A stretch of 54,502 nucleotides of DNA from contig NZ_LWSK01000027.1 of the NCBI RefSeq assembly GCF_001642955.1, positions 1 to 54,502 on the forward strand, given 5' to 3'. Shown one piece after another: positions 1 to 54,502 of the stretch. The first letter of the stretch is position 1; every line of letters starts with the position of its first letter. This DNA comes from Rubripirellula obstinata. Its GTDB lineage: Bacteria > Planctomycetota > Planctomycetia > Pirellulales > Pirellulaceae. A program made the position numbers and the translations under genes. The notes beneath the pieces were generated by a model that ran no database searches, had not been told where the DNA came from, and saw nothing but the letters and a program-made list of their open reading frames with translations.

Positions 1-170
1 TGACCAGCAAATACCGCTTCCCAAGAATTTTCAATTTGCAATGTTCATTTTGCAATTTGCAATGTTCGACTGGTTCGCGAATAACATCACCCACCGCATT
101 TTCATCAGCCCAGCCGTGGACTTCCCCGCGCACTGTGCGGCCACCCAACGCGCCGGACGATCCCCACGCG

Positions 171-228
171 ACCAAACGAACTAACAAGTGTTTACCGGGC
201 CCAAAACTCTTCACACGTTGGGCGGCAT
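171..228. repeat. Diverged copy of a palindrome-associated intergenic repeat
   Basis: This stretch shares the motifs AAACGAACTAA and CCAAAACTCTTCAC, in the same order and spacing, with the right arm of the palindromic element at 52630-52775. The left half of that palindrome is not recognisable here. The rest of 1-236 has a short duplicated TTTGCAATGTTC motif and no convincing gene. Confidence 0.5.
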
Positions 229-236
229 GATCCGGG

Positions 237-962
237 CTAGTGAGCGTCCATGACGCCTTCAAACAACCGGCTGCCGATCCGCACCATCGTGGATCCTTCG
301 GCAATCGCCGCTTGAAAATCGCCGCTCATCCCCATCGATAACTCCGTCAGCGGATGTTCGGTTTGATCCTTTAGCTGATCGCTCAGCGCCCGCACCTTCG
401 CAAACTGATCGCGAGCCTGATCGACCTCGGTGCCCCAACCCGCCATCGCCATCAAGCCGATCACGCGTACACCGCCAGCACTTGGCCCAAACTTCTCTAG
501 CAACGACTTCAACTCGTCCACATTCATTCCCGTCTTTGCATCATCGCCGCTGATGTTCACTTCCAACATCGCGTCAGTCGTCTTGTTCTGTGCCACTGAT
601 TCAGTCGCAATCGCATCGAGCAAACGACTGCTATCGATTGAGTGAATGATCGGGGAATGACGCAGCGTTCGTCGAACCTTGTTGCGTTGCAGATGACCGA
701 TGATATGCCAGCGAACCGAATCATCGATCCACTCGGATTCAGCTTTTTCCCAAAGCACCTGCGGACGGTTTTCGCCCAAGTCATAACAACCCGCATCGAC
801 CAGCGCCGCGGTCGTTTCTGCGTCAACATACTTGGTCACGCCGATGATCTTCACGTCACCAGGCGATCGACCAGCCGCGGTCGCTGCATTGGCAACATCA
901 TTCACGACTGCCGCCCAATTCGCCGCGATCCGATCGCGATGCTGCTGACCCAAACCGCTCAT
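237..962 (-). CDS. yggS: YggS/PROSC-family pyridoxal phosphate homeostasis protein
   Basis: A 241-residue protein with the full length and fold signature of the YggS/PLPBP family, a fold-type III PLP-binding TIM barrel. The family has no proven catalytic activity and is thought to buffer PLP and amino-acid pools in the cytoplasm. The PLP lysine is K44 in IIGVTKYVD. GENRPQ follows (GENYVQ in most relatives), and the phosphate-binding C-terminal region reads SMGMSGDF and VRIGSRLFEG. Its ATG overlaps the stop of the upstream large gene by four bases (ATGA), so the two are probably translationally coupled. Identification is firm; the physiological role is inferred from the family. Confidence 0.92.
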   Translation of the reverse strand: MSGLGQQHRDRIAANWAAVVNDVANAATAAGRSPGDVKIIGVTKYVDAETTAALVDAGCYDLGENRPQVLWEKAESEWIDDSVRWHIIGHLQRNKVRRTLRHSPIIHSIDSSRLLDAIATESVAQNKTTDAMLEVNISGDDAKTGMNVDELKSLLEKFGPSAGGVRVIGLMAMAGWGTEVDQARDQFAKVRALSDQLKDQTEHPLTELSMGMSGDFQAAIAEGSTMVRIGSRLFEGVMDAH

Positions 963-2917
963 GGCCGCCCCTCATCTGCATCATCGACCGTGATCAACGC
1001 ATCATGAGTCCCATCGCCGGTGTCGAATTTAGAGACGTAGAAATCGGCCATGATGTGTTTGCCCAAAAACGACCGGCATCGCTGGTCGTTCAAGGATCGA
1101 TAGACCACCCATTGTTCTGATCCGACTTGAATACGAAACGCAGCAGCTTCGCTCTTTGGAACAAGTTCAAGCGCGTCGCAAACGGTCAATTGACGCCAAG
1201 TTCGCATCCTTTTCAAACGACGACGATTGAAATCAATCCACAGCGGCGCGTAAAGTCTTTCACGTCCACTCGCTTGAAAAACAACTTGATCGGGATTCGC
1301 CAAAATCAGCTTCGACGACGTTGGTCCCATCTTCCATTCCGACGCGGACAACGGAAGCAGCATCGCTTGTTTTCCGCCCGTCGTTCCGCCACCTGATCTC
1401 AAAATCACTTCGCGGGTTTCCTGTTCCTCGATCGCCGCGGCGTCGTGGGCAAGCGGCAGCGAGACCTGGTAATCGATCTTGTTCAGGTCTTTCGTTTCGT
1501 TCACTGAATCAGAGCCACTTGATTCCGTATTTTTCGGAATCACGGCGTCTGCAAGCATCAAGCAACGGTCTTCGCGCATCAGCAAAAATTGTCGTTGGAT
1601 CAGATAGTCGGATGTCCAAGACTGTTCCAGTTCCAAATAGTGAACATCGTCGTCCGTGTACCGGCAAATTTCATCCCAATCGCTCGTCGCCTGCTGCTGT
1701 GTACCGTCGATTTCCAAACTGGACTTCAACCGGCCAGCGATCATCGCGGTCCGACCGGCAAAGACTTCCACGGTGACATCCGGTCCAGAAAAATCAATAT
1801 GCGTTCGACCTCGTGAAGCATCCCATTCGGGCAGCAAGACCGCCATCTTGTTGGTTTCATCGCACCACATCGATTCGGGCAACGAGACTTCCCAGGCCAA
1901 TCGACCGCCGCTGTGTCCCTTGCCCATCGCCGCGTCCATCGCCAGCCCGATCGCTTCCCGGTCAAGCGACTTTGCAGCCGACAGCAATCCGTGCTTGCCG
2001 CAATCATCTTTGACAGCTTTGGGACCCGCGTTTGAAAACGCCGAGGTACCTCGGTTGCCTGTCATCGCGGCAACCCAAGTCGCCAGTGATTCTGCGACCT
2101 CGATGTTCTGTTTGCTGAACTTTCGTTTCGCCACTGCCTTCATCAAACAGCGGCATCGAATCAACGACGCCAGCGCCAGCCGAACCGACGTCGCGCCGGC
2201 AACCGCTGCGGAAATTGAGTCTTCATCCGACGCCGCCCAATCGGCAACAGCATCACCCGCACTCTTCAGGATCGCAGCACGACTTCTTAGTCCCGGCATC
2301 CGCCAAGCCAACGTCAAACCAAGTTCACCACCAAGGATTAAATGGCTGATCGAGCTAACGTCGGACCTCAAAAGAACCGATTCGCGAAGTTCCAATAACG
2401 CATGAGTCAGGTCAGCTAGGACGGTCACATCCAGATGTGTTTCAAGCTTCGGAATTGCCGCCGCCCAAACCACGGCCATCGCCGCCTGGTCCGCCGTCGG
2501 ATCTTTCAGCGATTCAAATTGGCTGATCGCTTGATGTGCAGATTCAATCCAATCGATGGAAGATTTTTTTGACTTGCGTTTCAGATCACAGCCCAACCGG
2601 CTGAGCGATTTCAGCAAGGCGTTATCCAGTTCGCCATCCGGCTCTTCGCCCCACTCCGTTAAACAGATTTCGTCGTCATCAAAATCAAGCGCCGACGGTG
2701 ACTTGGCAACCGCCATGCCCCAGCGGTAAACCCCACCATCCTTGGCCGCGTCACCAAACACCTTTTCAGGCGATTTCGATTTGCCCACAACCAAAGGCGG
2801 CCAATCCAGCGATTGCCGGGCCATTGGATTTTCACGTCGCTTGTTCGATGCTAGATCCGTCACGGCGGAATCGGATTGCGATGACGGTGGCTTGATGGGG
2901 GAGTGGTCGATCGACAT
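959..2917 (-). CDS. Large protein of unknown function upstream of yggS
   Basis: About 652 residues from the ATG at 2917; an ATG at 2962 is also open but would add an unlikely leader, and neither has a clear ribosome site. I do not recognise the family with confidence. The N-terminal half (roughly residues 80-330) is alpha-helical and alanine-rich. The C-terminal half looks beta-rich, with aromatic and charged repeats such as HYLELEQSW and DYLIQRQFLLM. That pattern is faintly like the C-terminal sheet domain of heparinase II/III proteins, but no catalytic signature is visible. No signal peptide or membrane segment is evident. It overlaps yggS by four bases and probably forms an operon with it. 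Confidence 0.75.
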   Translation of the reverse strand: MSIDHSPIKPPSSQSDSAVTDLASNKRRENPMARQSLDWPPLVVGKSKSPEKVFGDAAKDGGVYRWGMAVAKSPSALDFDDDEICLTEWGEEPDGELDNALLKSLSRLGCDLKRKSKKSSIDWIESAHQAISQFESLKDPTADQAAMAVVWAAAIPKLETHLDVTVLADLTHALLELRESVLLRSDVSSISHLILGGELGLTLAWRMPGLRSRAAILKSAGDAVADWAASDEDSISAAVAGATSVRLALASLIRCRCLMKAVAKRKFSKQNIEVAESLATWVAAMTGNRGTSAFSNAGPKAVKDDCGKHGLLSAAKSLDREAIGLAMDAAMGKGHSGGRLAWEVSLPESMWCDETNKMAVLLPEWDASRGRTHIDFSGPDVTVEVFAGRTAMIAGRLKSSLEIDGTQQQATSDWDEICRYTDDDVHYLELEQSWTSDYLIQRQFLLMREDRCLMLADAVIPKNTESSGSDSVNETKDLNKIDYQVSLPLAHDAAAIEEQETREVILRSGGGTTGGKQAMLLPLSASEWKMGPTSSKLILANPDQVVFQASGRERLYAPLWIDFNRRRLKRMRTWRQLTVCDALELVPKSEAAAFRIQVGSEQWVVYRSLNDQRCRSFLGKHIMADFYVSKFDTGDGTHDALITVDDADEGRP

Positions 2918-3033
2918 GAATCGAGAAGCTAGCTGAAAATGAGTGTGCGTAAAGTTTTGCATCAACGGGGTGGATCAAAATCTAAGATCAGCCGCTAGAA
3001 TAGCCACAACTCCAACGAATAAGAACGGGCCAA

Positions 3034-4044
3034 ATGAACACATCGAAAACACTTGTCGGATTTCTCGTCTTCTCACTAGCCGCCTTCCCGGGATGTAGCA
3101 AACCTGCAAACACGCAAACCGATTCGACGCAAAACACAGCGGAGATACCATCGCCGACTGAATCGCCCTCTAAATCATTAGCGAATACCGACGACAACAC
3201 TTCGCCGCGGATGCTGCCAACCGCCCAGTCGATGACTGATTCTGAGCCGGCTGAAACAGACGATCAAACCGCCGATAGCAAAGAGCCTGAAAGCAACGAA
3301 GAAAGCAGCGAATCCAGCGAATCGATTGACCTAGAAGAAGTGGAAACGCCCAGCGTGATCGCGGCGAAGGCTTTCACTGCACCATCCGGTGCAAAATCGC
3401 TGAGCAAAAGAAATTTGTGGATCGACCGTGCCGCTGGTCGTGTCTATGCAGACGGTTACATCGCGATGAATGACGGGCCACTGGAAATGTTTGCCTGCCC
3501 ATCAGGAACCAAGGAACACGAAACGATCATCGCAACCTTGGCCAAGGCGAGCGAACTGCATGCCGGATTACTGGCCATCGGCGCACAAGTCGGAACGCCC
3601 GTGACGTACAACCCAAGTTTCATTCCCGCGACCGGGCAACGAATCCGAGTCTGGGTGTGTTATTTTGACGATGACGGAAAGTACCAAGTCGTCGACGCAC
3701 GAGATTGGATTGTCAGAACCGGGACGACTGAAACGTTAAAAGAAGACTGGGTTTTCGCGGGCAGCTACGTCTGGACCGATCCCGTGGACAATCGCAACTA
3801 TTACCAAGGCGACGTTGGCGACATGATCTGCGTTTCAAACTTCACCACCGCAATGATGGACATCCCCGTCGCCAGCAGCGCCGACACCGACCAACTGCAG
3901 TACTCGCCGAACACCGCCATCATCCCCAATCGCGGCACCGCCGTGCGACTAATCCTAGAACCAATCCCGCTACCCGCCGACGGCCAAGAACAACCAAGTG
4001 CACCCGAGCCGCCAACCGAAGACGTGCTGCAAAAACAATCCTGA
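3034..4044 (+). CDS. Putative lipoprotein of unknown function
   Basis: A 336-residue protein with a short basic N-terminus, a hydrophobic core and a cysteine at position 21 (AAFPGC), read as a lipobox with a non-ideal -3 residue. Residues about 25-110 are a low-complexity, Ser/Glu/Asp/Thr-rich linker, and the remaining 220 residues look globular and beta-rich. The likely location is the periplasm, anchored to a membrane. It is divergent from the yggS operon and alone. No functional family is recognised. The 160 bases that follow, up to the aldo/keto reductase, hold nothing obvious. Confidence 0.7.
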   Translation: MNTSKTLVGFLVFSLAAFPGCSKPANTQTDSTQNTAEIPSPTESPSKSLANTDDNTSPRMLPTAQSMTDSEPAETDDQTADSKEPESNEESSESSESIDLEEVETPSVIAAKAFTAPSGAKSLSKRNLWIDRAAGRVYADGYIAMNDGPLEMFACPSGTKEHETIIATLAKASELHAGLLAIGAQVGTPVTYNPSFIPATGQRIRVWVCYFDDDGKYQVVDARDWIVRTGTTETLKEDWVFAGSYVWTDPVDNRNYYQGDVGDMICVSNFTTAMMDIPVASSADTDQLQYSPNTAIIPNRGTAVRLILEPIPLPADGQEQPSAPEPPTEDVLQKQS

Positions 4045-4206
4045 ATCAGCGAGCTGATCGAGTATCAGGACAGTGGTAAATCGATTTCAGGACAAAACGA
4101 TGAAAGTAAGCAACAAATTTCTCACTGAAAATCGAACGCTGTAATCGTTTTGCCCCCACATCGTTTTGCCCTTTCCGATCCCACCAATCGACCCTTCGAT
4201 CCCTTA

Positions 4207-5097
4207 TCAGCTATCCAAAACCAGTGAATTGATTCGCGAAACCAAACTCGGTTCCATCAGTTTCGCAGCAGCAAGTTCGCGGATCTGACTTGGCCGGCGG
4301 GCTCCGACCATGACTCCGGCAACGCCTTCCTGAGCCAACGTCCAGCCGATCGATAACTGAGCCACCGTGGCCCCCGTTTCCTGCCCAAGCTTCTCCAGTT
4401 GATCAACCACACGGTGAGCTCGCTCTCTGGCTTCGCCTTGGAAAACCGCGTAGCCGGGGCGGCTGTCGCCTTCGGCAAACTGGTGATCTCGAGTGATTTT
4501 TCCCGCCAACATTCCTTTCATCAAAGCCCAGAACACAAACACCGATGCGCCGTGTTCTCGGCAACGTGGAATGAATGCCTCCAGTGCATCTTGCTGCAAC
4601 AGATTCAGTGGCGACTGCACCGCATCGCATTTCGCCGTGGCACAAAATTGATCCAACTGTTCCAAGTCAACATTACAAACGCCGATCCGTTTGCACAAAC
4701 CTCGACGACGCAATTGCTCCATCGCGTCGGCCGATTTTTCGATCGGGACGTTCGGATCAGGACTGTGCAAGTACAGGATGTCAAACGCATCGATGCCGAT
4801 CCGCGACAGCGACGTTTCGGCGTCAGCAATCAACTGTTCCGGCGATCCGTTAACCACGCGGTTTCGATTCGCATCCCAGCGTTGACCAACTTTGCCCATC
4901 ACTTGAAATCGATCGCGTTGATTTGCGATCGCGCGGCCAAGATGACGATCGCTTTCGCCGTCGTAGCCGTAACTAAACGCGGTATCAAATGACGTGATCC
5001 CCGCATCGATCGCGGCTGCGATGGTCGCGGTCGCGTCACTGTCGGTCACACCGATCGTTGTGATGCCTGCAATCGGCCACAGTCCAAGCGTGATCAC
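4207..5097 (-). CDS. Aldo/keto reductase
   Basis: A 296-residue cytosolic oxidoreductase of the AKR superfamily, predicted to reduce aldehydes or ketones with NAD(P)H. The catalytic set is visible in order: D and Y in SFDTAFSYGYDG, K in VMGKVGQ and H in YLHSPDP. The C-terminal nucleotide-binding part GVMVGARRPSQI is also present. It starts with GTG, which shares one base with the mutL stop codon (TAGTG), so it is probably translationally coupled to mutL. The substrate cannot be told from sequence, and the link with mismatch repair is likely positional only. Confidence 0.9.
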   Translation of the reverse strand: MITLGLWPIAGITTIGVTDSDATATIAAAIDAGITSFDTAFSYGYDGESDRHLGRAIANQRDRFQVMGKVGQRWDANRNRVVNGSPEQLIADAETSLSRIGIDAFDILYLHSPDPNVPIEKSADAMEQLRRRGLCKRIGVCNVDLEQLDQFCATAKCDAVQSPLNLLQQDALEAFIPRCREHGASVFVFWALMKGMLAGKITRDHQFAEGDSRPGYAVFQGEARERAHRVVDQLEKLGQETGATVAQLSIGWTLAQEGVAGVMVGARRPSQIRELAAAKLMEPSLVSRINSLVLDS

Positions 5098-7112
5098 TAG
5101 ACGCGACCTCGGGGCCCCAACCGACCGAACATGCGGTCGAGTTCATCGCGGCTGAAGAACAATGCCGTCGGGCGACCATGCGGACAATGGTGCGTGTCGT
5201 GATACAGATCTTTCTGTTCCAGCAAAGCCGTGATCTCTTCGGGTGACAGCGGATCGCCCGCCTTGACCGCTGCTTTGCACGCGATCGTTGACAGTAAATG
5301 GTTCAGCAAATCTTTGGCGTCCGGATCTTTCCCCGCCGACATCAACGATTCCAAAACCACTCGCAGCATGTCGGCCGGCGGCGTGTGAGGCAACATCGCG
5401 GGATAAGCACTGATCACGATTGAATCGCCACCGAAGTCGTCAATCTCCAACCCGATTTTTGCCATCGTTTCCTTGGCATCGATCGCGGTCGTCCGCTCGG
5501 CCGGTGTCAACGAGACTGGTTCAGGTACCAGCAACCGCTGAGATTCAAGCGAACTGCCTTCGCCCAAAACTTTCTCGCAAACCCGTTCGTACAACACGCG
5601 TTCGTGAAGAGCGTGCTGGTCAATCACGACCATTCCGGTTTCATCCTGAGTGACCAAGTAACGGTTGTGAACTTGGAACCCCAGATAACAAACGCTCGGC
5701 GATTTTTGAGCGTCCTGGTTTTTATCAGAAGACTCAGTGTCCAAAGACTCAGTGTCCCACGGCGCAGCATCCGCCGGCGGCTTGCTCGGCAGGCGACCGT
5801 CATCGAACGGCTGAAACGCTGGCGTGCCAGATGGAAATTCTGACGAAAATTCTGATGGAGTGTGCGTTGCTGCTGGATTTCCCAACGAAGGCGGAAGTGC
5901 AGCCGATCGAGTTGTCGAATCATCCTGCCCCGTCCTCGCCCAATTGATCACCGCTTGGCGTTGTTGGTTTTCTACCTGTGTACTTGAACTAAAACTCTGC
6001 GGTGGATCCGGCGCACGATGAACGTGCGGATCTTCGCGGCCAACACCCGGACCTGACCCAGTTTCCTGACCCGTCGATGCCGGGCCAACTCGCTGAGTCA
6101 TGTCGGTCCGCAAAAACTGATGCCTTAGCGTTTGCAACAGACGCCCATAAACCTTTCCGCCGTCAGTAAAACGAACTTCCAACTTCGTCGGATGCACGTT
6201 CACGTCGATCAATTCCGCTGGCATGTCCAATCGCAAGAAACAAACCGGAAACCGACCGACCATCAACAAACCACGATAAGCCTCGCCCAACGCATGCTGC
6301 AGCGAACGGTCGCGGATGTGCCGACCGTTCAAGAACAAATACTGCATTCGGTTGTTGCCGCGATTGACCGACGGATCGCTGACGTAACCGCTGATTTTGA
6401 TCGCGTCATCGGCGTCGCTGATCGGGATTAGCGACTCCGCAATCTCATCGCCAAAGAACGCTCGAATCCGCTCGGACCAATTCTTGGCTGCCGGTAAATC
6501 GTGCATCACCTTGTCATTGTTGGACAACACAAAATGGATGTGCGGATTCGCCAGAGCCAGTCGCGTGAAGGCTTCGACGATGTGTCCGCGTTCGGTTCCC
6601 GCTGTTTTCAAAAAGCGATGACGCACCGGCGTGTTGAAAAACAGATTGCGAATTTCGATCACCGTTCCGGTCGGACAACCCGCCGGAGAAACCGGCTCGA
6701 TCACTCCGCCACGCACCACCATTTCGCTGCCCACCGATTCGCCTTCGGCGCGGCTGCGGATCGTCATTTGTGAAACGCTGCCGATCGACGCCATCGCTTC
6801 GCCGCGAAACCCCAACGTGCTGACGCTGAACAGTGAATCGTCGTCAGGCAGCTTACTGGTCGCGTGCGACGCCACCGCCAACGGCAATTGTTCAGGCAGC
6901 ATGCCGCAGCCGTCGTCGCTGATCCGAATCGATTCGGTTCCGCCGCCGGTGACGGACACTTCGATGCGGTGCGAACCTGCATCGATGCTGTTTTCGACCA
7001 ATTCCTTGACCACCGATGCGGGGCGTTCAATCACCTCGCCGGCGGCAATTTGATTGATCAGGTTGGCGGGCAGTTGGCGAATCGTCGGAAAGGCTTTGGT
7101 GGTCGCATTCAT
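5097..7112 (-). CDS. mutL: DNA mismatch repair protein MutL
   Basis: A 671-residue MutL homologue. The N-terminal GHKL ATPase has IAAGEVIERP, VKELVENSIDAGS, DDGCGM, ATSKL and GFRGEA. A Ser/Pro/Gln-rich linker covers about residues 345-460. The C-terminal dimerisation domain carries the endonuclease metal motif DQHALHERVLYE (DQHA-x2-E-x4-E), ACKAAVK and CPHGRP. So this is the nicking type of MutL found in bacteria without MutH, not the E. coli type. MutS is not in the window. It is the first gene of a two-gene unit with the aldo/keto reductase and is divergent from the HEAT-like gene. Confidence 0.97.
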   Translation of the reverse strand: MNATTKAFPTIRQLPANLINQIAAGEVIERPASVVKELVENSIDAGSHRIEVSVTGGGTESIRISDDGCGMLPEQLPLAVASHATSKLPDDDSLFSVSTLGFRGEAMASIGSVSQMTIRSRAEGESVGSEMVVRGGVIEPVSPAGCPTGTVIEIRNLFFNTPVRHRFLKTAGTERGHIVEAFTRLALANPHIHFVLSNNDKVMHDLPAAKNWSERIRAFFGDEIAESLIPISDADDAIKISGYVSDPSVNRGNNRMQYLFLNGRHIRDRSLQHALGEAYRGLLMVGRFPVCFLRLDMPAELIDVNVHPTKLEVRFTDGGKVYGRLLQTLRHQFLRTDMTQRVGPASTGQETGSGPGVGREDPHVHRAPDPPQSFSSSTQVENQQRQAVINWARTGQDDSTTRSAALPPSLGNPAATHTPSEFSSEFPSGTPAFQPFDDGRLPSKPPADAAPWDTESLDTESSDKNQDAQKSPSVCYLGFQVHNRYLVTQDETGMVVIDQHALHERVLYERVCEKVLGEGSSLESQRLLVPEPVSLTPAERTTAIDAKETMAKIGLEIDDFGGDSIVISAYPAMLPHTPPADMLRVVLESLMSAGKDPDAKDLLNHLLSTIACKAAVKAGDPLSPEEITALLEQKDLYHDTHHCPHGRPTALFFSRDELDRMFGRLGPRGRV

Positions 7113-7282
7113 ACCCCAAATGTATCGCCCCGAATGCCCATCGCAACGCTCAATTGCGGCCTGACCAGAAATGACCTTGCCGTGGCGGGCCGTCTGTCGG
7201 CAGAATCGCTCAAGCTGATCAAGATTCCCGGATCAGTATTACAGCCTGCTCAACCCTCATTTCCCCAGTTCTTCCCCACTCG

Positions 7283-8701
7283 ATGTCTCGCAGCGACCTT
7301 TCCGATCAGCCGAATCCCTTCGCTTTTGCAGCGATCGAGGGCTTCCAGACGGCCAGTTCGAGCGGGAAAAACAGTCCGAGTGGGAAAAGTCATACAGAAT
7401 CCATCCGATCGAGGTCCAGCGGCTCGAAATCGGCTGTCATCAAGGCGGCGAAGTACCTGTTAATGATTGCATTGGTGTTCGCAGGCTTGATCGCGGTCCG
7501 GCACGTCAGCGGCAAATGGCTGTTGAATCAACTGACGCACGATTTTGACAACTTGTCTGCCGCCGACCAGCAAAAACGCCTCGCACAGATCGAAGGGTTT
7601 GGCCCAGCCGCGATTCCCGCACTCGTTTCCGCGATGGCTGCCCAGCAGACCACGACCGGACGAACTGCCTACGATATTTTGCGGCGTTTTCAGAACCAGT
7701 GGACCGTGCTCAGTGAAAAAGCATCGACGAAGCGGCACAGCGAACTGGTCGCGGCGATCGCCAGCGTCGCCCCACGACTGCCAGACGATCGAACCGGTTG
7801 GGCCACGGCACTCGTTCAACAATCGATCATGGAATCGGTCGGTCAGAAAACCAGCGAAGAGAAGTATCTGTACCGCAACGCCAACGACGCACTGGCGATC
7901 TTGGCACACGACCATCGCAGCGGCCCCAGTATTTTAGGTTCACAAGATTTCGCTGCCGATTCAACCGATCAATCACCACGACGACTGGTCGCCAAAGCCC
8001 GTCCGTTGCCCGTCGAAAAAACCGACGCCGGCGGACAGTGGACCGACTGGCCGCCCGGCAGCGGAAACAACATCGCACGCTCCGACACACCATCGATCTA
8101 TCGATCCGGCAGTTCGAAACTAAATAGCTCAAAACTAAATAGCTCAAACTCTGGCAACCAAACTTCTGTTCGCTTGCGACCGGTCGTGCCGAATCAACCG
8201 ATCGAACTCAAACCGATCGAAAAGATCAACAACACTGCGTCCACCGGTTCTGCTTTCGACCAACCCGTCAAGCAAGCTCAATCGGTCGAGACCTTAGTCG
8301 AAACGGCTCTGGAAGTTTACGACGATCGATCGGTCATGCATTGGTTAAGCAGTGACGATGCTCAGCAACGTGACGCAGCACGATTGGAACTGCTTTCGCG
8401 AGGCTTCAACGATTCACAAATCGATTTCTCAATCAACCTGGCTCACCCCGACGCCAGCGTCCGGCTTCACTTCGTCAACGAACTCAGTCGTCATCAAGAC
8501 ATCGATCCACGACCGTGGTTGAAACTAATGTGGGGCGACGAAAGCCGCGAAGTTCGCCTAGCCGTGATTTCAGTTCTGGGAAGTCTTAGAGGCCACGATG
8601 CAACCAGCGAGTTGCGGCAACTGATGTCGCAAGAACGCGACCCGATGGTCGCCGCAAAAATTCGCGACACACTAGAACTCGGAAAACAAGTTCGACGCTA
8701 G
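7283..8701 (+). CDS. Membrane-anchored HEAT-repeat-like protein
   Basis: A 472-residue protein. A Ser-rich cytoplasmic N-terminus of about 55 residues leads to one transmembrane segment (around residues 57-76, LLMIALVFAGLIAV). Helical repeat-like stretches follow at about 95-135 and 355-470, the latter with HEAT-type spacing (RLHFVNELSRH, VRLAVISVLGSL). The middle is disordered and contains a tandem SSKLN repeat encoded by a 15-base duplication near 8118-8147. Such proteins usually scaffold protein contacts; no enzyme signature is present. It is convergent with the S41 protease gene, and a palindromic element fills the gap between them. Confidence 0.8.
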   Translation: MSRSDLSDQPNPFAFAAIEGFQTASSSGKNSPSGKSHTESIRSRSSGSKSAVIKAAKYLLMIALVFAGLIAVRHVSGKWLLNQLTHDFDNLSAADQQKRLAQIEGFGPAAIPALVSAMAAQQTTTGRTAYDILRRFQNQWTVLSEKASTKRHSELVAAIASVAPRLPDDRTGWATALVQQSIMESVGQKTSEEKYLYRNANDALAILAHDHRSGPSILGSQDFAADSTDQSPRRLVAKARPLPVEKTDAGGQWTDWPPGSGNNIARSDTPSIYRSGSSKLNSSKLNSSNSGNQTSVRLRPVVPNQPIELKPIEKINNTASTGSAFDQPVKQAQSVETLVETALEVYDDRSVMHWLSSDDAQQRDAARLELLSRGFNDSQIDFSINLAHPDASVRLHFVNELSRHQDIDPRPWLKLMWGDESREVRLAVISVLGSLRGHDATSELRQLMSQERDPMVAAKIRDTLELGKQVRR

Positions 8702-8703
8702 CC

Positions 8704-8790
8704 GTAGGCCGGAACAAGCTCCGCGCAGTTCCGGCAATCCAACGCCGTCTGATGCAATTGCCGGAACTCGCTCCACTCGCTACGGCCTAC
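8704..8790. repeat. REP-like palindrome between convergent genes
   Basis: An imperfect palindrome with outer arms GTAGGCC/GGCCTAC and inner arms TTCCGGCAAT/ATTGCCGGAA. It starts three bases after the stop of the HEAT-like gene. A related element lies at 49344-49432, also between convergent genes. The structure could act as a bidirectional terminator, but no T-run is present. Confidence 0.7.
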
Positions 8791-8852
8791 TTGAGAGGCT
8801 CTCGCCGTTAAGCATTTCGGCAGTCCCTAGAACTCGGAAAACAAATCCGACA

Positions 8853-10544
8853 TTAAGGCAACTGGCTGATCATCGTTCGGCCGTTGATCTGCTGAACCGC
8901 TTTTTGCAGCACAGCGTCCTGAACGTCCGTCGTGATTTCACCGTCGCGATTCGGACGAGCGGCGATGTAAGTCGGCTCGACTTCGATCGTGGGCTCGACA
9001 CCGTTTAAGCTGATCGCTCGGCCGCTTGGTGAGTAGAACTTGGCCGTCGTCAAACACAGCCCGAACTTCGCCGTTTGCATTCGGAAAATTCCCTGCACGC
9101 TGCCTTTGCCGTAACTCGTTTCGCCAACGATCTCACCGCGACCACTATCGTGAATCGCACCAGCAAAAATCTCGCTCGCACTCGCACTGTCGCTGTCGAT
9201 CAAAACAGCCAACGGAACGTTCCACGTGTTGGGACGATGAGCCTTGTAGTCAAAGTTCTCGCGAACGTTGCGGCCTCGTGTCGTCACGATCGGGCCTTCG
9301 CCGATGAAACGATCCGCAACTTCCACTGCGGCCGAAAGCAAACCGCCTGGGTTACCGCGAACGTCAATGATCAGCGAACGCATGCCTTGACGATGCAAGT
9401 CCCAAAGAGCCTTCTCGATGTCGCGAGTCGTCGTCTTTTGGAAGTTCGTCAGACGCAAGTAACCGATGCGTTGATCAACGTCCGCGAAGTGAATGTTCTC
9501 AACACACGGAACCTCGACGCGGCGACGTTGAACTTCGATCGTTCGTTCGTTCCCGTTCACATCCACAATGTCGATCGACGCGTAGCTGTGTTCTGGACCA
9601 CGAAGCAGGTCAGCAACATAGTCTGGTTCATGTTCGGTCGTTCGGCTTTTGTTGACACCCACGATCGATTCGCCACCGCGGATACCAGCCTCGGCCGCTG
9701 GTCCACCAGGAATCACCGACAGAATTTGCAAGCGATCTTTCTTGGACTTCAGCTCCAAACCCAGCCCGACAAAATTGCCCTCGATGTTCGAGAACATTTC
9801 GTCCAATTGACTCGGCGACAGCAAACGTGTGTAAGGATCCAGCGTCGAAACTGCACCGCCAAGGTACTCCATCGCGACAGCGGTTCCCGACAATCCCAGT
9901 TCAGCCTGAGCCCGTTGAGCGACCATCGAAACGGAAGCTCGCAGATCGAACCGAGTCGCCGTGCTGCGGTTTTTCAATTGTTGATGGATCGTATTTCGGA
10001 AGTGCGTCACTCGGTCCAGGTCAGCGTTGGGAAGCACGTGGTCCAAGAACTTAGGTTCGTTCAGTGCGACTTCCAAAGCGGCCGTTCCGTGAATCAGAAC
10101 GCGTGACCAGTCCACGTCTTCAACGTAGTGCGTTTGCAGGTTGGCAAGGATCTCGGAATACAGATCCAAAGCCGACGTCGTGCTCATCTGGGCAGTCGAT
10201 TGCAGGAAGCTTTCGTCTTTGTAGCGGCGGTTCACGTCGTAGTACAAACGACTGATGATCATCCGCTGGTACAGTTGCGTGTTCGCGGGATACTTGCGAG
10301 TGAACTTTTCGTAGTGACGAATCGCTTCGCCCCAACTTCGGTTTTGCTCGAGTTCTAAACCAGATGCAATGGCCGCATCAATTTCCTCAGCAGCTTGCAA
10401 CGGAGCGACGTCGGCATCAGCACCGCGAGCGACGTCCGCCGTGGCGGAGCTGGCAACGAAAGAAGAAAATAGAATGAATAAAACAGCGACCGAAAAAATC
10501 GGCGAGCGTTTGATGCGACAATTCGACTGGTAGACGAAATCCAT
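8853..10544 (-). CDS. S41-family C-terminal processing peptidase with PDZ domain
   Basis: A 563-residue exported protease. I start it at 10544 because this ATG opens a standard signal peptide (IFSVAVLFILFSSFVASSATA) and has GGAAG upstream; ATGs at 10568 and 10604 are also open. An N-terminal helical region (about 45-190) is followed by a PDZ domain (GLGLELKSKKDRLQ through GGPAAEAGI). The S41 core has DVRGNPGGLL, the serine in SASASEIFAG and the lysine in SYGKGSVQG, the Ser-Lys dyad of CtpA/Prc enzymes. Such proteases trim or degrade envelope proteins. It is monocistronic. Confidence 0.93.
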   Translation of the reverse strand: MDFVYQSNCRIKRSPIFSVAVLFILFSSFVASSATADVARGADADVAPLQAAEEIDAAIASGLELEQNRSWGEAIRHYEKFTRKYPANTQLYQRMIISRLYYDVNRRYKDESFLQSTAQMSTTSALDLYSEILANLQTHYVEDVDWSRVLIHGTAALEVALNEPKFLDHVLPNADLDRVTHFRNTIHQQLKNRSTATRFDLRASVSMVAQRAQAELGLSGTAVAMEYLGGAVSTLDPYTRLLSPSQLDEMFSNIEGNFVGLGLELKSKKDRLQILSVIPGGPAAEAGIRGGESIVGVNKSRTTEHEPDYVADLLRGPEHSYASIDIVDVNGNERTIEVQRRRVEVPCVENIHFADVDQRIGYLRLTNFQKTTTRDIEKALWDLHRQGMRSLIIDVRGNPGGLLSAAVEVADRFIGEGPIVTTRGRNVRENFDYKAHRPNTWNVPLAVLIDSDSASASEIFAGAIHDSGRGEIVGETSYGKGSVQGIFRMQTAKFGLCLTTAKFYSPSGRAISLNGVEPTIEVEPTYIAARPNRDGEITTDVQDAVLQKAVQQINGRTMISQLP

Positions 10545-11164
10545 GCGGTAACAGCTTCCATCGAGCATCCAAAGGGGAGGGGGCCTTGTCGAACGCCGCG
10601 TCAACTTGCGTTGAAGCGATCATCGGGGCGTGCCGAGTAAGCGGATACTCAGGAGGGGGAATACTCGGCCAGGAAAACATAGGTCACGTTTTGTGCCTGG
10701 TCAAAAAACCGATGCGGTGTTTAACCGGCAGATTCGGTCCGACTGGGACAGCTTCAAGGTCGCTGGTTCAGTCGATTCGATCATTCCGATTTTGGCACTC
10801 GAGGTGTTTCACGCAGCACGCGTTTCACAGCCCAATGCCAGTCCACCGCCCCCTCGCATCCTGGCGAAGTAAGAAAGCGAACCCAGTCAAAACCTGGTTC
10901 ACTTTTGGCGTCAGACAAAACATAGACACTGTCCACCTCGCAGGCAACGAGCGTTTCACCCCGGACATCACTTCCCCCGCCAGCACAACCCCGCCATTTT
11001 TTCAGGCCAGTTATTCAGGCCAGCTTCTCGGGCCATGAAAATCGCAAACGCAACAAAAGTCAAAACGCCACAGGATCGCCCCCGCCGACCCCGCATCCGC
11101 TGCGTCACCTAAAAACACGAACACCCGCCGTAAAAAACCAGTCCTCGCAAGAAAACAGTTCCCC
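10545..11164. other. Gene-free gap before tRNA-Asn
   Basis: About 620 bases between the protease gene and the tRNA promoter. Short open frames exist on both strands, but none has coding-like composition, a ribosome site or recognisable motifs. No palindrome or terminator stands out. Confidence 0.6.
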
Positions 11165-11193
11165 TTGCGACGAACCGCCTCGTTCATTAAATT
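11165..11193 (+). promoter_or_regulatory. Candidate sigma-70 promoter of tRNA-Asn
   Basis: TTGCGA and TAAATT are separated by 17 bases, about 50 bases before the mature tRNA 5' end. Spacing and position suit a tRNA promoter; the match is good but not perfect. Confidence 0.45.
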
Positions 11194-11245
11194 CCGCCTC
11201 TCGCTGGAAGAGATGCCCAACAGCATCCGCGCTCCAGCCTACCAA

Positions 11246-11318
11246 TCCCCTGTAGCTCAGTTGGTAGAGCAGGCGGCTGTTAACCGCCTTGTCGCAGGTT
11301 CGAGTCCTGCCGGGGGAG
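11246..11318 (+). tRNA. tRNA-Asn (GTT)
   Basis: A 73-nucleotide cloverleaf. The acceptor stem is TCCCCTG/CGGGGGA with discriminator G, the D-arm reads GCTCAGTTGGTAGAGC, the anticodon stem GGCGG/CCGCC holds CTGTTAA with anticodon GTT, and the T-arm is GCAGG TTCGAGT CCTGC. CCA is not encoded. Its 3' third (11294-11318) lies inside the integration core of element B, so the present 3' end was supplied or restored by recombination. Confidence 0.96.
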
Positions 11319-12659
11319 CTGATGGTCGGTGTCACAAGTGGCACCGACTAGACCGGACTCGCCATTAAGCCCGCTTTTTGCGGGCTTTTTCTTTTGGGGG
11401 CGTCTCGTGGCGGCTGCTGACTGCTTCGGGTTTTGTGACTCTGAATCGCCCGTTTGGGAATTTACTGCTTCGCCTTTTGCTGCGCCTTCCCCTGGTGTTT
11501 GGGCATTTGGTGTCTCGAAAATGCTTCGGGTTTCCATCGCCGCTTTGAAAGTCGCTTTCGTGGCCATCGCGTAGTGATCCATGGCGACCGCGATGCTGTT
11601 GCCGCACCATTCAGTCACGTCCTTGGCCGGGAAGCGGGCGAGTAGTTCTGTTTCGCGACTCGCTCGCAAGTTTTGCAACAACTTTGGCCACGGTTTGTGG
11701 CCGGCTCGCTCGACAATCTTCTTGAACGTCGTGCCCAGGTTTTGATCGTGGCGGCGGTATCGGTTGATGACGTGAACGGCTCCCTCGGGGGCCGCATCCC
11801 AGGCGGCTTCCAGGTATGGACTTAGCTCGGGAAAGATCGGGCACACTCGGACGCCACCGCCCTCGTGATGCTCGACCTTCGGTTGCCTGAGCACCATGAA
11901 ACCTTCCGGCAAGTTCACGTCGGTCCATGCGAGGTTGACCACTTCGGTCGGACATCGCAGCGCTCCGAAACGGCATAACGCGATGATCGTTCGCCAATCC
12001 AAGCACGGAGCGGCTTCGATGCAGTCGTAAGCAACGTCGGCGGTGACGAAGTGTTGCCGTGCCTTGTTGCCTCGTGTGTGCGTGACGATGTCGGCGAACG
12101 GGTTTTCGATCGCATAGCGGCGGCGGATCGCTTCTTTCCACAACGCTTTCGCTCGTCCGCACCGGCGGCGGACCGTGTCGTCGGCGTGTCCCTTGCCGCC
12201 GGTTTGCCGGTTGAAGCGTTCGGTGAGCAACCATTTGCGAAAGTCGTCGGCTTCGTGCGGTTTGATCGTGTCGATGATCCGATCGGCTTTGAAGAATTCA
12301 AGCAGTGGGCCGGTCGCGGCTTCGTAGTTCTCGACCGACGAGGGTTTCCATTGCGGGTTGAGTTTGCGGAACTCGTCGATCCATGCTTCGAGCGTTCGCC
12401 GCTGTCGCGGAGCTTCGCACAAACCGAGCGTCACCATCCGATCGCGGATGCTGCCTTCGAGCGTTGCCAACCAGCCGGCAGTGCTGGCGTCGAGTGAATC
12501 GCCGGAAGTTTTGGCGGCGATCAATCGTTCGACGCGGCGGCAGACTTCTTCGGCGTTCTTCTTGGTGACTTGGCCGAGGCGGAGCGTTTGGCGTTTGCCG
12601 TCGCTGTCGGTGTATTGAATCCAACGATGCTTGTTGGGGCGGTTGATGATCGAGGCCAT
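11280..12659 (-). CDS. int: Tyrosine-type integrase of element B
   Basis: 459 residues from the ATG at 12659 (AGGAATCG upstream); the open frame continues upstream but without protein-like sequence. An N-terminal arm/SAM-like region (about 1-175) precedes the catalytic domain. The catalytic domain has R235 in GALRCPTE, LRASRETEL for the second arginine box (the usual HxLR histidine position is Q) and the nucleophile Y363 in MDHYAMA. A basic linker (RRPQKKKPAKSG) ends the native protein. The last codons are encoded by the antisense of tRNA-Asn (QLPRQDSNL), and the stop lies at the anticodon. In the excised circle the frame would continue into the tail at 28009-28178. Confidence 0.93.
   Translation of the reverse strand: MASIINRPNKHRWIQYTDSDGKRQTLRLGQVTKKNAEEVCRRVERLIAAKTSGDSLDASTAGWLATLEGSIRDRMVTLGLCEAPRQRRTLEAWIDEFRKLNPQWKPSSVENYEAATGPLLEFFKADRIIDTIKPHEADDFRKWLLTERFNRQTGGKGHADDTVRRRCGRAKALWKEAIRRRYAIENPFADIVTHTRGNKARQHFVTADVAYDCIEAAPCLDWRTIIALCRFGALRCPTEVVNLAWTDVNLPEGFMVLRQPKVEHHEGGGVRVCPIFPELSPYLEAAWDAAPEGAVHVINRYRRHDQNLGTTFKKIVERAGHKPWPKLLQNLRASRETELLARFPAKDVTEWCGNSIAVAMDHYAMATKATFKAAMETRSIFETPNAQTPGEGAAKGEAVNSQTGDSESQNPKQSAAATRRPQKKKPAKSGLNGESGLVGATCDTDHQLPRQDSNLRQGG
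11294..11319. other. attL core of element B
   Basis: These 26 bases, covering the T-arm and 3' acceptor strand of tRNA-Asn, recur exactly at 28179-28204. A 19-of-23 match lies at 34306-34328. This is the classic att geometry of tyrosine integrases that target tRNA 3' ends. Confidence 0.9.
11367..11390 (+). terminator. Rho-independent terminator downstream of tRNA-Asn
   Basis: AAGCCCGC / GCGGGCTT stem with a TTTTT loop followed by a T-rich tail. It stops tRNA transcription before it invades the integrase gene. It lies antisense within the integrase coding sequence (basic linker region), so it was brought in by the element. Confidence 0.8.
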
Positions 12660-12709
12660 GATTCCGATTCCTATTGAGTTGGTTTGATTGTAAAGATTGA
12701 GTTTGAATG

Positions 12710-13216
12710 TCAAATGTTTTGTTGCCGGATGCGGTTGGTTTGTCGCAACCAGCGTTGCGTTCGTTTGCGGCGTTCTTCTGCATCGGGGTCGCATTGCGAA
12801 CAGTGCCAGGCCAACCCGAGTGTTTGCGAATCGCAGTAGCGACCGCACGAACAAACGGGAACTTCGTCAATGTCAACTTCAATCAGGTCGTCGAGTTCGG
12901 TGGCGGCTTCCGCGTTGATGATCCAGGTGCCGTCGTCGTCGTCGGGTTCCGCTTCGATACGTTCTTCTTCTTCTTCGAGCGGCGATAAGACCTCCGGTGC
13001 GTTGGGTGGTTCGTTGTCGGTTGGCAACGATCCGGCGAAGCGGTGGAACATCACCGGCACTCCCCTGGGGACCGGCACTACCGGCACTTGCGGCACTGTT
13101 TTGACGTGTCGTTCGTGTCTGGGAGTGACTGGAGCGGCAGAATCGCCGCGATCAGTGCCGGTAGTGCCTGTAGTGCCGATGTCTCGGCAGTGCCGGTGTT
13201 TGTTTTCGGCGACCAT
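12710..13216 (-). CDS. Small zinc-ribbon protein with 3-residue repeats
   Basis: 168 residues from the ATG at 13216, two bases after the helicase stop. A longer frame upstream overlaps the helicase and is unlikely. The N-terminal third has Gly-Thr-Thr and Val-Pro repeats (GTTGTTGT, VPVVPVP), encoded by a 9-base iteron-like array. An acidic stretch follows (EEEEERIEAEPDDDD). A treble-clef or zinc-ribbon-like cluster, CSCGRYC with HCSQC about 12 residues later, is near residues 125-150, and the C-terminus is basic. It is co-oriented with primase, helicase and integrase, which suggests a DNA-binding or replication-initiation role. No family is recognised. Confidence 0.7.
   Translation of the reverse strand: MVAENKHRHCRDIGTTGTTGTDRGDSAAPVTPRHERHVKTVPQVPVVPVPRGVPVMFHRFAGSLPTDNEPPNAPEVLSPLEEEEERIEAEPDDDDGTWIINAEAATELDDLIEVDIDEVPVCSCGRYCDSQTLGLAWHCSQCDPDAEERRKRTQRWLRQTNRIRQQNI
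13053..13197. repeat. Inverted clusters of the 9-mer ACCGGCACT (iteron-like)
   Basis: On the left (13053-13097) five consecutive 9-base blocks include ACCGGCACT three times plus TGCGGCACT. On the right (13154-13197) the reverse complement AGTGCCGGT occurs twice with AGTGCCTGT and AGTGCCGAT. About 56 bases separate the clusters. The arrangement lies next to primase and helicase genes, where a replication origin is expected. Alternatively it is a by-product of the 3-residue protein repeats. Confidence 0.6.
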
Positions 13217-13218
13217 GA

Positions 13219-14883
13219 CTAGAAACCTTCCAATGATGAATTGGCGGAAAGTTCGTAGCCGTATCGCTTCGCGACATCGGCGACTTCGCTTGCGTTGAGC
13301 CGATACCAGCGTTTGCCATTGGATCGCTGAACGCGGAAACCGTAGCGACGAAGCACCGCCGAAACTCGGCGTGGATTCCAACCGTCCTCGAAGGCGTCGG
13401 GGTCGATGTCCTTGGCGGACTCGAAAACGTCGCCTGGTGTGAAGCGTGGTTTCGATCCGGCCAGTTCATGCAACGCGGACAACAACGCGGGGTCGGCTTC
13501 CGGTGTGGCGTCTTCGACTTCGTGTTCGAGTTGCCCGGCGGCGTGTCCGATCACGAAGTCCAACAATTCCGCGTCATCGCAAAGAGCGGCGATGCGAAAT
13601 AATGGTTCCCAGCGTTCGGCGTCACGATTCGCCAGCGTTGATGCGGGCGACGGCGTGACCAGTAACGTCGCCGAACGTTCCAACATCCAAGCGTGCAGTA
13701 AATCGCGGATGCGTTGTTCGTCTTCAGGGGAATCATCAAGCGACCGACCGGCTCGCGGGCTGCCAGTGGAGGCTCGCGACAAACGCACCGTGATGCAACG
13801 CGACGACAGAGCGGGCGGAAGCCCACGGATGCAAGCCAGCAGCTTCGGTGCATAAACATCGAACGAAACCGATCGGAACGAATCGCCTGATGGTTCCAGC
13901 CGGTTGGCTCGTCCGCCGCGTCGATAGCCCGACAGCAAGATCGACGTGATTTCGGAAACTTCCGGCGATCGGTCGTCTTTCAAGCGTTCGGCTTCGTCCA
14001 GCAGCAGCGTTCCACCGCGAGCGTGCAGCGACCGAAACACGTTCGCGGCAGTGGTGTTGGAACTGAACATCGGGCGAAAGACCATGCGGCCGATCAAGTC
14101 CATCGTTCGCGTCTTGCCGGAACCGGCGGGACCGGCCAGATACAAGTACGGCACCGCCGGGAACAACGGATAGCAATACGACAACATGACCCACAACGAC
14201 AGCGTGGCGTTGTATCCAACGCAGCCGCTTTCACCGTCGCTTGGCAATTCGACGTAGCGGTCGATGCGATCCATTACGGCGTTCAAGACTTCCGCCGTCG
14301 TCGGCGTCAGTTTACCCGCCGTCCATGCGTTGCGAGATTCCATCGACCATCGGCAAAGCTCGGTCACATCGGCGACCGATGGCAGCGGCGGCATCGGGTG
14401 AACGTGCAACGCTTGGTCGCCGCAGACCACCGAGGTTTCCAATTCGCTGGCCGATCGTTTGCCGCCGGACTTGGCGTACAACGTCCAGACGCAATCGGTT
14501 CCGTTGCGACTGCCCAGCAGACGCGGAACGACGATGCCCGAAAAGTCGCGGCGGATGATGAGTTCCGGCCGCGTCAATTCCATCGCGTTCAGTTCGTCGC
14601 CCCGCGATTGCTCCGGTGCGTCGGCTTGTTCGCGTTCGCGTTGCCGTTCGATGTCGGCGAGCAACTTCAATAGCTGCGTGTCGATTTCCAGCGGCGTGAA
14701 GCGTGGTAGCTTCGCGTGAATCGCTCGGCCAAACTTCGACCGATCCGATGCTCGGTTCAGATCGAGTTTGTCGCGGTGCACTTCTTCGTCGCCCAGCGTT
14801 GCGATCACGGTCACGGTGTCACCGCGTCCGTGGCGTTCGATGGCGAGCGAAAGCGGTTCGACGATTTCTTGTTGTTCTTCCAT
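13219..14883 (-). CDS. AAA+/SF3-like replicative helicase
   Basis: A 554-residue P-loop ATPase with Walker A GPAGSGKT (around residue 252), Walker B TLLLDEAE (around 294) and an arginine-rich region, SRCITVRLSRAS. The layout fits the D5-like/DUF3631 helicases of satellites and plasmids, which unwind the element origin together with a separate primase. A winged-helix-like C-terminus (about 490-554) may bind DNA. It lies 10 bases after the primase stop with AGGAAA before its ATG, and two bases before the zinc-ribbon gene, so xis, primase, helicase, zinc ribbon and int look like one operon. Confidence 0.88.
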   Translation of the reverse strand: MEEQQEIVEPLSLAIERHGRGDTVTVIATLGDEEVHRDKLDLNRASDRSKFGRAIHAKLPRFTPLEIDTQLLKLLADIERQREREQADAPEQSRGDELNAMELTRPELIIRRDFSGIVVPRLLGSRNGTDCVWTLYAKSGGKRSASELETSVVCGDQALHVHPMPPLPSVADVTELCRWSMESRNAWTAGKLTPTTAEVLNAVMDRIDRYVELPSDGESGCVGYNATLSLWVMLSYCYPLFPAVPYLYLAGPAGSGKTRTMDLIGRMVFRPMFSSNTTAANVFRSLHARGGTLLLDEAERLKDDRSPEVSEITSILLSGYRRGGRANRLEPSGDSFRSVSFDVYAPKLLACIRGLPPALSSRCITVRLSRASTGSPRAGRSLDDSPEDEQRIRDLLHAWMLERSATLLVTPSPASTLANRDAERWEPLFRIAALCDDAELLDFVIGHAAGQLEHEVEDATPEADPALLSALHELAGSKPRFTPGDVFESAKDIDPDAFEDGWNPRRVSAVLRRYGFRVQRSNGKRWYRLNASEVADVAKRYGYELSANSSLEGF

Positions 14884-14892
14884 GATCGTTTC

Positions 14893-15951
14893 CTAGTTCC
14901 TTTCCGTGGAGTTTGGGACGCTGCGGCGGACGGCCAGCATCAGAGCGTCGGCTTCGTGCAACAGTTGATCGAAGTGACCGGGCGTGCCGCCGCCGGCGAT
15001 GAACTTGCGGGCGTCGTCACCGGGGTTGCCGGGTGTGATGATGCGAACCGTGTTCGCGACGGTGACCAGCAACCGTGCCAACCGTGTCGCTCCGTTGCGT
15101 CCTGCTTCGTCATGGTCAGCAACGATGGCGACATCGTGGCATCCGATGCGACGAACGAAGTTCACCGTCGCGGGCATCGCCCCTTGGCAACTGGGGCGAC
15201 CGATCGCGGGCAAACCGATCGACAACATCGCGGCGGCATCGCTCGGCCCTTCGCAGATGAACAGCCGGGGAATCTTCGTTGCGATTCCGTCGGGAACGAA
15301 CAGCCCGCCGCGTCCACCGCGATAGCTCCATTTGTCGCCATCGTGTCCCCGAAGCCGCAATCCGATGCAGCGACCGCCCGAATCGACCATCGGCCACGTC
15401 GTCGCTTGGTCCGCTTCGCTGTAGCCGACTCGCAAACGAACCAGCGTTCGCGGTTCGACTTGCAGTTTCTTGGCCAACGACTCTCGACGTTCGCGGCTCA
15501 TTTCGCAGAAGAACTGTTTTGCCAAATCGTCGAAGTCGATCGACGGTTCAAGCGGTTCGGCGTTCGTTCCGCGTTCACTGGTCACGGTTCGGCGTGCGAT
15601 CGGTCGCGGCTTCGATTGGCTTTCGCTTTTCACGCCAAGCCAATCGGCCAACCATCCCAGCGTTGCCCGAAAGTCCAAACCGAGAATCCATTGCAGCGTT
15701 GCCAAGCCATCGCCGGGCGACGGACTGGAACCCTTCGTGAAGCAGTGGCGACAATGAACCGCTCCGCGTCCATTGATGTTCGGGAACGCGGCGAAGCGAT
15801 CACGTCCACCACACTTCGGGCACGGATGCCCTTTGCCGTTGAGCTTGTCGGCGTCGATGCCGGCGGCGATCAGAATGTCAAACCACCGACCGGCCGCGAG
15901 TGATTTCAATTCCGCAACGCTCGGAACCGTGTTGTTGATTCGCTGGTTCAT
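14893..15951 (-). CDS. Toprim DNA primase
   Basis: A 352-residue primase. A CHC2-type zinc ribbon lies near the N-terminus (CPKCGGRDRF then VHCRHCF, about residues 44-72). A Toprim domain (about 228-300) has the glutamate motif FICEGPSDAAAML and DHDEAGRNG. A helical linker joins them. The helicase function is on the next gene rather than fused, unlike P4 alpha or T7 gp4. It overlaps the HTH gene upstream by four bases (ATGA). It probably primes replication of the excised element. Confidence 0.92.
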   Translation of the reverse strand: MNQRINNTVPSVAELKSLAAGRWFDILIAAGIDADKLNGKGHPCPKCGGRDRFAAFPNINGRGAVHCRHCFTKGSSPSPGDGLATLQWILGLDFRATLGWLADWLGVKSESQSKPRPIARRTVTSERGTNAEPLEPSIDFDDLAKQFFCEMSRERRESLAKKLQVEPRTLVRLRVGYSEADQATTWPMVDSGGRCIGLRLRGHDGDKWSYRGGRGGLFVPDGIATKIPRLFICEGPSDAAAMLSIGLPAIGRPSCQGAMPATVNFVRRIGCHDVAIVADHDEAGRNGATRLARLLVTVANTVRIITPGNPGDDARKFIAGGGTPGHFDQLLHEADALMLAVRRSVPNSTERN

Positions 15952-16178
15952 CGCTTGCCCCCATCGGTGGAGGCGGCGAGTTCACCGACGACGTAGCGAT
16001 CGAGTTCCGCGATGGGAAACAGAACGCGACGACCAAACCTGATCGGCCGAATGGGGCCGTGCGGGACGGTCCGCCGATCGAGCGTGCGGACGCTGATGCC
16101 AAGACGTTTGGCGGCTTCGGTTCGACTGATGCAGTCGATGGTTCCGTGTTGCAACGGAACGGAGATAGCTTCGGCCAT
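15948..16178 (-). CDS. Excisionase/AlpA-like HTH protein
   Basis: A 76-residue protein from the ATG at 16178, chosen over a longer frame because AGGGGGG lies just upstream. It is a single winged-helix/MerR-like DNA-binding domain (SRTEAAKRLGISVRTLDRR, then GRRVLFPIAELDRYV), the type used by excisionases and AlpA regulators. It is the first gene of the leftward operon and is translationally coupled to the primase. It could direct excision, activate the operon, or both. Confidence 0.85.
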   Translation of the reverse strand: MAEAISVPLQHGTIDCISRTEAAKRLGISVRTLDRRTVPHGPIRPIRFGRRVLFPIAELDRYVVGELAASTDGGKR

Positions 16179-16810
16179 GGGATTCCCCCCTGTAGGTGAC
16201 CAAGACAACGGAAACGGAAAAACCGGCAGCCCGTTTCCACGTCTTGCCCATCGCCGACGCCGCAAAGCGTTGACGAATGGAGCCGAAACGTCACAATGGC
16301 GTTACCACACGGCGGCACTGTGATGCGTTTCAGACGTGTCCGGGACCGTCCGAACTTGAAGCCCCGCGGGACACCAATCCTGCGGGGCTTCTTTCGTTTG
16401 GCGACGCGAAAAACCGGGAATCCGCCCCGGTGTTCACCCGTCCACCAACGCCAGCAATCCTACCAGACCGCCGGGGGCTGTCCAGCAATGCCAGCAAAGT
16501 GACGAGGTTCGCTTCGCCTTCCGTTGCCACCCAGTGCTTCTCCTGTCTACTCCGTTCCACTGGGGTCATCCCGAAAAATCTTTTCGGGAAAGTTCCATGG
16601 TCGTGGACATCGGTGACAAGTTAGGTCACAGCCGGCAGAAACTTTTTCTCGAAATAGTTTGGCGGCTCAGTTCAACCCGGTTCGTCGGCAGTCTTTCACA
16701 GTCGCGAGCGACCCAAAACGGGCGTGAACTCGACCATTGAAACGGCGTCAAAACGTGCGACTCTTGCAGGAGGAAACCCTGTTTGCTTGTTCGTTCACGG
16801 AGGACGTTTG
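16179..16810. other. Divergent control region between xis and the protease-thioredoxin gene
   Basis: A 630-base gap without a convincing gene. It holds a strong GC-rich hairpin at 16358-16391 and a perfect 8-bp hairpin with a 3-base loop at 16570-16588 (CCCGAAAA/TTTTCGGG). It must hold the promoters of the leftward replication operon and of the rightward gene at 16811. A GGAGG lies just before the latter start. Confidence 0.6.
16358..16391 (+). terminator. GC-rich hairpin, probable terminator
   Basis: A perfect 10-bp stem GAAGCCCCGC/GCGGGGCTTC with a 14-base loop, followed by TTTCGTTT. The T-run is short, so termination is likely but not certain. Confidence 0.5.
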
Positions 16811-18073
16811 ATGTGTCGCGTTGCTACTGCTGTCGCCCTGTTGTTGATTCTTCCCGCCGTCATTTTTGCGGTTCCGCCCGAAAGCTCGACCGACATCGCG
16901 TTGCGTGCGTCGTGTCGGATTTTCGCCGGCAACGCCCGAGGCAGTGGAGTCATCTTCGATGCCGACGCGGACAACTACCGCGTGCTCACAAACGCTCACG
17001 TCGTCGGCAAAACCGGCAACCGCGTGAAGTTGGAATTTGAACACTCGGGTTATCGGTCCGATCCGATCGTTGGTCGTGTCGTTCGTTCGCACATCGCCCC
17101 CAACACTTCGATTGACTTGGCGATTGTCGAACTGCCGCGAACTTCGTTTCCCGGTCCGATGCCCGTTGTGCCGCTTGCAGGTGTCGCCAGCAAGGATGCT
17201 GCGACCGTGCTGACGGTGGGTGCCCAAGGAGGGGCCGCCGTCAGCCTGCAACGCGGTCACATCGTTAGGCAAACTCGCGGCTTGATCTACTACAAGCCCG
17301 AAGCACTGCCCGGTCGATCTGGTTCGCCGTTGTTCGACGCCGATGGCTCTCGCGTCGTCGGCTTGGTCGCATGGCGAACCGGCGATGGCCACGGACTCGC
17401 CATGAACGCCGCTCGGGTGCGTTCGTTTGTTCGCGGCGAGGTGTCCCACGACGACATCGAAGCCGACTTGCCCGACGATGCGATTCCGCTCTGGCAATCC
17501 CGCGTGCGTTTGGTCCTCGTGACCGCCGCCGGTTGCCAACCGTGCGAACTGCAAAAGCGTTCGATGCCCGACGACGTTCGCTACGAAACGGTGGACATCG
17601 AAAAGGCGAACGCCAAAGGCTACCGCGTCCGCACGACACCGACGCTGATGGTGTTCGTCGATGGCAAGCTGGAAAGCCAATCCGCCGGACTGCTTCGCGG
17701 CGATGCGTTGCGATCGTTTCTGGACCGTTGGGGTTTCGGCAAAGACCACACCCAGCCCGACACTGAAGCCCACGACAACGACGACTTCAACCCGTGGACG
17801 AACCCAGGCCGCTGGGAACGCGGCCCGATCCGCGACCGCATCGACAACGCCAAAGACCGCTTCGCATGGTGGCTGCTGGGCAAATGGCTCGGCTTCGCCG
17901 CTGGCGGAGTAGCGATCGTGTTCCCGTGGCTGTTCTTTATCTATCGAGCGTTACGCAAACTGCGTAGCGACGATGGCGGCGGCTGCCCCGCGAACAAAGC
18001 ACGAACCCGACGCCGTTCTCCGCGAGGACCGCGAAAGTCCCAACAGACCAACCGGCGGGGGAACGGGCCGTAA
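16811..18073 (+). CDS. Secreted trypsin-like protease fused to thioredoxin and a membrane anchor
   Basis: 420 residues from the ATG at 16811, which has GGAGG upstream and opens a signal peptide (VATAVALLLILPAVIFA). Residues about 25-210 are a trypsin-like domain with H63 (NAHVVG), D102 (SIDLAIV) and S170 (GRSGSPLF). Residues about 228-315 are thioredoxin-like with C242-QP-C245 and the cis-proline motif TTPTLMVF. A transmembrane helix follows (about 353-380) with a basic tail. The predicted orientation puts protease and redox domain outside the cytoplasm. A truncated homologue exists in element A (28427-28909), so the gene belongs to the element backbone rather than to the variable cargo. Function is unknown. 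Confidence 0.85.
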   Translation: MCRVATAVALLLILPAVIFAVPPESSTDIALRASCRIFAGNARGSGVIFDADADNYRVLTNAHVVGKTGNRVKLEFEHSGYRSDPIVGRVVRSHIAPNTSIDLAIVELPRTSFPGPMPVVPLAGVASKDAATVLTVGAQGGAAVSLQRGHIVRQTRGLIYYKPEALPGRSGSPLFDADGSRVVGLVAWRTGDGHGLAMNAARVRSFVRGEVSHDDIEADLPDDAIPLWQSRVRLVLVTAAGCQPCELQKRSMPDDVRYETVDIEKANAKGYRVRTTPTLMVFVDGKLESQSAGLLRGDALRSFLDRWGFGKDHTQPDTEAHDNDDFNPWTNPGRWERGPIRDRIDNAKDRFAWWLLGKWLGFAAGGVAIVFPWLFFIYRALRKLRSDDGGGCPANKARTRRRSPRGPRKSQQTNRRGNGP

Positions 18074-18130
18074 GTCATTTCCTGGAAATCGTTTGTGGCG
18101 ACGAGCACTGTTTGCGGGAGGAAAATCCTG

Positions 18131-18159
18131 TTGACTGAACCCCATTCGTCCGATATGAT
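18131..18159 (+). promoter_or_regulatory. Strong sigma-70-like promoter before the HEPN locus
   Basis: TTGACT and TATGAT separated by exactly 17 bases, near consensus. Transcription should start near 18166, upstream of a structured segment and terminator, not directly at the HEPN gene. Confidence 0.7.
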
Positions 18160-18165
18160 TCAGGC

Positions 18166-18273
18166 GTACTTACCAATCTAGCAAAGGGCCTTCGGGGCGG
18201 ATTGTGCGTGCACTTCCAAACCCTCGGCCCTGACCATACGAAAGCACCTGTCCCGACGGCAGGTGCTTTTTTT
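18166..18273 (+). ncRNA. Candidate small structured RNA upstream of the HEPN gene
   Basis: Between a near-consensus promoter and a strong terminator there is about 108 bases with no open frame. It can form an outer stem AGGGCC (18185-18190)/GGCCCT (18226-18231) enclosing GGG/CCC and a small GTGC-GTGCAC palindrome. An alternative pairing TCAGG (18160-18164)/CCTGA (18229-18233) gives a 74-base tRNA-sized fold followed by CCA, but without canonical D or T loops. It may be an independent small RNA, an RNA antitoxin-like partner, or an attenuating leader of the HEPN gene. No known RNA family is recognised. Confidence 0.4.
18241..18273 (+). terminator. Rho-independent terminator between the leader RNA and the HEPN gene
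   Basis: A 10-bp stem AAAGCACCTG/CAGGTGCTTT with a 9-base loop and a run of seven or more T. It ends 13 bases before the HEPN start codon, so HEPN expression depends on read-through or a cryptic promoter. Confidence 0.85.
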
Positions 18274-18286
18274 ATGCTGAAACGCC

Positions 18287-20020
18287 ATGTGGCTTCCCGA
18301 CAATCCTGACGACGCGAACGATCCCGGCTCGGTCTTTCTTCTAGCCGCTTGGCATGAGCTTTTCTTTGGCTTCACGCCCGATTCTTTCCAGCCCAGACTG
18401 CACAATGTGCCCTCGCTTGTTGAAGAACTCATCGACATGGGGGGACTTTGGCAGAATGAACCCCGCAATGTCGCACACGTCGAGAAGCTGAAAGCTGAAC
18501 TCAATGCGGCCATCAAGTCCGAAGACGCGATTCTTTCACAGATACCGACGTACAAATCGCGTGCGATGTCGCTTGCCAAAGCGAAGACACCCGAAGCGAT
18601 CATTGCGGGTGGTGGAATTCTCGCCGGCCAAAGCCGATCCTACTGGCGAGCGTTTGAATCGCTGTTGCTCAGTACCGTCAGCGAATTGCCAAATCGAAAG
18701 CAAGATGCAATCGAGAATCTCCGTCGTTTGGCGACGTTCGCGTTTCAGCACGGCAAAGAGGACGACGACGTTTGGGAGCCGTTGGACAAATCGGCCAACA
18801 GATGCCCGGTTGACGTCCTTCGTCAAATGATTGCTCTGACGCGGGAATCAGAGAAAGAATACTCCTGCACGCTCACAATTCTTGGTGAGGTTGCAGGGAT
18901 GCACTCGACTGTCCGCAAGTGCGGTCACAAGGTCGTGTCCGTAAGAGACCTGCCCGATGATTACACCGCTGCGTTGTCGAATTACGACTCGAAACCGCTT
19001 CACGTTCGCGTTGATGTTGATGCGAAGTCCATCCGCCATGCAGTTGCCGATGCACGCGAACGTCTGGAACTTGCGATCGGCATTGCCAGTTTGTATCAAA
19101 ACCCTCCCGAGTTGCGATTGCATCCAACAGCGTTTGTTTCTTCGAGCGGGCAGGACAAAGTCTTCGTACAAAGCGAACAGGCATTTCGTCGGCTCTACCC
19201 CCGAACCAACGCGAAGCGAGACATCAAACACGCGATTGAACTCGTTTCAAAAACCAAAGTGGATCGACGCATACTCGCTGCCGTCAAGCAACTTGCCCTT
19301 GCGTCGGGCAGCAGCGACACGCGAACTCGGTTCGTCAATCTTTGGTCGTCCGTCGAAACGCTGGCGGGTTCACACGAAGGCGAAACAACGATGGAACGGG
19401 TTAGCGAGCTAATTGTTCCGCTAGTTATTTCGCGGCATGTTCATCGAACGACACGTTACATGACCATCCTTACCCAGCGTTTCGGCAACACCATTGGCAG
19501 TACCCAGTATGGATCAGGGTTTCGGGAAACAGAAAACGGAGTCATCTTTTCAGACGACATGCTCGTTGCGCTCACGTCCAAATGTCGCGACCCCAAGATT
19601 GCCGACCTGCTGAGATTCGCCGACCATCCGCTGTTGCGTTTTCGGTTGTACGACACTTGGAAGATCTTCCATGATCCAAAGCAACTACGATCCAGATTGG
19701 AAACGTCGAAACAACGCCTGGAATGGCAAGTTGCCCGAATCTACCGGGCACGAAACCTACTGGTTCACGAGGGACGCGAAGTCCCACACATTGTCCCGCT
19801 GCTCGACAATCTTCAAAACTACTTGTCGATGCTGGTTCAGCGGTTGATTCACGAAACCAAACGGAATGCCACTAATGAATGGGGCGTGCGGCATTGCATC
19901 GAATACTGGAAAGGGCGAATGCACCATTCACTTGATGGACTAAAAGAAAATCCGTCGAGCCTGACCACTCGCGATTTCTTGGAAAAAGGCCAACGCATCC
20001 AATTGTGGAATGATCGGTAG
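18287..20020 (+). CDS. Large HEPN-domain protein (ApeA-like), candidate anti-phage RNase
   Basis: A 577-residue protein. The C-terminal region has a canonical HEPN ribonuclease motif R489-N-L-L-V-H494 (YRARNLLVHEG), followed by helices of about 80 residues. The size and position of the motif resemble ApeA-like HEPN proteins of bacterial defence islands; that assignment is inference. The N-terminal 250 residues are helical and unassigned, with a possible metal or regulatory site at TVRKCGHK. No Shine-Dalgarno site is evident and a terminator lies just upstream, suggesting tight expression. It precedes a type III restriction-modification operon. Confidence 0.75.
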   Translation: MWLPDNPDDANDPGSVFLLAAWHELFFGFTPDSFQPRLHNVPSLVEELIDMGGLWQNEPRNVAHVEKLKAELNAAIKSEDAILSQIPTYKSRAMSLAKAKTPEAIIAGGGILAGQSRSYWRAFESLLLSTVSELPNRKQDAIENLRRLATFAFQHGKEDDDVWEPLDKSANRCPVDVLRQMIALTRESEKEYSCTLTILGEVAGMHSTVRKCGHKVVSVRDLPDDYTAALSNYDSKPLHVRVDVDAKSIRHAVADARERLELAIGIASLYQNPPELRLHPTAFVSSSGQDKVFVQSEQAFRRLYPRTNAKRDIKHAIELVSKTKVDRRILAAVKQLALASGSSDTRTRFVNLWSSVETLAGSHEGETTMERVSELIVPLVISRHVHRTTRYMTILTQRFGNTIGSTQYGSGFRETENGVIFSDDMLVALTSKCRDPKIADLLRFADHPLLRFRLYDTWKIFHDPKQLRSRLETSKQRLEWQVARIYRARNLLVHEGREVPHIVPLLDNLQNYLSMLVQRLIHETKRNATNEWGVRHCIEYWKGRMHHSLDGLKENPSSLTTRDFLEKGQRIQLWNDR

Positions 20021-20240
20021 GCGATCCACGGAACGATCCCTCTGATTGCGGCCAGATGCCGTCGCCTTCCCCGTCGTGATACGGGCTTGATAAACTCGAG
20101 CCTCACAAACCTCGGGCCGGCGTCCGGCGGCTGATTTCGCGGGATACCCCCAATCTGCCGCCACGCGTTAGCGTCCGGTTACGACGACACGAACACAGAA
20201 CCGTGGGCAAACGCCCGGCGGCTGATAACGGGAATGGGCT

Positions 20241-22640
20241 ATGGTCAAGAAGACGGGTGACGGCGCAACGCACAGCGGCGGCAAGATGCAGTTGAGCGAT
20301 GCGGAAAAGCAGGATGTGATTCGGCATTTGGATGCCGGTCGGCCGTTGCCGGACAAGTATCGGTTTTTGTTGTTCGAGGACAAACGCGAAGTCGAGTTGG
20401 TTTGGAACGGCAAGACCAACGAGGTTTGCAATGTCGTGCTGCCGTTTCAGACGATCGAACAAGTCGATGAACCGCGAGCGGAAACCGAAGCCGACGCGGT
20501 GGCCGAAGACAAGGCGACCTATCAACCGACGTTCTTCAGTTTGGACGAGCGAGGCCGGCAACTCAAAGGCTGGACCAACAAGCTGATCTGGGGCGACAAC
20601 AAACTGATCCTCTCGTCGCTCAAAAACGGCCCCATGCGAGAAGAGATCGAAAAGCAAGGCGGCATCAAACTGATCTACATTGATCCGCCGTTTGATGTCG
20701 GGGCGGACTTTTCGATGGATATTGAGGTGGGTGATGGTGAAACGCTGACCAAGCGTCCCAGTATCTTGGAGGAGATTGCGTATCGCGATACTTGGGGGAA
20801 GGGGGCTGATTCATTTATATCAATGCTTCATGAAAGGCTGGTTTTGCTCCGAGACTTACTCGCCCAAGACGGAAGTATCTACGTTCATATGGGACCTCAA
20901 GTTTCGCATCTAGTTGAAGCTGCAATACGAGAGGTGTTTGGTAACTCAGGAGCAAATGCAGCCATCACTTGGAAGAGGGTTACAGCACATGGAGATAGTA
21001 AGCGTTGGGGGATAATTCACGACAACATCATCTGGCAATCTAAATCTGCAAAATTCATTTGGAACCCACAATACAATCCTTACGAAGAAAAGTATTTAGC
21101 CTCGAAGTACACGCACAAAACAGAGGACGGAAGACGTTACCGGCTAGACAATCTAACGAGCCCGCATGCACGACCAAACATGACTTATGAGTGGAGGGGG
21201 CACCAGCCTCCGGCAATGGGTTGGCGTTATGAATTCTCCACCATGGAGCGATTGCATGGCGAGGGGAGGATTGAGTTGCCGAAGAAAAAGGGAGGTCGAC
21301 CTCAACTTCGACGCTTTCTTGACGAGGGACAAGGCGTTCCAGTTGGTTCGATCTGGACACGTATCTCTCCAGTCAACTCCCAAGCAAAGGAAGACACTGG
21401 CTATGATACACAGAAGCCTGAGTCTCTACTTGAACGGGTAATCAACGCGTCTTCCAACCACGGAGATTTGGTCGTCGATGTCTTTTGCGGCTCCGGAACC
21501 ACCGCCGCCGTCGCCGAAAAACTTGGCCGCAAGTGGATCGTCAGTGACCTTGGCAAATTCGCGATCCACACCACCCGCAAACGTATGATCGGCGTTCAGC
21601 GTGAACTCAAAGAAGCCGGACAAGACTACCGGGCTTTTGAAATCCTGAACCTGGGCAAGTACGAACGGCAACACTTTGTCGGCGTGAACCCGAACCTTCG
21701 CGAGGAAGAGAAACAGCAGCAACTCGAGGCCAAAGAAGCCGCGTTCCTGGAATTGATCTTGAACGCCTACAAGGCGGAAAAGACCGACGGTTTCGCCACC
21801 TTTCACGGCAAGAAGTCGGGGCGACTGGTGGCGATCGGACCGGTCAACTTGCCGGTGACCCGGTTGTTTGTCGAAGAGATCATCTTGGAATGTCGCAAGA
21901 AGCAAATCACCAAAGTCGACATCCTGGGCTTCGAGTTTGAAATGGGCTTGTTCCCCAACGTGCTCGACGAGGCTCGCGGCAAGGGCATCGACATCGCTCC
22001 CAAATACATCCCCGCCGAAGTGTTCGACAAACGGGCGATCGAAAAGAACCAAGTCGTCTTTCACGACGTGGCGTTCATCGAAGTCCGACCGCACCTGAAA
22101 GAAGAATCCATCGGCGTCGAATTGACGGACTTTTCGGTGTTCTATTCGCAAGAGTCGATCGCGGCGGCGGAAGAATCGCTGGGCAGTAAAAAGAAGGCGG
22201 GCAGCAAGATCGTCGTGGATCGTGGCCAGATCGTGAAAGTCATCAAGGACAAAAAAGGAGTGATGAGCCGCGAAGTGCTGACGAAGACTTGGACCGACTG
22301 GATTGATTACTGGTCGGTCGATTTCGACTACGAGAGCAAACGCGAGATCATCCGTATCCAGTCGCCCGAAACGGGTGAATCGACCGAGGAATGGACGGGC
22401 GAGTATGTGTTTGAAAACGAGTGGCAGAGTTTCCGGACTCGCAAGGACCGCAGCCTGGAACTGAAAAGCGTTTTCCATTCCTGTAAACCCGGTCGCCGCA
22501 AAGTCGCCGTGAAGGTGGTCGACATCTTCGGCAACGACACCATGACGATCGTCGACGTGGACGTGCCGGCGTCGTCAAAGAAAGGCGGCAAGAAGAAGGC
22601 CGCGTCGAAAAAGACCACCGCAAAGAAGGGAGGCAAGTAA
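20241..22640 (+). CDS. mod: Type III restriction-modification system methyltransferase (Mod)
   Basis: A 799-residue beta-class DNA N6-adenine methyltransferase: the catalytic motif DPPF (about residue 150) comes before the AdoMet motif FCGSGT (about 415). The target-recognition region lies between them. It recognises the site for both modification and cleavage in complex with Res. A long C-terminal extension (about 480-799) ends in a Lys/Ala-rich, histone-H1-like tail (KKKAASKKTTAKKGGK). The region 20790-21440, encoding the recognition part, is visibly AT-richer than both flanks. Its stop overlaps the res start by one base. Short CGGCGGCTGA repeats precede the gene. Confidence 0.93.
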   Translation: MVKKTGDGATHSGGKMQLSDAEKQDVIRHLDAGRPLPDKYRFLLFEDKREVELVWNGKTNEVCNVVLPFQTIEQVDEPRAETEADAVAEDKATYQPTFFSLDERGRQLKGWTNKLIWGDNKLILSSLKNGPMREEIEKQGGIKLIYIDPPFDVGADFSMDIEVGDGETLTKRPSILEEIAYRDTWGKGADSFISMLHERLVLLRDLLAQDGSIYVHMGPQVSHLVEAAIREVFGNSGANAAITWKRVTAHGDSKRWGIIHDNIIWQSKSAKFIWNPQYNPYEEKYLASKYTHKTEDGRRYRLDNLTSPHARPNMTYEWRGHQPPAMGWRYEFSTMERLHGEGRIELPKKKGGRPQLRRFLDEGQGVPVGSIWTRISPVNSQAKEDTGYDTQKPESLLERVINASSNHGDLVVDVFCGSGTTAAVAEKLGRKWIVSDLGKFAIHTTRKRMIGVQRELKEAGQDYRAFEILNLGKYERQHFVGVNPNLREEEKQQQLEAKEAAFLELILNAYKAEKTDGFATFHGKKSGRLVAIGPVNLPVTRLFVEEIILECRKKQITKVDILGFEFEMGLFPNVLDEARGKGIDIAPKYIPAEVFDKRAIEKNQVVFHDVAFIEVRPHLKEESIGVELTDFSVFYSQESIAAAEESLGSKKKAGSKIVVDRGQIVKVIKDKKGVMSREVLTKTWTDWIDYWSVDFDYESKREIIRIQSPETGESTEEWTGEYVFENEWQSFRTRKDRSLELKSVFHSCKPGRRKVAVKVVDIFGNDTMTIVDVDVPASSKKGGKKKAASKKTTAKKGGK

Positions 22641-25324
22641 TGGCTCTGCATCCAGAATTCCCCTCGTCGCCCCATGCGATCTTGGCCCCCGAGATTCGTT
22701 GGTTTCCCGCTGACGAAGCGATGCGGGAAACGACCAGCGATAAACTGATGCCGCCGTTGGTGGCGATGCTGCGTCGCAAGGTGCAAGAGTTTCGCGATAG
22801 CGATTACGTCGGGGCGTCGGCGACCAGTGCGTCGCTGCTGCGTTGGTGGTTCAAGACCGAACACCTGTTGCCGCAAGCCGACGGCACAACGGCCGCGTTC
22901 GAGTATTACTTTGCCCAGCGGGAAGCGATCGAAACGATCGTTTACCTGATGGACGTAGTTGGTTTTCAAGACAAACACGACCTGATGCGTTTCGATAGCA
23001 GCGGCATTGTCTCGGGCGGCATGTTCGATGAAACGTGGCGGCGGTTGGTGGTGAAGATGGCGACCGGTGCCGGCAAGACCAAGGTGATGAGTCTGGCGCT
23101 GGCGTGGAGCTATTTCCATCGACTGTACGAAGAAGACTCGCAAATGTCGCGAAACTTCCTGGTGATCGCTCCCAACATTATTGTGCTGGACCGCATCTAT
23201 AAAGATTTCCAAGGTCTGAGGATCTTTCACGAAGACCCGGTGTTGCCCGACAACGGGTTCGATGGCCACTATTGGCGAGATGATTTCCAGTTGACGTTGC
23301 ACTTGCAGGACGAGGTGCGAGTCACGCAGTCGACGGGCAACATTTTCTTGACGAACATTCACCGCGTTTACGACAACAATACACCCGACCCGTCGCCCGA
23401 TGACGACGACACGATGGATTATTTCCTGGGGAAGCGGCCGACGGGCGAGACGACGGATTCCAAAGTCGACCTTGGCGTGATCGTTCGCGACATCGACGAA
23501 TTGATGGTGCTGAACGACGAAGCTCATCACATCCACGACAACAAGTTGGCGTGGTTCAAGTCGATCGAGGACATCCATAACCGACTGGTGCAAAAGGACG
23601 GGCGGCTTGCGCTGCAAGTTGACGTGACGGCGACACCCAAACACAACAACGGTGCGATTTTTGTTCAAACGATTTCGGACTATCCGTTGGTCGAGGCGAT
23701 TTCGCAGAACGTGGTGAAGCATCCGGTGTTGCCCGACGCGGCCAGTCGGACGCGGTTGTCGGAAAAACAGTCTTCGCGTTTCACCGAGAAATACGCGGAC
23801 TATCTGGACCTGGGCGTGATCGAGTGGCGATCGGCTTACGAGGAACACGAAAAGCTGGGCAAGAAAGCGATCCTGTTCGTGATGGTCGACGATACGAAGA
23901 ACTGCGACGAGGTGGCGGATTACTTGTCGGCGAACTATCCGGACTTGGCCAGCGATGACGCGGTGTTGACGATTCACACGAAAAGCAACGGTGAGATTTC
24001 CGAGGCGACCAGCGGCAAAAAGAAAGAAGAGCTCGAGGAACTTCGCAAGATCGCCAACAACGTCGATGATCCGCTGAATCCGTGCAAGGCGATCGTTTCG
24101 GTGTTGATGCTGAAAGAGGGCTGGGACGTTCGCAACGTGACAACGATCGTGGGCCTGCGGGCCTATTCGGCGAAAAGCAATATCTTGCCCGAACAAACGC
24201 TCGGTCGCGGTTTGCGAAAGATGTATCCCGGCGACACCGAGGAATACGTCAGCGTGATCGGCACCAACGCGTTCATGGAGTTCGTCGAAGGCATCCAGGC
24301 CGAGGGCGTTGAGCTGGAACGCAAGGCGATGGGCGAAGGCACGAAGCCCAAGACGCCGTTGGTGGTAGAAGTCGACAACGAGAATGAAAAGAAGGACGTC
24401 GATGCACTAGATATCGAGATTCCCGTGCTGACGCCGCGACTCCGCCGCGAATACAAGAACCTGGCAGATATGAAGACCAGCGGACTGGGCAACAAGCCGG
24501 TCGAGTACAAGAGTTTCTCCGAGGAAGAACAACGCGAAATCGTGTTCAAGGACATCACGACCGACGAGATCACTCACACGACGATCTTGGATACGGCGGG
24601 GATCGCGGATTGGCGTAGCGTGATCGGCTACTTTACCCAAACGGTGATGCGTGAATTGCGTTTGGTCAGCGGCTACGAAGTGCTGTACGCGAAAGTGAAG
24701 GCGTTTGTCCGCGATGAATTGTTTGGGAAGACGGTTGATTTGGAAGACCCAAATACGCTTCGCAATTTGTCGGAATTGGCAGCCACGAAAACGGTCATCA
24801 ACGCGATGAAGAATGCGGTGAACGAGTTGACGATCACCGAATCAGGCGACGCTGAAATCCGCAGCACGATCAAACTTCGCGAAACACGGCCTTTCGTGAC
24901 GAAGGACCAAGCGTACATGCTGCCAAAGAAATCGGTGTTCAACCGAATTGTTGGCGATAGCCACTTGGAATTGCAGTTCGCAGCGTTCTTGGAAGATTGC
25001 GATGACGTGGTTTCCTACGCAAAGAACTATTTTGCGGTCCACTTCAAGTTGGACTATGTCAACGCAGACGGGAACATTTCAAACTACTACCCCGATTTCA
25101 TCGTTCGATTGAAAGACGGACGTATTTTGATTGTGGAGACAAAGGGGCAAGAAGATTTGGATGTTCCACCGAAGATGGCTCGACTGAAACAGTGGTGCGA
25201 TGATGTGAACCAGGTCGCCAATGGTGCGAAGTATGACTTCGTGTTTGTCGACCAGGAGAGCTTTGAGAAGTACGAACCGAAGTCGTGCCAAGACTTGCTC
25301 GATGGATTTACCGAGTACAAGTAG
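22640..25324 (+). CDS. res: Type III restriction endonuclease subunit (Res)
   Basis: An 894-residue superfamily 2 helicase-nuclease. Walker A is TGAGKT (about residue 142), motif II LNDEAHH (about 293), motif III VTATPK, and helicase motif VI lies around EQTLGRGLRKM. The C-terminal PD-(D/E)XK nuclease is at about 815-840 (NYYPDFIV, then IVETKGQ). Res translocates or switches along DNA and cuts near sites left unmodified by Mod. The start codon overlaps the mod stop, so the two are translationally coupled. All key motifs look intact. Confidence 0.94.
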   Translation: MALHPEFPSSPHAILAPEIRWFPADEAMRETTSDKLMPPLVAMLRRKVQEFRDSDYVGASATSASLLRWWFKTEHLLPQADGTTAAFEYYFAQREAIETIVYLMDVVGFQDKHDLMRFDSSGIVSGGMFDETWRRLVVKMATGAGKTKVMSLALAWSYFHRLYEEDSQMSRNFLVIAPNIIVLDRIYKDFQGLRIFHEDPVLPDNGFDGHYWRDDFQLTLHLQDEVRVTQSTGNIFLTNIHRVYDNNTPDPSPDDDDTMDYFLGKRPTGETTDSKVDLGVIVRDIDELMVLNDEAHHIHDNKLAWFKSIEDIHNRLVQKDGRLALQVDVTATPKHNNGAIFVQTISDYPLVEAISQNVVKHPVLPDAASRTRLSEKQSSRFTEKYADYLDLGVIEWRSAYEEHEKLGKKAILFVMVDDTKNCDEVADYLSANYPDLASDDAVLTIHTKSNGEISEATSGKKKEELEELRKIANNVDDPLNPCKAIVSVLMLKEGWDVRNVTTIVGLRAYSAKSNILPEQTLGRGLRKMYPGDTEEYVSVIGTNAFMEFVEGIQAEGVELERKAMGEGTKPKTPLVVEVDNENEKKDVDALDIEIPVLTPRLRREYKNLADMKTSGLGNKPVEYKSFSEEEQREIVFKDITTDEITHTTILDTAGIADWRSVIGYFTQTVMRELRLVSGYEVLYAKVKAFVRDELFGKTVDLEDPNTLRNLSELAATKTVINAMKNAVNELTITESGDAEIRSTIKLRETRPFVTKDQAYMLPKKSVFNRIVGDSHLELQFAAFLEDCDDVVSYAKNYFAVHFKLDYVNADGNISNYYPDFIVRLKDGRILIVETKGQEDLDVPPKMARLKQWCDDVNQVANGAKYDFVFVDQESFEKYEPKSCQDLLDGFTEYK

Positions 25325-25699
25325 CCACTGAATCGCTTTCGATCAGTCTAGCGTCGACCGTCTTGCAAAAGGCGACGCTACCAGTGCCGCCGAAACGATC
25401 GAGCAAGTCTCTGTTCCGATCAAGCGCTTTCACGGCGGGGCAATGCTGTTTGGGTTGGAGTACATCCAGCGTGACGATGCCTTGGAGCATCGTCCGTGCC
25501 ACCGGGCTTTGAAGCCCGGTTGAGGCTGTCCGCAAGCGGGTAGCCAACTTCTTTCGAGGGTCAACGTCGAACGCGATGCCACCGCTGCGTTCGTCCGTTC
25601 CGGTCGTCCGCTCGGGTCAAACATCGGCCCCCCCATCGCACAAGTGCGGGGGGCCGATGTTCGACCTTTCGCTCCCGACCTTCACTCCCTCTCTTCGCT
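25325..25699. other. Intergenic region with a 13-bp hairpin
   Basis: No convincing gene. A perfect 13-bp stem at 25621-25633/25648-25660 (ACATCGGCCCCCC and its complement) lies 40 bases before the next small gene. It has no T-run and may be a structural or transcription-attenuating element. Confidence 0.55.
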
Positions 25700-26005
25700 A
25701 TGCACATTCACGATTCCGACATCCCCGTCTTCGTTCGCCGTCGTCGTCCCTGTCGGGACTTGGTTGTCGCCGTGCTTTCGCACGTTTACTCGGTCCTGCT
25801 GCTCGCCGTGTTGTACATCGCTTTCGCGATGCGAATGATGTCCGGTGGGTTCATCCGCTACACGCGGCTCCACCGCGTTCCCGTCGAATGGCTCTGGCTC
25901 GTCGATTACGACTACACTCCGCCGTTCTGGGTCCAATGGGCACACATCCGCTACATCGACGCGATCTACGACGCCGTTGAACTTCACTACCCGGTCGAAC
26001 CGTGA
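25700..26005 (+). CDS. Small membrane protein of element B
   Basis: A 101-residue frame with strongly coding-like codon choice (C/G in third positions). It has one clear hydrophobic helix (VLSHVYSVLLLAVLYIAFAM, about residues 25-45) after a basic RRRRPCR segment, and an aromatic-rich C-terminus (WLWLVDYDYTPPFWVQW). No family is recognised. It lies between the res gene and the palindromic repeat block and has no counterpart in element A. Confidence 0.6.
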   Translation: MHIHDSDIPVFVRRRRPCRDLVVAVLSHVYSVLLLAVLYIAFAMRMMSGGFIRYTRLHRVPVEWLWLVDYDYTPPFWVQWAHIRYIDAIYDAVELHYPVEP

Positions 26006-26345
26006 CCGGCGGGGCCGGTCGTGACCGGGCCTTGCGGCCCAGTTCGCAACACGGCCCAGAGCGGTCGCAAGCGTTGGTCAAACGGTTTCCCGGTGGAGAG
26101 CGTTTCGGTGGTTCAGCCGTTCTCTACCAAGTAGGAACTCCGGCTACGACGTACTGATGTCGCCGTCTCCGTTCGTACCTCACTGCGCCGACAACATCAG
26201 AACGTCTCCGCCTACGTCTGTTGTTTTCCCGCTTCGCGGATGGACGTCATCACTTCGCCTCCGCTACTGCCGCCGCCTGCGTTCGTTCCTCACTCCGGCG
26301 ACGACATCCGCTACGGCTACGCGATGACCACCATCCGCTGCGCTC

Positions 26346-27085
26346 GGGCCATCCTTGGCCCATCTTTCGGCGGCATCCTTGCCGCCGACGCCAGGCTGTC
26401 CGCAAGCGAGATTCAAACGTCAATCGCTTCGGTCGGGTGGGGCCGTGGTGCGAACTGCCCCCGCACTTTCACGAGCGGTGCTGCGCCATCCATGGCTTCG
26501 CCGTTTCCTTGCGGGCATCCTGCCCTGGTGCCCTCGGCGGCTGGCGGGCTGGCGATTCAATGTTGGTTCGCTTCGATTCAGTTCATTGGTGGTTCAGACC
26601 GTTCCCCGTTGGTCCGCCGTCGGGATCGGCAACGCTCCCATCGTTCGTCGTGCAAACCTTGTTCGTGTTGGAGAATCAATCGAGGTGCAAACTCTTTCGC
26701 TTCGGTCGGTCGCTTCCCTGCCGATCCCGATGCCCTCGGGCACGGGCGGCCGGCTCGCTTCGCTCGGCCTGCACTCCGGCCACCGCTCGCGGTCTGGTGA
26801 TTCAAACCGTGTTCGCTTCGGTCAAGTTGATTGGCGGTTCAAACATTGTTCGTGTTGGTCCGCTTCCATGGCCTGCGTTCCGGCGGCATCCATGCCCCGA
26901 CCGCCCATTCTCCGCCGACCCTCCATGATCGGCGTGCCTGCCGGCAGCTACCAGCGTGCGGGCATCGTGCCCAATGTGGGCGACGGCATCCATGCCGTCG
27001 CTGCCGTCGGCTTCGCCGCCGCGAGTCCAGTCAGTCGTCCAGCGTGGCGGGCATCGTGCCCGGTGTGCGGCGGCATCCTGCCGCC
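26346..27085. repeat. Array of hairpins with shared ATC loop, copy 1
   Basis: At least seven short inverted repeats share a loop of the form ATCCTT, ATCCAT or ATCGT but have different stems: GGGCC/GGCCC (26346), GGCGGC/GCCGCC (26369), GGGC/GCCC (26512), GGGC/GCCC (26959), GACGGC/GCCGTC (26982), GGGC/GCCC (27049) and GGCGGC/GCCGCC (27069). Interspersed are recurring GGTTCAAAC-like and TTCGCTTCGGTC words. Overlapping open frames here are not considered genes. Confidence 0.7.
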
Positions 27086-27138
27086 GAAGAAAAACCGATC
27101 GCCTTCGGCGACCTCAGCTTTGTGATCGCAGACTAAAT

Positions 27139-27396
27139 TCAGCATTGCAAGAATGTTTCGCCGTGCTTCATAAGACGGCCGACGCACCGTCCGTTGGAGT
27201 TTTCGACCTGGAATATACCAAATTGGCTATCAACTTCCGTTGCGAGGTACCGAACCCGATCGCCGGACAGAACCAGGTAGCTATGTTTCCCGTTGTCGTA
27301 CAGGGTGACTTTCCAAGATCGACCATCAAAAGCTACGCGATCGGGCAATTCGAGGCCTTCGTCTCTATTCGGCGTGCTCAACCGCGGCTCCAACAA
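27139..27396 (-). CDS. Possible small protein inserted next to parE1
   Basis: An 85-residue frame beginning one base after the parE1 stop codon, with protein-like composition (FDGRSWKVTLYDNGKHSYLV). It is unique to copy 1 of the right-end module, where it is the main difference from copy 2. No family recognised; it could be a third gene of the toxin-antitoxin operon or a remnant. Confidence 0.45.
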   Translation of the reverse strand: MLEPRLSTPNRDEGLELPDRVAFDGRSWKVTLYDNGKHSYLVLSGDRVRYLATEVDSQFGIFQVENSNGRCVGRLMKHGETFLQC

Positions 27397-27397
27397 A

Positions 27398-27709
27398 CTA
27401 TCTACTCGATTTTGGTACGCCGTCAGAAAACATCGTGATCCAATCTCGTGACCCGTGGATCACGTTGGCGACTTCGATGCCGCCAGGCATCGGGTAGAAG
27501 AAAATGACATAGTCGTTCGCCGGTCGCGGTGGCGAGAACACGCGAATGCCGGGCAGCAGGTCTTCGCGGAGCGTGCCGACGTTCGGGTGATCGGCAAGCA
27601 CTTGAAACGTGCTATGCAACGCTTCGAGAATCGCAACGGCGTTGCTCGGGCAATCGGCGATCTCGTCAAGATTCGCGTTGGCGTCGTCGGACAGACGATA
27701 GCGGCTCAC
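27398..27709 (-). CDS. parE: ParE-family toxin, copy 1
   Basis: 103 residues of the RelE/ParE superfamily (helical hairpin, then PGIRVFSPPRPANDYVIFF and the typical VIHGSRDW end). ParE toxins usually poison DNA gyrase; the actual target here is unknown. The start overlaps the antitoxin stop (ATGA). It matches the paralogue at 33522-33833 closely from residue 20 to 94 and differs at the extreme N-terminus (LSDDANAN versus LAIAAVAD) and C-terminus. Confidence 0.87.
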   Translation of the reverse strand: MSRYRLSDDANANLDEIADCPSNAVAILEALHSTFQVLADHPNVGTLREDLLPGIRVFSPPRPANDYVIFFYPMPGGIEVANVIHGSRDWITMFSDGVPKSSR

Positions 27710-27957
27710 GACTGCGACCGAGTCGCCGCCTTCGCTTTCAATTCATCGAAACGAGCAGCCAATGCGTCGTCGTCGTACTCCGTGAACTGTCCATCATCGA
27801 GTTGTCGTCGGCTCTCTTTCAATCGCTGAACCAACGCTTCGCGTTTGCGGAGCAAACCAACGCCCGCGTCGATCGCTTCGTCACGTGACGCGAACACGCC
27901 GCCGGCGACCTGTCCATCGACGTAGGCTTCGTTTTCGGGGGAAAGTGATTGGCTCAT
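27706..27957 (-). CDS. parD: ParD-family antitoxin, copy 1
   Basis: 83 residues from the ATG at 27957, which has AGGAGA upstream. The N-terminal ribbon-helix-helix (SLSPENEAYVDGQVAGG, ASRDEAIDAGV) binds DNA and represses the operon; the C-terminus wraps the toxin. It lies 51 bases after the detached integrase tail on the same strand, so in the excised circle it would follow int directly. Its C-terminal toxin-binding segment (GQFTEYDDDALAARFDEL) differs most from the second copy. Confidence 0.9.
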   Translation of the reverse strand: MSQSLSPENEAYVDGQVAGGVFASRDEAIDAGVGLLRKREALVQRLKESRRQLDDGQFTEYDDDALAARFDELKAKAATRSQS

Positions 27958-28008
27958 TTGCGATTTCTCCTGGGACACTTGGGCGACCTTCATTCTATCA
28001 AGCAGCAA

Positions 28009-28178
28009 TCATCGCGTCGAAGCCCGATTCTGAACGATCGTTTTGATGATCCCTTTGGTCACGTCGTCCAGAGTGGACCACGATTGCAGAACGATGCGCA
28101 AAGTGGAGCAATTTGAGATTGCTTCGCATTCTGCTTCGGGTATACTCTTGCCATCCCCTTTTCGTTGGGAAACACCGA
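28009..28178 (-). other. Detached integrase C-terminal tail (in frame across att)
   Basis: An open frame of 56 codons that enters the att core in the same frame as the integrase at the left end, so the circular form of element B would encode a 511-residue integrase ending here with TGA. It has no start of its own. The tail is conserved at 34133-34305 as protein (EAECEA, WSTLD-VTKGII-TI-QNR), with many third-position differences. It appears to be a real C-terminal domain separated from its gene by integration. Confidence 0.75.
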
Positions 28179-28204
28179 GCAGGTTCGAGTCCTGCCGGGG
28201 GAGC
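28179..28204. other. attR of element B
   Basis: A 26-base exact copy of the tRNA-Asn 3' end (GCAGGTTCGAGTCCTGCCGG, then GGGAGC). Upstream sequence is element B, while downstream sequence is the integrase 3' end of the older element A. Confidence 0.9.
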
Positions 28205-28342
28205 CTTCGTGGACAGTAGCGAAATGCTGCTGCCCACCAGTTAACGCCAAAGGCCGATGCACCCGCATCGGCTTTTTTGCGTTTCGACCCGTGTTTTACG
28301 GGGCTTTCGCTCGCGGGTGTTTTTTTCGGTTGCGTCTTGGAC
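28205..28342 (-). pseudogene. Integrase 3'-end remnant of element A
   Basis: In the frame that crosses att, the antisense encodes a basic Lys/Pro-rich linker (TQPKKTP, GSKRKKADAG) followed by GVNWWAAAF and the tRNA-derived PRQDSNL. This parallels the end of the element B integrase. The rest of the gene is missing. The same segment recurs at 34329-34465. Confidence 0.65.
28253..28277 (+). terminator. Terminator antisense to the element A integrase end
   Basis: Stem GCCGATGC/GCATCGGC with a 4-base loop and a run of six T. It corresponds in position to the terminator at 11367 of element B and to 34376 of the oldest remnant. Confidence 0.85.
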
Positions 28343-28426
28343 CAGGAAAAGGGGAACGGGGTAATTCTTCGGTTTTGCAAGCAGTACGAGTTTTCATTTT
28401 GAAAACTAGCCTTTTCCCTCTTTCCG

Positions 28427-28909
28427 GAGCCGACATCGACTACGTCAACGAGAAAGGATACCAAGTCGATTCAACGCCGACGTTCATGGTGTTCGTTGAT
28501 CGCAAGTTGCAAGAGCAGCGTTCGGGCTTGCTTCGCGGCGATCGATTGCGAGCGTTCTTAGATCGCTGGGGGATTTACCGACAACGAAGGCGATGACGCC
28601 GACCGTACCGACGACGATTTCCACCCTTGGAACAATCCCAGACGCTGGAATCGCCGCCTAATCCGCGACCGCATCGACAACGCCAAAGACCGCTTCGCAT
28701 GGTGGCTGCTGGGCAAATGGCTCGGCTTCGCCGGTGGCGCAGTGGCGATCGTGTTCCCGTGGTTGTTCTTTATCTTCCGAGCGTTACGCAAACTGCGTGG
28801 TTTCGAGAGCGACGGCTGCCCGGCGAACCGACCCGCATCTCGGCGACGATCGCCAAAACGATCGCGAAAACCATCGACACGGCGAAAACAGGCAAACCGC
28901 AGCAATTAG
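28427..28909 (+). pseudogene. Truncated, frameshifted thioredoxin-membrane gene
   Basis: Homologous to the last 160 or so residues of the element B fusion gene: GYQVDSTPTFMVFVD, GLLRGDRLRAFLDRW, then after a frameshift near 28571 DNAKDRFAWWLLGKW and the transmembrane and basic tail, ending with TAG at 28907. Signal peptide, trypsin domain and CxxC are missing. The 5' break lies about 85 bases from the integrase stub, which suggests one internal deletion. Confidence 0.85.
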
Positions 28910-28991
28910 TGGCGGTCGCTGGCACCTGCCATAGCGTACATGCGTACGCTAAAGTGTATGCCTAGTTACCCCGTTGTTCGTGTGATCGCTC

Positions 28992-29393
28992 TTGGCTGAC
29001 TCGCTATCCAAGGCCGAACGCAGTCGGCAAATGTCGCTGGTTCGGTCCAAAGATACCAAACCGGAATAGATCGTTCGCCGCGTCACGTTTTCGCTCGGAT
29101 ATCGTTACCGATTGCACGGCCGAGGCTTGCCCGGTCGCCCCGACTTGGTGTTCCCGAGTCGCCGCAAGGTGATCTTCGTTCACGGGTGTTTCTGGCACCG
29201 CCATCGAGGTTGCCCCCAGTGCCGAACGCCGAAAACCCGCGTTCAATTCTGGACGGACAAACTCGAGGGCAACAAACGTCGTGACTCCCAAACGAAACGA
29301 AAGCTGACCCGGTTGGGTTGGCGGTATTTGGTCGTTTGGGAGTGCGAGACGAAGGAGTCACAGGAAACTAGCCGAACGGAGCGTGGGGATCAG
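28992..29393 (+). pseudogene. vsr: Vsr-like very-short-patch repair endonuclease with in-frame stop
   Basis: From a TTG at 28992 the frame encodes the Vsr N-terminus (MSLVRSKDTKPE), meets TAG at 29067-29069, then continues in the same frame through the catalytic core: GRPDLVFPSRRKVIFVHGCF, FWHRHRGC, TPKTR and VVWECETK. Active-site aspartate and zinc ligands are all present. The usual C-terminal helix is replaced, as the frame runs without stop into the next small gene. No cytosine-5 methyltransferase partner is nearby. It is probably inactive unless the stop is suppressed or translation reinitiates. Confidence 0.75.
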
Positions 29394-29609
29394 ATGACCG
29401 ATAAAGAAGTGATCGAACGTTTGCGAAGCGAATGTGAAACAATGCGATCGAGGGTAGACGCATTGTTGTCTTGCGAGGAAGCGATTGAACATCTCGTTGA
29501 GCCTGATGTTTTTGGCGAATCGTATCGCGACCTATTAAAGAGTGACACTAACGAACTGGCCGAAGCGATAGGCATGGCCGAGGCATCTTTGCTTGGCGGC
29601 GACGAGTAA
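29394..29609 (+). CDS. Small acidic helical protein
   Basis: 71 residues from the ATG at 29394 (GTGGGGA upstream), predicted as two or three helices (KEVIERLRSECETMRSRVDA). It is in the Vsr frame and ends one base before the nuclease gene start, so it probably leads a small operon. No family recognised; it could be a partner of the Mrr-like nuclease. Confidence 0.55.
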   Translation: MTDKEVIERLRSECETMRSRVDALLSCEEAIEHLVEPDVFGESYRDLLKSDTNELAEAIGMAEASLLGGDE

Positions 29610-29610
29610 T

Positions 29611-30603
29611 ATGGAGTCGTTTGTCTTTCGTGTCGGCGAGCTCTATTCCAACGAAGAAATCTACACCCAACTATCGGTTGGCAACTCGGGCGGGATTCGC
29701 GTTTCGCTCGGTGAAGACAAGCTACCGCATCGGTTGGTTGTGATGACCCAATCACACTCGCGGCAATCGACTAGCGAGAATCCGTACTCGGACCGTATCG
29801 AAGGTGATGTTCTCGTCTACACGGCTGCGGGCAAAGAAGGCGATCAAGCGTTGAGCGGCGTCAATCAACGGATACCGCAGCAGGTCGAACATCGCTTTCC
29901 GATCTATTGTTTTTCACGCATGACATCGCGGCGTGAGAGCCGTGGCAATCCAAGGCAATGGAAGTTCATGGGACTGCTACAGTTCTTGCGCTATTTCCCG
30001 AGTAAACAGATTGATGTTCGGGGCGACCTGCGATCCGTGTGGCAATTTGACCTGCGTGTTCATGCGATCGACGTTCCTGTTGACCCGTCAGACGATCGGG
30101 TAGTTGGTGAGTCCGTGTTGTCAGAACCAACCGACGACGATGATCGCGAGATTGATTCCCACGAAGATGGCTCGATGGACCCTGCAATCGTCGAAACAGA
30201 GCGAAAGCGTTTGCTCGAACTTCATCCTGAAGCGTTCGAGCGAACAGTGCGTGATGTTGTCGCCGCGAGCGGCTTTCGGGACGTCTGCGTAACGAAATAT
30301 TCAAACGATGGCGGAATTGATGTGACGGCTTTTGCTGGCGAGGCGATGTGGCCGCTGGGCGACATGCAACTGCAAATTCAAGCTAAACGTTGGCTTCACG
30401 CGGTCGGTCGTCCCGACGTTGCGAACCTGCGTGGCAGCTTGGCACCGTTCGCGAGTGGTGCGGTGGTTACGACTGGACATTTCTCGAAAGCCGCAATTCG
30501 GGAATCTGTCGCTGAAGGAAAGCGACCAATTGTCCTCATCGACGGATACCGATTTGCCGCGTTAAGTTACAGTCGATGCAATCCCGCCAATCCGCGAAAT
30601 TGA
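29611..30603 (+). CDS. Mrr-like restriction endonuclease with N-terminal sensor-like domain
   Basis: 330 residues from the ATG at 29611, directly after the preceding stop. The C-terminal half is an Mrr-type PD-(D/E)XK fold: FERTVRDVVAASGF, the aspartate in GGIDVTA (about residue 237) and the QxK motif QIQAKRW (about 255), followed by VTTGHFSKAA. The N-terminal half contains GDVLVYTAAGKEGDQALSG, reminiscent of SRA/YDG or PUA-like modules that read modified bases; that part is inference. A type IV, modification-dependent restriction role is plausible. Confidence 0.8.
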   Translation: MESFVFRVGELYSNEEIYTQLSVGNSGGIRVSLGEDKLPHRLVVMTQSHSRQSTSENPYSDRIEGDVLVYTAAGKEGDQALSGVNQRIPQQVEHRFPIYCFSRMTSRRESRGNPRQWKFMGLLQFLRYFPSKQIDVRGDLRSVWQFDLRVHAIDVPVDPSDDRVVGESVLSEPTDDDDREIDSHEDGSMDPAIVETERKRLLELHPEAFERTVRDVVAASGFRDVCVTKYSNDGGIDVTAFAGEAMWPLGDMQLQIQAKRWLHAVGRPDVANLRGSLAPFASGAVVTTGHFSKAAIRESVAEGKRPIVLIDGYRFAALSYSRCNPANPRN

Positions 30604-30685
30604 CCTGAACTTTGACTTCAACCCCCGACTCGACGAAAATAGACTGATAGCCGTAAACCAATCGCCAGAATTTTCCGAAGCCTGA

Positions 30686-31825
30686 ATGCCAAACTACGTG
30701 GAAGTCGAACCGAGAATCCTTGAGTGGGCGGTCGAAAGATCGGGACTACTTGCGGATGACTTTCGCCAGCCCGTTGGTGACTGGATCGCGGGCAATATGC
30801 AACCAACGTATCGCAAGCTAGAAGATTTTGCGAAGAAAGCTCGCGTTCCATTTGCGTACTTGTTCCTTACAGAGCCCCCCGAAGAAACGCTGCCGGTGCC
30901 GGACTACCGGACTCGCGACGACGAAGGAGTGCGTCGGCCCAGCCCAGATTTGATTGAGACGATCTTCGAGATGGAGGATCGCCAAGTTTGGATGCGAGAA
31001 TACCTGCTTGAGAACGGCGTTGAAAAATTGCCTTTCGTTGGTCAGTTTACGGTGCAAGATGACGTTCCGGATATCGTTCAATCTATCCGACGCTATCTAA
31101 AGTGGGACACGGATTGGACGCGAGGCCTTTCTGGTAGCGAGGACGCCCTTCGACGGTTGCGAGGTCTGATCGAAGAGGCAGGTATTCTAATCTTTATCAA
31201 TGGCGTTGTTGGCAACGACCCAACCCGAAGCCTTGCCCCTGATGAATTCCAAGGGTTTGTTTTGATTGACGACTTTGCCCCGCTGGTATTTGTCAACGGG
31301 GCCGATGTGAAAGCCGCCCAGTTGTTCACCGTTGCCCACGAGATCGCTCACGTGTGGTTGGGCCAAGGTGCAATTTTTGACGAAGACAATTTGTTTGATC
31401 CCACGGACGAACTCGAAATCAAGTGTAATAAGATTGCTGCTGAACTACTTGTTCCGGCGGAACGGTTTACAAGCTTGTGGCGTGACCAGCCGCTAGAAGA
31501 TGCGTTTGGCAGCTTGTCCAGGGAGTTCAATGTCAGCCCGATCGTCATCGGGCGGCGTGCTTTAGAATTGGGGCTCGTCAATCAACGAGTGTTCTTCCGC
31601 TTCTACAACGATTACATGGAGCGTCTTCCAGCGAAGAAAAAGAGTTCCGGCGGCAACTTCTATTTGAACCAAAACACTCGTTTGGGAGGGCGGTTCGGTC
31701 GAGCCGTTGTCACCGCTGTTCGTGAAGGGCGACTGTCTTACACGGACGCGTACTCTCTTACTCGAATGCGTGGAAAAACCTTTGATCGTTACTCGAAGAA
31801 TCTGCTTCAAGGCGGGAGCGAATAG
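30686..31825 (+). CDS. XRE-ImmA/IrrE family metallopeptidase
   Basis: 379 residues. Residues about 8-60 form an XRE-like helix-turn-helix (ILEWAVERSGLLADDF, PTYRKLEDFAKKARVPFAYL). A zinc metallopeptidase domain has HEIAHVW (about residue 218) with the third-ligand region KCNKIAAELLVP. Such proteins cleave or sense regulators to control mobile elements and toxin systems. The next gene, a PIN protein, starts two bases after its stop. This pairing of XRE-ImmA/IrrE with a DUF4411-type PIN protein is a recognised toxin-antitoxin-like arrangement. Confidence 0.9.
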   Translation: MPNYVEVEPRILEWAVERSGLLADDFRQPVGDWIAGNMQPTYRKLEDFAKKARVPFAYLFLTEPPEETLPVPDYRTRDDEGVRRPSPDLIETIFEMEDRQVWMREYLLENGVEKLPFVGQFTVQDDVPDIVQSIRRYLKWDTDWTRGLSGSEDALRRLRGLIEEAGILIFINGVVGNDPTRSLAPDEFQGFVLIDDFAPLVFVNGADVKAAQLFTVAHEIAHVWLGQGAIFDEDNLFDPTDELEIKCNKIAAELLVPAERFTSLWRDQPLEDAFGSLSREFNVSPIVIGRRALELGLVNQRVFFRFYNDYMERLPAKKKSSGGNFYLNQNTRLGGRFGRAVVTAVREGRLSYTDAYSLTRMRGKTFDRYSKNLLQGGSE

Positions 31826-31827
31826 AC

Positions 31828-32343
31828 TTGCCCGGCTTTCTGCTCGACGCTGATGCGTTCATTCGATCGCACCACGATTTCTATTCTCCCGACTTTTGCC
31901 CTGGCTTCTGGGAGGCGATCTTGAGGGCGCACGACTTAAAGAGAGTCGCGTCGATCAAACAGGTGCGTCGAGAGCTGATCAGCGGGAAGGATGAGTTAGC
32001 GGATTGGGTAAAAAGCCAGACGCCGGCCACTTTGTTCAAAGAGGAACGTGATGTCAAGATTCAACGAAAGTTCACTGAAGTCATCGAGTGGGTTCGCCAG
32101 AACGACCAATATCATTTGACCGCCCGCAACCGATTCATTCGCGGTGCTGACCCGTGGCTGATTGCTTACGCATCGGTCAACGACTACGTGATTGCAACCT
32201 TTGAAGTCTCAGCCCCTGACTCGAAAGCAAAGGTCAAACTTCCGGACGTCGCCGACGCGTTCGATGTTCAGTGCGTGAATCCGCCTGAGATGTTGCGGCA
32301 ACTTGGCGTCCGTCTTCGCCTGGCTAAAGAGAGCTTCAAATAA
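31828..32343 (+). CDS. PIN-like (DUF4411) ribonuclease toxin candidate
   Basis: 171 residues starting with TTG immediately after the metallopeptidase stop. The N-terminal acidic motif FLLDADAFI, an internal SIKQVRRELISG and RGADPWLIAYA match the PIN/DUF4411 family of metal-dependent RNases. It is translationally linked to the XRE-ImmA/IrrE gene, probably its control partner. The target RNA is unknown. Confidence 0.85.
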   Translation: MPGFLLDADAFIRSHHDFYSPDFCPGFWEAILRAHDLKRVASIKQVRRELISGKDELADWVKSQTPATLFKEERDVKIQRKFTEVIEWVRQNDQYHLTARNRFIRGADPWLIAYASVNDYVIATFEVSAPDSKAKVKLPDVADAFDVQCVNPPEMLRQLGVRLRLAKESFK

Positions 32344-32721
32344 GAAGCTAAGCAACTCTCGTCGTTTGGGTTGGAGCTAACGTGCAGCCGTGTTGGTGTT
32401 GGAACACGCTACCGGCGATGGAGACTCCGCTTGCGGCGACAATCATCCTCCGGCGGCTCGTTCCTCGCTTGAAGCGCCTGCGGATGATTCACGCCGCTGC
32501 GCTCATTCGCTTCGGTCCTGCTCCTCCGCCGCGACACGTGGCCTCCGCTGGTTCCTCACTGCGCTGACAACATCAGAACGTCTCCGCCTACGTCTGTTGT
32601 TTTCCCGCTTCGCGGATGGACGTCATCACTTCGCCTCCGCTACTGCCGCCGCCTGCGTTCGTTCCTCACTCCGGCGACGACATCCGCTACGGCTACGCGA
32701 TGACCACCATCCGCTGCGCTC

Positions 32722-33474
32722 GGGCCATCCTTGGCCCATCTTTCGGCGGCATCCCTGCCGCCGACGCCAGACTGTCCGCAAGCGAGATTCAAACGTCAAT
32801 CGCTTCGGTCGGGTGGGGCCGTGGTGCGAACTGCCCCCGCACTTTCACGAGCGGTGCTGCGCCATCCATGGCTTCGCCGTTTCCTTGCGGGCATCCTGCC
32901 CTGGTGCCCTCGGCGGCTGGCGGGCTGGCGATTCAATGTTGGTTCGCTTCGATTCAGTTCATTGGTGGTTCAGACCGTTCCCCGTTGGTCCGCCGTCGGG
33001 ATCGGCAACGCTCCCATCGTTCGTCGTGCAAACCGTTTCGCGTTGGAGAATCAATCGTGGTGCAAACTCTTTCGCTTCGGTCGGTCGCTTCCCTGCCGAT
33101 CCCGATGCCCTCGGGCACGGGCGGCCGGCTCGCTTCGCTCGGCCTGCACTCCGGCCACCGCTCGCGGTCTGGTGATTCAAACCGTGTTCGCTTCGGTCAA
33201 GTTGATTGGCGGTTCAAACATTGTTCGTGTTGGTCCGCTTCCATGGCCTGCGTTCCGGCGGCATCCATGCCGCTGTCACCGAAGTAACAGTCGCCCATTC
33301 TCCGCCGACCCTCCATGATCGGCGTGCCTGCCGGCAGCTACCAGCGTGCGGGCGTCCTGCCCATTGTGGGCGACGGCATCCATGCCGTCGCTGCCGTCGG
33401 CTGCGCCGCCGGGAGTCCAGTCAGTCATCCAGCGTGCGGGCATCGTGCCCGGTGTGCGGCGGCATCCTGCCGCC
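32722..33474. repeat. Array of hairpins with shared ATC loop, copy 2
   Basis: The same series of small palindromes as at 26346-27085, with a few base changes and one altered unit near 33260-33295. Overlapping open frames on both strands are considered spurious. Confidence 0.7.
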
Positions 33475-33521
33475 GAAGAAACACCGATCGCCTTCGGCGT
33501 CGGGGTTTTGATTCGGCGTGA

Positions 33522-33833
33522 CTACTCGTTCGATCCGCGTCCGCCACTGGAAAACATCGTGATCCAATCTCGTGAACCGTGGATCACGTTGGCGACTTCG
33601 ATGCCGCCGGGCATCGGGTAAAAGAGAACGACGTAGTCGTTTGCCGGTCGTGGCGGCGAGAAGACGCGAATACCGGGCAGCAAGTCTTCGCGGAGTGTGC
33701 CGACATTCGGATGATCGGCTAGAACTTGAAACGTGCTACGCAATGCTTCGAGAATCGCAACCGCGTTGCTCGGGCCGTCGGCGATCTCGTCCAGATCAGC
33801 GACAGCGGCGATCGCCAGACGATAACGGTTCAC
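33522..33833 (-). CDS. parE: ParE-family toxin, copy 2
   Basis: 103 residues, paralogue of the toxin at 27398-27709. The central 75 residues are almost the same (LEALRSTFQVLADHPNV, REDLLPGIRVFSPP), whereas residues 2-17 and the last nine differ. The start overlaps the antitoxin stop by four bases. The changed N-terminal helix is part of the antitoxin contact surface in known ParDE complexes, so this copy may have its own antitoxin specificity. Confidence 0.87.
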   Translation of the reverse strand: MNRYRLAIAAVADLDEIADGPSNAVAILEALRSTFQVLADHPNVGTLREDLLPGIRVFSPPRPANDYVVLFYPMPGGIEVANVIHGSRDWITMFSSGGRGSNE

Positions 33834-34081
33834 GACTGAGACCGGGCTGCCGCTTTCGCTTTCAGCTTTTCAAAATGTGCGGAAAGTGAGTCATCGTCGA
33901 AGTCAACAAATTCGCCGTTGTCGAGTTGTCGCCGACTTTCTTGCAGTCGTTGAACCAACGCTTCGCGTTTGCGGAGCAAGGCAACGCCCGCGTCGATCAC
34001 TTCGTCGCGTGAAGCGAACAGGCCACCAGCGACCTGCCCATCGACGTAAGCTTCGTTTTCGGGTGAAAGGGATTGGCTCAT
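33830..34081 (-). CDS. parD: ParD-family antitoxin, copy 2
   Basis: 83 residues from the ATG at 34081 with GGAGAA upstream. The ribbon-helix-helix N-terminus is nearly the same as in copy 1, while the C-terminal toxin-binding part has changed (GEFVDFDDDSLSAHFEKL). A conserved CTTGATAGAAT segment upstream of both copies may be the shared promoter region. The integrase tail frame ends 51 bases upstream, as in copy 1. Confidence 0.9.
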   Translation of the reverse strand: MSQSLSPENEAYVDGQVAGGLFASRDEVIDAGVALLRKREALVQRLQESRRQLDNGEFVDFDDDSLSAHFEKLKAKAAARSQS

Positions 34082-34132
34082 TCTTCGTTCTCCTGGGACA
34101 CTAAGGTTCACAACCATTCTATCAAGCGGCAA

Positions 34133-34305
34133 TCATGGCGTCGAAGGCCGATTCTGAATGATCGTTTCGATGATTCCTTTGGTGACGTTGTCCAGAGTGG
34201 ACCAACGCTGCACTAAGCCGCGTAGGTTGGAATCGGTGGTGAGTGCTTCGCATTCCGCTTCGCCTATGCCGCAAGAGTCCATTTTTTCCAGGGAAAACCC
34301 GCGTT
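34133..34305 (-). other. Detached integrase C-terminal tail, copy 2
   Basis: The same tail as at 28009-28178, in frame through the degenerate att. Protein motifs EAECEAL, NLRGLV, WSTLDNVTKGII and QNRPST are kept while many synonymous positions differ, evidence that it was under coding constraint. It has no start codon of its own. Confidence 0.7.
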
Positions 34306-34328
34306 GATTCGTCTCCTGCTGGGGGAGC
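34306..34328. other. Degenerate third att site
   Basis: 19 of 23 bases match the tRNA-Asn 3' core (ends with CCTGCTGGGGGAGC). Mutations in the T-arm part suggest that it is old and no longer a good recombination partner. Confidence 0.7.
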
Positions 34329-34465
34329 CTTTGTGGACAGTAGCGAAATGCTGCTGCCCACCATTTAACGCCAAAGGCCGATGCACCCGCATCGGCCTTT
34401 TTGCGTTTGATCCCGCAATTTGCGGGACTTTTGCACGCGGGTGGGTTTTTCGCTTGCGTCTTGGA
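34329..34465 (-). pseudogene. Integrase 3'-end remnant of a third, oldest element
   Basis: The antisense frame reads a basic linker (SKTQAKN, GIKRKKADAG) and GVKWWAAAF, closely related to 28205-28342. Nothing else of that element is left: the following 300 bases (34466-34762) have no recognisable gene. Confidence 0.6.
34376..34402 (+). terminator. Terminator antisense to the oldest integrase stub
   Basis: A 9-bp stem GGCCGATGC/GCATCGGCC with a 4-base loop and five T. Third instance of the same arrangement. Confidence 0.8.
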
Positions 34466-34762
34466 CGGTTCGGGCACTGTACCAAACCATGCCTTTCCCG
34501 CCGTCTAGGCCCGCCAGGACGACCGAATCTCTCGAAGTCTCTGGGTTAACATGGGCACCCCAGTTAACGAAATTCGGCGGGCAGAGAAATAGAGTTCGAG
34601 ACGTTTGCCAAATTTGCTTGGTAGCCTCAACGAAGTCGTTTTTCACGGGACGGTAAGATGAACCTTGGGCGAATCTATAGGCTCTTAGGTTCGGTAACGG
34701 TGGGTCGCTGTTTTGCTGATGAATTTTCCTTCTTTGACGATGTGGGCACGGAGCCAACGACG

Positions 34763-36016
34763 ATGAGTGATGAACTTTCCAAACGAGAGCTTTCTGAATT
34801 GGGTATTCGCGATGATTGGGATGACTCGCAGCCGCAGGTGTTGTTTTCTACCGATGGTCGGGGGCGGTGGTGGAAACGGGTTTGGGCGGTTCAGTGTTCG
34901 CAGTCGATTTTGATTCGTGAACGATGCCAGGGTGCCCAAGGTCACGATGGCGATCATTGGTGCTTCCAGTCCGACGGGTCGTATTTCTACAAGCCGCACG
35001 CATCGGACCCGCGAAGTCAAGAGACCGGTTGTGCGAGTGTCCCGCCAGGGAGTTCGAGTTATCGCACGCCACTGGAAATGAGTCGGTATCGCTACAGAAA
35101 GTTCTATGAAGACTCCGAGGTGACGGACCCGGCGGAGATCGAACGGTTGGAACGTGGTGAGTTGGGTGGGAATGAATCGTCAACTGGCCCGGCGTCGGCC
35201 GAAGACGTTGAAGAACTTCGCAGACTCGGGCGACTGCCAAGCGATGAACGGAAGGCACGTCGCGATCGGGCATCGGCGATTACCTTGCGGACCAAAGATT
35301 TCTCCGACAAGTCGACGGTCACCGACATCGAAACTCGCTTTGACGCCGAAGTGGAACGGTTTAGCAACTTGGAGACCGGACAGTCCGCGACGATCGACGC
35401 GCCGCTGTCGATGCAATTGATCACCGAAGCCGCCGTGCGATTGACTCCTGAAATCAGTCGCGTGCTCGACATCGGCTGCGGTGCTGGCAACAACACGTTG
35501 AAACTGCGAGAAGTTTACGGCAAACCGTTTGCGAGTGACTTGCTGGACTTGAGCCAGCCGATGCTCGACCGGGCCAAAGAGCGTGTCGGACAAGTCGGGA
35601 TTGAAACGGCCCGACTTTGGCAGAGCGATTTTCGTGAAGCCGATTTGCCGACCGAAAGTTACGACGTGATCCTGGCCGCCGCAGTGCTGCATCACTTGCG
35701 AGACGACGAGGATTGGCAAGCGGCGTTCGGGAAGATTTGGTCGCTGCTCAAGCCCGGCGGGTCGGTTTGGATTACGGATTTGGTCGTGCAAGAGACCGTG
35801 CCGGTTCACGAATTGATGTGGTCACGTTACGGCGATTATCTCGAAGGGCTTGGCGGTGGCGAGTACCGTCAAAAGGTGTTCGACTACATCGATCGCGAGG
35901 ATTCACCCCGCAGCGCAACCTACCAACTCGAACTACTCCGCCGAGTCGGATTCGATCACGTTGAACTGTTGCACAAAAACAATTGCTTCGCCGCGTTTGG
36001 GGCTTGGAAAGAATGA
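34763..36016 (+). CDS. SAM-dependent methyltransferase with N-terminal Cys/His domain
   Basis: About 417 residues from the ATG at 34763 (GGAG upstream; 34658 is also open). The N-terminal part (to about residue 100) has a Cys/His-bearing, aromatic segment (CQGAQGHDGDHWCF) of unknown role. A charged linker follows, and then a class I methyltransferase (about 195-417) with motif I VLDIGCGAGNNT, an acidic motif II region and LLKPGGSVWITD. The substrate is unknown. It is the first backbone gene to the right of the integration region. Confidence 0.85.
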   Translation: MSDELSKRELSELGIRDDWDDSQPQVLFSTDGRGRWWKRVWAVQCSQSILIRERCQGAQGHDGDHWCFQSDGSYFYKPHASDPRSQETGCASVPPGSSSYRTPLEMSRYRYRKFYEDSEVTDPAEIERLERGELGGNESSTGPASAEDVEELRRLGRLPSDERKARRDRASAITLRTKDFSDKSTVTDIETRFDAEVERFSNLETGQSATIDAPLSMQLITEAAVRLTPEISRVLDIGCGAGNNTLKLREVYGKPFASDLLDLSQPMLDRAKERVGQVGIETARLWQSDFREADLPTESYDVILAAAVLHHLRDDEDWQAAFGKIWSLLKPGGSVWITDLVVQETVPVHELMWSRYGDYLEGLGGGEYRQKVFDYIDREDSPRSATYQLELLRRVGFDHVELLHKNNCFAAFGAWKE

Positions 36017-36153
36017 GCGGTCGAGATGCCTGGTCGAACCAAGCTGAAATTCGGGGACCACGAGAAGCGTGATTTCCTATTTCTCGATCAGCGATGACCC
36101 AAGCTTGTCAGATGTCTGTGGTATTCGTGAGTAGTCTCTTGAATCGGATAACG

Positions 36154-36669
36154 ATGCTCAAAGAAAAATGGCGATGTTCTTTTCGTGACCAAATCGACTC
36201 TCGCACGCTTGCTTCGTTGTTGACGGCGCACCAGCGTTATCGTCATGACTTGGCGAGGCGGCGAGAGTTGCCGTTTGCAGGAGCTTACTACTGGATTCCG
36301 ACCCCAGACGGCGATTGGTGCTTGTCGGTGTGGCCAAATGCGTTTTACGAAGACGGCGAAGCTGGTCATGTCGATGTTTGGCGAGACTTGGCTTTCATTC
36401 TTGCCGGGCGATTTCCGGTCGAACCGAACGAGATAATTCCAGCGATCGAGAATTGTCCGTACGGCTTGCCACGGGGACGTGTCGTGAAAATGGGCGACGG
36501 GCGTTGGGGGGTGGCCCATGGGAATGACCATCCGGTCGGTCTTGATTTGGAAGCAAGCGTGGCGGATGCGTTCTGCCTGGGCGATGTGAAGCCAAAATTC
36601 TTTTTCGACGACCATGAGCAGATGCTTTCTTGCGATCGCGTCACCGTTCGCCGGGCGTTGGGAATCTGA
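36154..36669 (+). CDS. Protein of unknown function
   Basis: 171 residues from the ATG at 36154; an in-frame ATG at 36094 would add 20 unlikely residues. The sequence is globular and mixed alpha/beta with several tryptophans (GDWCLSVWPNAFYEDG, MGDGRWGVAHG). No signal peptide, membrane segment or known motif. It is convergent with the phosphatase gene. Confidence 0.65.
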   Translation: MLKEKWRCSFRDQIDSRTLASLLTAHQRYRHDLARRRELPFAGAYYWIPTPDGDWCLSVWPNAFYEDGEAGHVDVWRDLAFILAGRFPVEPNEIIPAIENCPYGLPRGRVVKMGDGRWGVAHGNDHPVGLDLEASVADAFCLGDVKPKFFFDDHEQMLSCDRVTVRRALGI

Positions 36670-36689
36670 GCACGACAGCGTTTATGCCG

Positions 36690-37385
36690 CTACTTGGATT
36701 TTGAATCTGACTCGTTCACCCACCAAGTCATACCGGTCGCGGGTTCGTGGGCCGTCAGGCGTCCTTCAAAACCGCAAGCGGTGTCGATGCACATCACGTG
36801 TCCCCAATGCCTAACGGACTGCCTAGCCGAGTGTCCGATGATGACAAGCTTGCCGGACATGTGAGGCGCCGGCGGTTCGTCGTCGATGCTCGTCCAGCGG
36901 AGCAATCGGGAAGGTTGCTGATTCATCGCGATGAATGGGTCGTAACATGCGTGCGTGAAAATGTGGTGCTCAGTTTCAAAGAACGGCAAGCATCGGTTTA
37001 GGAAATCCCAGTGTTCATCAGGCACGTAGGAAAGGTTGCTGCCGTGGAACCAAGCATCGTAGTCATAGGAAGCGAGTGTTTGATCGCCGCCTTCGTATCG
37101 GAACCGGTCCAGCGAATGTTCGTTGTGCCGCGATTCGAGCATCATCTCATCGTGGTTGCCGAGGATCGAAAAGACACGGCAGTGTTCGCCAAGTTCAATC
37201 AACGTTTGGATCACGCCGCAGGCATCAGGCCCGCGGTTCACGTAGTCGCCCAGCGGAATGATGGTGTCTTCCACTTGCGGCTGAATCTCGTCAATCAATC
37301 GTCGCAAGGCGTCGGCGTGACTGTGAATGTCACCGATCGCAATGGTGCGGCCCGCGGCGGTGGTTTCTGATTGCTCAAGCGTCAT
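36690..37385 (-). CDS. PPP-family metallophosphoesterase
   Basis: 231 residues with the three metal motifs of serine/threonine protein phosphatases and diadenosine tetraphosphatases: GDIHSH, GDYVNRG and GNHDEM, then histidines in FTHACYD and GHSA. Likely a cytoplasmic bimetal phosphatase; whether it acts on proteins or nucleotides cannot be told. It follows the beta-lactamase-fold gene by 20 bases and is probably co-transcribed with it. Confidence 0.9.
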   Translation of the reverse strand: MTLEQSETTAAGRTIAIGDIHSHADALRRLIDEIQPQVEDTIIPLGDYVNRGPDACGVIQTLIELGEHCRVFSILGNHDEMMLESRHNEHSLDRFRYEGGDQTLASYDYDAWFHGSNLSYVPDEHWDFLNRCLPFFETEHHIFTHACYDPFIAMNQQPSRLLRWTSIDDEPPAPHMSGKLVIIGHSARQSVRHWGHVMCIDTACGFEGRLTAHEPATGMTWWVNESDSKSK

Positions 37386-37405
37386 GCGATTGGTACTTCC
37401 GTGCG

Positions 37406-38704
37406 TTAGAGGTAGATCAGCTGGCCGTCCGTTGCGGTGACCACGTTCTCGAAGTAGTCGCGGAACCGCTGCGGATCGAATGTGTGATTAGGGATGATCG
37501 CTTTGGCGTCGATCGCTTGAGTGAACTCGACAATGTCCGATGACAAAGCATGGCCGCTGGTGTGCGCATGAACGATCTGTCCGCCCGTGGCCGCCAGTGA
37601 GGTTCCGATCTGCTTCCATGACTTGCTTTCGCTGTATCCCTTCCATTTGGAATAGATGCAAAGCGAATCATTGGGAAAGCGACCGTCGAAGTCTTCGAGC
37701 ATGCTCTCACGAAAAACCATCACAAAATCGCCCGGCGTTTCCAAGATTTCATCCATCTGAATCTCGAGATCGCGAAACATGTTGGTCACCTTTGTGTTTC
37801 CTCGCCGCTCAATTTTCCTTCGTTGCGAGAGTGGGTAGTAAACTCGTCCACAACCGTGACGCAGTGGGTTCTCGAGTTTGGCGTCGCGACTGACCATGTG
37901 AAGTGCGAACGCGGTGTATAGGTCAGCAACAAAGGTTCGCTTCGTTTCCTTGGCCGCATGAATGAATGCTCGCAGACGGTCGATGTGCTGTGGCGAGAAA
38001 GCCGCCAACACCAGCCCGAGCGTGTCTTCGGTATGCCAAGCGATTTGCGTTTGCAATTCCGTTTCCGTGGTCTCGCTTCCGTCATCGAAACCAAAATGTG
38101 TCCCTTCAACAATCAACGCGTCCAAACTCGATCCACCCAAGGCGTCGATCATCGCTTCGTGATCCTGCGGTCGGTTACCGTGCAAACGCAAATCGCCCGT
38201 GTAGAACAATCGCTTGCCATCGGCTTCGATCAAAAATGCCAAGCAACCATGGATGGAGTGATCGACCGAAAACGGCGTGATGGTGAAGTCACCAATCGTT
38301 TGCCGCTTTCCGGATCGCAGTTCACGAAACCGGTCCCTGGGGATCTCTGTCTGGTTGGCAAACACCTCTCCCACCAGCATCATCTTGCTGGTTCCCTTGC
38401 TGGCGTACACCGGAATCGTCGGAACGGTGTACTTCAGCAGGCCAACGTGATCGAGGTGCGCGTGCGAGAGCAAGATCGCATCAGGCTGGTCGTCGCCGGA
38501 GAACAACCCCGAAACACTCGGAGCAATTCCGCTGGTTTCGAGTTGGGCCGCTGTCTTTTGGCGTACCGTGGACGTATCGAAGGGATTTCGATTCTTGTCG
38601 AACAATGGCATGCCGACATCGAGAACGATGCGAGTCGTGCCGGATTGCACTTCGATGCAAGTCCCGCCGACTTCTTGGCTTCCGCGATGGATCGTGACTT
38701 GCAT
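37406..38704 (-). CDS. Metallo-beta-lactamase fold hydrolase, RNase J/beta-CASP-like
   Basis: About 432 residues from the ATG at 38704 (38773 is also open). Motif HxHxDH is SHAHLDH, followed by later metal ligands in SVDHSIHG and TGDLRLHG. The C-terminal part has HTSGHA and IIPNHTFD, as in beta-CASP nucleases. N-terminal GSQEVGGTCIEV matches RNase J-like proteins. It is shorter than true RNase J and lacks its C-terminal domain, so an RNA substrate is a guess. Confidence 0.85.
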   Translation of the reverse strand: MQVTIHRGSQEVGGTCIEVQSGTTRIVLDVGMPLFDKNRNPFDTSTVRQKTAAQLETSGIAPSVSGLFSGDDQPDAILLSHAHLDHVGLLKYTVPTIPVYASKGTSKMMLVGEVFANQTEIPRDRFRELRSGKRQTIGDFTITPFSVDHSIHGCLAFLIEADGKRLFYTGDLRLHGNRPQDHEAMIDALGGSSLDALIVEGTHFGFDDGSETTETELQTQIAWHTEDTLGLVLAAFSPQHIDRLRAFIHAAKETKRTFVADLYTAFALHMVSRDAKLENPLRHGCGRVYYPLSQRRKIERRGNTKVTNMFRDLEIQMDEILETPGDFVMVFRESMLEDFDGRFPNDSLCIYSKWKGYSESKSWKQIGTSLAATGGQIVHAHTSGHALSSDIVEFTQAIDAKAIIPNHTFDPQRFRDYFENVVTATDGQLIYL

Positions 38705-38961
38705 TTTAGGATTGATTCTCGCCAGTACGTGGAATTGAAAAGAGACTCCCGGAGGACCATGCGTTGTCTTCAAGCTTGATGTTGGCCGTCACCCCAAGTC
38801 GTGCCGGTCTGATCTGCTTGTCGCTTGCGGTCTGAATGGAAAACAGTTTGCGAACGAGGCAGCCAGCCGGCGGGATTGCACCAACAAGCTTCCCAAAGCG
38901 GGAACTGCCTGCCTCCGGGAGTCTCACACTAAGAATACCAGGCGACACTGACGCAGTTGGG

Positions 38962-39327
38962 TCAGCCCGACATCGAGCCGTGCAGGATATCTATCAACGC
39001 GGCGAGAATGACCAGTGTAAAAACGCTCATTGCAAAGATTCCTCCAGACCGATCTTTCGGGTTTAATAACGAAGTCGATCCGAAACCGGCAACGACGAAC
39101 AAAACAGCGGCCGTCCACGCACCGATATAGGGAACATAGTCCTCGCCTTGGATCATTCGATCAAGCAGCGACGCGACTGCTCCGATCAAGCCACAGACGT
39201 TGAAGAGGACAACGACGACAAGCAGCCAGGCCGCACCCGCGAATCCACGTTGCAGCCCCGCTTCCAACGATTGCGAGATATCCGGCCGATCGGATCGACG
39301 AGAATTCCATGGATCTTTTCGCGTCAT
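38962..39327 (-). CDS. Small integral membrane protein
   Basis: 121 residues from the ATG at 39327, with three predicted transmembrane helices (AAWLLVVVVLFNVCGLIGAV, WTAAVLFVVAGFG, MSVFTLVILAALIDIL). The start overlaps the upstream gene stop by four bases (ATGA), so the pair is coupled. No family recognised. Confidence 0.75.
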   Translation of the reverse strand: MTRKDPWNSRRSDRPDISQSLEAGLQRGFAGAAWLLVVVVLFNVCGLIGAVASLLDRMIQGEDYVPYIGAWTAAVLFVVAGFGSTSLLNPKDRSGGIFAMSVFTLVILAALIDILHGSMSG

Positions 39328-39674
39328 GATTCTGCCTGTTTGCGAATGAAGCATGTGATGTCCGCAGGTTCTGAATCGTTCCGGCGAATCCAGTCTGTCA
39401 GTTCGCCATCACGTTTCCGAAACGCTTCCTGGCTGGCCCATGGGCAGAACCCAACCGTGGGAGGCTCGCTGCTGGCATACAATCTTTCCAAATATTTGTC
39501 TTGGCAGATCGTCAGAACTCGGTTGAAATTCTCGATCGCACCGTTGGCCAATCCCAATTCCCAAAACTTTGGTTCGGCAGACTTCTTGATGTCTGCATCG
39601 AAGTTCAGCGTTTCAAACAATAGGCGGTACGTGAAGCACTCTTCGTCGGGCATCAAAGGCGATTGCTGGGGCAT
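39324..39674 (-). CDS. Small protein of unknown function
   Basis: 116 residues, soluble, with several cysteines and aromatics (ECFTYRLLFETLNF, GFCPWASQEAF). It overlaps the membrane protein gene, so the two probably work together. No motif recognised. Confidence 0.7.
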   Translation of the reverse strand: MPQQSPLMPDEECFTYRLLFETLNFDADIKKSAEPKFWELGLANGAIENFNRVLTICQDKYLERLYASSEPPTVGFCPWASQEAFRKRDGELTDWIRRNDSEPADITCFIRKQAES

Positions 39675-39806
39675 ATCAACGTTCCTTCAAAACAGGGTTG
39701 TGGAAAGCCAAGTTTTGAAGGACGACGCCGACACGGATGGGTCAAGAGTGGACTGCGAAATTTCTGGGGTTTCCTCGCGTTTTACTTGCACGGGTTTTCA
39801 TCCAGT

Positions 39807-40054
39807 ACGCCAACGGCGTTAGACAACATAGCCCAGGGTTAAAGCCGTCAATCGCTTTGGCGATTTGACGCTGCAACCCTGGGTGGCGGAACGTCAGTAC
39901 CATCTCCCGGTCCGCTCGCTTTTGGCGGCTTCGCCGCCAAAAGCGAGCAGACCGGGAGCGGAATGTGTGACCATCATCAACCCAGGGTTGCGGTTTGCTT
40001 CGCTACGCTCGCAAAACCTTAACCCTGGGCTATGTTGTCTAACGCCGTTGGCGT
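39807..40054. repeat. 248-bp element with perfect 36-bp inverted ends and nested hairpins
   Basis: The arms 39807-39842 and 40019-40054 are exact reverse complements over 36 bases (beginning ACGCCAACGGCGTTAGACAA). Inside are three further palindromes: an AACCCTGGG/CCCAGGGTT stem around 39831-39882, a long stem around 39903-39959 with CGCTTTTGGCGGC/GCCGCCAAAAGCG, and another CCCAGGGTT pair around 39980-40030. There is no room for a transposase, so it would be non-autonomous (MITE- or REP-like). Confidence 0.9.
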
Positions 40055-40113
40055 ATTCGGCTAGGAACGGTAATCGAACTCGCACACTCGATTCCTGTGT
40101 CAGCTACGAAGAT

Positions 40114-41166
40114 TTAGCAGTCCACGGTAGCGTTTGTGTCGGAATTATCTGAGATTGCTTTGCGAAGCTTTTCGATCACCGACAAGCGAAGCTCTTTCGG
40201 CTCGATAATTTTGACGCTGCCAGCCCATCCCAGAACCCAACGCTCGATTTCATCCAAGCCGTCCACCGTGAACTTCAGCGTGACGCAGCCATCACGGTGG
40301 TCGGTCGTCTGCTGGGTGTGGTGCCACTGAGTCTCAACAATCGTGCGGGCGACCGACGCGTCGAAACGCAGTTCAACGTCATAGCTTTGCTCGCCACGGT
40401 ACACCGACCAAGCATTGCCGAAATATTCGCGAAGATCAAAGTCGTTGGGACGCTCGGCAACCGCACCCATCTGCCGCAGACTCTTAAAACGCGCGGCACG
40501 AAAAGTCTTCGGCTGCGATTCACCCTCGATGTGACCAATGACGTACCAAGCCTGTTTCAGCAGACAAAGCCGGTAGGGATGAATGGTCAGCTTGACCGGC
40601 GAATCCTCGTACGGCGACTCGTAGACGCCCGTCACTTGGTTCGCCCCCAGCAAAGCAAGCTGGATCGTCTTCAGAATTTCCCCGTGCCGACTGTGATCCG
40701 CCAGTTTCAAGTCGAAGACATCCACCAAACTCATCGCATCGGCAATGACTTGTTTGGTTTCATCCTTCGATGCCGATGCCAAACGGGTTGTCGTCGGAGT
40801 CGCCCCCAACCCAATGTCGAGTCCTGGTGCCCGGCTAATCGCGGTCGCAACCGCCTGCCCAAGAGCTTCTTCGTCGGTCAACATCAACGTTGGAAACCGA
40901 TAATCCGACCGAACCCGATAGCACTGTTCTTCTTCGCTGAAATAGAACGGAACGCCACAAAATTCCAACACGTTCAGATCGCGATGAACCGTCCGCGTGG
41001 AGCACCCAATCTCCTGAGCGATCGCCGTCACATTCCATCTTCCCCGCGACTGGATCAAATTCAAAATCTGCAAAACCCGAGCAATTCGCTCGCTCTGCCG
41101 CACCCGCCGATCCGCATCCCGCCGCCCCGGAATGTTCGCCGGCACCGTCGTTTTCTTCTTTCCCAT
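40114..41166 (-). CDS. WYL-domain transcriptional regulator
   Basis: 350 residues. An N-terminal helix-turn-helix (SRGRWNVTAIAQEIGCSTRT, then VHRDLNVL) is followed by a WYL domain (HPYRLCLLKQAWYVIGHIEG, TFRAARFKSL) and a WCX-like C-terminus. WYL proteins sense nucleic-acid or nucleotide ligands and often regulate DNA-damage or defence genes. It is divergent from the PD-(D/E)XK-like gene at 41316, which may be a target. Confidence 0.9.
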   Translation of the reverse strand: MGKKKTTVPANIPGRRDADRRVRQSERIARVLQILNLIQSRGRWNVTAIAQEIGCSTRTVHRDLNVLEFCGVPFYFSEEEQCYRVRSDYRFPTLMLTDEEALGQAVATAISRAPGLDIGLGATPTTTRLASASKDETKQVIADAMSLVDVFDLKLADHSRHGEILKTIQLALLGANQVTGVYESPYEDSPVKLTIHPYRLCLLKQAWYVIGHIEGESQPKTFRAARFKSLRQMGAVAERPNDFDLREYFGNAWSVYRGEQSYDVELRFDASVARTIVETQWHHTQQTTDHRDGCVTLKFTVDGLDEIERWVLGWAGSVKIIEPKELRLSVIEKLRKAISDNSDTNATVDC

Positions 41167-41315
41167 CGGAGCATTGTAGCAGTCGGGACTGACACGGTTG
41201 GGTCAGGGCAGGTGGTTCGCCGAATGATTGCCTCTGTTTCCTCATGGTGACGAAACTTTGATAAACTCAAGGTCGGCGATACCAGCCAAACCCTTCCCCG
41301 ATCAAAGCTGCTTTC

Positions 41316-42104
41316 ATGACAAGCGACAGAGAAACAATTGACCTTCATTTGGGTCTGCACGAAATCCCAAAACACACGATGACAATCACCCGAATCAATG
41401 GAGCGATTGAACAGCTTTTTCCAAACTTGGAGGAGTTCATCGAAAACACCGAAGCGAAAGTACAACCGCGCAAGGATTACCCAATTGAGCGAGACGACGT
41501 GGGTGGTATCACTTCAAAAACTCAATTTGAAATCAAGATCGAGAGAGCACTTTGGTCTAAATACCATGAGCATAAATCTTCCGAGGCGTCGCCGTTTCTG
41601 CCGACTTGTCCTCGAATCGTTGGATATCAAGTTCCCTTGTTTAATCAAGATAACCAGCAAGGATGGGGCGAGATTGACCTAATAGGGGCTTCGCCGAACG
41701 GAATGCCGGTGCCTATCGAATTGAAGCAAGACACCGGAGAGAATGTTTTGAAGATGATCGTGCAATCGGCTGCCTACAGCATTGCGGTCCGGAAGGTCTG
41801 GAACTTACCGAATAGCCCGTTTCAAAAATGCTGGCAATCTTTGGCACTAGGAAATGAACTGCCAAAGGAGATGAGCGAAATCAACTGCATTTGCCTGGCG
41901 ACGGAAGCCTACTGGAAACGTGCTCGTGGAAATGCGAGTGGAAGAAGGAGTGAGGGGCAAATCATGCCCGATTCATGGCCTTTGATAAATCGTCTGGTCG
42001 AGAAGTTCAGCGAACATGGAATCCAAGTATCTTTTGCCTCGGTAGTTCTCGCGCCGGAGTTGCCGACGATATCATCGTGCTCGCAAGAGCAACTGCCCAT
42101 ATAG
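41316..42104 (+). CDS. Predicted PD-(D/E)XK-fold nuclease-like protein
   Basis: 262 residues with the acidic-lysine core of the PD-(D/E)XK fold: GEIDLIGAS then VPIELKQ (about residues 117-139), followed by a helix AAYSIAVRK. No fused recognition domain is obvious. It could be a restriction-type or repair nuclease, or an inactive family member. It is divergent from the WYL regulator with a short shared control region. Confidence 0.65.
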   Translation: MTSDRETIDLHLGLHEIPKHTMTITRINGAIEQLFPNLEEFIENTEAKVQPRKDYPIERDDVGGITSKTQFEIKIERALWSKYHEHKSSEASPFLPTCPRIVGYQVPLFNQDNQQGWGEIDLIGASPNGMPVPIELKQDTGENVLKMIVQSAAYSIAVRKVWNLPNSPFQKCWQSLALGNELPKEMSEINCICLATEAYWKRARGNASGRRSEGQIMPDSWPLINRLVEKFSEHGIQVSFASVVLAPELPTISSCSQEQLPI

Positions 42105-42122
42105 GATCTGCTTGTACAAAGA

Positions 42123-42240
42123 ATGAACATGCTGTTTGTGTGCAGCAAGAACCAGTGGCGGGCTTCGACGGTAAAAGTGATCTATTTGTGTGACGAGCGG
42201 ATGTCCGTTCCTGCGGCAAGGCGAGGCATTGAATTTGCCG
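42123..42240 (+). pseudogene. Remnant of a low-molecular-weight phosphatase-like gene
   Basis: The first 25 or so residues (MNMLFVCSKNQWRASTVKVI) match the start of small protein-tyrosine-phosphatase-like proteins, including the VCSKNQWR loop. After about residue 40 the similarity is lost and the usual remaining 60-70 residues are absent. The frame continues to 42314 without recognisable sequence. A broken gene is the simplest reading. Confidence 0.5.
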
Positions 42241-42306
42241 GATTGGAACTTGTCAACGCGGCGTTTTGTTCGGCGGGGGAGCGTATGATTTCGCGAGGCG
42301 GGCGTG

Positions 42307-43041
42307 ATGGTTGAGGGTGATTTGGAGCGAGACGGGTTCTGTTTGTTGCGGAACGCGGTGGACGCGGGCACGGTTTCGCATCTGTTGGACGTGTGTCGTG
42401 ATGTCTTTGAAGATGATTCCGACAACGTACGTGCTCGATCGAGCCGCGGGCATGTTTACGCGGCTCGGAATTTGATCGAAACGGTTCCTGATGTTTCGAC
42501 GGTTTGGCAAAGCGATGCGATGTTGCGGTTTCTTCGTGAGCAGCTTGGGGATGAGGTTGGTTTGGTGCGAGCGTTGTTCTTCGACAAGCCACCGGATCGG
42601 ACTTGGGCATTGGCTTGGCACAAGGACACTTCGATCGCGGTGAAAGACAACTCGATCGCATCGAGTTCGTTTTCAAGGCCGACGGTGAAGGCTGGTGTGC
42701 CTCATGTGATCGCTTGCGACGAGGTGCTGCGTCAGATGTTGACGCTTCGGATTCATCTTGATGAAGTGACCGAGGAAAACGGACCGCTCCGAGTGATTCC
42801 TGGTTCGCATGTTTCGAGTGACAGCGAAGGCGTGGGAATTGACGCGGCTGTTGATGTTCATGCGGCAGCCGGCGATGTGTTGGCGATGCGTCCGCTGATC
42901 AGTCACAGCAGTGGTTCATCGACGCCGGGAACGAAACGTCATCGGCGCATCTTGCACTTGGAATTTGCTTCTTCGCCGCGGTTGCCGGATGGGATGCAGT
43001 GGCACGACTTTGTTAGCCCGACGGCCCGTTTGGCTAGGTAG
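42307..43041 (+). CDS. PhyH-family Fe(II)/2-oxoglutarate dioxygenase
   Basis: About 244 residues (GTG at 42304 also possible). Phytanoyl-CoA dioxygenase-like: iron ligands H and D in AWHKDTS, the distal histidine in RPLISHSSG and the 2-oxoglutarate arginine in KRHRRILHLEF, with the strand VIPGSHVS. It hydroxylates an unknown small molecule. Ectoine hydroxylase is in the same superfamily, so an osmolyte role next to the betaine genes is possible but unproven. Confidence 0.88.
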   Translation: MVEGDLERDGFCLLRNAVDAGTVSHLLDVCRDVFEDDSDNVRARSSRGHVYAARNLIETVPDVSTVWQSDAMLRFLREQLGDEVGLVRALFFDKPPDRTWALAWHKDTSIAVKDNSIASSSFSRPTVKAGVPHVIACDEVLRQMLTLRIHLDEVTEENGPLRVIPGSHVSSDSEGVGIDAAVDVHAAAGDVLAMRPLISHSSGSSTPGTKRHRRILHLEFASSPRLPDGMQWHDFVSPTARLAR

Positions 43042-43152
43042 CTTTCGATGCGACTAGGCATTTCCAGGCGGTGCGTTGTTTAAACCAGTCGTATTCGGTT
43101 CACGAGCTTGGTGCGAGGCACGGCAGAACTCAGCGTCTTCGCGGCCCGTCGC

Positions 43153-44877
<1,725 letters not shown>

Positions 44878-44887
44878 TCCCACGCCG

Positions 44888-45727
44888 CTACGACTTTTGG
44901 AACAAGAAAACGCCCCAGTTCAAACGACCGGCTCGACCGCCATCGATCCAGTGTCGCAGTCCAACCTTCATTCGCTCGAGGTAAGACGCCGAAACTTTTT
45001 CCGCCAGGGCAACCGAACTCGCGTCGGTCATTTCCAGCACCCGTGAGTAATGATTGATTAACTGCTCCGGCATGGCTTCGAAGCCGCGGTCTTGCCACCC
45101 CAGTTGCTCGGCCGCACGCTGGTAAAACTGTGTCGAGCCCAAGTCTGATAAATGAATGCGCTGCAGGATCGCGGTGAGCGATTCGGCGGGGCAATCATCC
45201 GCTCGCATCGGATCAGTAAACACAAACTGGCCGCCGCTGCGCAGAACGCGGTTCACTTCCCGCAAAACCCGCTCGCGATCACCGCTGTGCAAAATCGCGT
45301 CCTGCGACCACACCACATCAACGTGATCATCGTCCAGCGGGATCGATTCGAAAGCGCCGTCGATGACCTCAATTCGGTCCTCCAAACCGGCTTGCTGGTT
45401 CAATTGGCGATGCCGCGCGTTTTCAGTTTCTGAAAGATTCAGACCGATCACGCGGCACCCGAAATGGCGAGCGAGGTGCCGTGCCGCGCCGCCGTAACCG
45501 CTGCCGATGTCAAGGATGACCGACGATTCATTGATCCCGCTAAGTCGTTGGGTTAAATGTTCCACCGTGCGATGGCTGGCGCGGCTGATCGGTTCATCAG
45601 GTGATTGATAGATACCGATATGAATGTCCTCGCCACCCCATATTTCGGCGTAGAACGTGTCCGCGTCGCTGCTGTTGTAGTAGCGTCGGGCCGTTTCGGT
45701 CGCGGTGTCATAAGCGGACAAACTCAT
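44888..45727 (-). CDS. Sarcosine/dimethylglycine N-methyltransferase
   Basis: 279 residues of the SDMT type: N-terminal ARRYYNSSDADTFYAEIWGG, AdoMet motif VILDIGSGYGGAARHL, VVWSQDAILHSGDR and LRSGGQFVFTDPM. It converts sarcosine through dimethylglycine to glycine betaine using S-adenosylmethionine. It overlaps the glycine/sarcosine methyltransferase stop by four bases (ATGA). Together they form the glycine-to-betaine route known from halophilic and halotolerant bacteria. Confidence 0.92.
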   Translation of the reverse strand: MSLSAYDTATETARRYYNSSDADTFYAEIWGGEDIHIGIYQSPDEPISRASHRTVEHLTQRLSGINESSVILDIGSGYGGAARHLARHFGCRVIGLNLSETENARHRQLNQQAGLEDRIEVIDGAFESIPLDDDHVDVVWSQDAILHSGDRERVLREVNRVLRSGGQFVFTDPMRADDCPAESLTAILQRIHLSDLGSTQFYQRAAEQLGWQDRGFEAMPEQLINHYSRVLEMTDASSVALAEKVSASYLERMKVGLRHWIDGGRAGRLNWGVFLFQKS

Positions 45728-46680
45728 CGAGCGTCCTTTCGGCAGGATTGGTCGGTGTTTGATTGGTCGGTGTTTGATTCGTCAGTGTGTTCAGCAACGT
45801 TTTCAGCAGCATCCACGTGCCCGCCATCCGGCTTGGCTTGCAGCGCTTCGGGCACGAGCGAGTCGTAACACTTCTCTGCCACGTGGATGAAGAAATCCGG
45901 ATCCGGTTCGTGATAGGTCTCTTGAAAATCGCCAAAGGTGTCAACGCGTTGAAAACCGACCTGTTGCATCAGTTCGCAGGCGTAATGCTTACGCAGCGGA
46001 AACATATTGAGGTGGTATTTCGATCCATCCGGAAACGAATAGCAGAACCGGGCCAGACCGTCGTCAACGTGCTCGGGTAGGGCCGAAATCTGCTCGCCAC
46101 AGTAGTAGAATTTATGCTTAGAGTCGAAACCATGATCGAGGATCGCATCGTAGTTTCGCTGATCCAGAATCAGCACACCGTTGTGCTTGAGCGCGGAATA
46201 GAACTCGGCGAGTGCCTTTCGCCGATCACGTTCATTGAAGAGGTGAGTAAAGGAATTCCCCAGGCAGATCACGGCGTCGAAACGGCCGATCACATCTCGA
46301 TTGAGCCATCGCCAATCCGCCTGGATCGTTCGCAGCACGTGGCCGCGTCGGCGTGCATTTTCAAAGGCTTTGGCCAGCATGTAGGGGCTGCCGTCGGCGC
46401 TGACGACCTCAAACCCGGCTTCGATCAACCGCACGGAGTGGAATCCGGTCCCGGTGGCCACGTCCAGAACCCGCTTCACGCCTCGCTTGCGGAGTTCTTC
46501 GATAAAAAACGAGCCTTCGGTTTCACTCCGCTGATCCCAATCGATCAGGTCGTCCCACTTTTCCACAAATCCGCGAACGTATTCATCTGTGTACTTATCG
46601 GTGTCGCGGACAGCGGTCGGGTCATCGCCATAGCTTTGCTGGCGATACTCCAGCAGCGAGGTCTCGGTTGAAATACTCAT
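45724..46680 (-). CDS. Glycine/sarcosine N-methyltransferase
   Basis: 318 residues of the GSMT type: VEKWDDLIDWDQRSETEG, motif I VLDVATGTGFHSVRL, ICLGNSFTHLF and LDQRNYDAIL. It carries out the first methylations of glycine to sarcosine and dimethylglycine. The last 30 residues are a low-complexity tail with a tandem NTDQS repeat, encoded by an 18-base duplication near 45745-45780. First gene of the betaine operon, divergent from the MarR regulator. Confidence 0.92.
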   Translation of the reverse strand: MSISTETSLLEYRQQSYGDDPTAVRDTDKYTDEYVRGFVEKWDDLIDWDQRSETEGSFFIEELRKRGVKRVLDVATGTGFHSVRLIEAGFEVVSADGSPYMLAKAFENARRRGHVLRTIQADWRWLNRDVIGRFDAVICLGNSFTHLFNERDRRKALAEFYSALKHNGVLILDQRNYDAILDHGFDSKHKFYYCGEQISALPEHVDDGLARFCYSFPDGSKYHLNMFPLRKHYACELMQQVGFQRVDTFGDFQETYHEPDPDFFIHVAEKCYDSLVPEALQAKPDGGHVDAAENVAEHTDESNTDQSNTDQSCRKDAR

Positions 46681-46744
46681 CTTTCACCGTTTCTTGCGGG
46701 TAGATTTCCATTGTCGAAGCTGATGGTCGGGAAGCCGCTTTTAT

Positions 46745-46760
46745 GCTTTGCGTTCAAAGC
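46745..46760. promoter_or_regulatory. Candidate operator between the betaine operon and marR
   Basis: Perfect inverted repeat GCTTTG-CGTT-CAAAGC. It overlaps a weak leftward promoter candidate (TTGATC at 46771-46766, GCATAA at 46746-46741, 19-base spacer). A MarR dimer bound here would block the operon. Tentative. Confidence 0.35.
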
Positions 46761-46869
46761 TTCTCGATCAAGTGTCGGCAGCGTATCATATTGGTCGAGG
46801 AGCTACCAGTCGGATGGAAAATGGTCCATGCTGGCCAGCCAATTCCCGATCGCGTGCTCCGCAGAAAAC

Positions 46870-47421
46870 ATGAACGAACCGAACGACCCGCCAACCAAGA
46901 TCCCGCCCAGTACCCCGCTCAGCCAGGAAGACCAAGTTGTCGCCGCGATTCGACAGATCATTCGTGCGGTTGACCTTCATTCCCGGCAATTGGTCGGTGG
47001 CCATGGTTTGACGGGGCCTCAACTGGTGGTGCTTAAGGAAATCGCTTGCCACGGCCCGATTGCCCCCAGCAACGTCGCGCGACAAGTCCACCTCAGCCAC
47101 GCTACGGTCACGGGGATTGTGCAGCGATTGGAACGACGCGGTTTGGTCGGGCGTTCGCGGAGCGACAAGGACCGGCGCAGTGTCTTGATTCACGTCACAC
47201 CTGACGGCGAGTCGCTACTGGATCATTCTCCGTCATTGCTCCAGGAACGGTTTCGATCAGCTTTGTCCGAATTGCATTCCTGGGAACAGTTGCAGATTCT
47301 GTCGACGCTGCAACGGGTCGCCACCTTGATGGACGCCGATACGATCGACGCTTCCCCACACTTAACGCCGGGTGAAATCGGCGGGGCCGAACCCGATGCC
47401 GATTTGGATCAAGTTGAGTAG
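46870..47421 (+). CDS. MarR-family regulator, EctR/CosR-like
   Basis: 183 residues from the ATG at 46870; upstream in-frame codons (46711) lack protein character. The winged helix-turn-helix is LTGPQLVVLKEIACHGPIAP, then SNVARQVHLSHATVTGIVQR, with the wing DKDRRSVLIHVTPDGE. MarR proteins of the EctR/CosR group control compatible-solute genes in response to salinity; that role fits the divergent betaine operon and is inferred from context. Confidence 0.88.
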   Translation: MNEPNDPPTKIPPSTPLSQEDQVVAAIRQIIRAVDLHSRQLVGGHGLTGPQLVVLKEIACHGPIAPSNVARQVHLSHATVTGIVQRLERRGLVGRSRSDKDRRSVLIHVTPDGESLLDHSPSLLQERFRSALSELHSWEQLQILSTLQRVATLMDADTIDASPHLTPGEIGGAEPDADLDQVE

Positions 47422-47552
47422 CGAGCCTTGGCTGGATAGCGCATTGAAGAATGCGTGGGGTGATTCTTGCGAAACATCGAGCCGAACGTGAAGAACGGCT
47501 GTCAACTGATCGCGGGGAATGCGGTTAGCAAGAGAAACACGAAAGGTAAGAA

Positions 47553-48539
47553 ATGAACGCGGACCAACAGCTCGCCGGTAAACGAATCGTCATTGCGGGC
47601 GGTAGCGGGTTTCTGGGGTTGTCGATGGCGGCGGCGTTTGGTGAACGCGGTGCGGAGGTGACGATTGTTTCTCGTTCGAAGCCGAAGGCGACGGGCGATT
47701 GGACGCACCGGGTTTGGGATGGTCGGACGTTGGAACCTGATAAAACGGGCGACTGGGTGGATTCGCTTGACGGCGCGGATGCGGTCGTGAACTTGGCGGG
47801 GCGGACGGTGAACTGCATCAAGACGCCGGATCACTGTGATGAGATTTTGCGGTCGCGGGTCGAGTCGACTCGGGTGTTGGGCGAGGCGATGCGGAGCGTG
47901 GCGAACCCGCCGCCGGTTTGGGTGCAGATGAGTACGGCTCACCTGTATGGCGATCCGCCGTCGGCGGTTTGCACCGAGGAATCGGCCGAAGGTTTGGGGC
48001 TTGCTCCGACAGTTGCTCGGGCTTGGGAGGCGGCGTTTGAGGAGAGCAAGTTGCCGCAGCAACGTGGCGTCGTGATGCGAACCAGTTTTGTGGTCGGTCG
48101 CGATCGCGGTGGTGGCGGCGGAGCGCTCGCGACGTTGGGTTTGATCGCAAAGCTGGGCTTGGGCGGACGTGTCGGGAAGGGTTCCCAGGGGATGTCTTGG
48201 ATTCACGAAGACGACTTGAATGCGATTTTTGCTCGAGCGATTGTCGATGACTCGATGCCAGAACGTTTGATGTCAGGCCCGTACATCGTTTCTTCGCCGA
48301 GCCCGAAGTCGCAGGTGGACTTCATGCGGACGCTTCGCAAAGTCATCGGAATGCCGATCGGCTTGCCGGCGACCGAGTGGATGGTCCGTATCGGTGCGCC
48401 GCTGTTGATGCGAACCGATCCGGAATTGGTGCTCTACGGTCGCTACGTGTTGCCGAAGCGATTGATCGACGAAGGGTTTGAATTTCAGTTTGCGGAACTC
48501 GAATCGGCGCTAACGGATTTGCATGAACGCACGAACTGA
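47553..48539 (+). CDS. TIGR01777-family NAD-dependent epimerase-like protein
   Basis: 328 residues, an extended short-chain dehydrogenase fold with nucleotide motif [16 protein letters not shown] and the conserved [11 protein letters not shown] and MSWIHEDDL blocks typical of the TIGR01777/YfcH group. Substrate unknown. AAGGT precedes the start. The end overlaps the next gene by 17 bases, so the two are probably co-expressed. Confidence 0.9.
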
Positions 48540-49269
48540 CCGAACGTGGCCGTTGCCGAACCAGCCTTGGGTGATGCGGATGACTTGGTCGGAGTTGTTG
48601 TTTGCTCACTGGCCGATCGAACCCGATGCGGTCGCTTCGTTGTTGCCAGGTGGGGTGACGCTGGACACTCGCGAAGGCAAAGCGTGGGTGGGCGTGGTGC
48701 CGTTCTTGATGTCGAACATCGCACCCAGGTGGTGCCCGCCGATTCCTGCCTTGAGTCGTTTTTTGGAACTGAACGTGCGAACGTACGTCACCGTCGATGG
48801 AAAACCGGGCGTCTGGTTTTTCTCATTGGACGCGGCCAGTCGTGTTGCCGTGCGAGTCGCCCGGGCGACGTTCAATTTGCCGTACATGGACGCAGCAATG
48901 TCGATCGACCGCGACGACGATGGCACGATCGACTACCGAAGTCGGCGGACGCATCGCGGCGAACCATCAGCGGATTACGAAGCGAAGTACGCCGCGGCGG
49001 GCGATTTCTTTGAAGCGCAACCCGGCTCGCTCGAGCATTGGCTGACGGCTCGATATTGTCTCTACAGTGCCAACCGACGCGGCCGAATTTTTCGCGGCGA
49101 GATCGACCATCCACCGTGGACGCTCGCGCCGGCGACGTACAAAGAACGCACCAACACGATGGGATCACCGTTGGGGTTCGACTTTACGGGCGAGCCACAT
49201 CTGCTGTTCGCAAAACCGGTCGATGTGAAAGCCTGGTTGACATCACGCTGCGAAACGCAGGTGACGTGA
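48523..49269 (+). CDS. DUF2071 (YqjF-like) protein
   Basis: 248 residues matching the DUF2071 family: [48 protein letters not shown]. This beta-barrel family often accompanies TIGR01777 proteins. Biochemical function is unknown. Overlaps the epimerase gene. Confidence 0.9.
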
Positions 49270-49343
49270 GTTTGTCACTCAATGCAAATGCAGAACTGCG
49301 AGACCGAAGTTTTGGATTGCCCAGGTTTTTCCCGAAACCAAAT

Positions 49344-49432
49344 TAGGCCAGAACAAGCCTCGCGCGCAGTTTCGGCAATCCGGCAACGCAGAGTGCAATT
49401 GCCGGAACTTCGCTGCGCTTGTTCCGGCCTAC
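49344..49432. repeat. REP-like palindrome between convergent genes
   Basis: Outer arms AGGCCAGAACAAGC/GCTTGTTCCGGCCT (one mismatch) and inner arms CGGCAAT/ATTGCCG. Related to the element at 8704-8790 in sequence (GGAACAAGC, CGCGCAGTT, CGGCAATCC) and in setting. Confidence 0.8.
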
Positions 49433-49458
49433 TTTGCTACGCCGCTACGCCACAAACA

Positions 49459-52461
<3,003 letters not shown>

Positions 52462-52629
52462 GATCGGGCTGTTCGAGTGCAGGAATTTGGTGGACAGCTC
52501 TATGATAAACGGTTGTCCAACGCTTGGCGTCCCCCTGGCAGATTCTACCGAGACCGAACAAATTCCGTGTCCGGCAGGCTTTGCCTTCCTGAAATTGAGC
52601 CAGTTCGAGCATTGCCCGGCGATTCCGGC

Positions 52630-52775
52630 CAACGCCGTGAAGGGTTTCTAAACCGTTTAACCGCGTGGGCATCGCCCCGCGCGTCCATGCGGGGCGAAAC
52701 GCGCGGGGCGATGCCCACGCGGTTAAACGAACTAATACGCGTTTTTTCCGAGGCCAAAACTCTTCACGGCGTTGG
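52630..52775. repeat. Palindromic element with 29-bp perfect arms
   Basis: Inner arms 52655-52683 and 52700-52728 are exact complements (GTTTAACCGCGTGGGCATCG and on); outer arms AACGCCGTGAAG/CTTCACGGCGTT are also complementary. The right flank matches 171-228. It lies between the uxaC 3' end and the gcvP promoter side. Confidence 0.85.
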
Positions 52776-52797
52776 ATTCCGGCCCCCGGCTGGCCGG

Positions 52798-54213
52798 CTA
52801 GCTGTCGAAATTAAAATACTCCACCGCGTTGTTGTACGCGATGTTTTCGACCATGCCGCCGACAAGATCAAAGTCATGGGGCACAAAGCCCATGGCCATA
52901 TCGCTGCCCAAGAGATTACAGAGGATGCGACGGAAGTATTCGTGCCGCGTGTAGCTGAGAAAAGATCGGCTGTCCGTCAGCATTCCAACAAAACGGCTAA
53001 GCGACCCCATTTGCGACAACGCTTCGATCTGGCGTTCCATGCCGTCTTTCTGATCCATGAACCACCATCCCGATCCCATTTGCATTTTGCCCACGACCGG
53101 TCCTTCTTGAAAGTTACCGATCATCGTGGCCAAGACTTCGTTGTCGCGAGGGTTCAGGTTGTACAGAATCGTTTTGGGCAACGCGTGTTCATCGTTCAAT
53201 GCGTTCAGGAATCCACCAAGTTTTTCTGCATAAGACCAATCGCCAATCGAATCGAATCCAGTGTCCGGGCCGACCTCACCGAGCATGCGTTTGTTGACGC
53301 TACGCAGAGGCCCAAGATGCAACTGCTGAGCCCATCCTTTTTCAGAATCCATTCGTCCAAATTCCAGCATCATCGCTGTCTTGAACTGCTCGTCTTCTTC
53401 GGCGGTGACTTGTTTGCCGGACCGCACCTTGTCAAAGATCGCCGCGACGGTGCTATCGCTTGTCGGCAAGAAGTACGAATAGCTGAGCCCGTGGTCTGAC
53501 AAGCGGCATCCGCATTCGTGGAAAAAGTCATGCCGCTTACGAAGTGCTTCGATCAACGCGGCGTAGCTATTGATTTCGATCCCCGCGGCAGCCGAAAGTG
53601 TTTGCAGATACGCGTTGAAGGTCGCAGCGTTCTCAACCGCCATCGCCTTGTCCGGTCGCCAAGCCGGCAACATGCGGATGTCGCAACCGGACCGCTGAAA
53701 TGAAAGGTGATGTTCAAGGCTATCGGCGGGATCGTCTGTGGTGCAGATCAGCTTGACGTTGCTGTCGCGAATAAGCTGTTGAGCCGAAATGCCGGACGTC
53801 AATTTTGCCTGAGCACGGTTCCAAATGTCGTCGGCGGTTTCAGGCGACAGCACGCAATCGTCGATGTCGAAATAGCGTGCCAGTTCAAGATGGCACCAAT
53901 GGTAAAGCGGATTGCGAAGCAAGTACGGCATCACCTCGGCAAACTTATCGAACTTCTCGCGGTCCGTGGCGTCACCGGTGCAGTATTTTTCAGCGATGCC
54001 GTTGGTCCGCATTTGACGCCATTTGTAATGGTCGCCGTTGAGCCACACTTGAGTAAGGTTGTCCCAGGTTTTGTCTTGAGCGACTTCCTCGGGCGGCAGG
54101 TGGCAGTGATAATCGATGATCGGCATTTTCGCCGCGTAGTCGTGATAAAGTCGCTCTGCTTCGTCGCCGAACAACATGAAGTTGTCATGGATAAAAGGAG
54201 TCTTCAATGTCAT
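52798..54213 (-). CDS. uxaC: Glucuronate isomerase
   Basis: 471 residues, full-length UxaC: PIIDYHCHLPPEEVAQDK (metal histidines), NGDHYKWRQMR, ICTTDDPADSLEHH and FVGMLTDSRSFLSYTRHEYF. It interconverts D-glucuronate with D-fructuronate and D-galacturonate with D-tagaturonate in hexuronate degradation. No other uronate gene is in the window. Confidence 0.96.
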   Translation of the reverse strand: MTLKTPFIHDNFMLFGDEAERLYHDYAAKMPIIDYHCHLPPEEVAQDKTWDNLTQVWLNGDHYKWRQMRTNGIAEKYCTGDATDREKFDKFAEVMPYLLRNPLYHWCHLELARYFDIDDCVLSPETADDIWNRAQAKLTSGISAQQLIRDSNVKLICTTDDPADSLEHHLSFQRSGCDIRMLPAWRPDKAMAVENAATFNAYLQTLSAAAGIEINSYAALIEALRKRHDFFHECGCRLSDHGLSYSYFLPTSDSTVAAIFDKVRSGKQVTAEEDEQFKTAMMLEFGRMDSEKGWAQQLHLGPLRSVNKRMLGEVGPDTGFDSIGDWSYAEKLGGFLNALNDEHALPKTILYNLNPRDNEVLATMIGNFQEGPVVGKMQMGSGWWFMDQKDGMERQIEALSQMGSLSRFVGMLTDSRSFLSYTRHEYFRRILCNLLGSDMAMGFVPHDFDLVGGMVENIAYNNAVEYFNFDS

Positions 54214-54420
54214 CTCTCGAATTCTTGCCAGGTTGCTGGAATGGTGATCAAAAATAGATCGTAATCAAAACCAAACGAATCATTAGACATGGCGAAAAGT
54301 GTGCCTGCAACAACGCGGCTCTTTACCTTGCAGCAGCCCGCCCTTTGGATGAAACTCTAAGAACGTACGACTTTTTATAGTCGCCTTTCGCTTGGGACGT
54401 CGCATCAGTTACTGCGTCTT

Positions 54421-54476
54421 AGGCCCGGAGGGCCGGCAGCTCCCTGCCGGGTGCGCGAGCACCCGGATGGCTGCCC
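54421..54476. repeat. GC-rich palindromes near the window end
   Basis: Adjacent short inverted repeats GGCCCGGAGGGCC, CCGGCAG/CTGCCGG and GGGTGC/GCACCC. 54214-54502 otherwise holds no gene. Confidence 0.55.
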
Positions 54477-54502
54477 CACATCAATTCTCTGGCTCGGTTT
54501 CA

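What the first reader, a model, noticed from the sequence alone, without database searches (positions are those of the whole stretch)
11280..28204. Integrase whose C-terminus is rewritten by integration: the frame crosses att and gains 56 residues in the excised circle
The integrase frame enters the tRNA-Asn 3' end and stops at the anticodon, giving a 459-residue protein. The 26-base att core is read in the same frame at 28179-28204, where the open frame continues 56 codons to a TGA at 28009. Joining the two att sites therefore predicts a 511-residue integrase. That tail is conserved as protein at the second att site (WSTLD-VTKGII-TI-QNR, EAECEA) with mainly third-position differences, so it was selected as coding sequence. 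The integrated and circular forms would make different integrases, a possible built-in switch of recombination direction. On the circle int would also lie 51 bases upstream of parD.
Basis: partly seen in the sequence, partly recalled or inferred. Interest (0 to 1): 0.9.

Follow-up and report, generated by a model that had tools for sequence, protein, structure and literature searches.

The report
Integrase gene cut by its integration
A mobile element in a planctomycete carries its DNA attachment site inside its own integrase gene, so inserting into the chromosome cuts off the end of the enzyme, and related elements in the same phylum share this layout.

Summary
The integrase frame enters tRNA-Asn antisense (459 aa); the 26-bp core recurs exactly at 28179-28204, and joining the sites gives 511 aa. 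Not confirmed: "mainly third-position" differences (19/12/17 by codon position).

The layout is common in the phylum. In the same family 62 of 65 tRNA-adjacent integrase frames run into the tRNA, against 11 and 5 in the other frames; outside the family 53 of 56, against 17 and 10. Reconstructed attP sites stay in frame in 37 of 40 and 9 of 9. Severed tails are conserved as protein in the integrase frame (leave-one-out E<1e-4: 28 of 37, against 1 and 2).

Some viral contigs without a tRNA gene read through a tRNA-like core into the tail. Free L242 and integrated L246 are 82% identical up to the core, then diverge. AlphaFold predicts a C-terminal two-helix hairpin. Bacterial precedents are phages Mx8 and Mx9; archaeal SSV integrases are analogous. 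That the swap controls recombination is inferred, not shown.

The parts
11246..11319 (+). tRNA-Asn (gtt), integration target restored by the element
   Evidence: ARAGORN
11294..11319 (.). att core, tRNA copy (26 bp, tRNA 3' end)
11280..12659 (-). Tyrosine integrase, integrated form, 459 aa, last residues antisense to the tRNA
   Evidence: phrog_1 integrase 5e-26; PF13102 above cut-off, PF00589 below it; no NCBIfam match at E<=0.01
11367..11387 (+). Terminator-like hairpin followed by a T run, downstream of the tRNA and inside the integrase frame on the other strand
   Evidence: 1 found, 1.6 expected in shuffles of the region, so not significant alone; family test: 38 of 65 against 6.6 in mononucleotide shuffles
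28179..28204 (.). att core, second copy (26 bp exact)
28009..28178 (-). Severed integrase tail: LGVSQRKG...WSTLDDVTKGIIKTIVQNRASTR then TGA
   Evidence: tail family
27706..27957 (-). ParD antitoxin, would follow int by 51 bases on the circle
   Evidence: PF03693
27398..27709 (-). ParE toxin
   Evidence: PF05016
15948..16265 (-). Excisionase-family HTH protein (candidate directionality factor)
   Evidence: TIGR01764 2.4e-7, phrog_66, HTH_17
14893..15951 (-). Primase (zinc ribbon; Toprim-like match just under its cut-off)
20241..22640 (+). DNA methylase, Mod-like, of a probable type III restriction system
   Evidence: PF01555
22640..25324 (+). Res-like subunit of the probable type III restriction system
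   Evidence: PF04851
34303..34328 (.). Degenerate third att core (20 of 26 bases) of an older tandem element
   Evidence: D13
34133..34302 (-). Second copy of the severed tail, frame open

Best explanation
Element A (11294-28204) belongs to a family of lambda-Int/Tn1549-type tyrosine integrases, widespread in the window's phylum, whose attP core lies inside their own gene, in a predicted disordered linker between the catalytic domain and a C-terminal two-helix hairpin. On the free circle the gene is whole and would make the long enzyme (511 aa here). Integration into a tRNA 3' end cuts the gene at the core: the catalytic part stays beside the restored tRNA and stops inside the antisense tRNA sequence, and the hairpin-coding end is left at the far end. 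Excision would restore it. Shown by sequence: the layout, frame continuity, protein-level conservation of the tail, and natural free and integrated forms. Inferred: that the two enzyme forms differ in activity. Most likely in my view (about 0.4), the hairpin helps the circle-state reaction (attP x attB) and its loss biases the element to stay integrated until an excisionase acts. The confidence given is for the layout and the two coding states, not for that role.
For: Exact core repeat and open joined frame in the window. Frame enters the tRNA in 62 of 65 family loci against 11 and 5 in control frames, and 53 of 56 outside the family against 17 and 10. In frame across attP in 37 of 40 (binomial against 1/3, 7e-15, treating loci as independent although they are related) and 9 of 9. 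Family tails after the core average 61 codons against 32 and 20 in the other frames. Leave-one-out tail profile: 28 of 37 at E<1e-4 in the integrase frame, 1 of 37 and 2 of 37 in control frames. Genes running through a tRNA-like core into a scoring tail, with no tRNA gene beside them, in viral contigs L120, L125 and L242; L131 has a 69-bp terminal repeat, a 22-bp exact tRNA-Val 3' end in the gene and no tRNA gene. L242/L243 against L246: 82% identity over 1300 nt ending in the tRNA-Ser core, then hairpin tail against the rest of the tRNA. Hairpin predicted twice: H457-474 + H477-492 and H463-474 + H477-491. The T-loop is read in all three frames (13/80/22 of 115): the crossing peptide varies but the frame is kept.
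Against: No activity data for any member. The window's own tail is weakly supported alone (E=0.017; codon positions 19/12/17). At the looser cut E<0.01 the profile test separates less (32 against 18 and 17 of 37). Exceptions: L044 (early stop, no tail) and L057 (tail in another frame); L065, L155, L166 and L210 stop before the tRNA. Outside the family tail length separates less well (means 50 against 31 and 43 codons), L219 adds only 7 codons, and 5 of 9 tails score E<1e-4. Only 4 of 42 distinct viral integrases have a tail at E<1e-4; L127 and L245 end 5-8 residues after a 13-14-base core, with no tRNA gene and no tail; L131/L132, the circular ones, do not score (E=0.03 and 0.4); L117 has a tail but no recognised core. 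An excisionase-like gene is present, so a tail switch is not needed for directionality. Hairpin pLDDT is moderate (65-88 by block) and pTM low (0.48, 0.43). No empty tRNA-Asn site was found. 25 of 65 family loci gave no att partner.
Confidence: 0.85

Rival explanations
1. The tail controls protein stability or level rather than recombination direction, as in mycobacteriophage integration-dependent immunity, where attP lies in the repressor gene and integration removes an ssrA-like degradation tag.
For: Same layout of att site and lost C-terminus in that system (PMC9934374 passages; PMC10865867 passages).
Against: 0 of 37 tails end in AA, LA, VA or AV; the tail is predicted as a folded hairpin, not a short tag.
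Confidence: 0.15
2. The hairpin serves a function unrelated to state (for example protein contacts); the att site sits in the gene merely because a compact int-attP module travels well, and truncation is tolerated without regulatory use.
For: Compactness is named as an advantage for archaeal integrases with att inside the gene (PMC8371274 passage). 19 of 42 distinct viral relatives have short C-termini (3-31 aa after the aligned domain) with neither core nor tail. The crossing peptide is unconstrained.
Against: The tail is conserved as protein (more weakly) although each integration removes it from the enzyme, which suggests that the free form uses it.
Confidence: 0.3
3. Open frames through the tRNA and tail are chance or a by-product of overlapping signals such as the tRNA terminator.
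For: GC-rich DNA has long open frames; terminator-like hairpins do lie antisense in the integrase frame (38 of 65).
Against: Control frames of the same DNA are open far less often (62 against 11 and 5 of 65) and rarely carry a profile (1 and 2 of 37 against 28); the tail lies beyond the tRNA and terminator.
Confidence: 0.02
4. The tail is a separate small gene that happens to sit next to attP.
For: It is encoded at the far end of the integrated element; in the window its frame is part of an open frame 28009-28464.
Against: It is in the integrase frame in 37 of 40 and 9 of 9, against 1/3 expected; some viral contigs encode both in one frame.
Confidence: 0.03

Closest known systems
Myxococcus phages Mx8 and Mx9, integrase IntP to IntX (the name IntX is recalled)
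   Same: attP inside the int coding sequence; integration gives int a new 3' end without inactivating it, with a similar principle for Mx9 (review PMC6070905, passages). In Mx8 Int (AF396866) I read a tRNA-like peptide, STGLEPV, followed by a long tail.
   Different: No homology of the Mx8 tail to the planctomycete tail profile (best domain E 0.4) and only a weak general match of the integrase (E 7e-6). Those are single phages; here the layout is common in a family with a conserved tail.
Archaeal suicidal integrases (SSV1, pTN3, pT26-2)
   Same: The recombination site lies inside the integrase gene and integration splits it (review PMC8371274, passages).
   Different: There the catalytic part is separated from the N-terminal part and the fragments are described as inactive; here the cut falls after the catalytic domain. 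That review calls gene-disrupting recombinases exclusively archaeal.
Integration-dependent immunity of mycobacteriophages
   Same: attP within a coding frame; integration removes the C-terminus, and the prophage form stops in bacterial sequence at or near the junction (PMC9934374, passages).
   Different: The altered gene is the repressor and the lost part is a degradation tag; here it is the integrase and a predicted hairpin.
tRNA-targeted genomic islands (Islander)
   Same: tRNA plus displaced 3' fragment mark the ends; the method allows overlap of integrase domains because some integrases, those of Mx8 and SSV, extend across attP (PMC4383910, passages).
   Different: Handled there as an exception in a filter; no family in which it is the rule is named in the passages I saw.

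Membership tests
Tyrosine integrase, lambda-Int/Tn1549 type | Tyrosine recombinase fold with N-terminal strand domain, core-binding and catalytic domains | tested here: met
   Foldseek of the model of the relative L120: XerA 7e-11, Tn1549 Int 7e-11, lambda Int 1e-10; phrog_1 5e-26 for the window protein
Tyrosine integrase, lambda-Int/Tn1549 type | Two catalytic arginines and the tyrosine | tested here: met
   R235, R332 and Y363 invariant in the 16-row alignment A1; their catalytic roles are assigned from recall. The position three before R332, recalled as His in many relatives, is Gln or Val here
tRNA-targeted integrative element | Whole tRNA at one end, exact 3' fragment at the other, integrase inside | tested here: met
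tRNA-targeted integrative element | Empty site in a relative | tested here: inconclusive
   No tRNA-Asn within about 1.5 kb of the left-flank peptidase in 21 loci from relatives; right-flank protein not found in the 21 other genus genomes
Mx8-type self-altering integrase | attP core inside the int frame, C-terminus replaced on integration | tested here: met
   (by sequence only)
Mx8-type self-altering integrase | Homology of integrase and tail to Mx8 | tested here: not met
   Tail best domain E 0.4; integrase profile E 7e-6 only
Mx8-type self-altering integrase | The two forms differ in activity | not testable with these tools
   needs recombination assays
Archaeal suicidal integrase | Integration separates the catalytic domain from the rest | tested here: not met
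   Core lies 33-82 codons (median 53) after the end of the aligned catalytic region in 37 elements
Integration-dependent degradation tag | ssrA-like AA end on the long form | tested here: not met
   0 of 37 tails

The most novel reading that the evidence does not exclude
Across Planctomycetota a family of integrases uses its own integration as a covalent, reversible switch: the free element encodes an enzyme with a C-terminal hairpin that favours integration, and the act of integrating deletes the hairpin from the enzyme, committing the element until excision rebuilds the gene. If so, recombination direction is partly written in gene structure, in bacteria, as a rule rather than a curiosity of two myxophages.
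Probability: 0.35. Interest if true: 0.85.

Novelty: new variant of a known kind. Interest (0 to 1): 0.73.

Why it matters
[quoted passage not shown] Mx8 and Mx9 are the bacterial cases of an altered integrase that I found. Here the arrangement is the usual state of tRNA-adjacent members of an integrase family in a bacterial phylum, with a conserved segment that each integration removes. It offers many natural elements, and at least one close free/integrated pair (L242 and L246), in which to test how a C-terminal segment sets integration against excision. It would also mean that integrase proteins read from integrated copies in these genomes lack their native end.

Tried and rejected
Chance open frame: disfavoured by control frames. 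Separate small gene: disfavoured by frame phase. ssrA-like tag: 0 of 37. Third-position bias in the window's two tails as proof of selection: not confirmed. dN/dS is 0.34-0.96 in the ten pairs, with some control frames as low, and dN is below dS in the eight family pairs (one dS saturated): supporting only. Plasmid or cultured-phage record with this integrase: no match in tblastn of the plasmid (E<=1e-20) and phage (E<=1e-10) collections. Empty site: not found. Synteny with strain K23_9: only the tRNA with the int end and three other fragments align in the 20 kb compared. Tree of 75 integrases: long against short C-terminus needs 10 changes, at least 9 forced by supported branches; the one-clade test did not finish, so the number of origins is open. 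Literature: ten searches of the held open-access library showed no description of this planctomycete family in the listings, some of them capped; subscription papers are mostly missing. Look-ups of three primary Mx8/Mx9 papers failed, so they are known here only through passages of a review and of the Islander paper. No paper was read in full: passages only, from PMC4383910, PMC6070905, PMC8371274, PMC9934374 and PMC10865867.

Selection caveats: loci are the best-scoring hits, not a random sample, and are related to each other. The family search listed 120 places by my count. 75 integrase loci were analysed, two of them own-genome loci that are not in that list; 65 have an adjacent antisense tRNA. 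The 10 without a recognised tRNA were left out of the frame count; the tail profile found a tail upstream in four of them (L037, L056, L070, L077). Outside the family 62 distinct loci, 56 with a tRNA; of 20 fetched with long flanks 9 gave a partner site, 9 had none and 2 no recognised tRNA. The order, class and phylum draws overlap and include family genomes. Near-identical viral loci were dropped inside, leaving 42 with an integrase C-terminus and 2 without. In one search the label of L132 was set to long by hand because its contig end cuts the gene.
Full report
Observation. The window holds one recognised tRNA, tRNA-Asn at 11246-11319 on the plus strand. The integrase is read leftwards from an ATG at 12659 and stops at 11280, inside the tRNA. 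The 3' end of the tRNA, 26 bp, recurs exactly at 28179-28204; a 25-base stretch of it has no third match with up to three mismatches and none in 100 shuffles. The cores are 16,885 bp apart. Joining the two sites, as excision would, keeps the frame and gives 511 residues, with 56 new residues in place of the last four. The claim of mainly third-position differences between the tail at 28009-28178 and its copy at 34133-34302 is not: the counts are 19/12/17.

A family-wide test. I searched 241 genomes of the same family: 80 have a homolog at E<=1e-60. I fetched stretches of up to 20 kb and analysed 75 integrase loci, 65 of which have an antisense tRNA just downstream. In 62 of the 65 the integrase frame is open from the end of the aligned catalytic region into the tRNA; the other two frames of the same DNA are open in 11 and 5. 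For 40 loci a second copy of the tRNA end was found upstream. In 37 of 40 the joined frame crosses the core; the open stretch beyond it averages 61 codons, against 32 and 20 in the other frames, and the integrase frame is the longest in 36. Of the three misses, L055 has a matching tail in frame (the stop probably arose where I placed the join), L057 has the tail in another frame, and L044 has early stops and no tail.

Conservation as protein. A leave-one-out profile of the sequence after the core recognises held-out tails at E<1e-4 in 28 of 37 in the integrase frame, and in 1 and 2 of 37 when built from the other frames; median scores are 18.7, 2.3 and 1.7 bits. The looser cut E<0.01 separates less well (32 against 18 and 17). 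The usual motif, by eye, is L..aW..L....r..il.iv/a. The window's own tail is a weak member (E=0.017). Its closest full-length relatives by integrase, the paralog L037 in the same genome and L077, have clear matches near their far ends (E 1.3e-6 and 1.7e-8), with the shared words EAE-EA and WSTL; the K23_9 fragment L082 keeps QSWSTLD but scores only 6.5e-3. dN/dS is below 1 in the pairs compared, but control frames are not always higher.

Breadth. Searches of the order, class and phylum found the integrase in 191 of 296, 170 of 297 and 31 of 294 genomes drawn (cut-offs E<=1e-40, 1e-30, 1e-30; draws overlap). In the phylum draw 15 of the genomes with a match lie outside the class, so it is rarer there. 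Outside the family, 53 of 56 tRNA-adjacent integrases run into the tRNA, against 17 and 10 in control frames; this includes 11 of 11 outside the class (my count). Of 20 elements fetched with long flanks, 9 had a partner site and 9 of 9 cross it in frame; 5 of the 9 tails score E<1e-4, and open lengths (50, 31 and 43 codons) separate less than in the family. Thirteen tRNA isotypes occur among the 121 loci; the T-loop is read in all three frames, also within one isotype such as tRNA-Val (32, 5 and 1). The peptide at the crossing is thus free to change, while an open frame is kept.

Free forms. Two scans of viral contigs gave 42 distinct integrases with a C-terminus. L117, L120, L125 and L242 have one open frame from the integrase into a tail scoring 6e-8 or better, with no tRNA gene nearby. 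L120, L125 and L242 contain a recognisable tRNA 3' end in the frame (20 of 21, 21 of 21 and 20 of 22 bases); L117 does not. L131 and L132 have terminal repeats of 69 and 123 bp, consistent with circles (or terminally redundant ends) of 7,286 and 7,314 bp. L131 carries an exact 22-bp tRNA-Val 3' end inside its integrase frame and no tRNA gene; their tails resemble the motif by eye but do not score. Most telling, L242/L243 and the integrated L246 are 82% identical over 1,300 nt of integrase DNA. The match ends in the tRNA-Ser core, after which one continues into the hairpin tail and the other into the rest of the tRNA. Against a simple picture: 19 of the 42 end within 31 residues of the aligned domain, with neither core nor tail; 9 (L127, L128, L130, L238, L239, L240, L244, L245, L252) have tRNA-like sequence but no recognised tRNA gene and no tail at E<1e-4, of which L238, L239 and L244 match a tRNA over 31-61 bases and are probably integrated, while L127 and L245 end 5-8 residues after a 13-14-base core.

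Structure. AlphaFold models of L120 and L242 give a mostly confident recombinase, a long linker mostly below pLDDT 50, and two C-terminal helices at residues 457-474/477-492 and 463-474/477-491 with block pLDDT about 65-88. Foldseek of the L120 model matches XerA, Tn1549 integrase and lambda Int. By my residue count the core falls in the linker, so integration would spare the catalytic domain and remove the hairpin.

Other features. Terminator-like hairpins on the tRNA strand lie within 150 nt of the tRNA in 38 of 65 loci, against 6.6 expected from mononucleotide shuffles and 10 in a control stretch of the gene. In the window one lies at 11367-11387, although the single-region scan is not above chance. 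The element thus appears to bring the tRNA a terminator, antisense to the integrase linker. Element A also encodes an excisionase-family protein, a primase, a probable type III restriction system and ParDE. A second, older element B (28205-34328) lies in tandem, with a decayed core and no integrase that I could see among its frames.

Mechanism. Shown by sequence: attP inside the gene, in-frame crossing, loss of a conserved C-terminus on integration, and natural examples of both states. Inferred: that the hairpin acts in the reaction of the circle, perhaps by contacts within the recombination complex, and that its loss favours the integrated state. In Mx8, the closest precedent, the altered integrase stays active with changed specificity (PMC6070905 passage). 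The excisionase-like gene argues that the swap is a bias, not the sole control. Stability control, as in integration-dependent immunity (PMC9934374 passages), is a rival; no tail of 37 ends like an ssrA tag.

Comparison. By layout this works like Mx8/Mx9; by sequence it is not the same family. It differs from archaeal suicidal integrases because the catalytic domain is not split from the N-terminal part. The review statement that gene-disrupting recombinases are exclusively archaeal (PMC8371274 passage) would need amending. The searches listed in Tried and rejected showed no report of this planctomycete family in the held library.

Noticed in passing
window 26167-27110 and 32543-33499: Repeats of 96-99% identity shared by elements A and B, far closer than their neighbouring parDE copies (85%), suggesting recent exchange between the tandem elements.
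   Followed up: no
window 28205-34328: Tandem element B: no integrase seen among its frames; M78 peptidase (30686-31825) beside DUF4411 (31828-32343) and a second parDE-like stretch. The frame at its left end is open across the core into A's severed tail (28009-28464).
   Followed up: partly
window 28205-28272 against 34329-34396: Just outside the core the two copies differ at 2 of 68 bases although the wider region is about 80% identical; it holds a terminator-like hairpin and may be a functional arm.
   Followed up: no
L131, L132: Small (7.3 kb) terminally redundant viral contigs carrying this integrase type.
   Followed up: partly
L119, L121, L122, L247, L250, L251, L253-L257, L260-L262, L265-L267: Related viral integrases with very short C-termini and no tRNA core in the gene; L122 is sister to a long form, so tail and core may be lost together.
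   Followed up: partly
alignment A1, three residues before R332 of the window integrase: Gln in 13 and Val in 3 of 16 rows where many tyrosine recombinases have His (the His is recalled); the family seems to lack one usual active-site residue.
   Followed up: no
window 8853-10604: The left-flank S41-type peptidase (name from recall) has a homolog in 20 of 21 other genus genomes but no tRNA-Asn beside it there, so gene order around the site differs.
   Followed up: partly
window 39806-40055: Perfect 37-bp inverted repeat with 176 bp between the arms, outside the elements.
   Followed up: no
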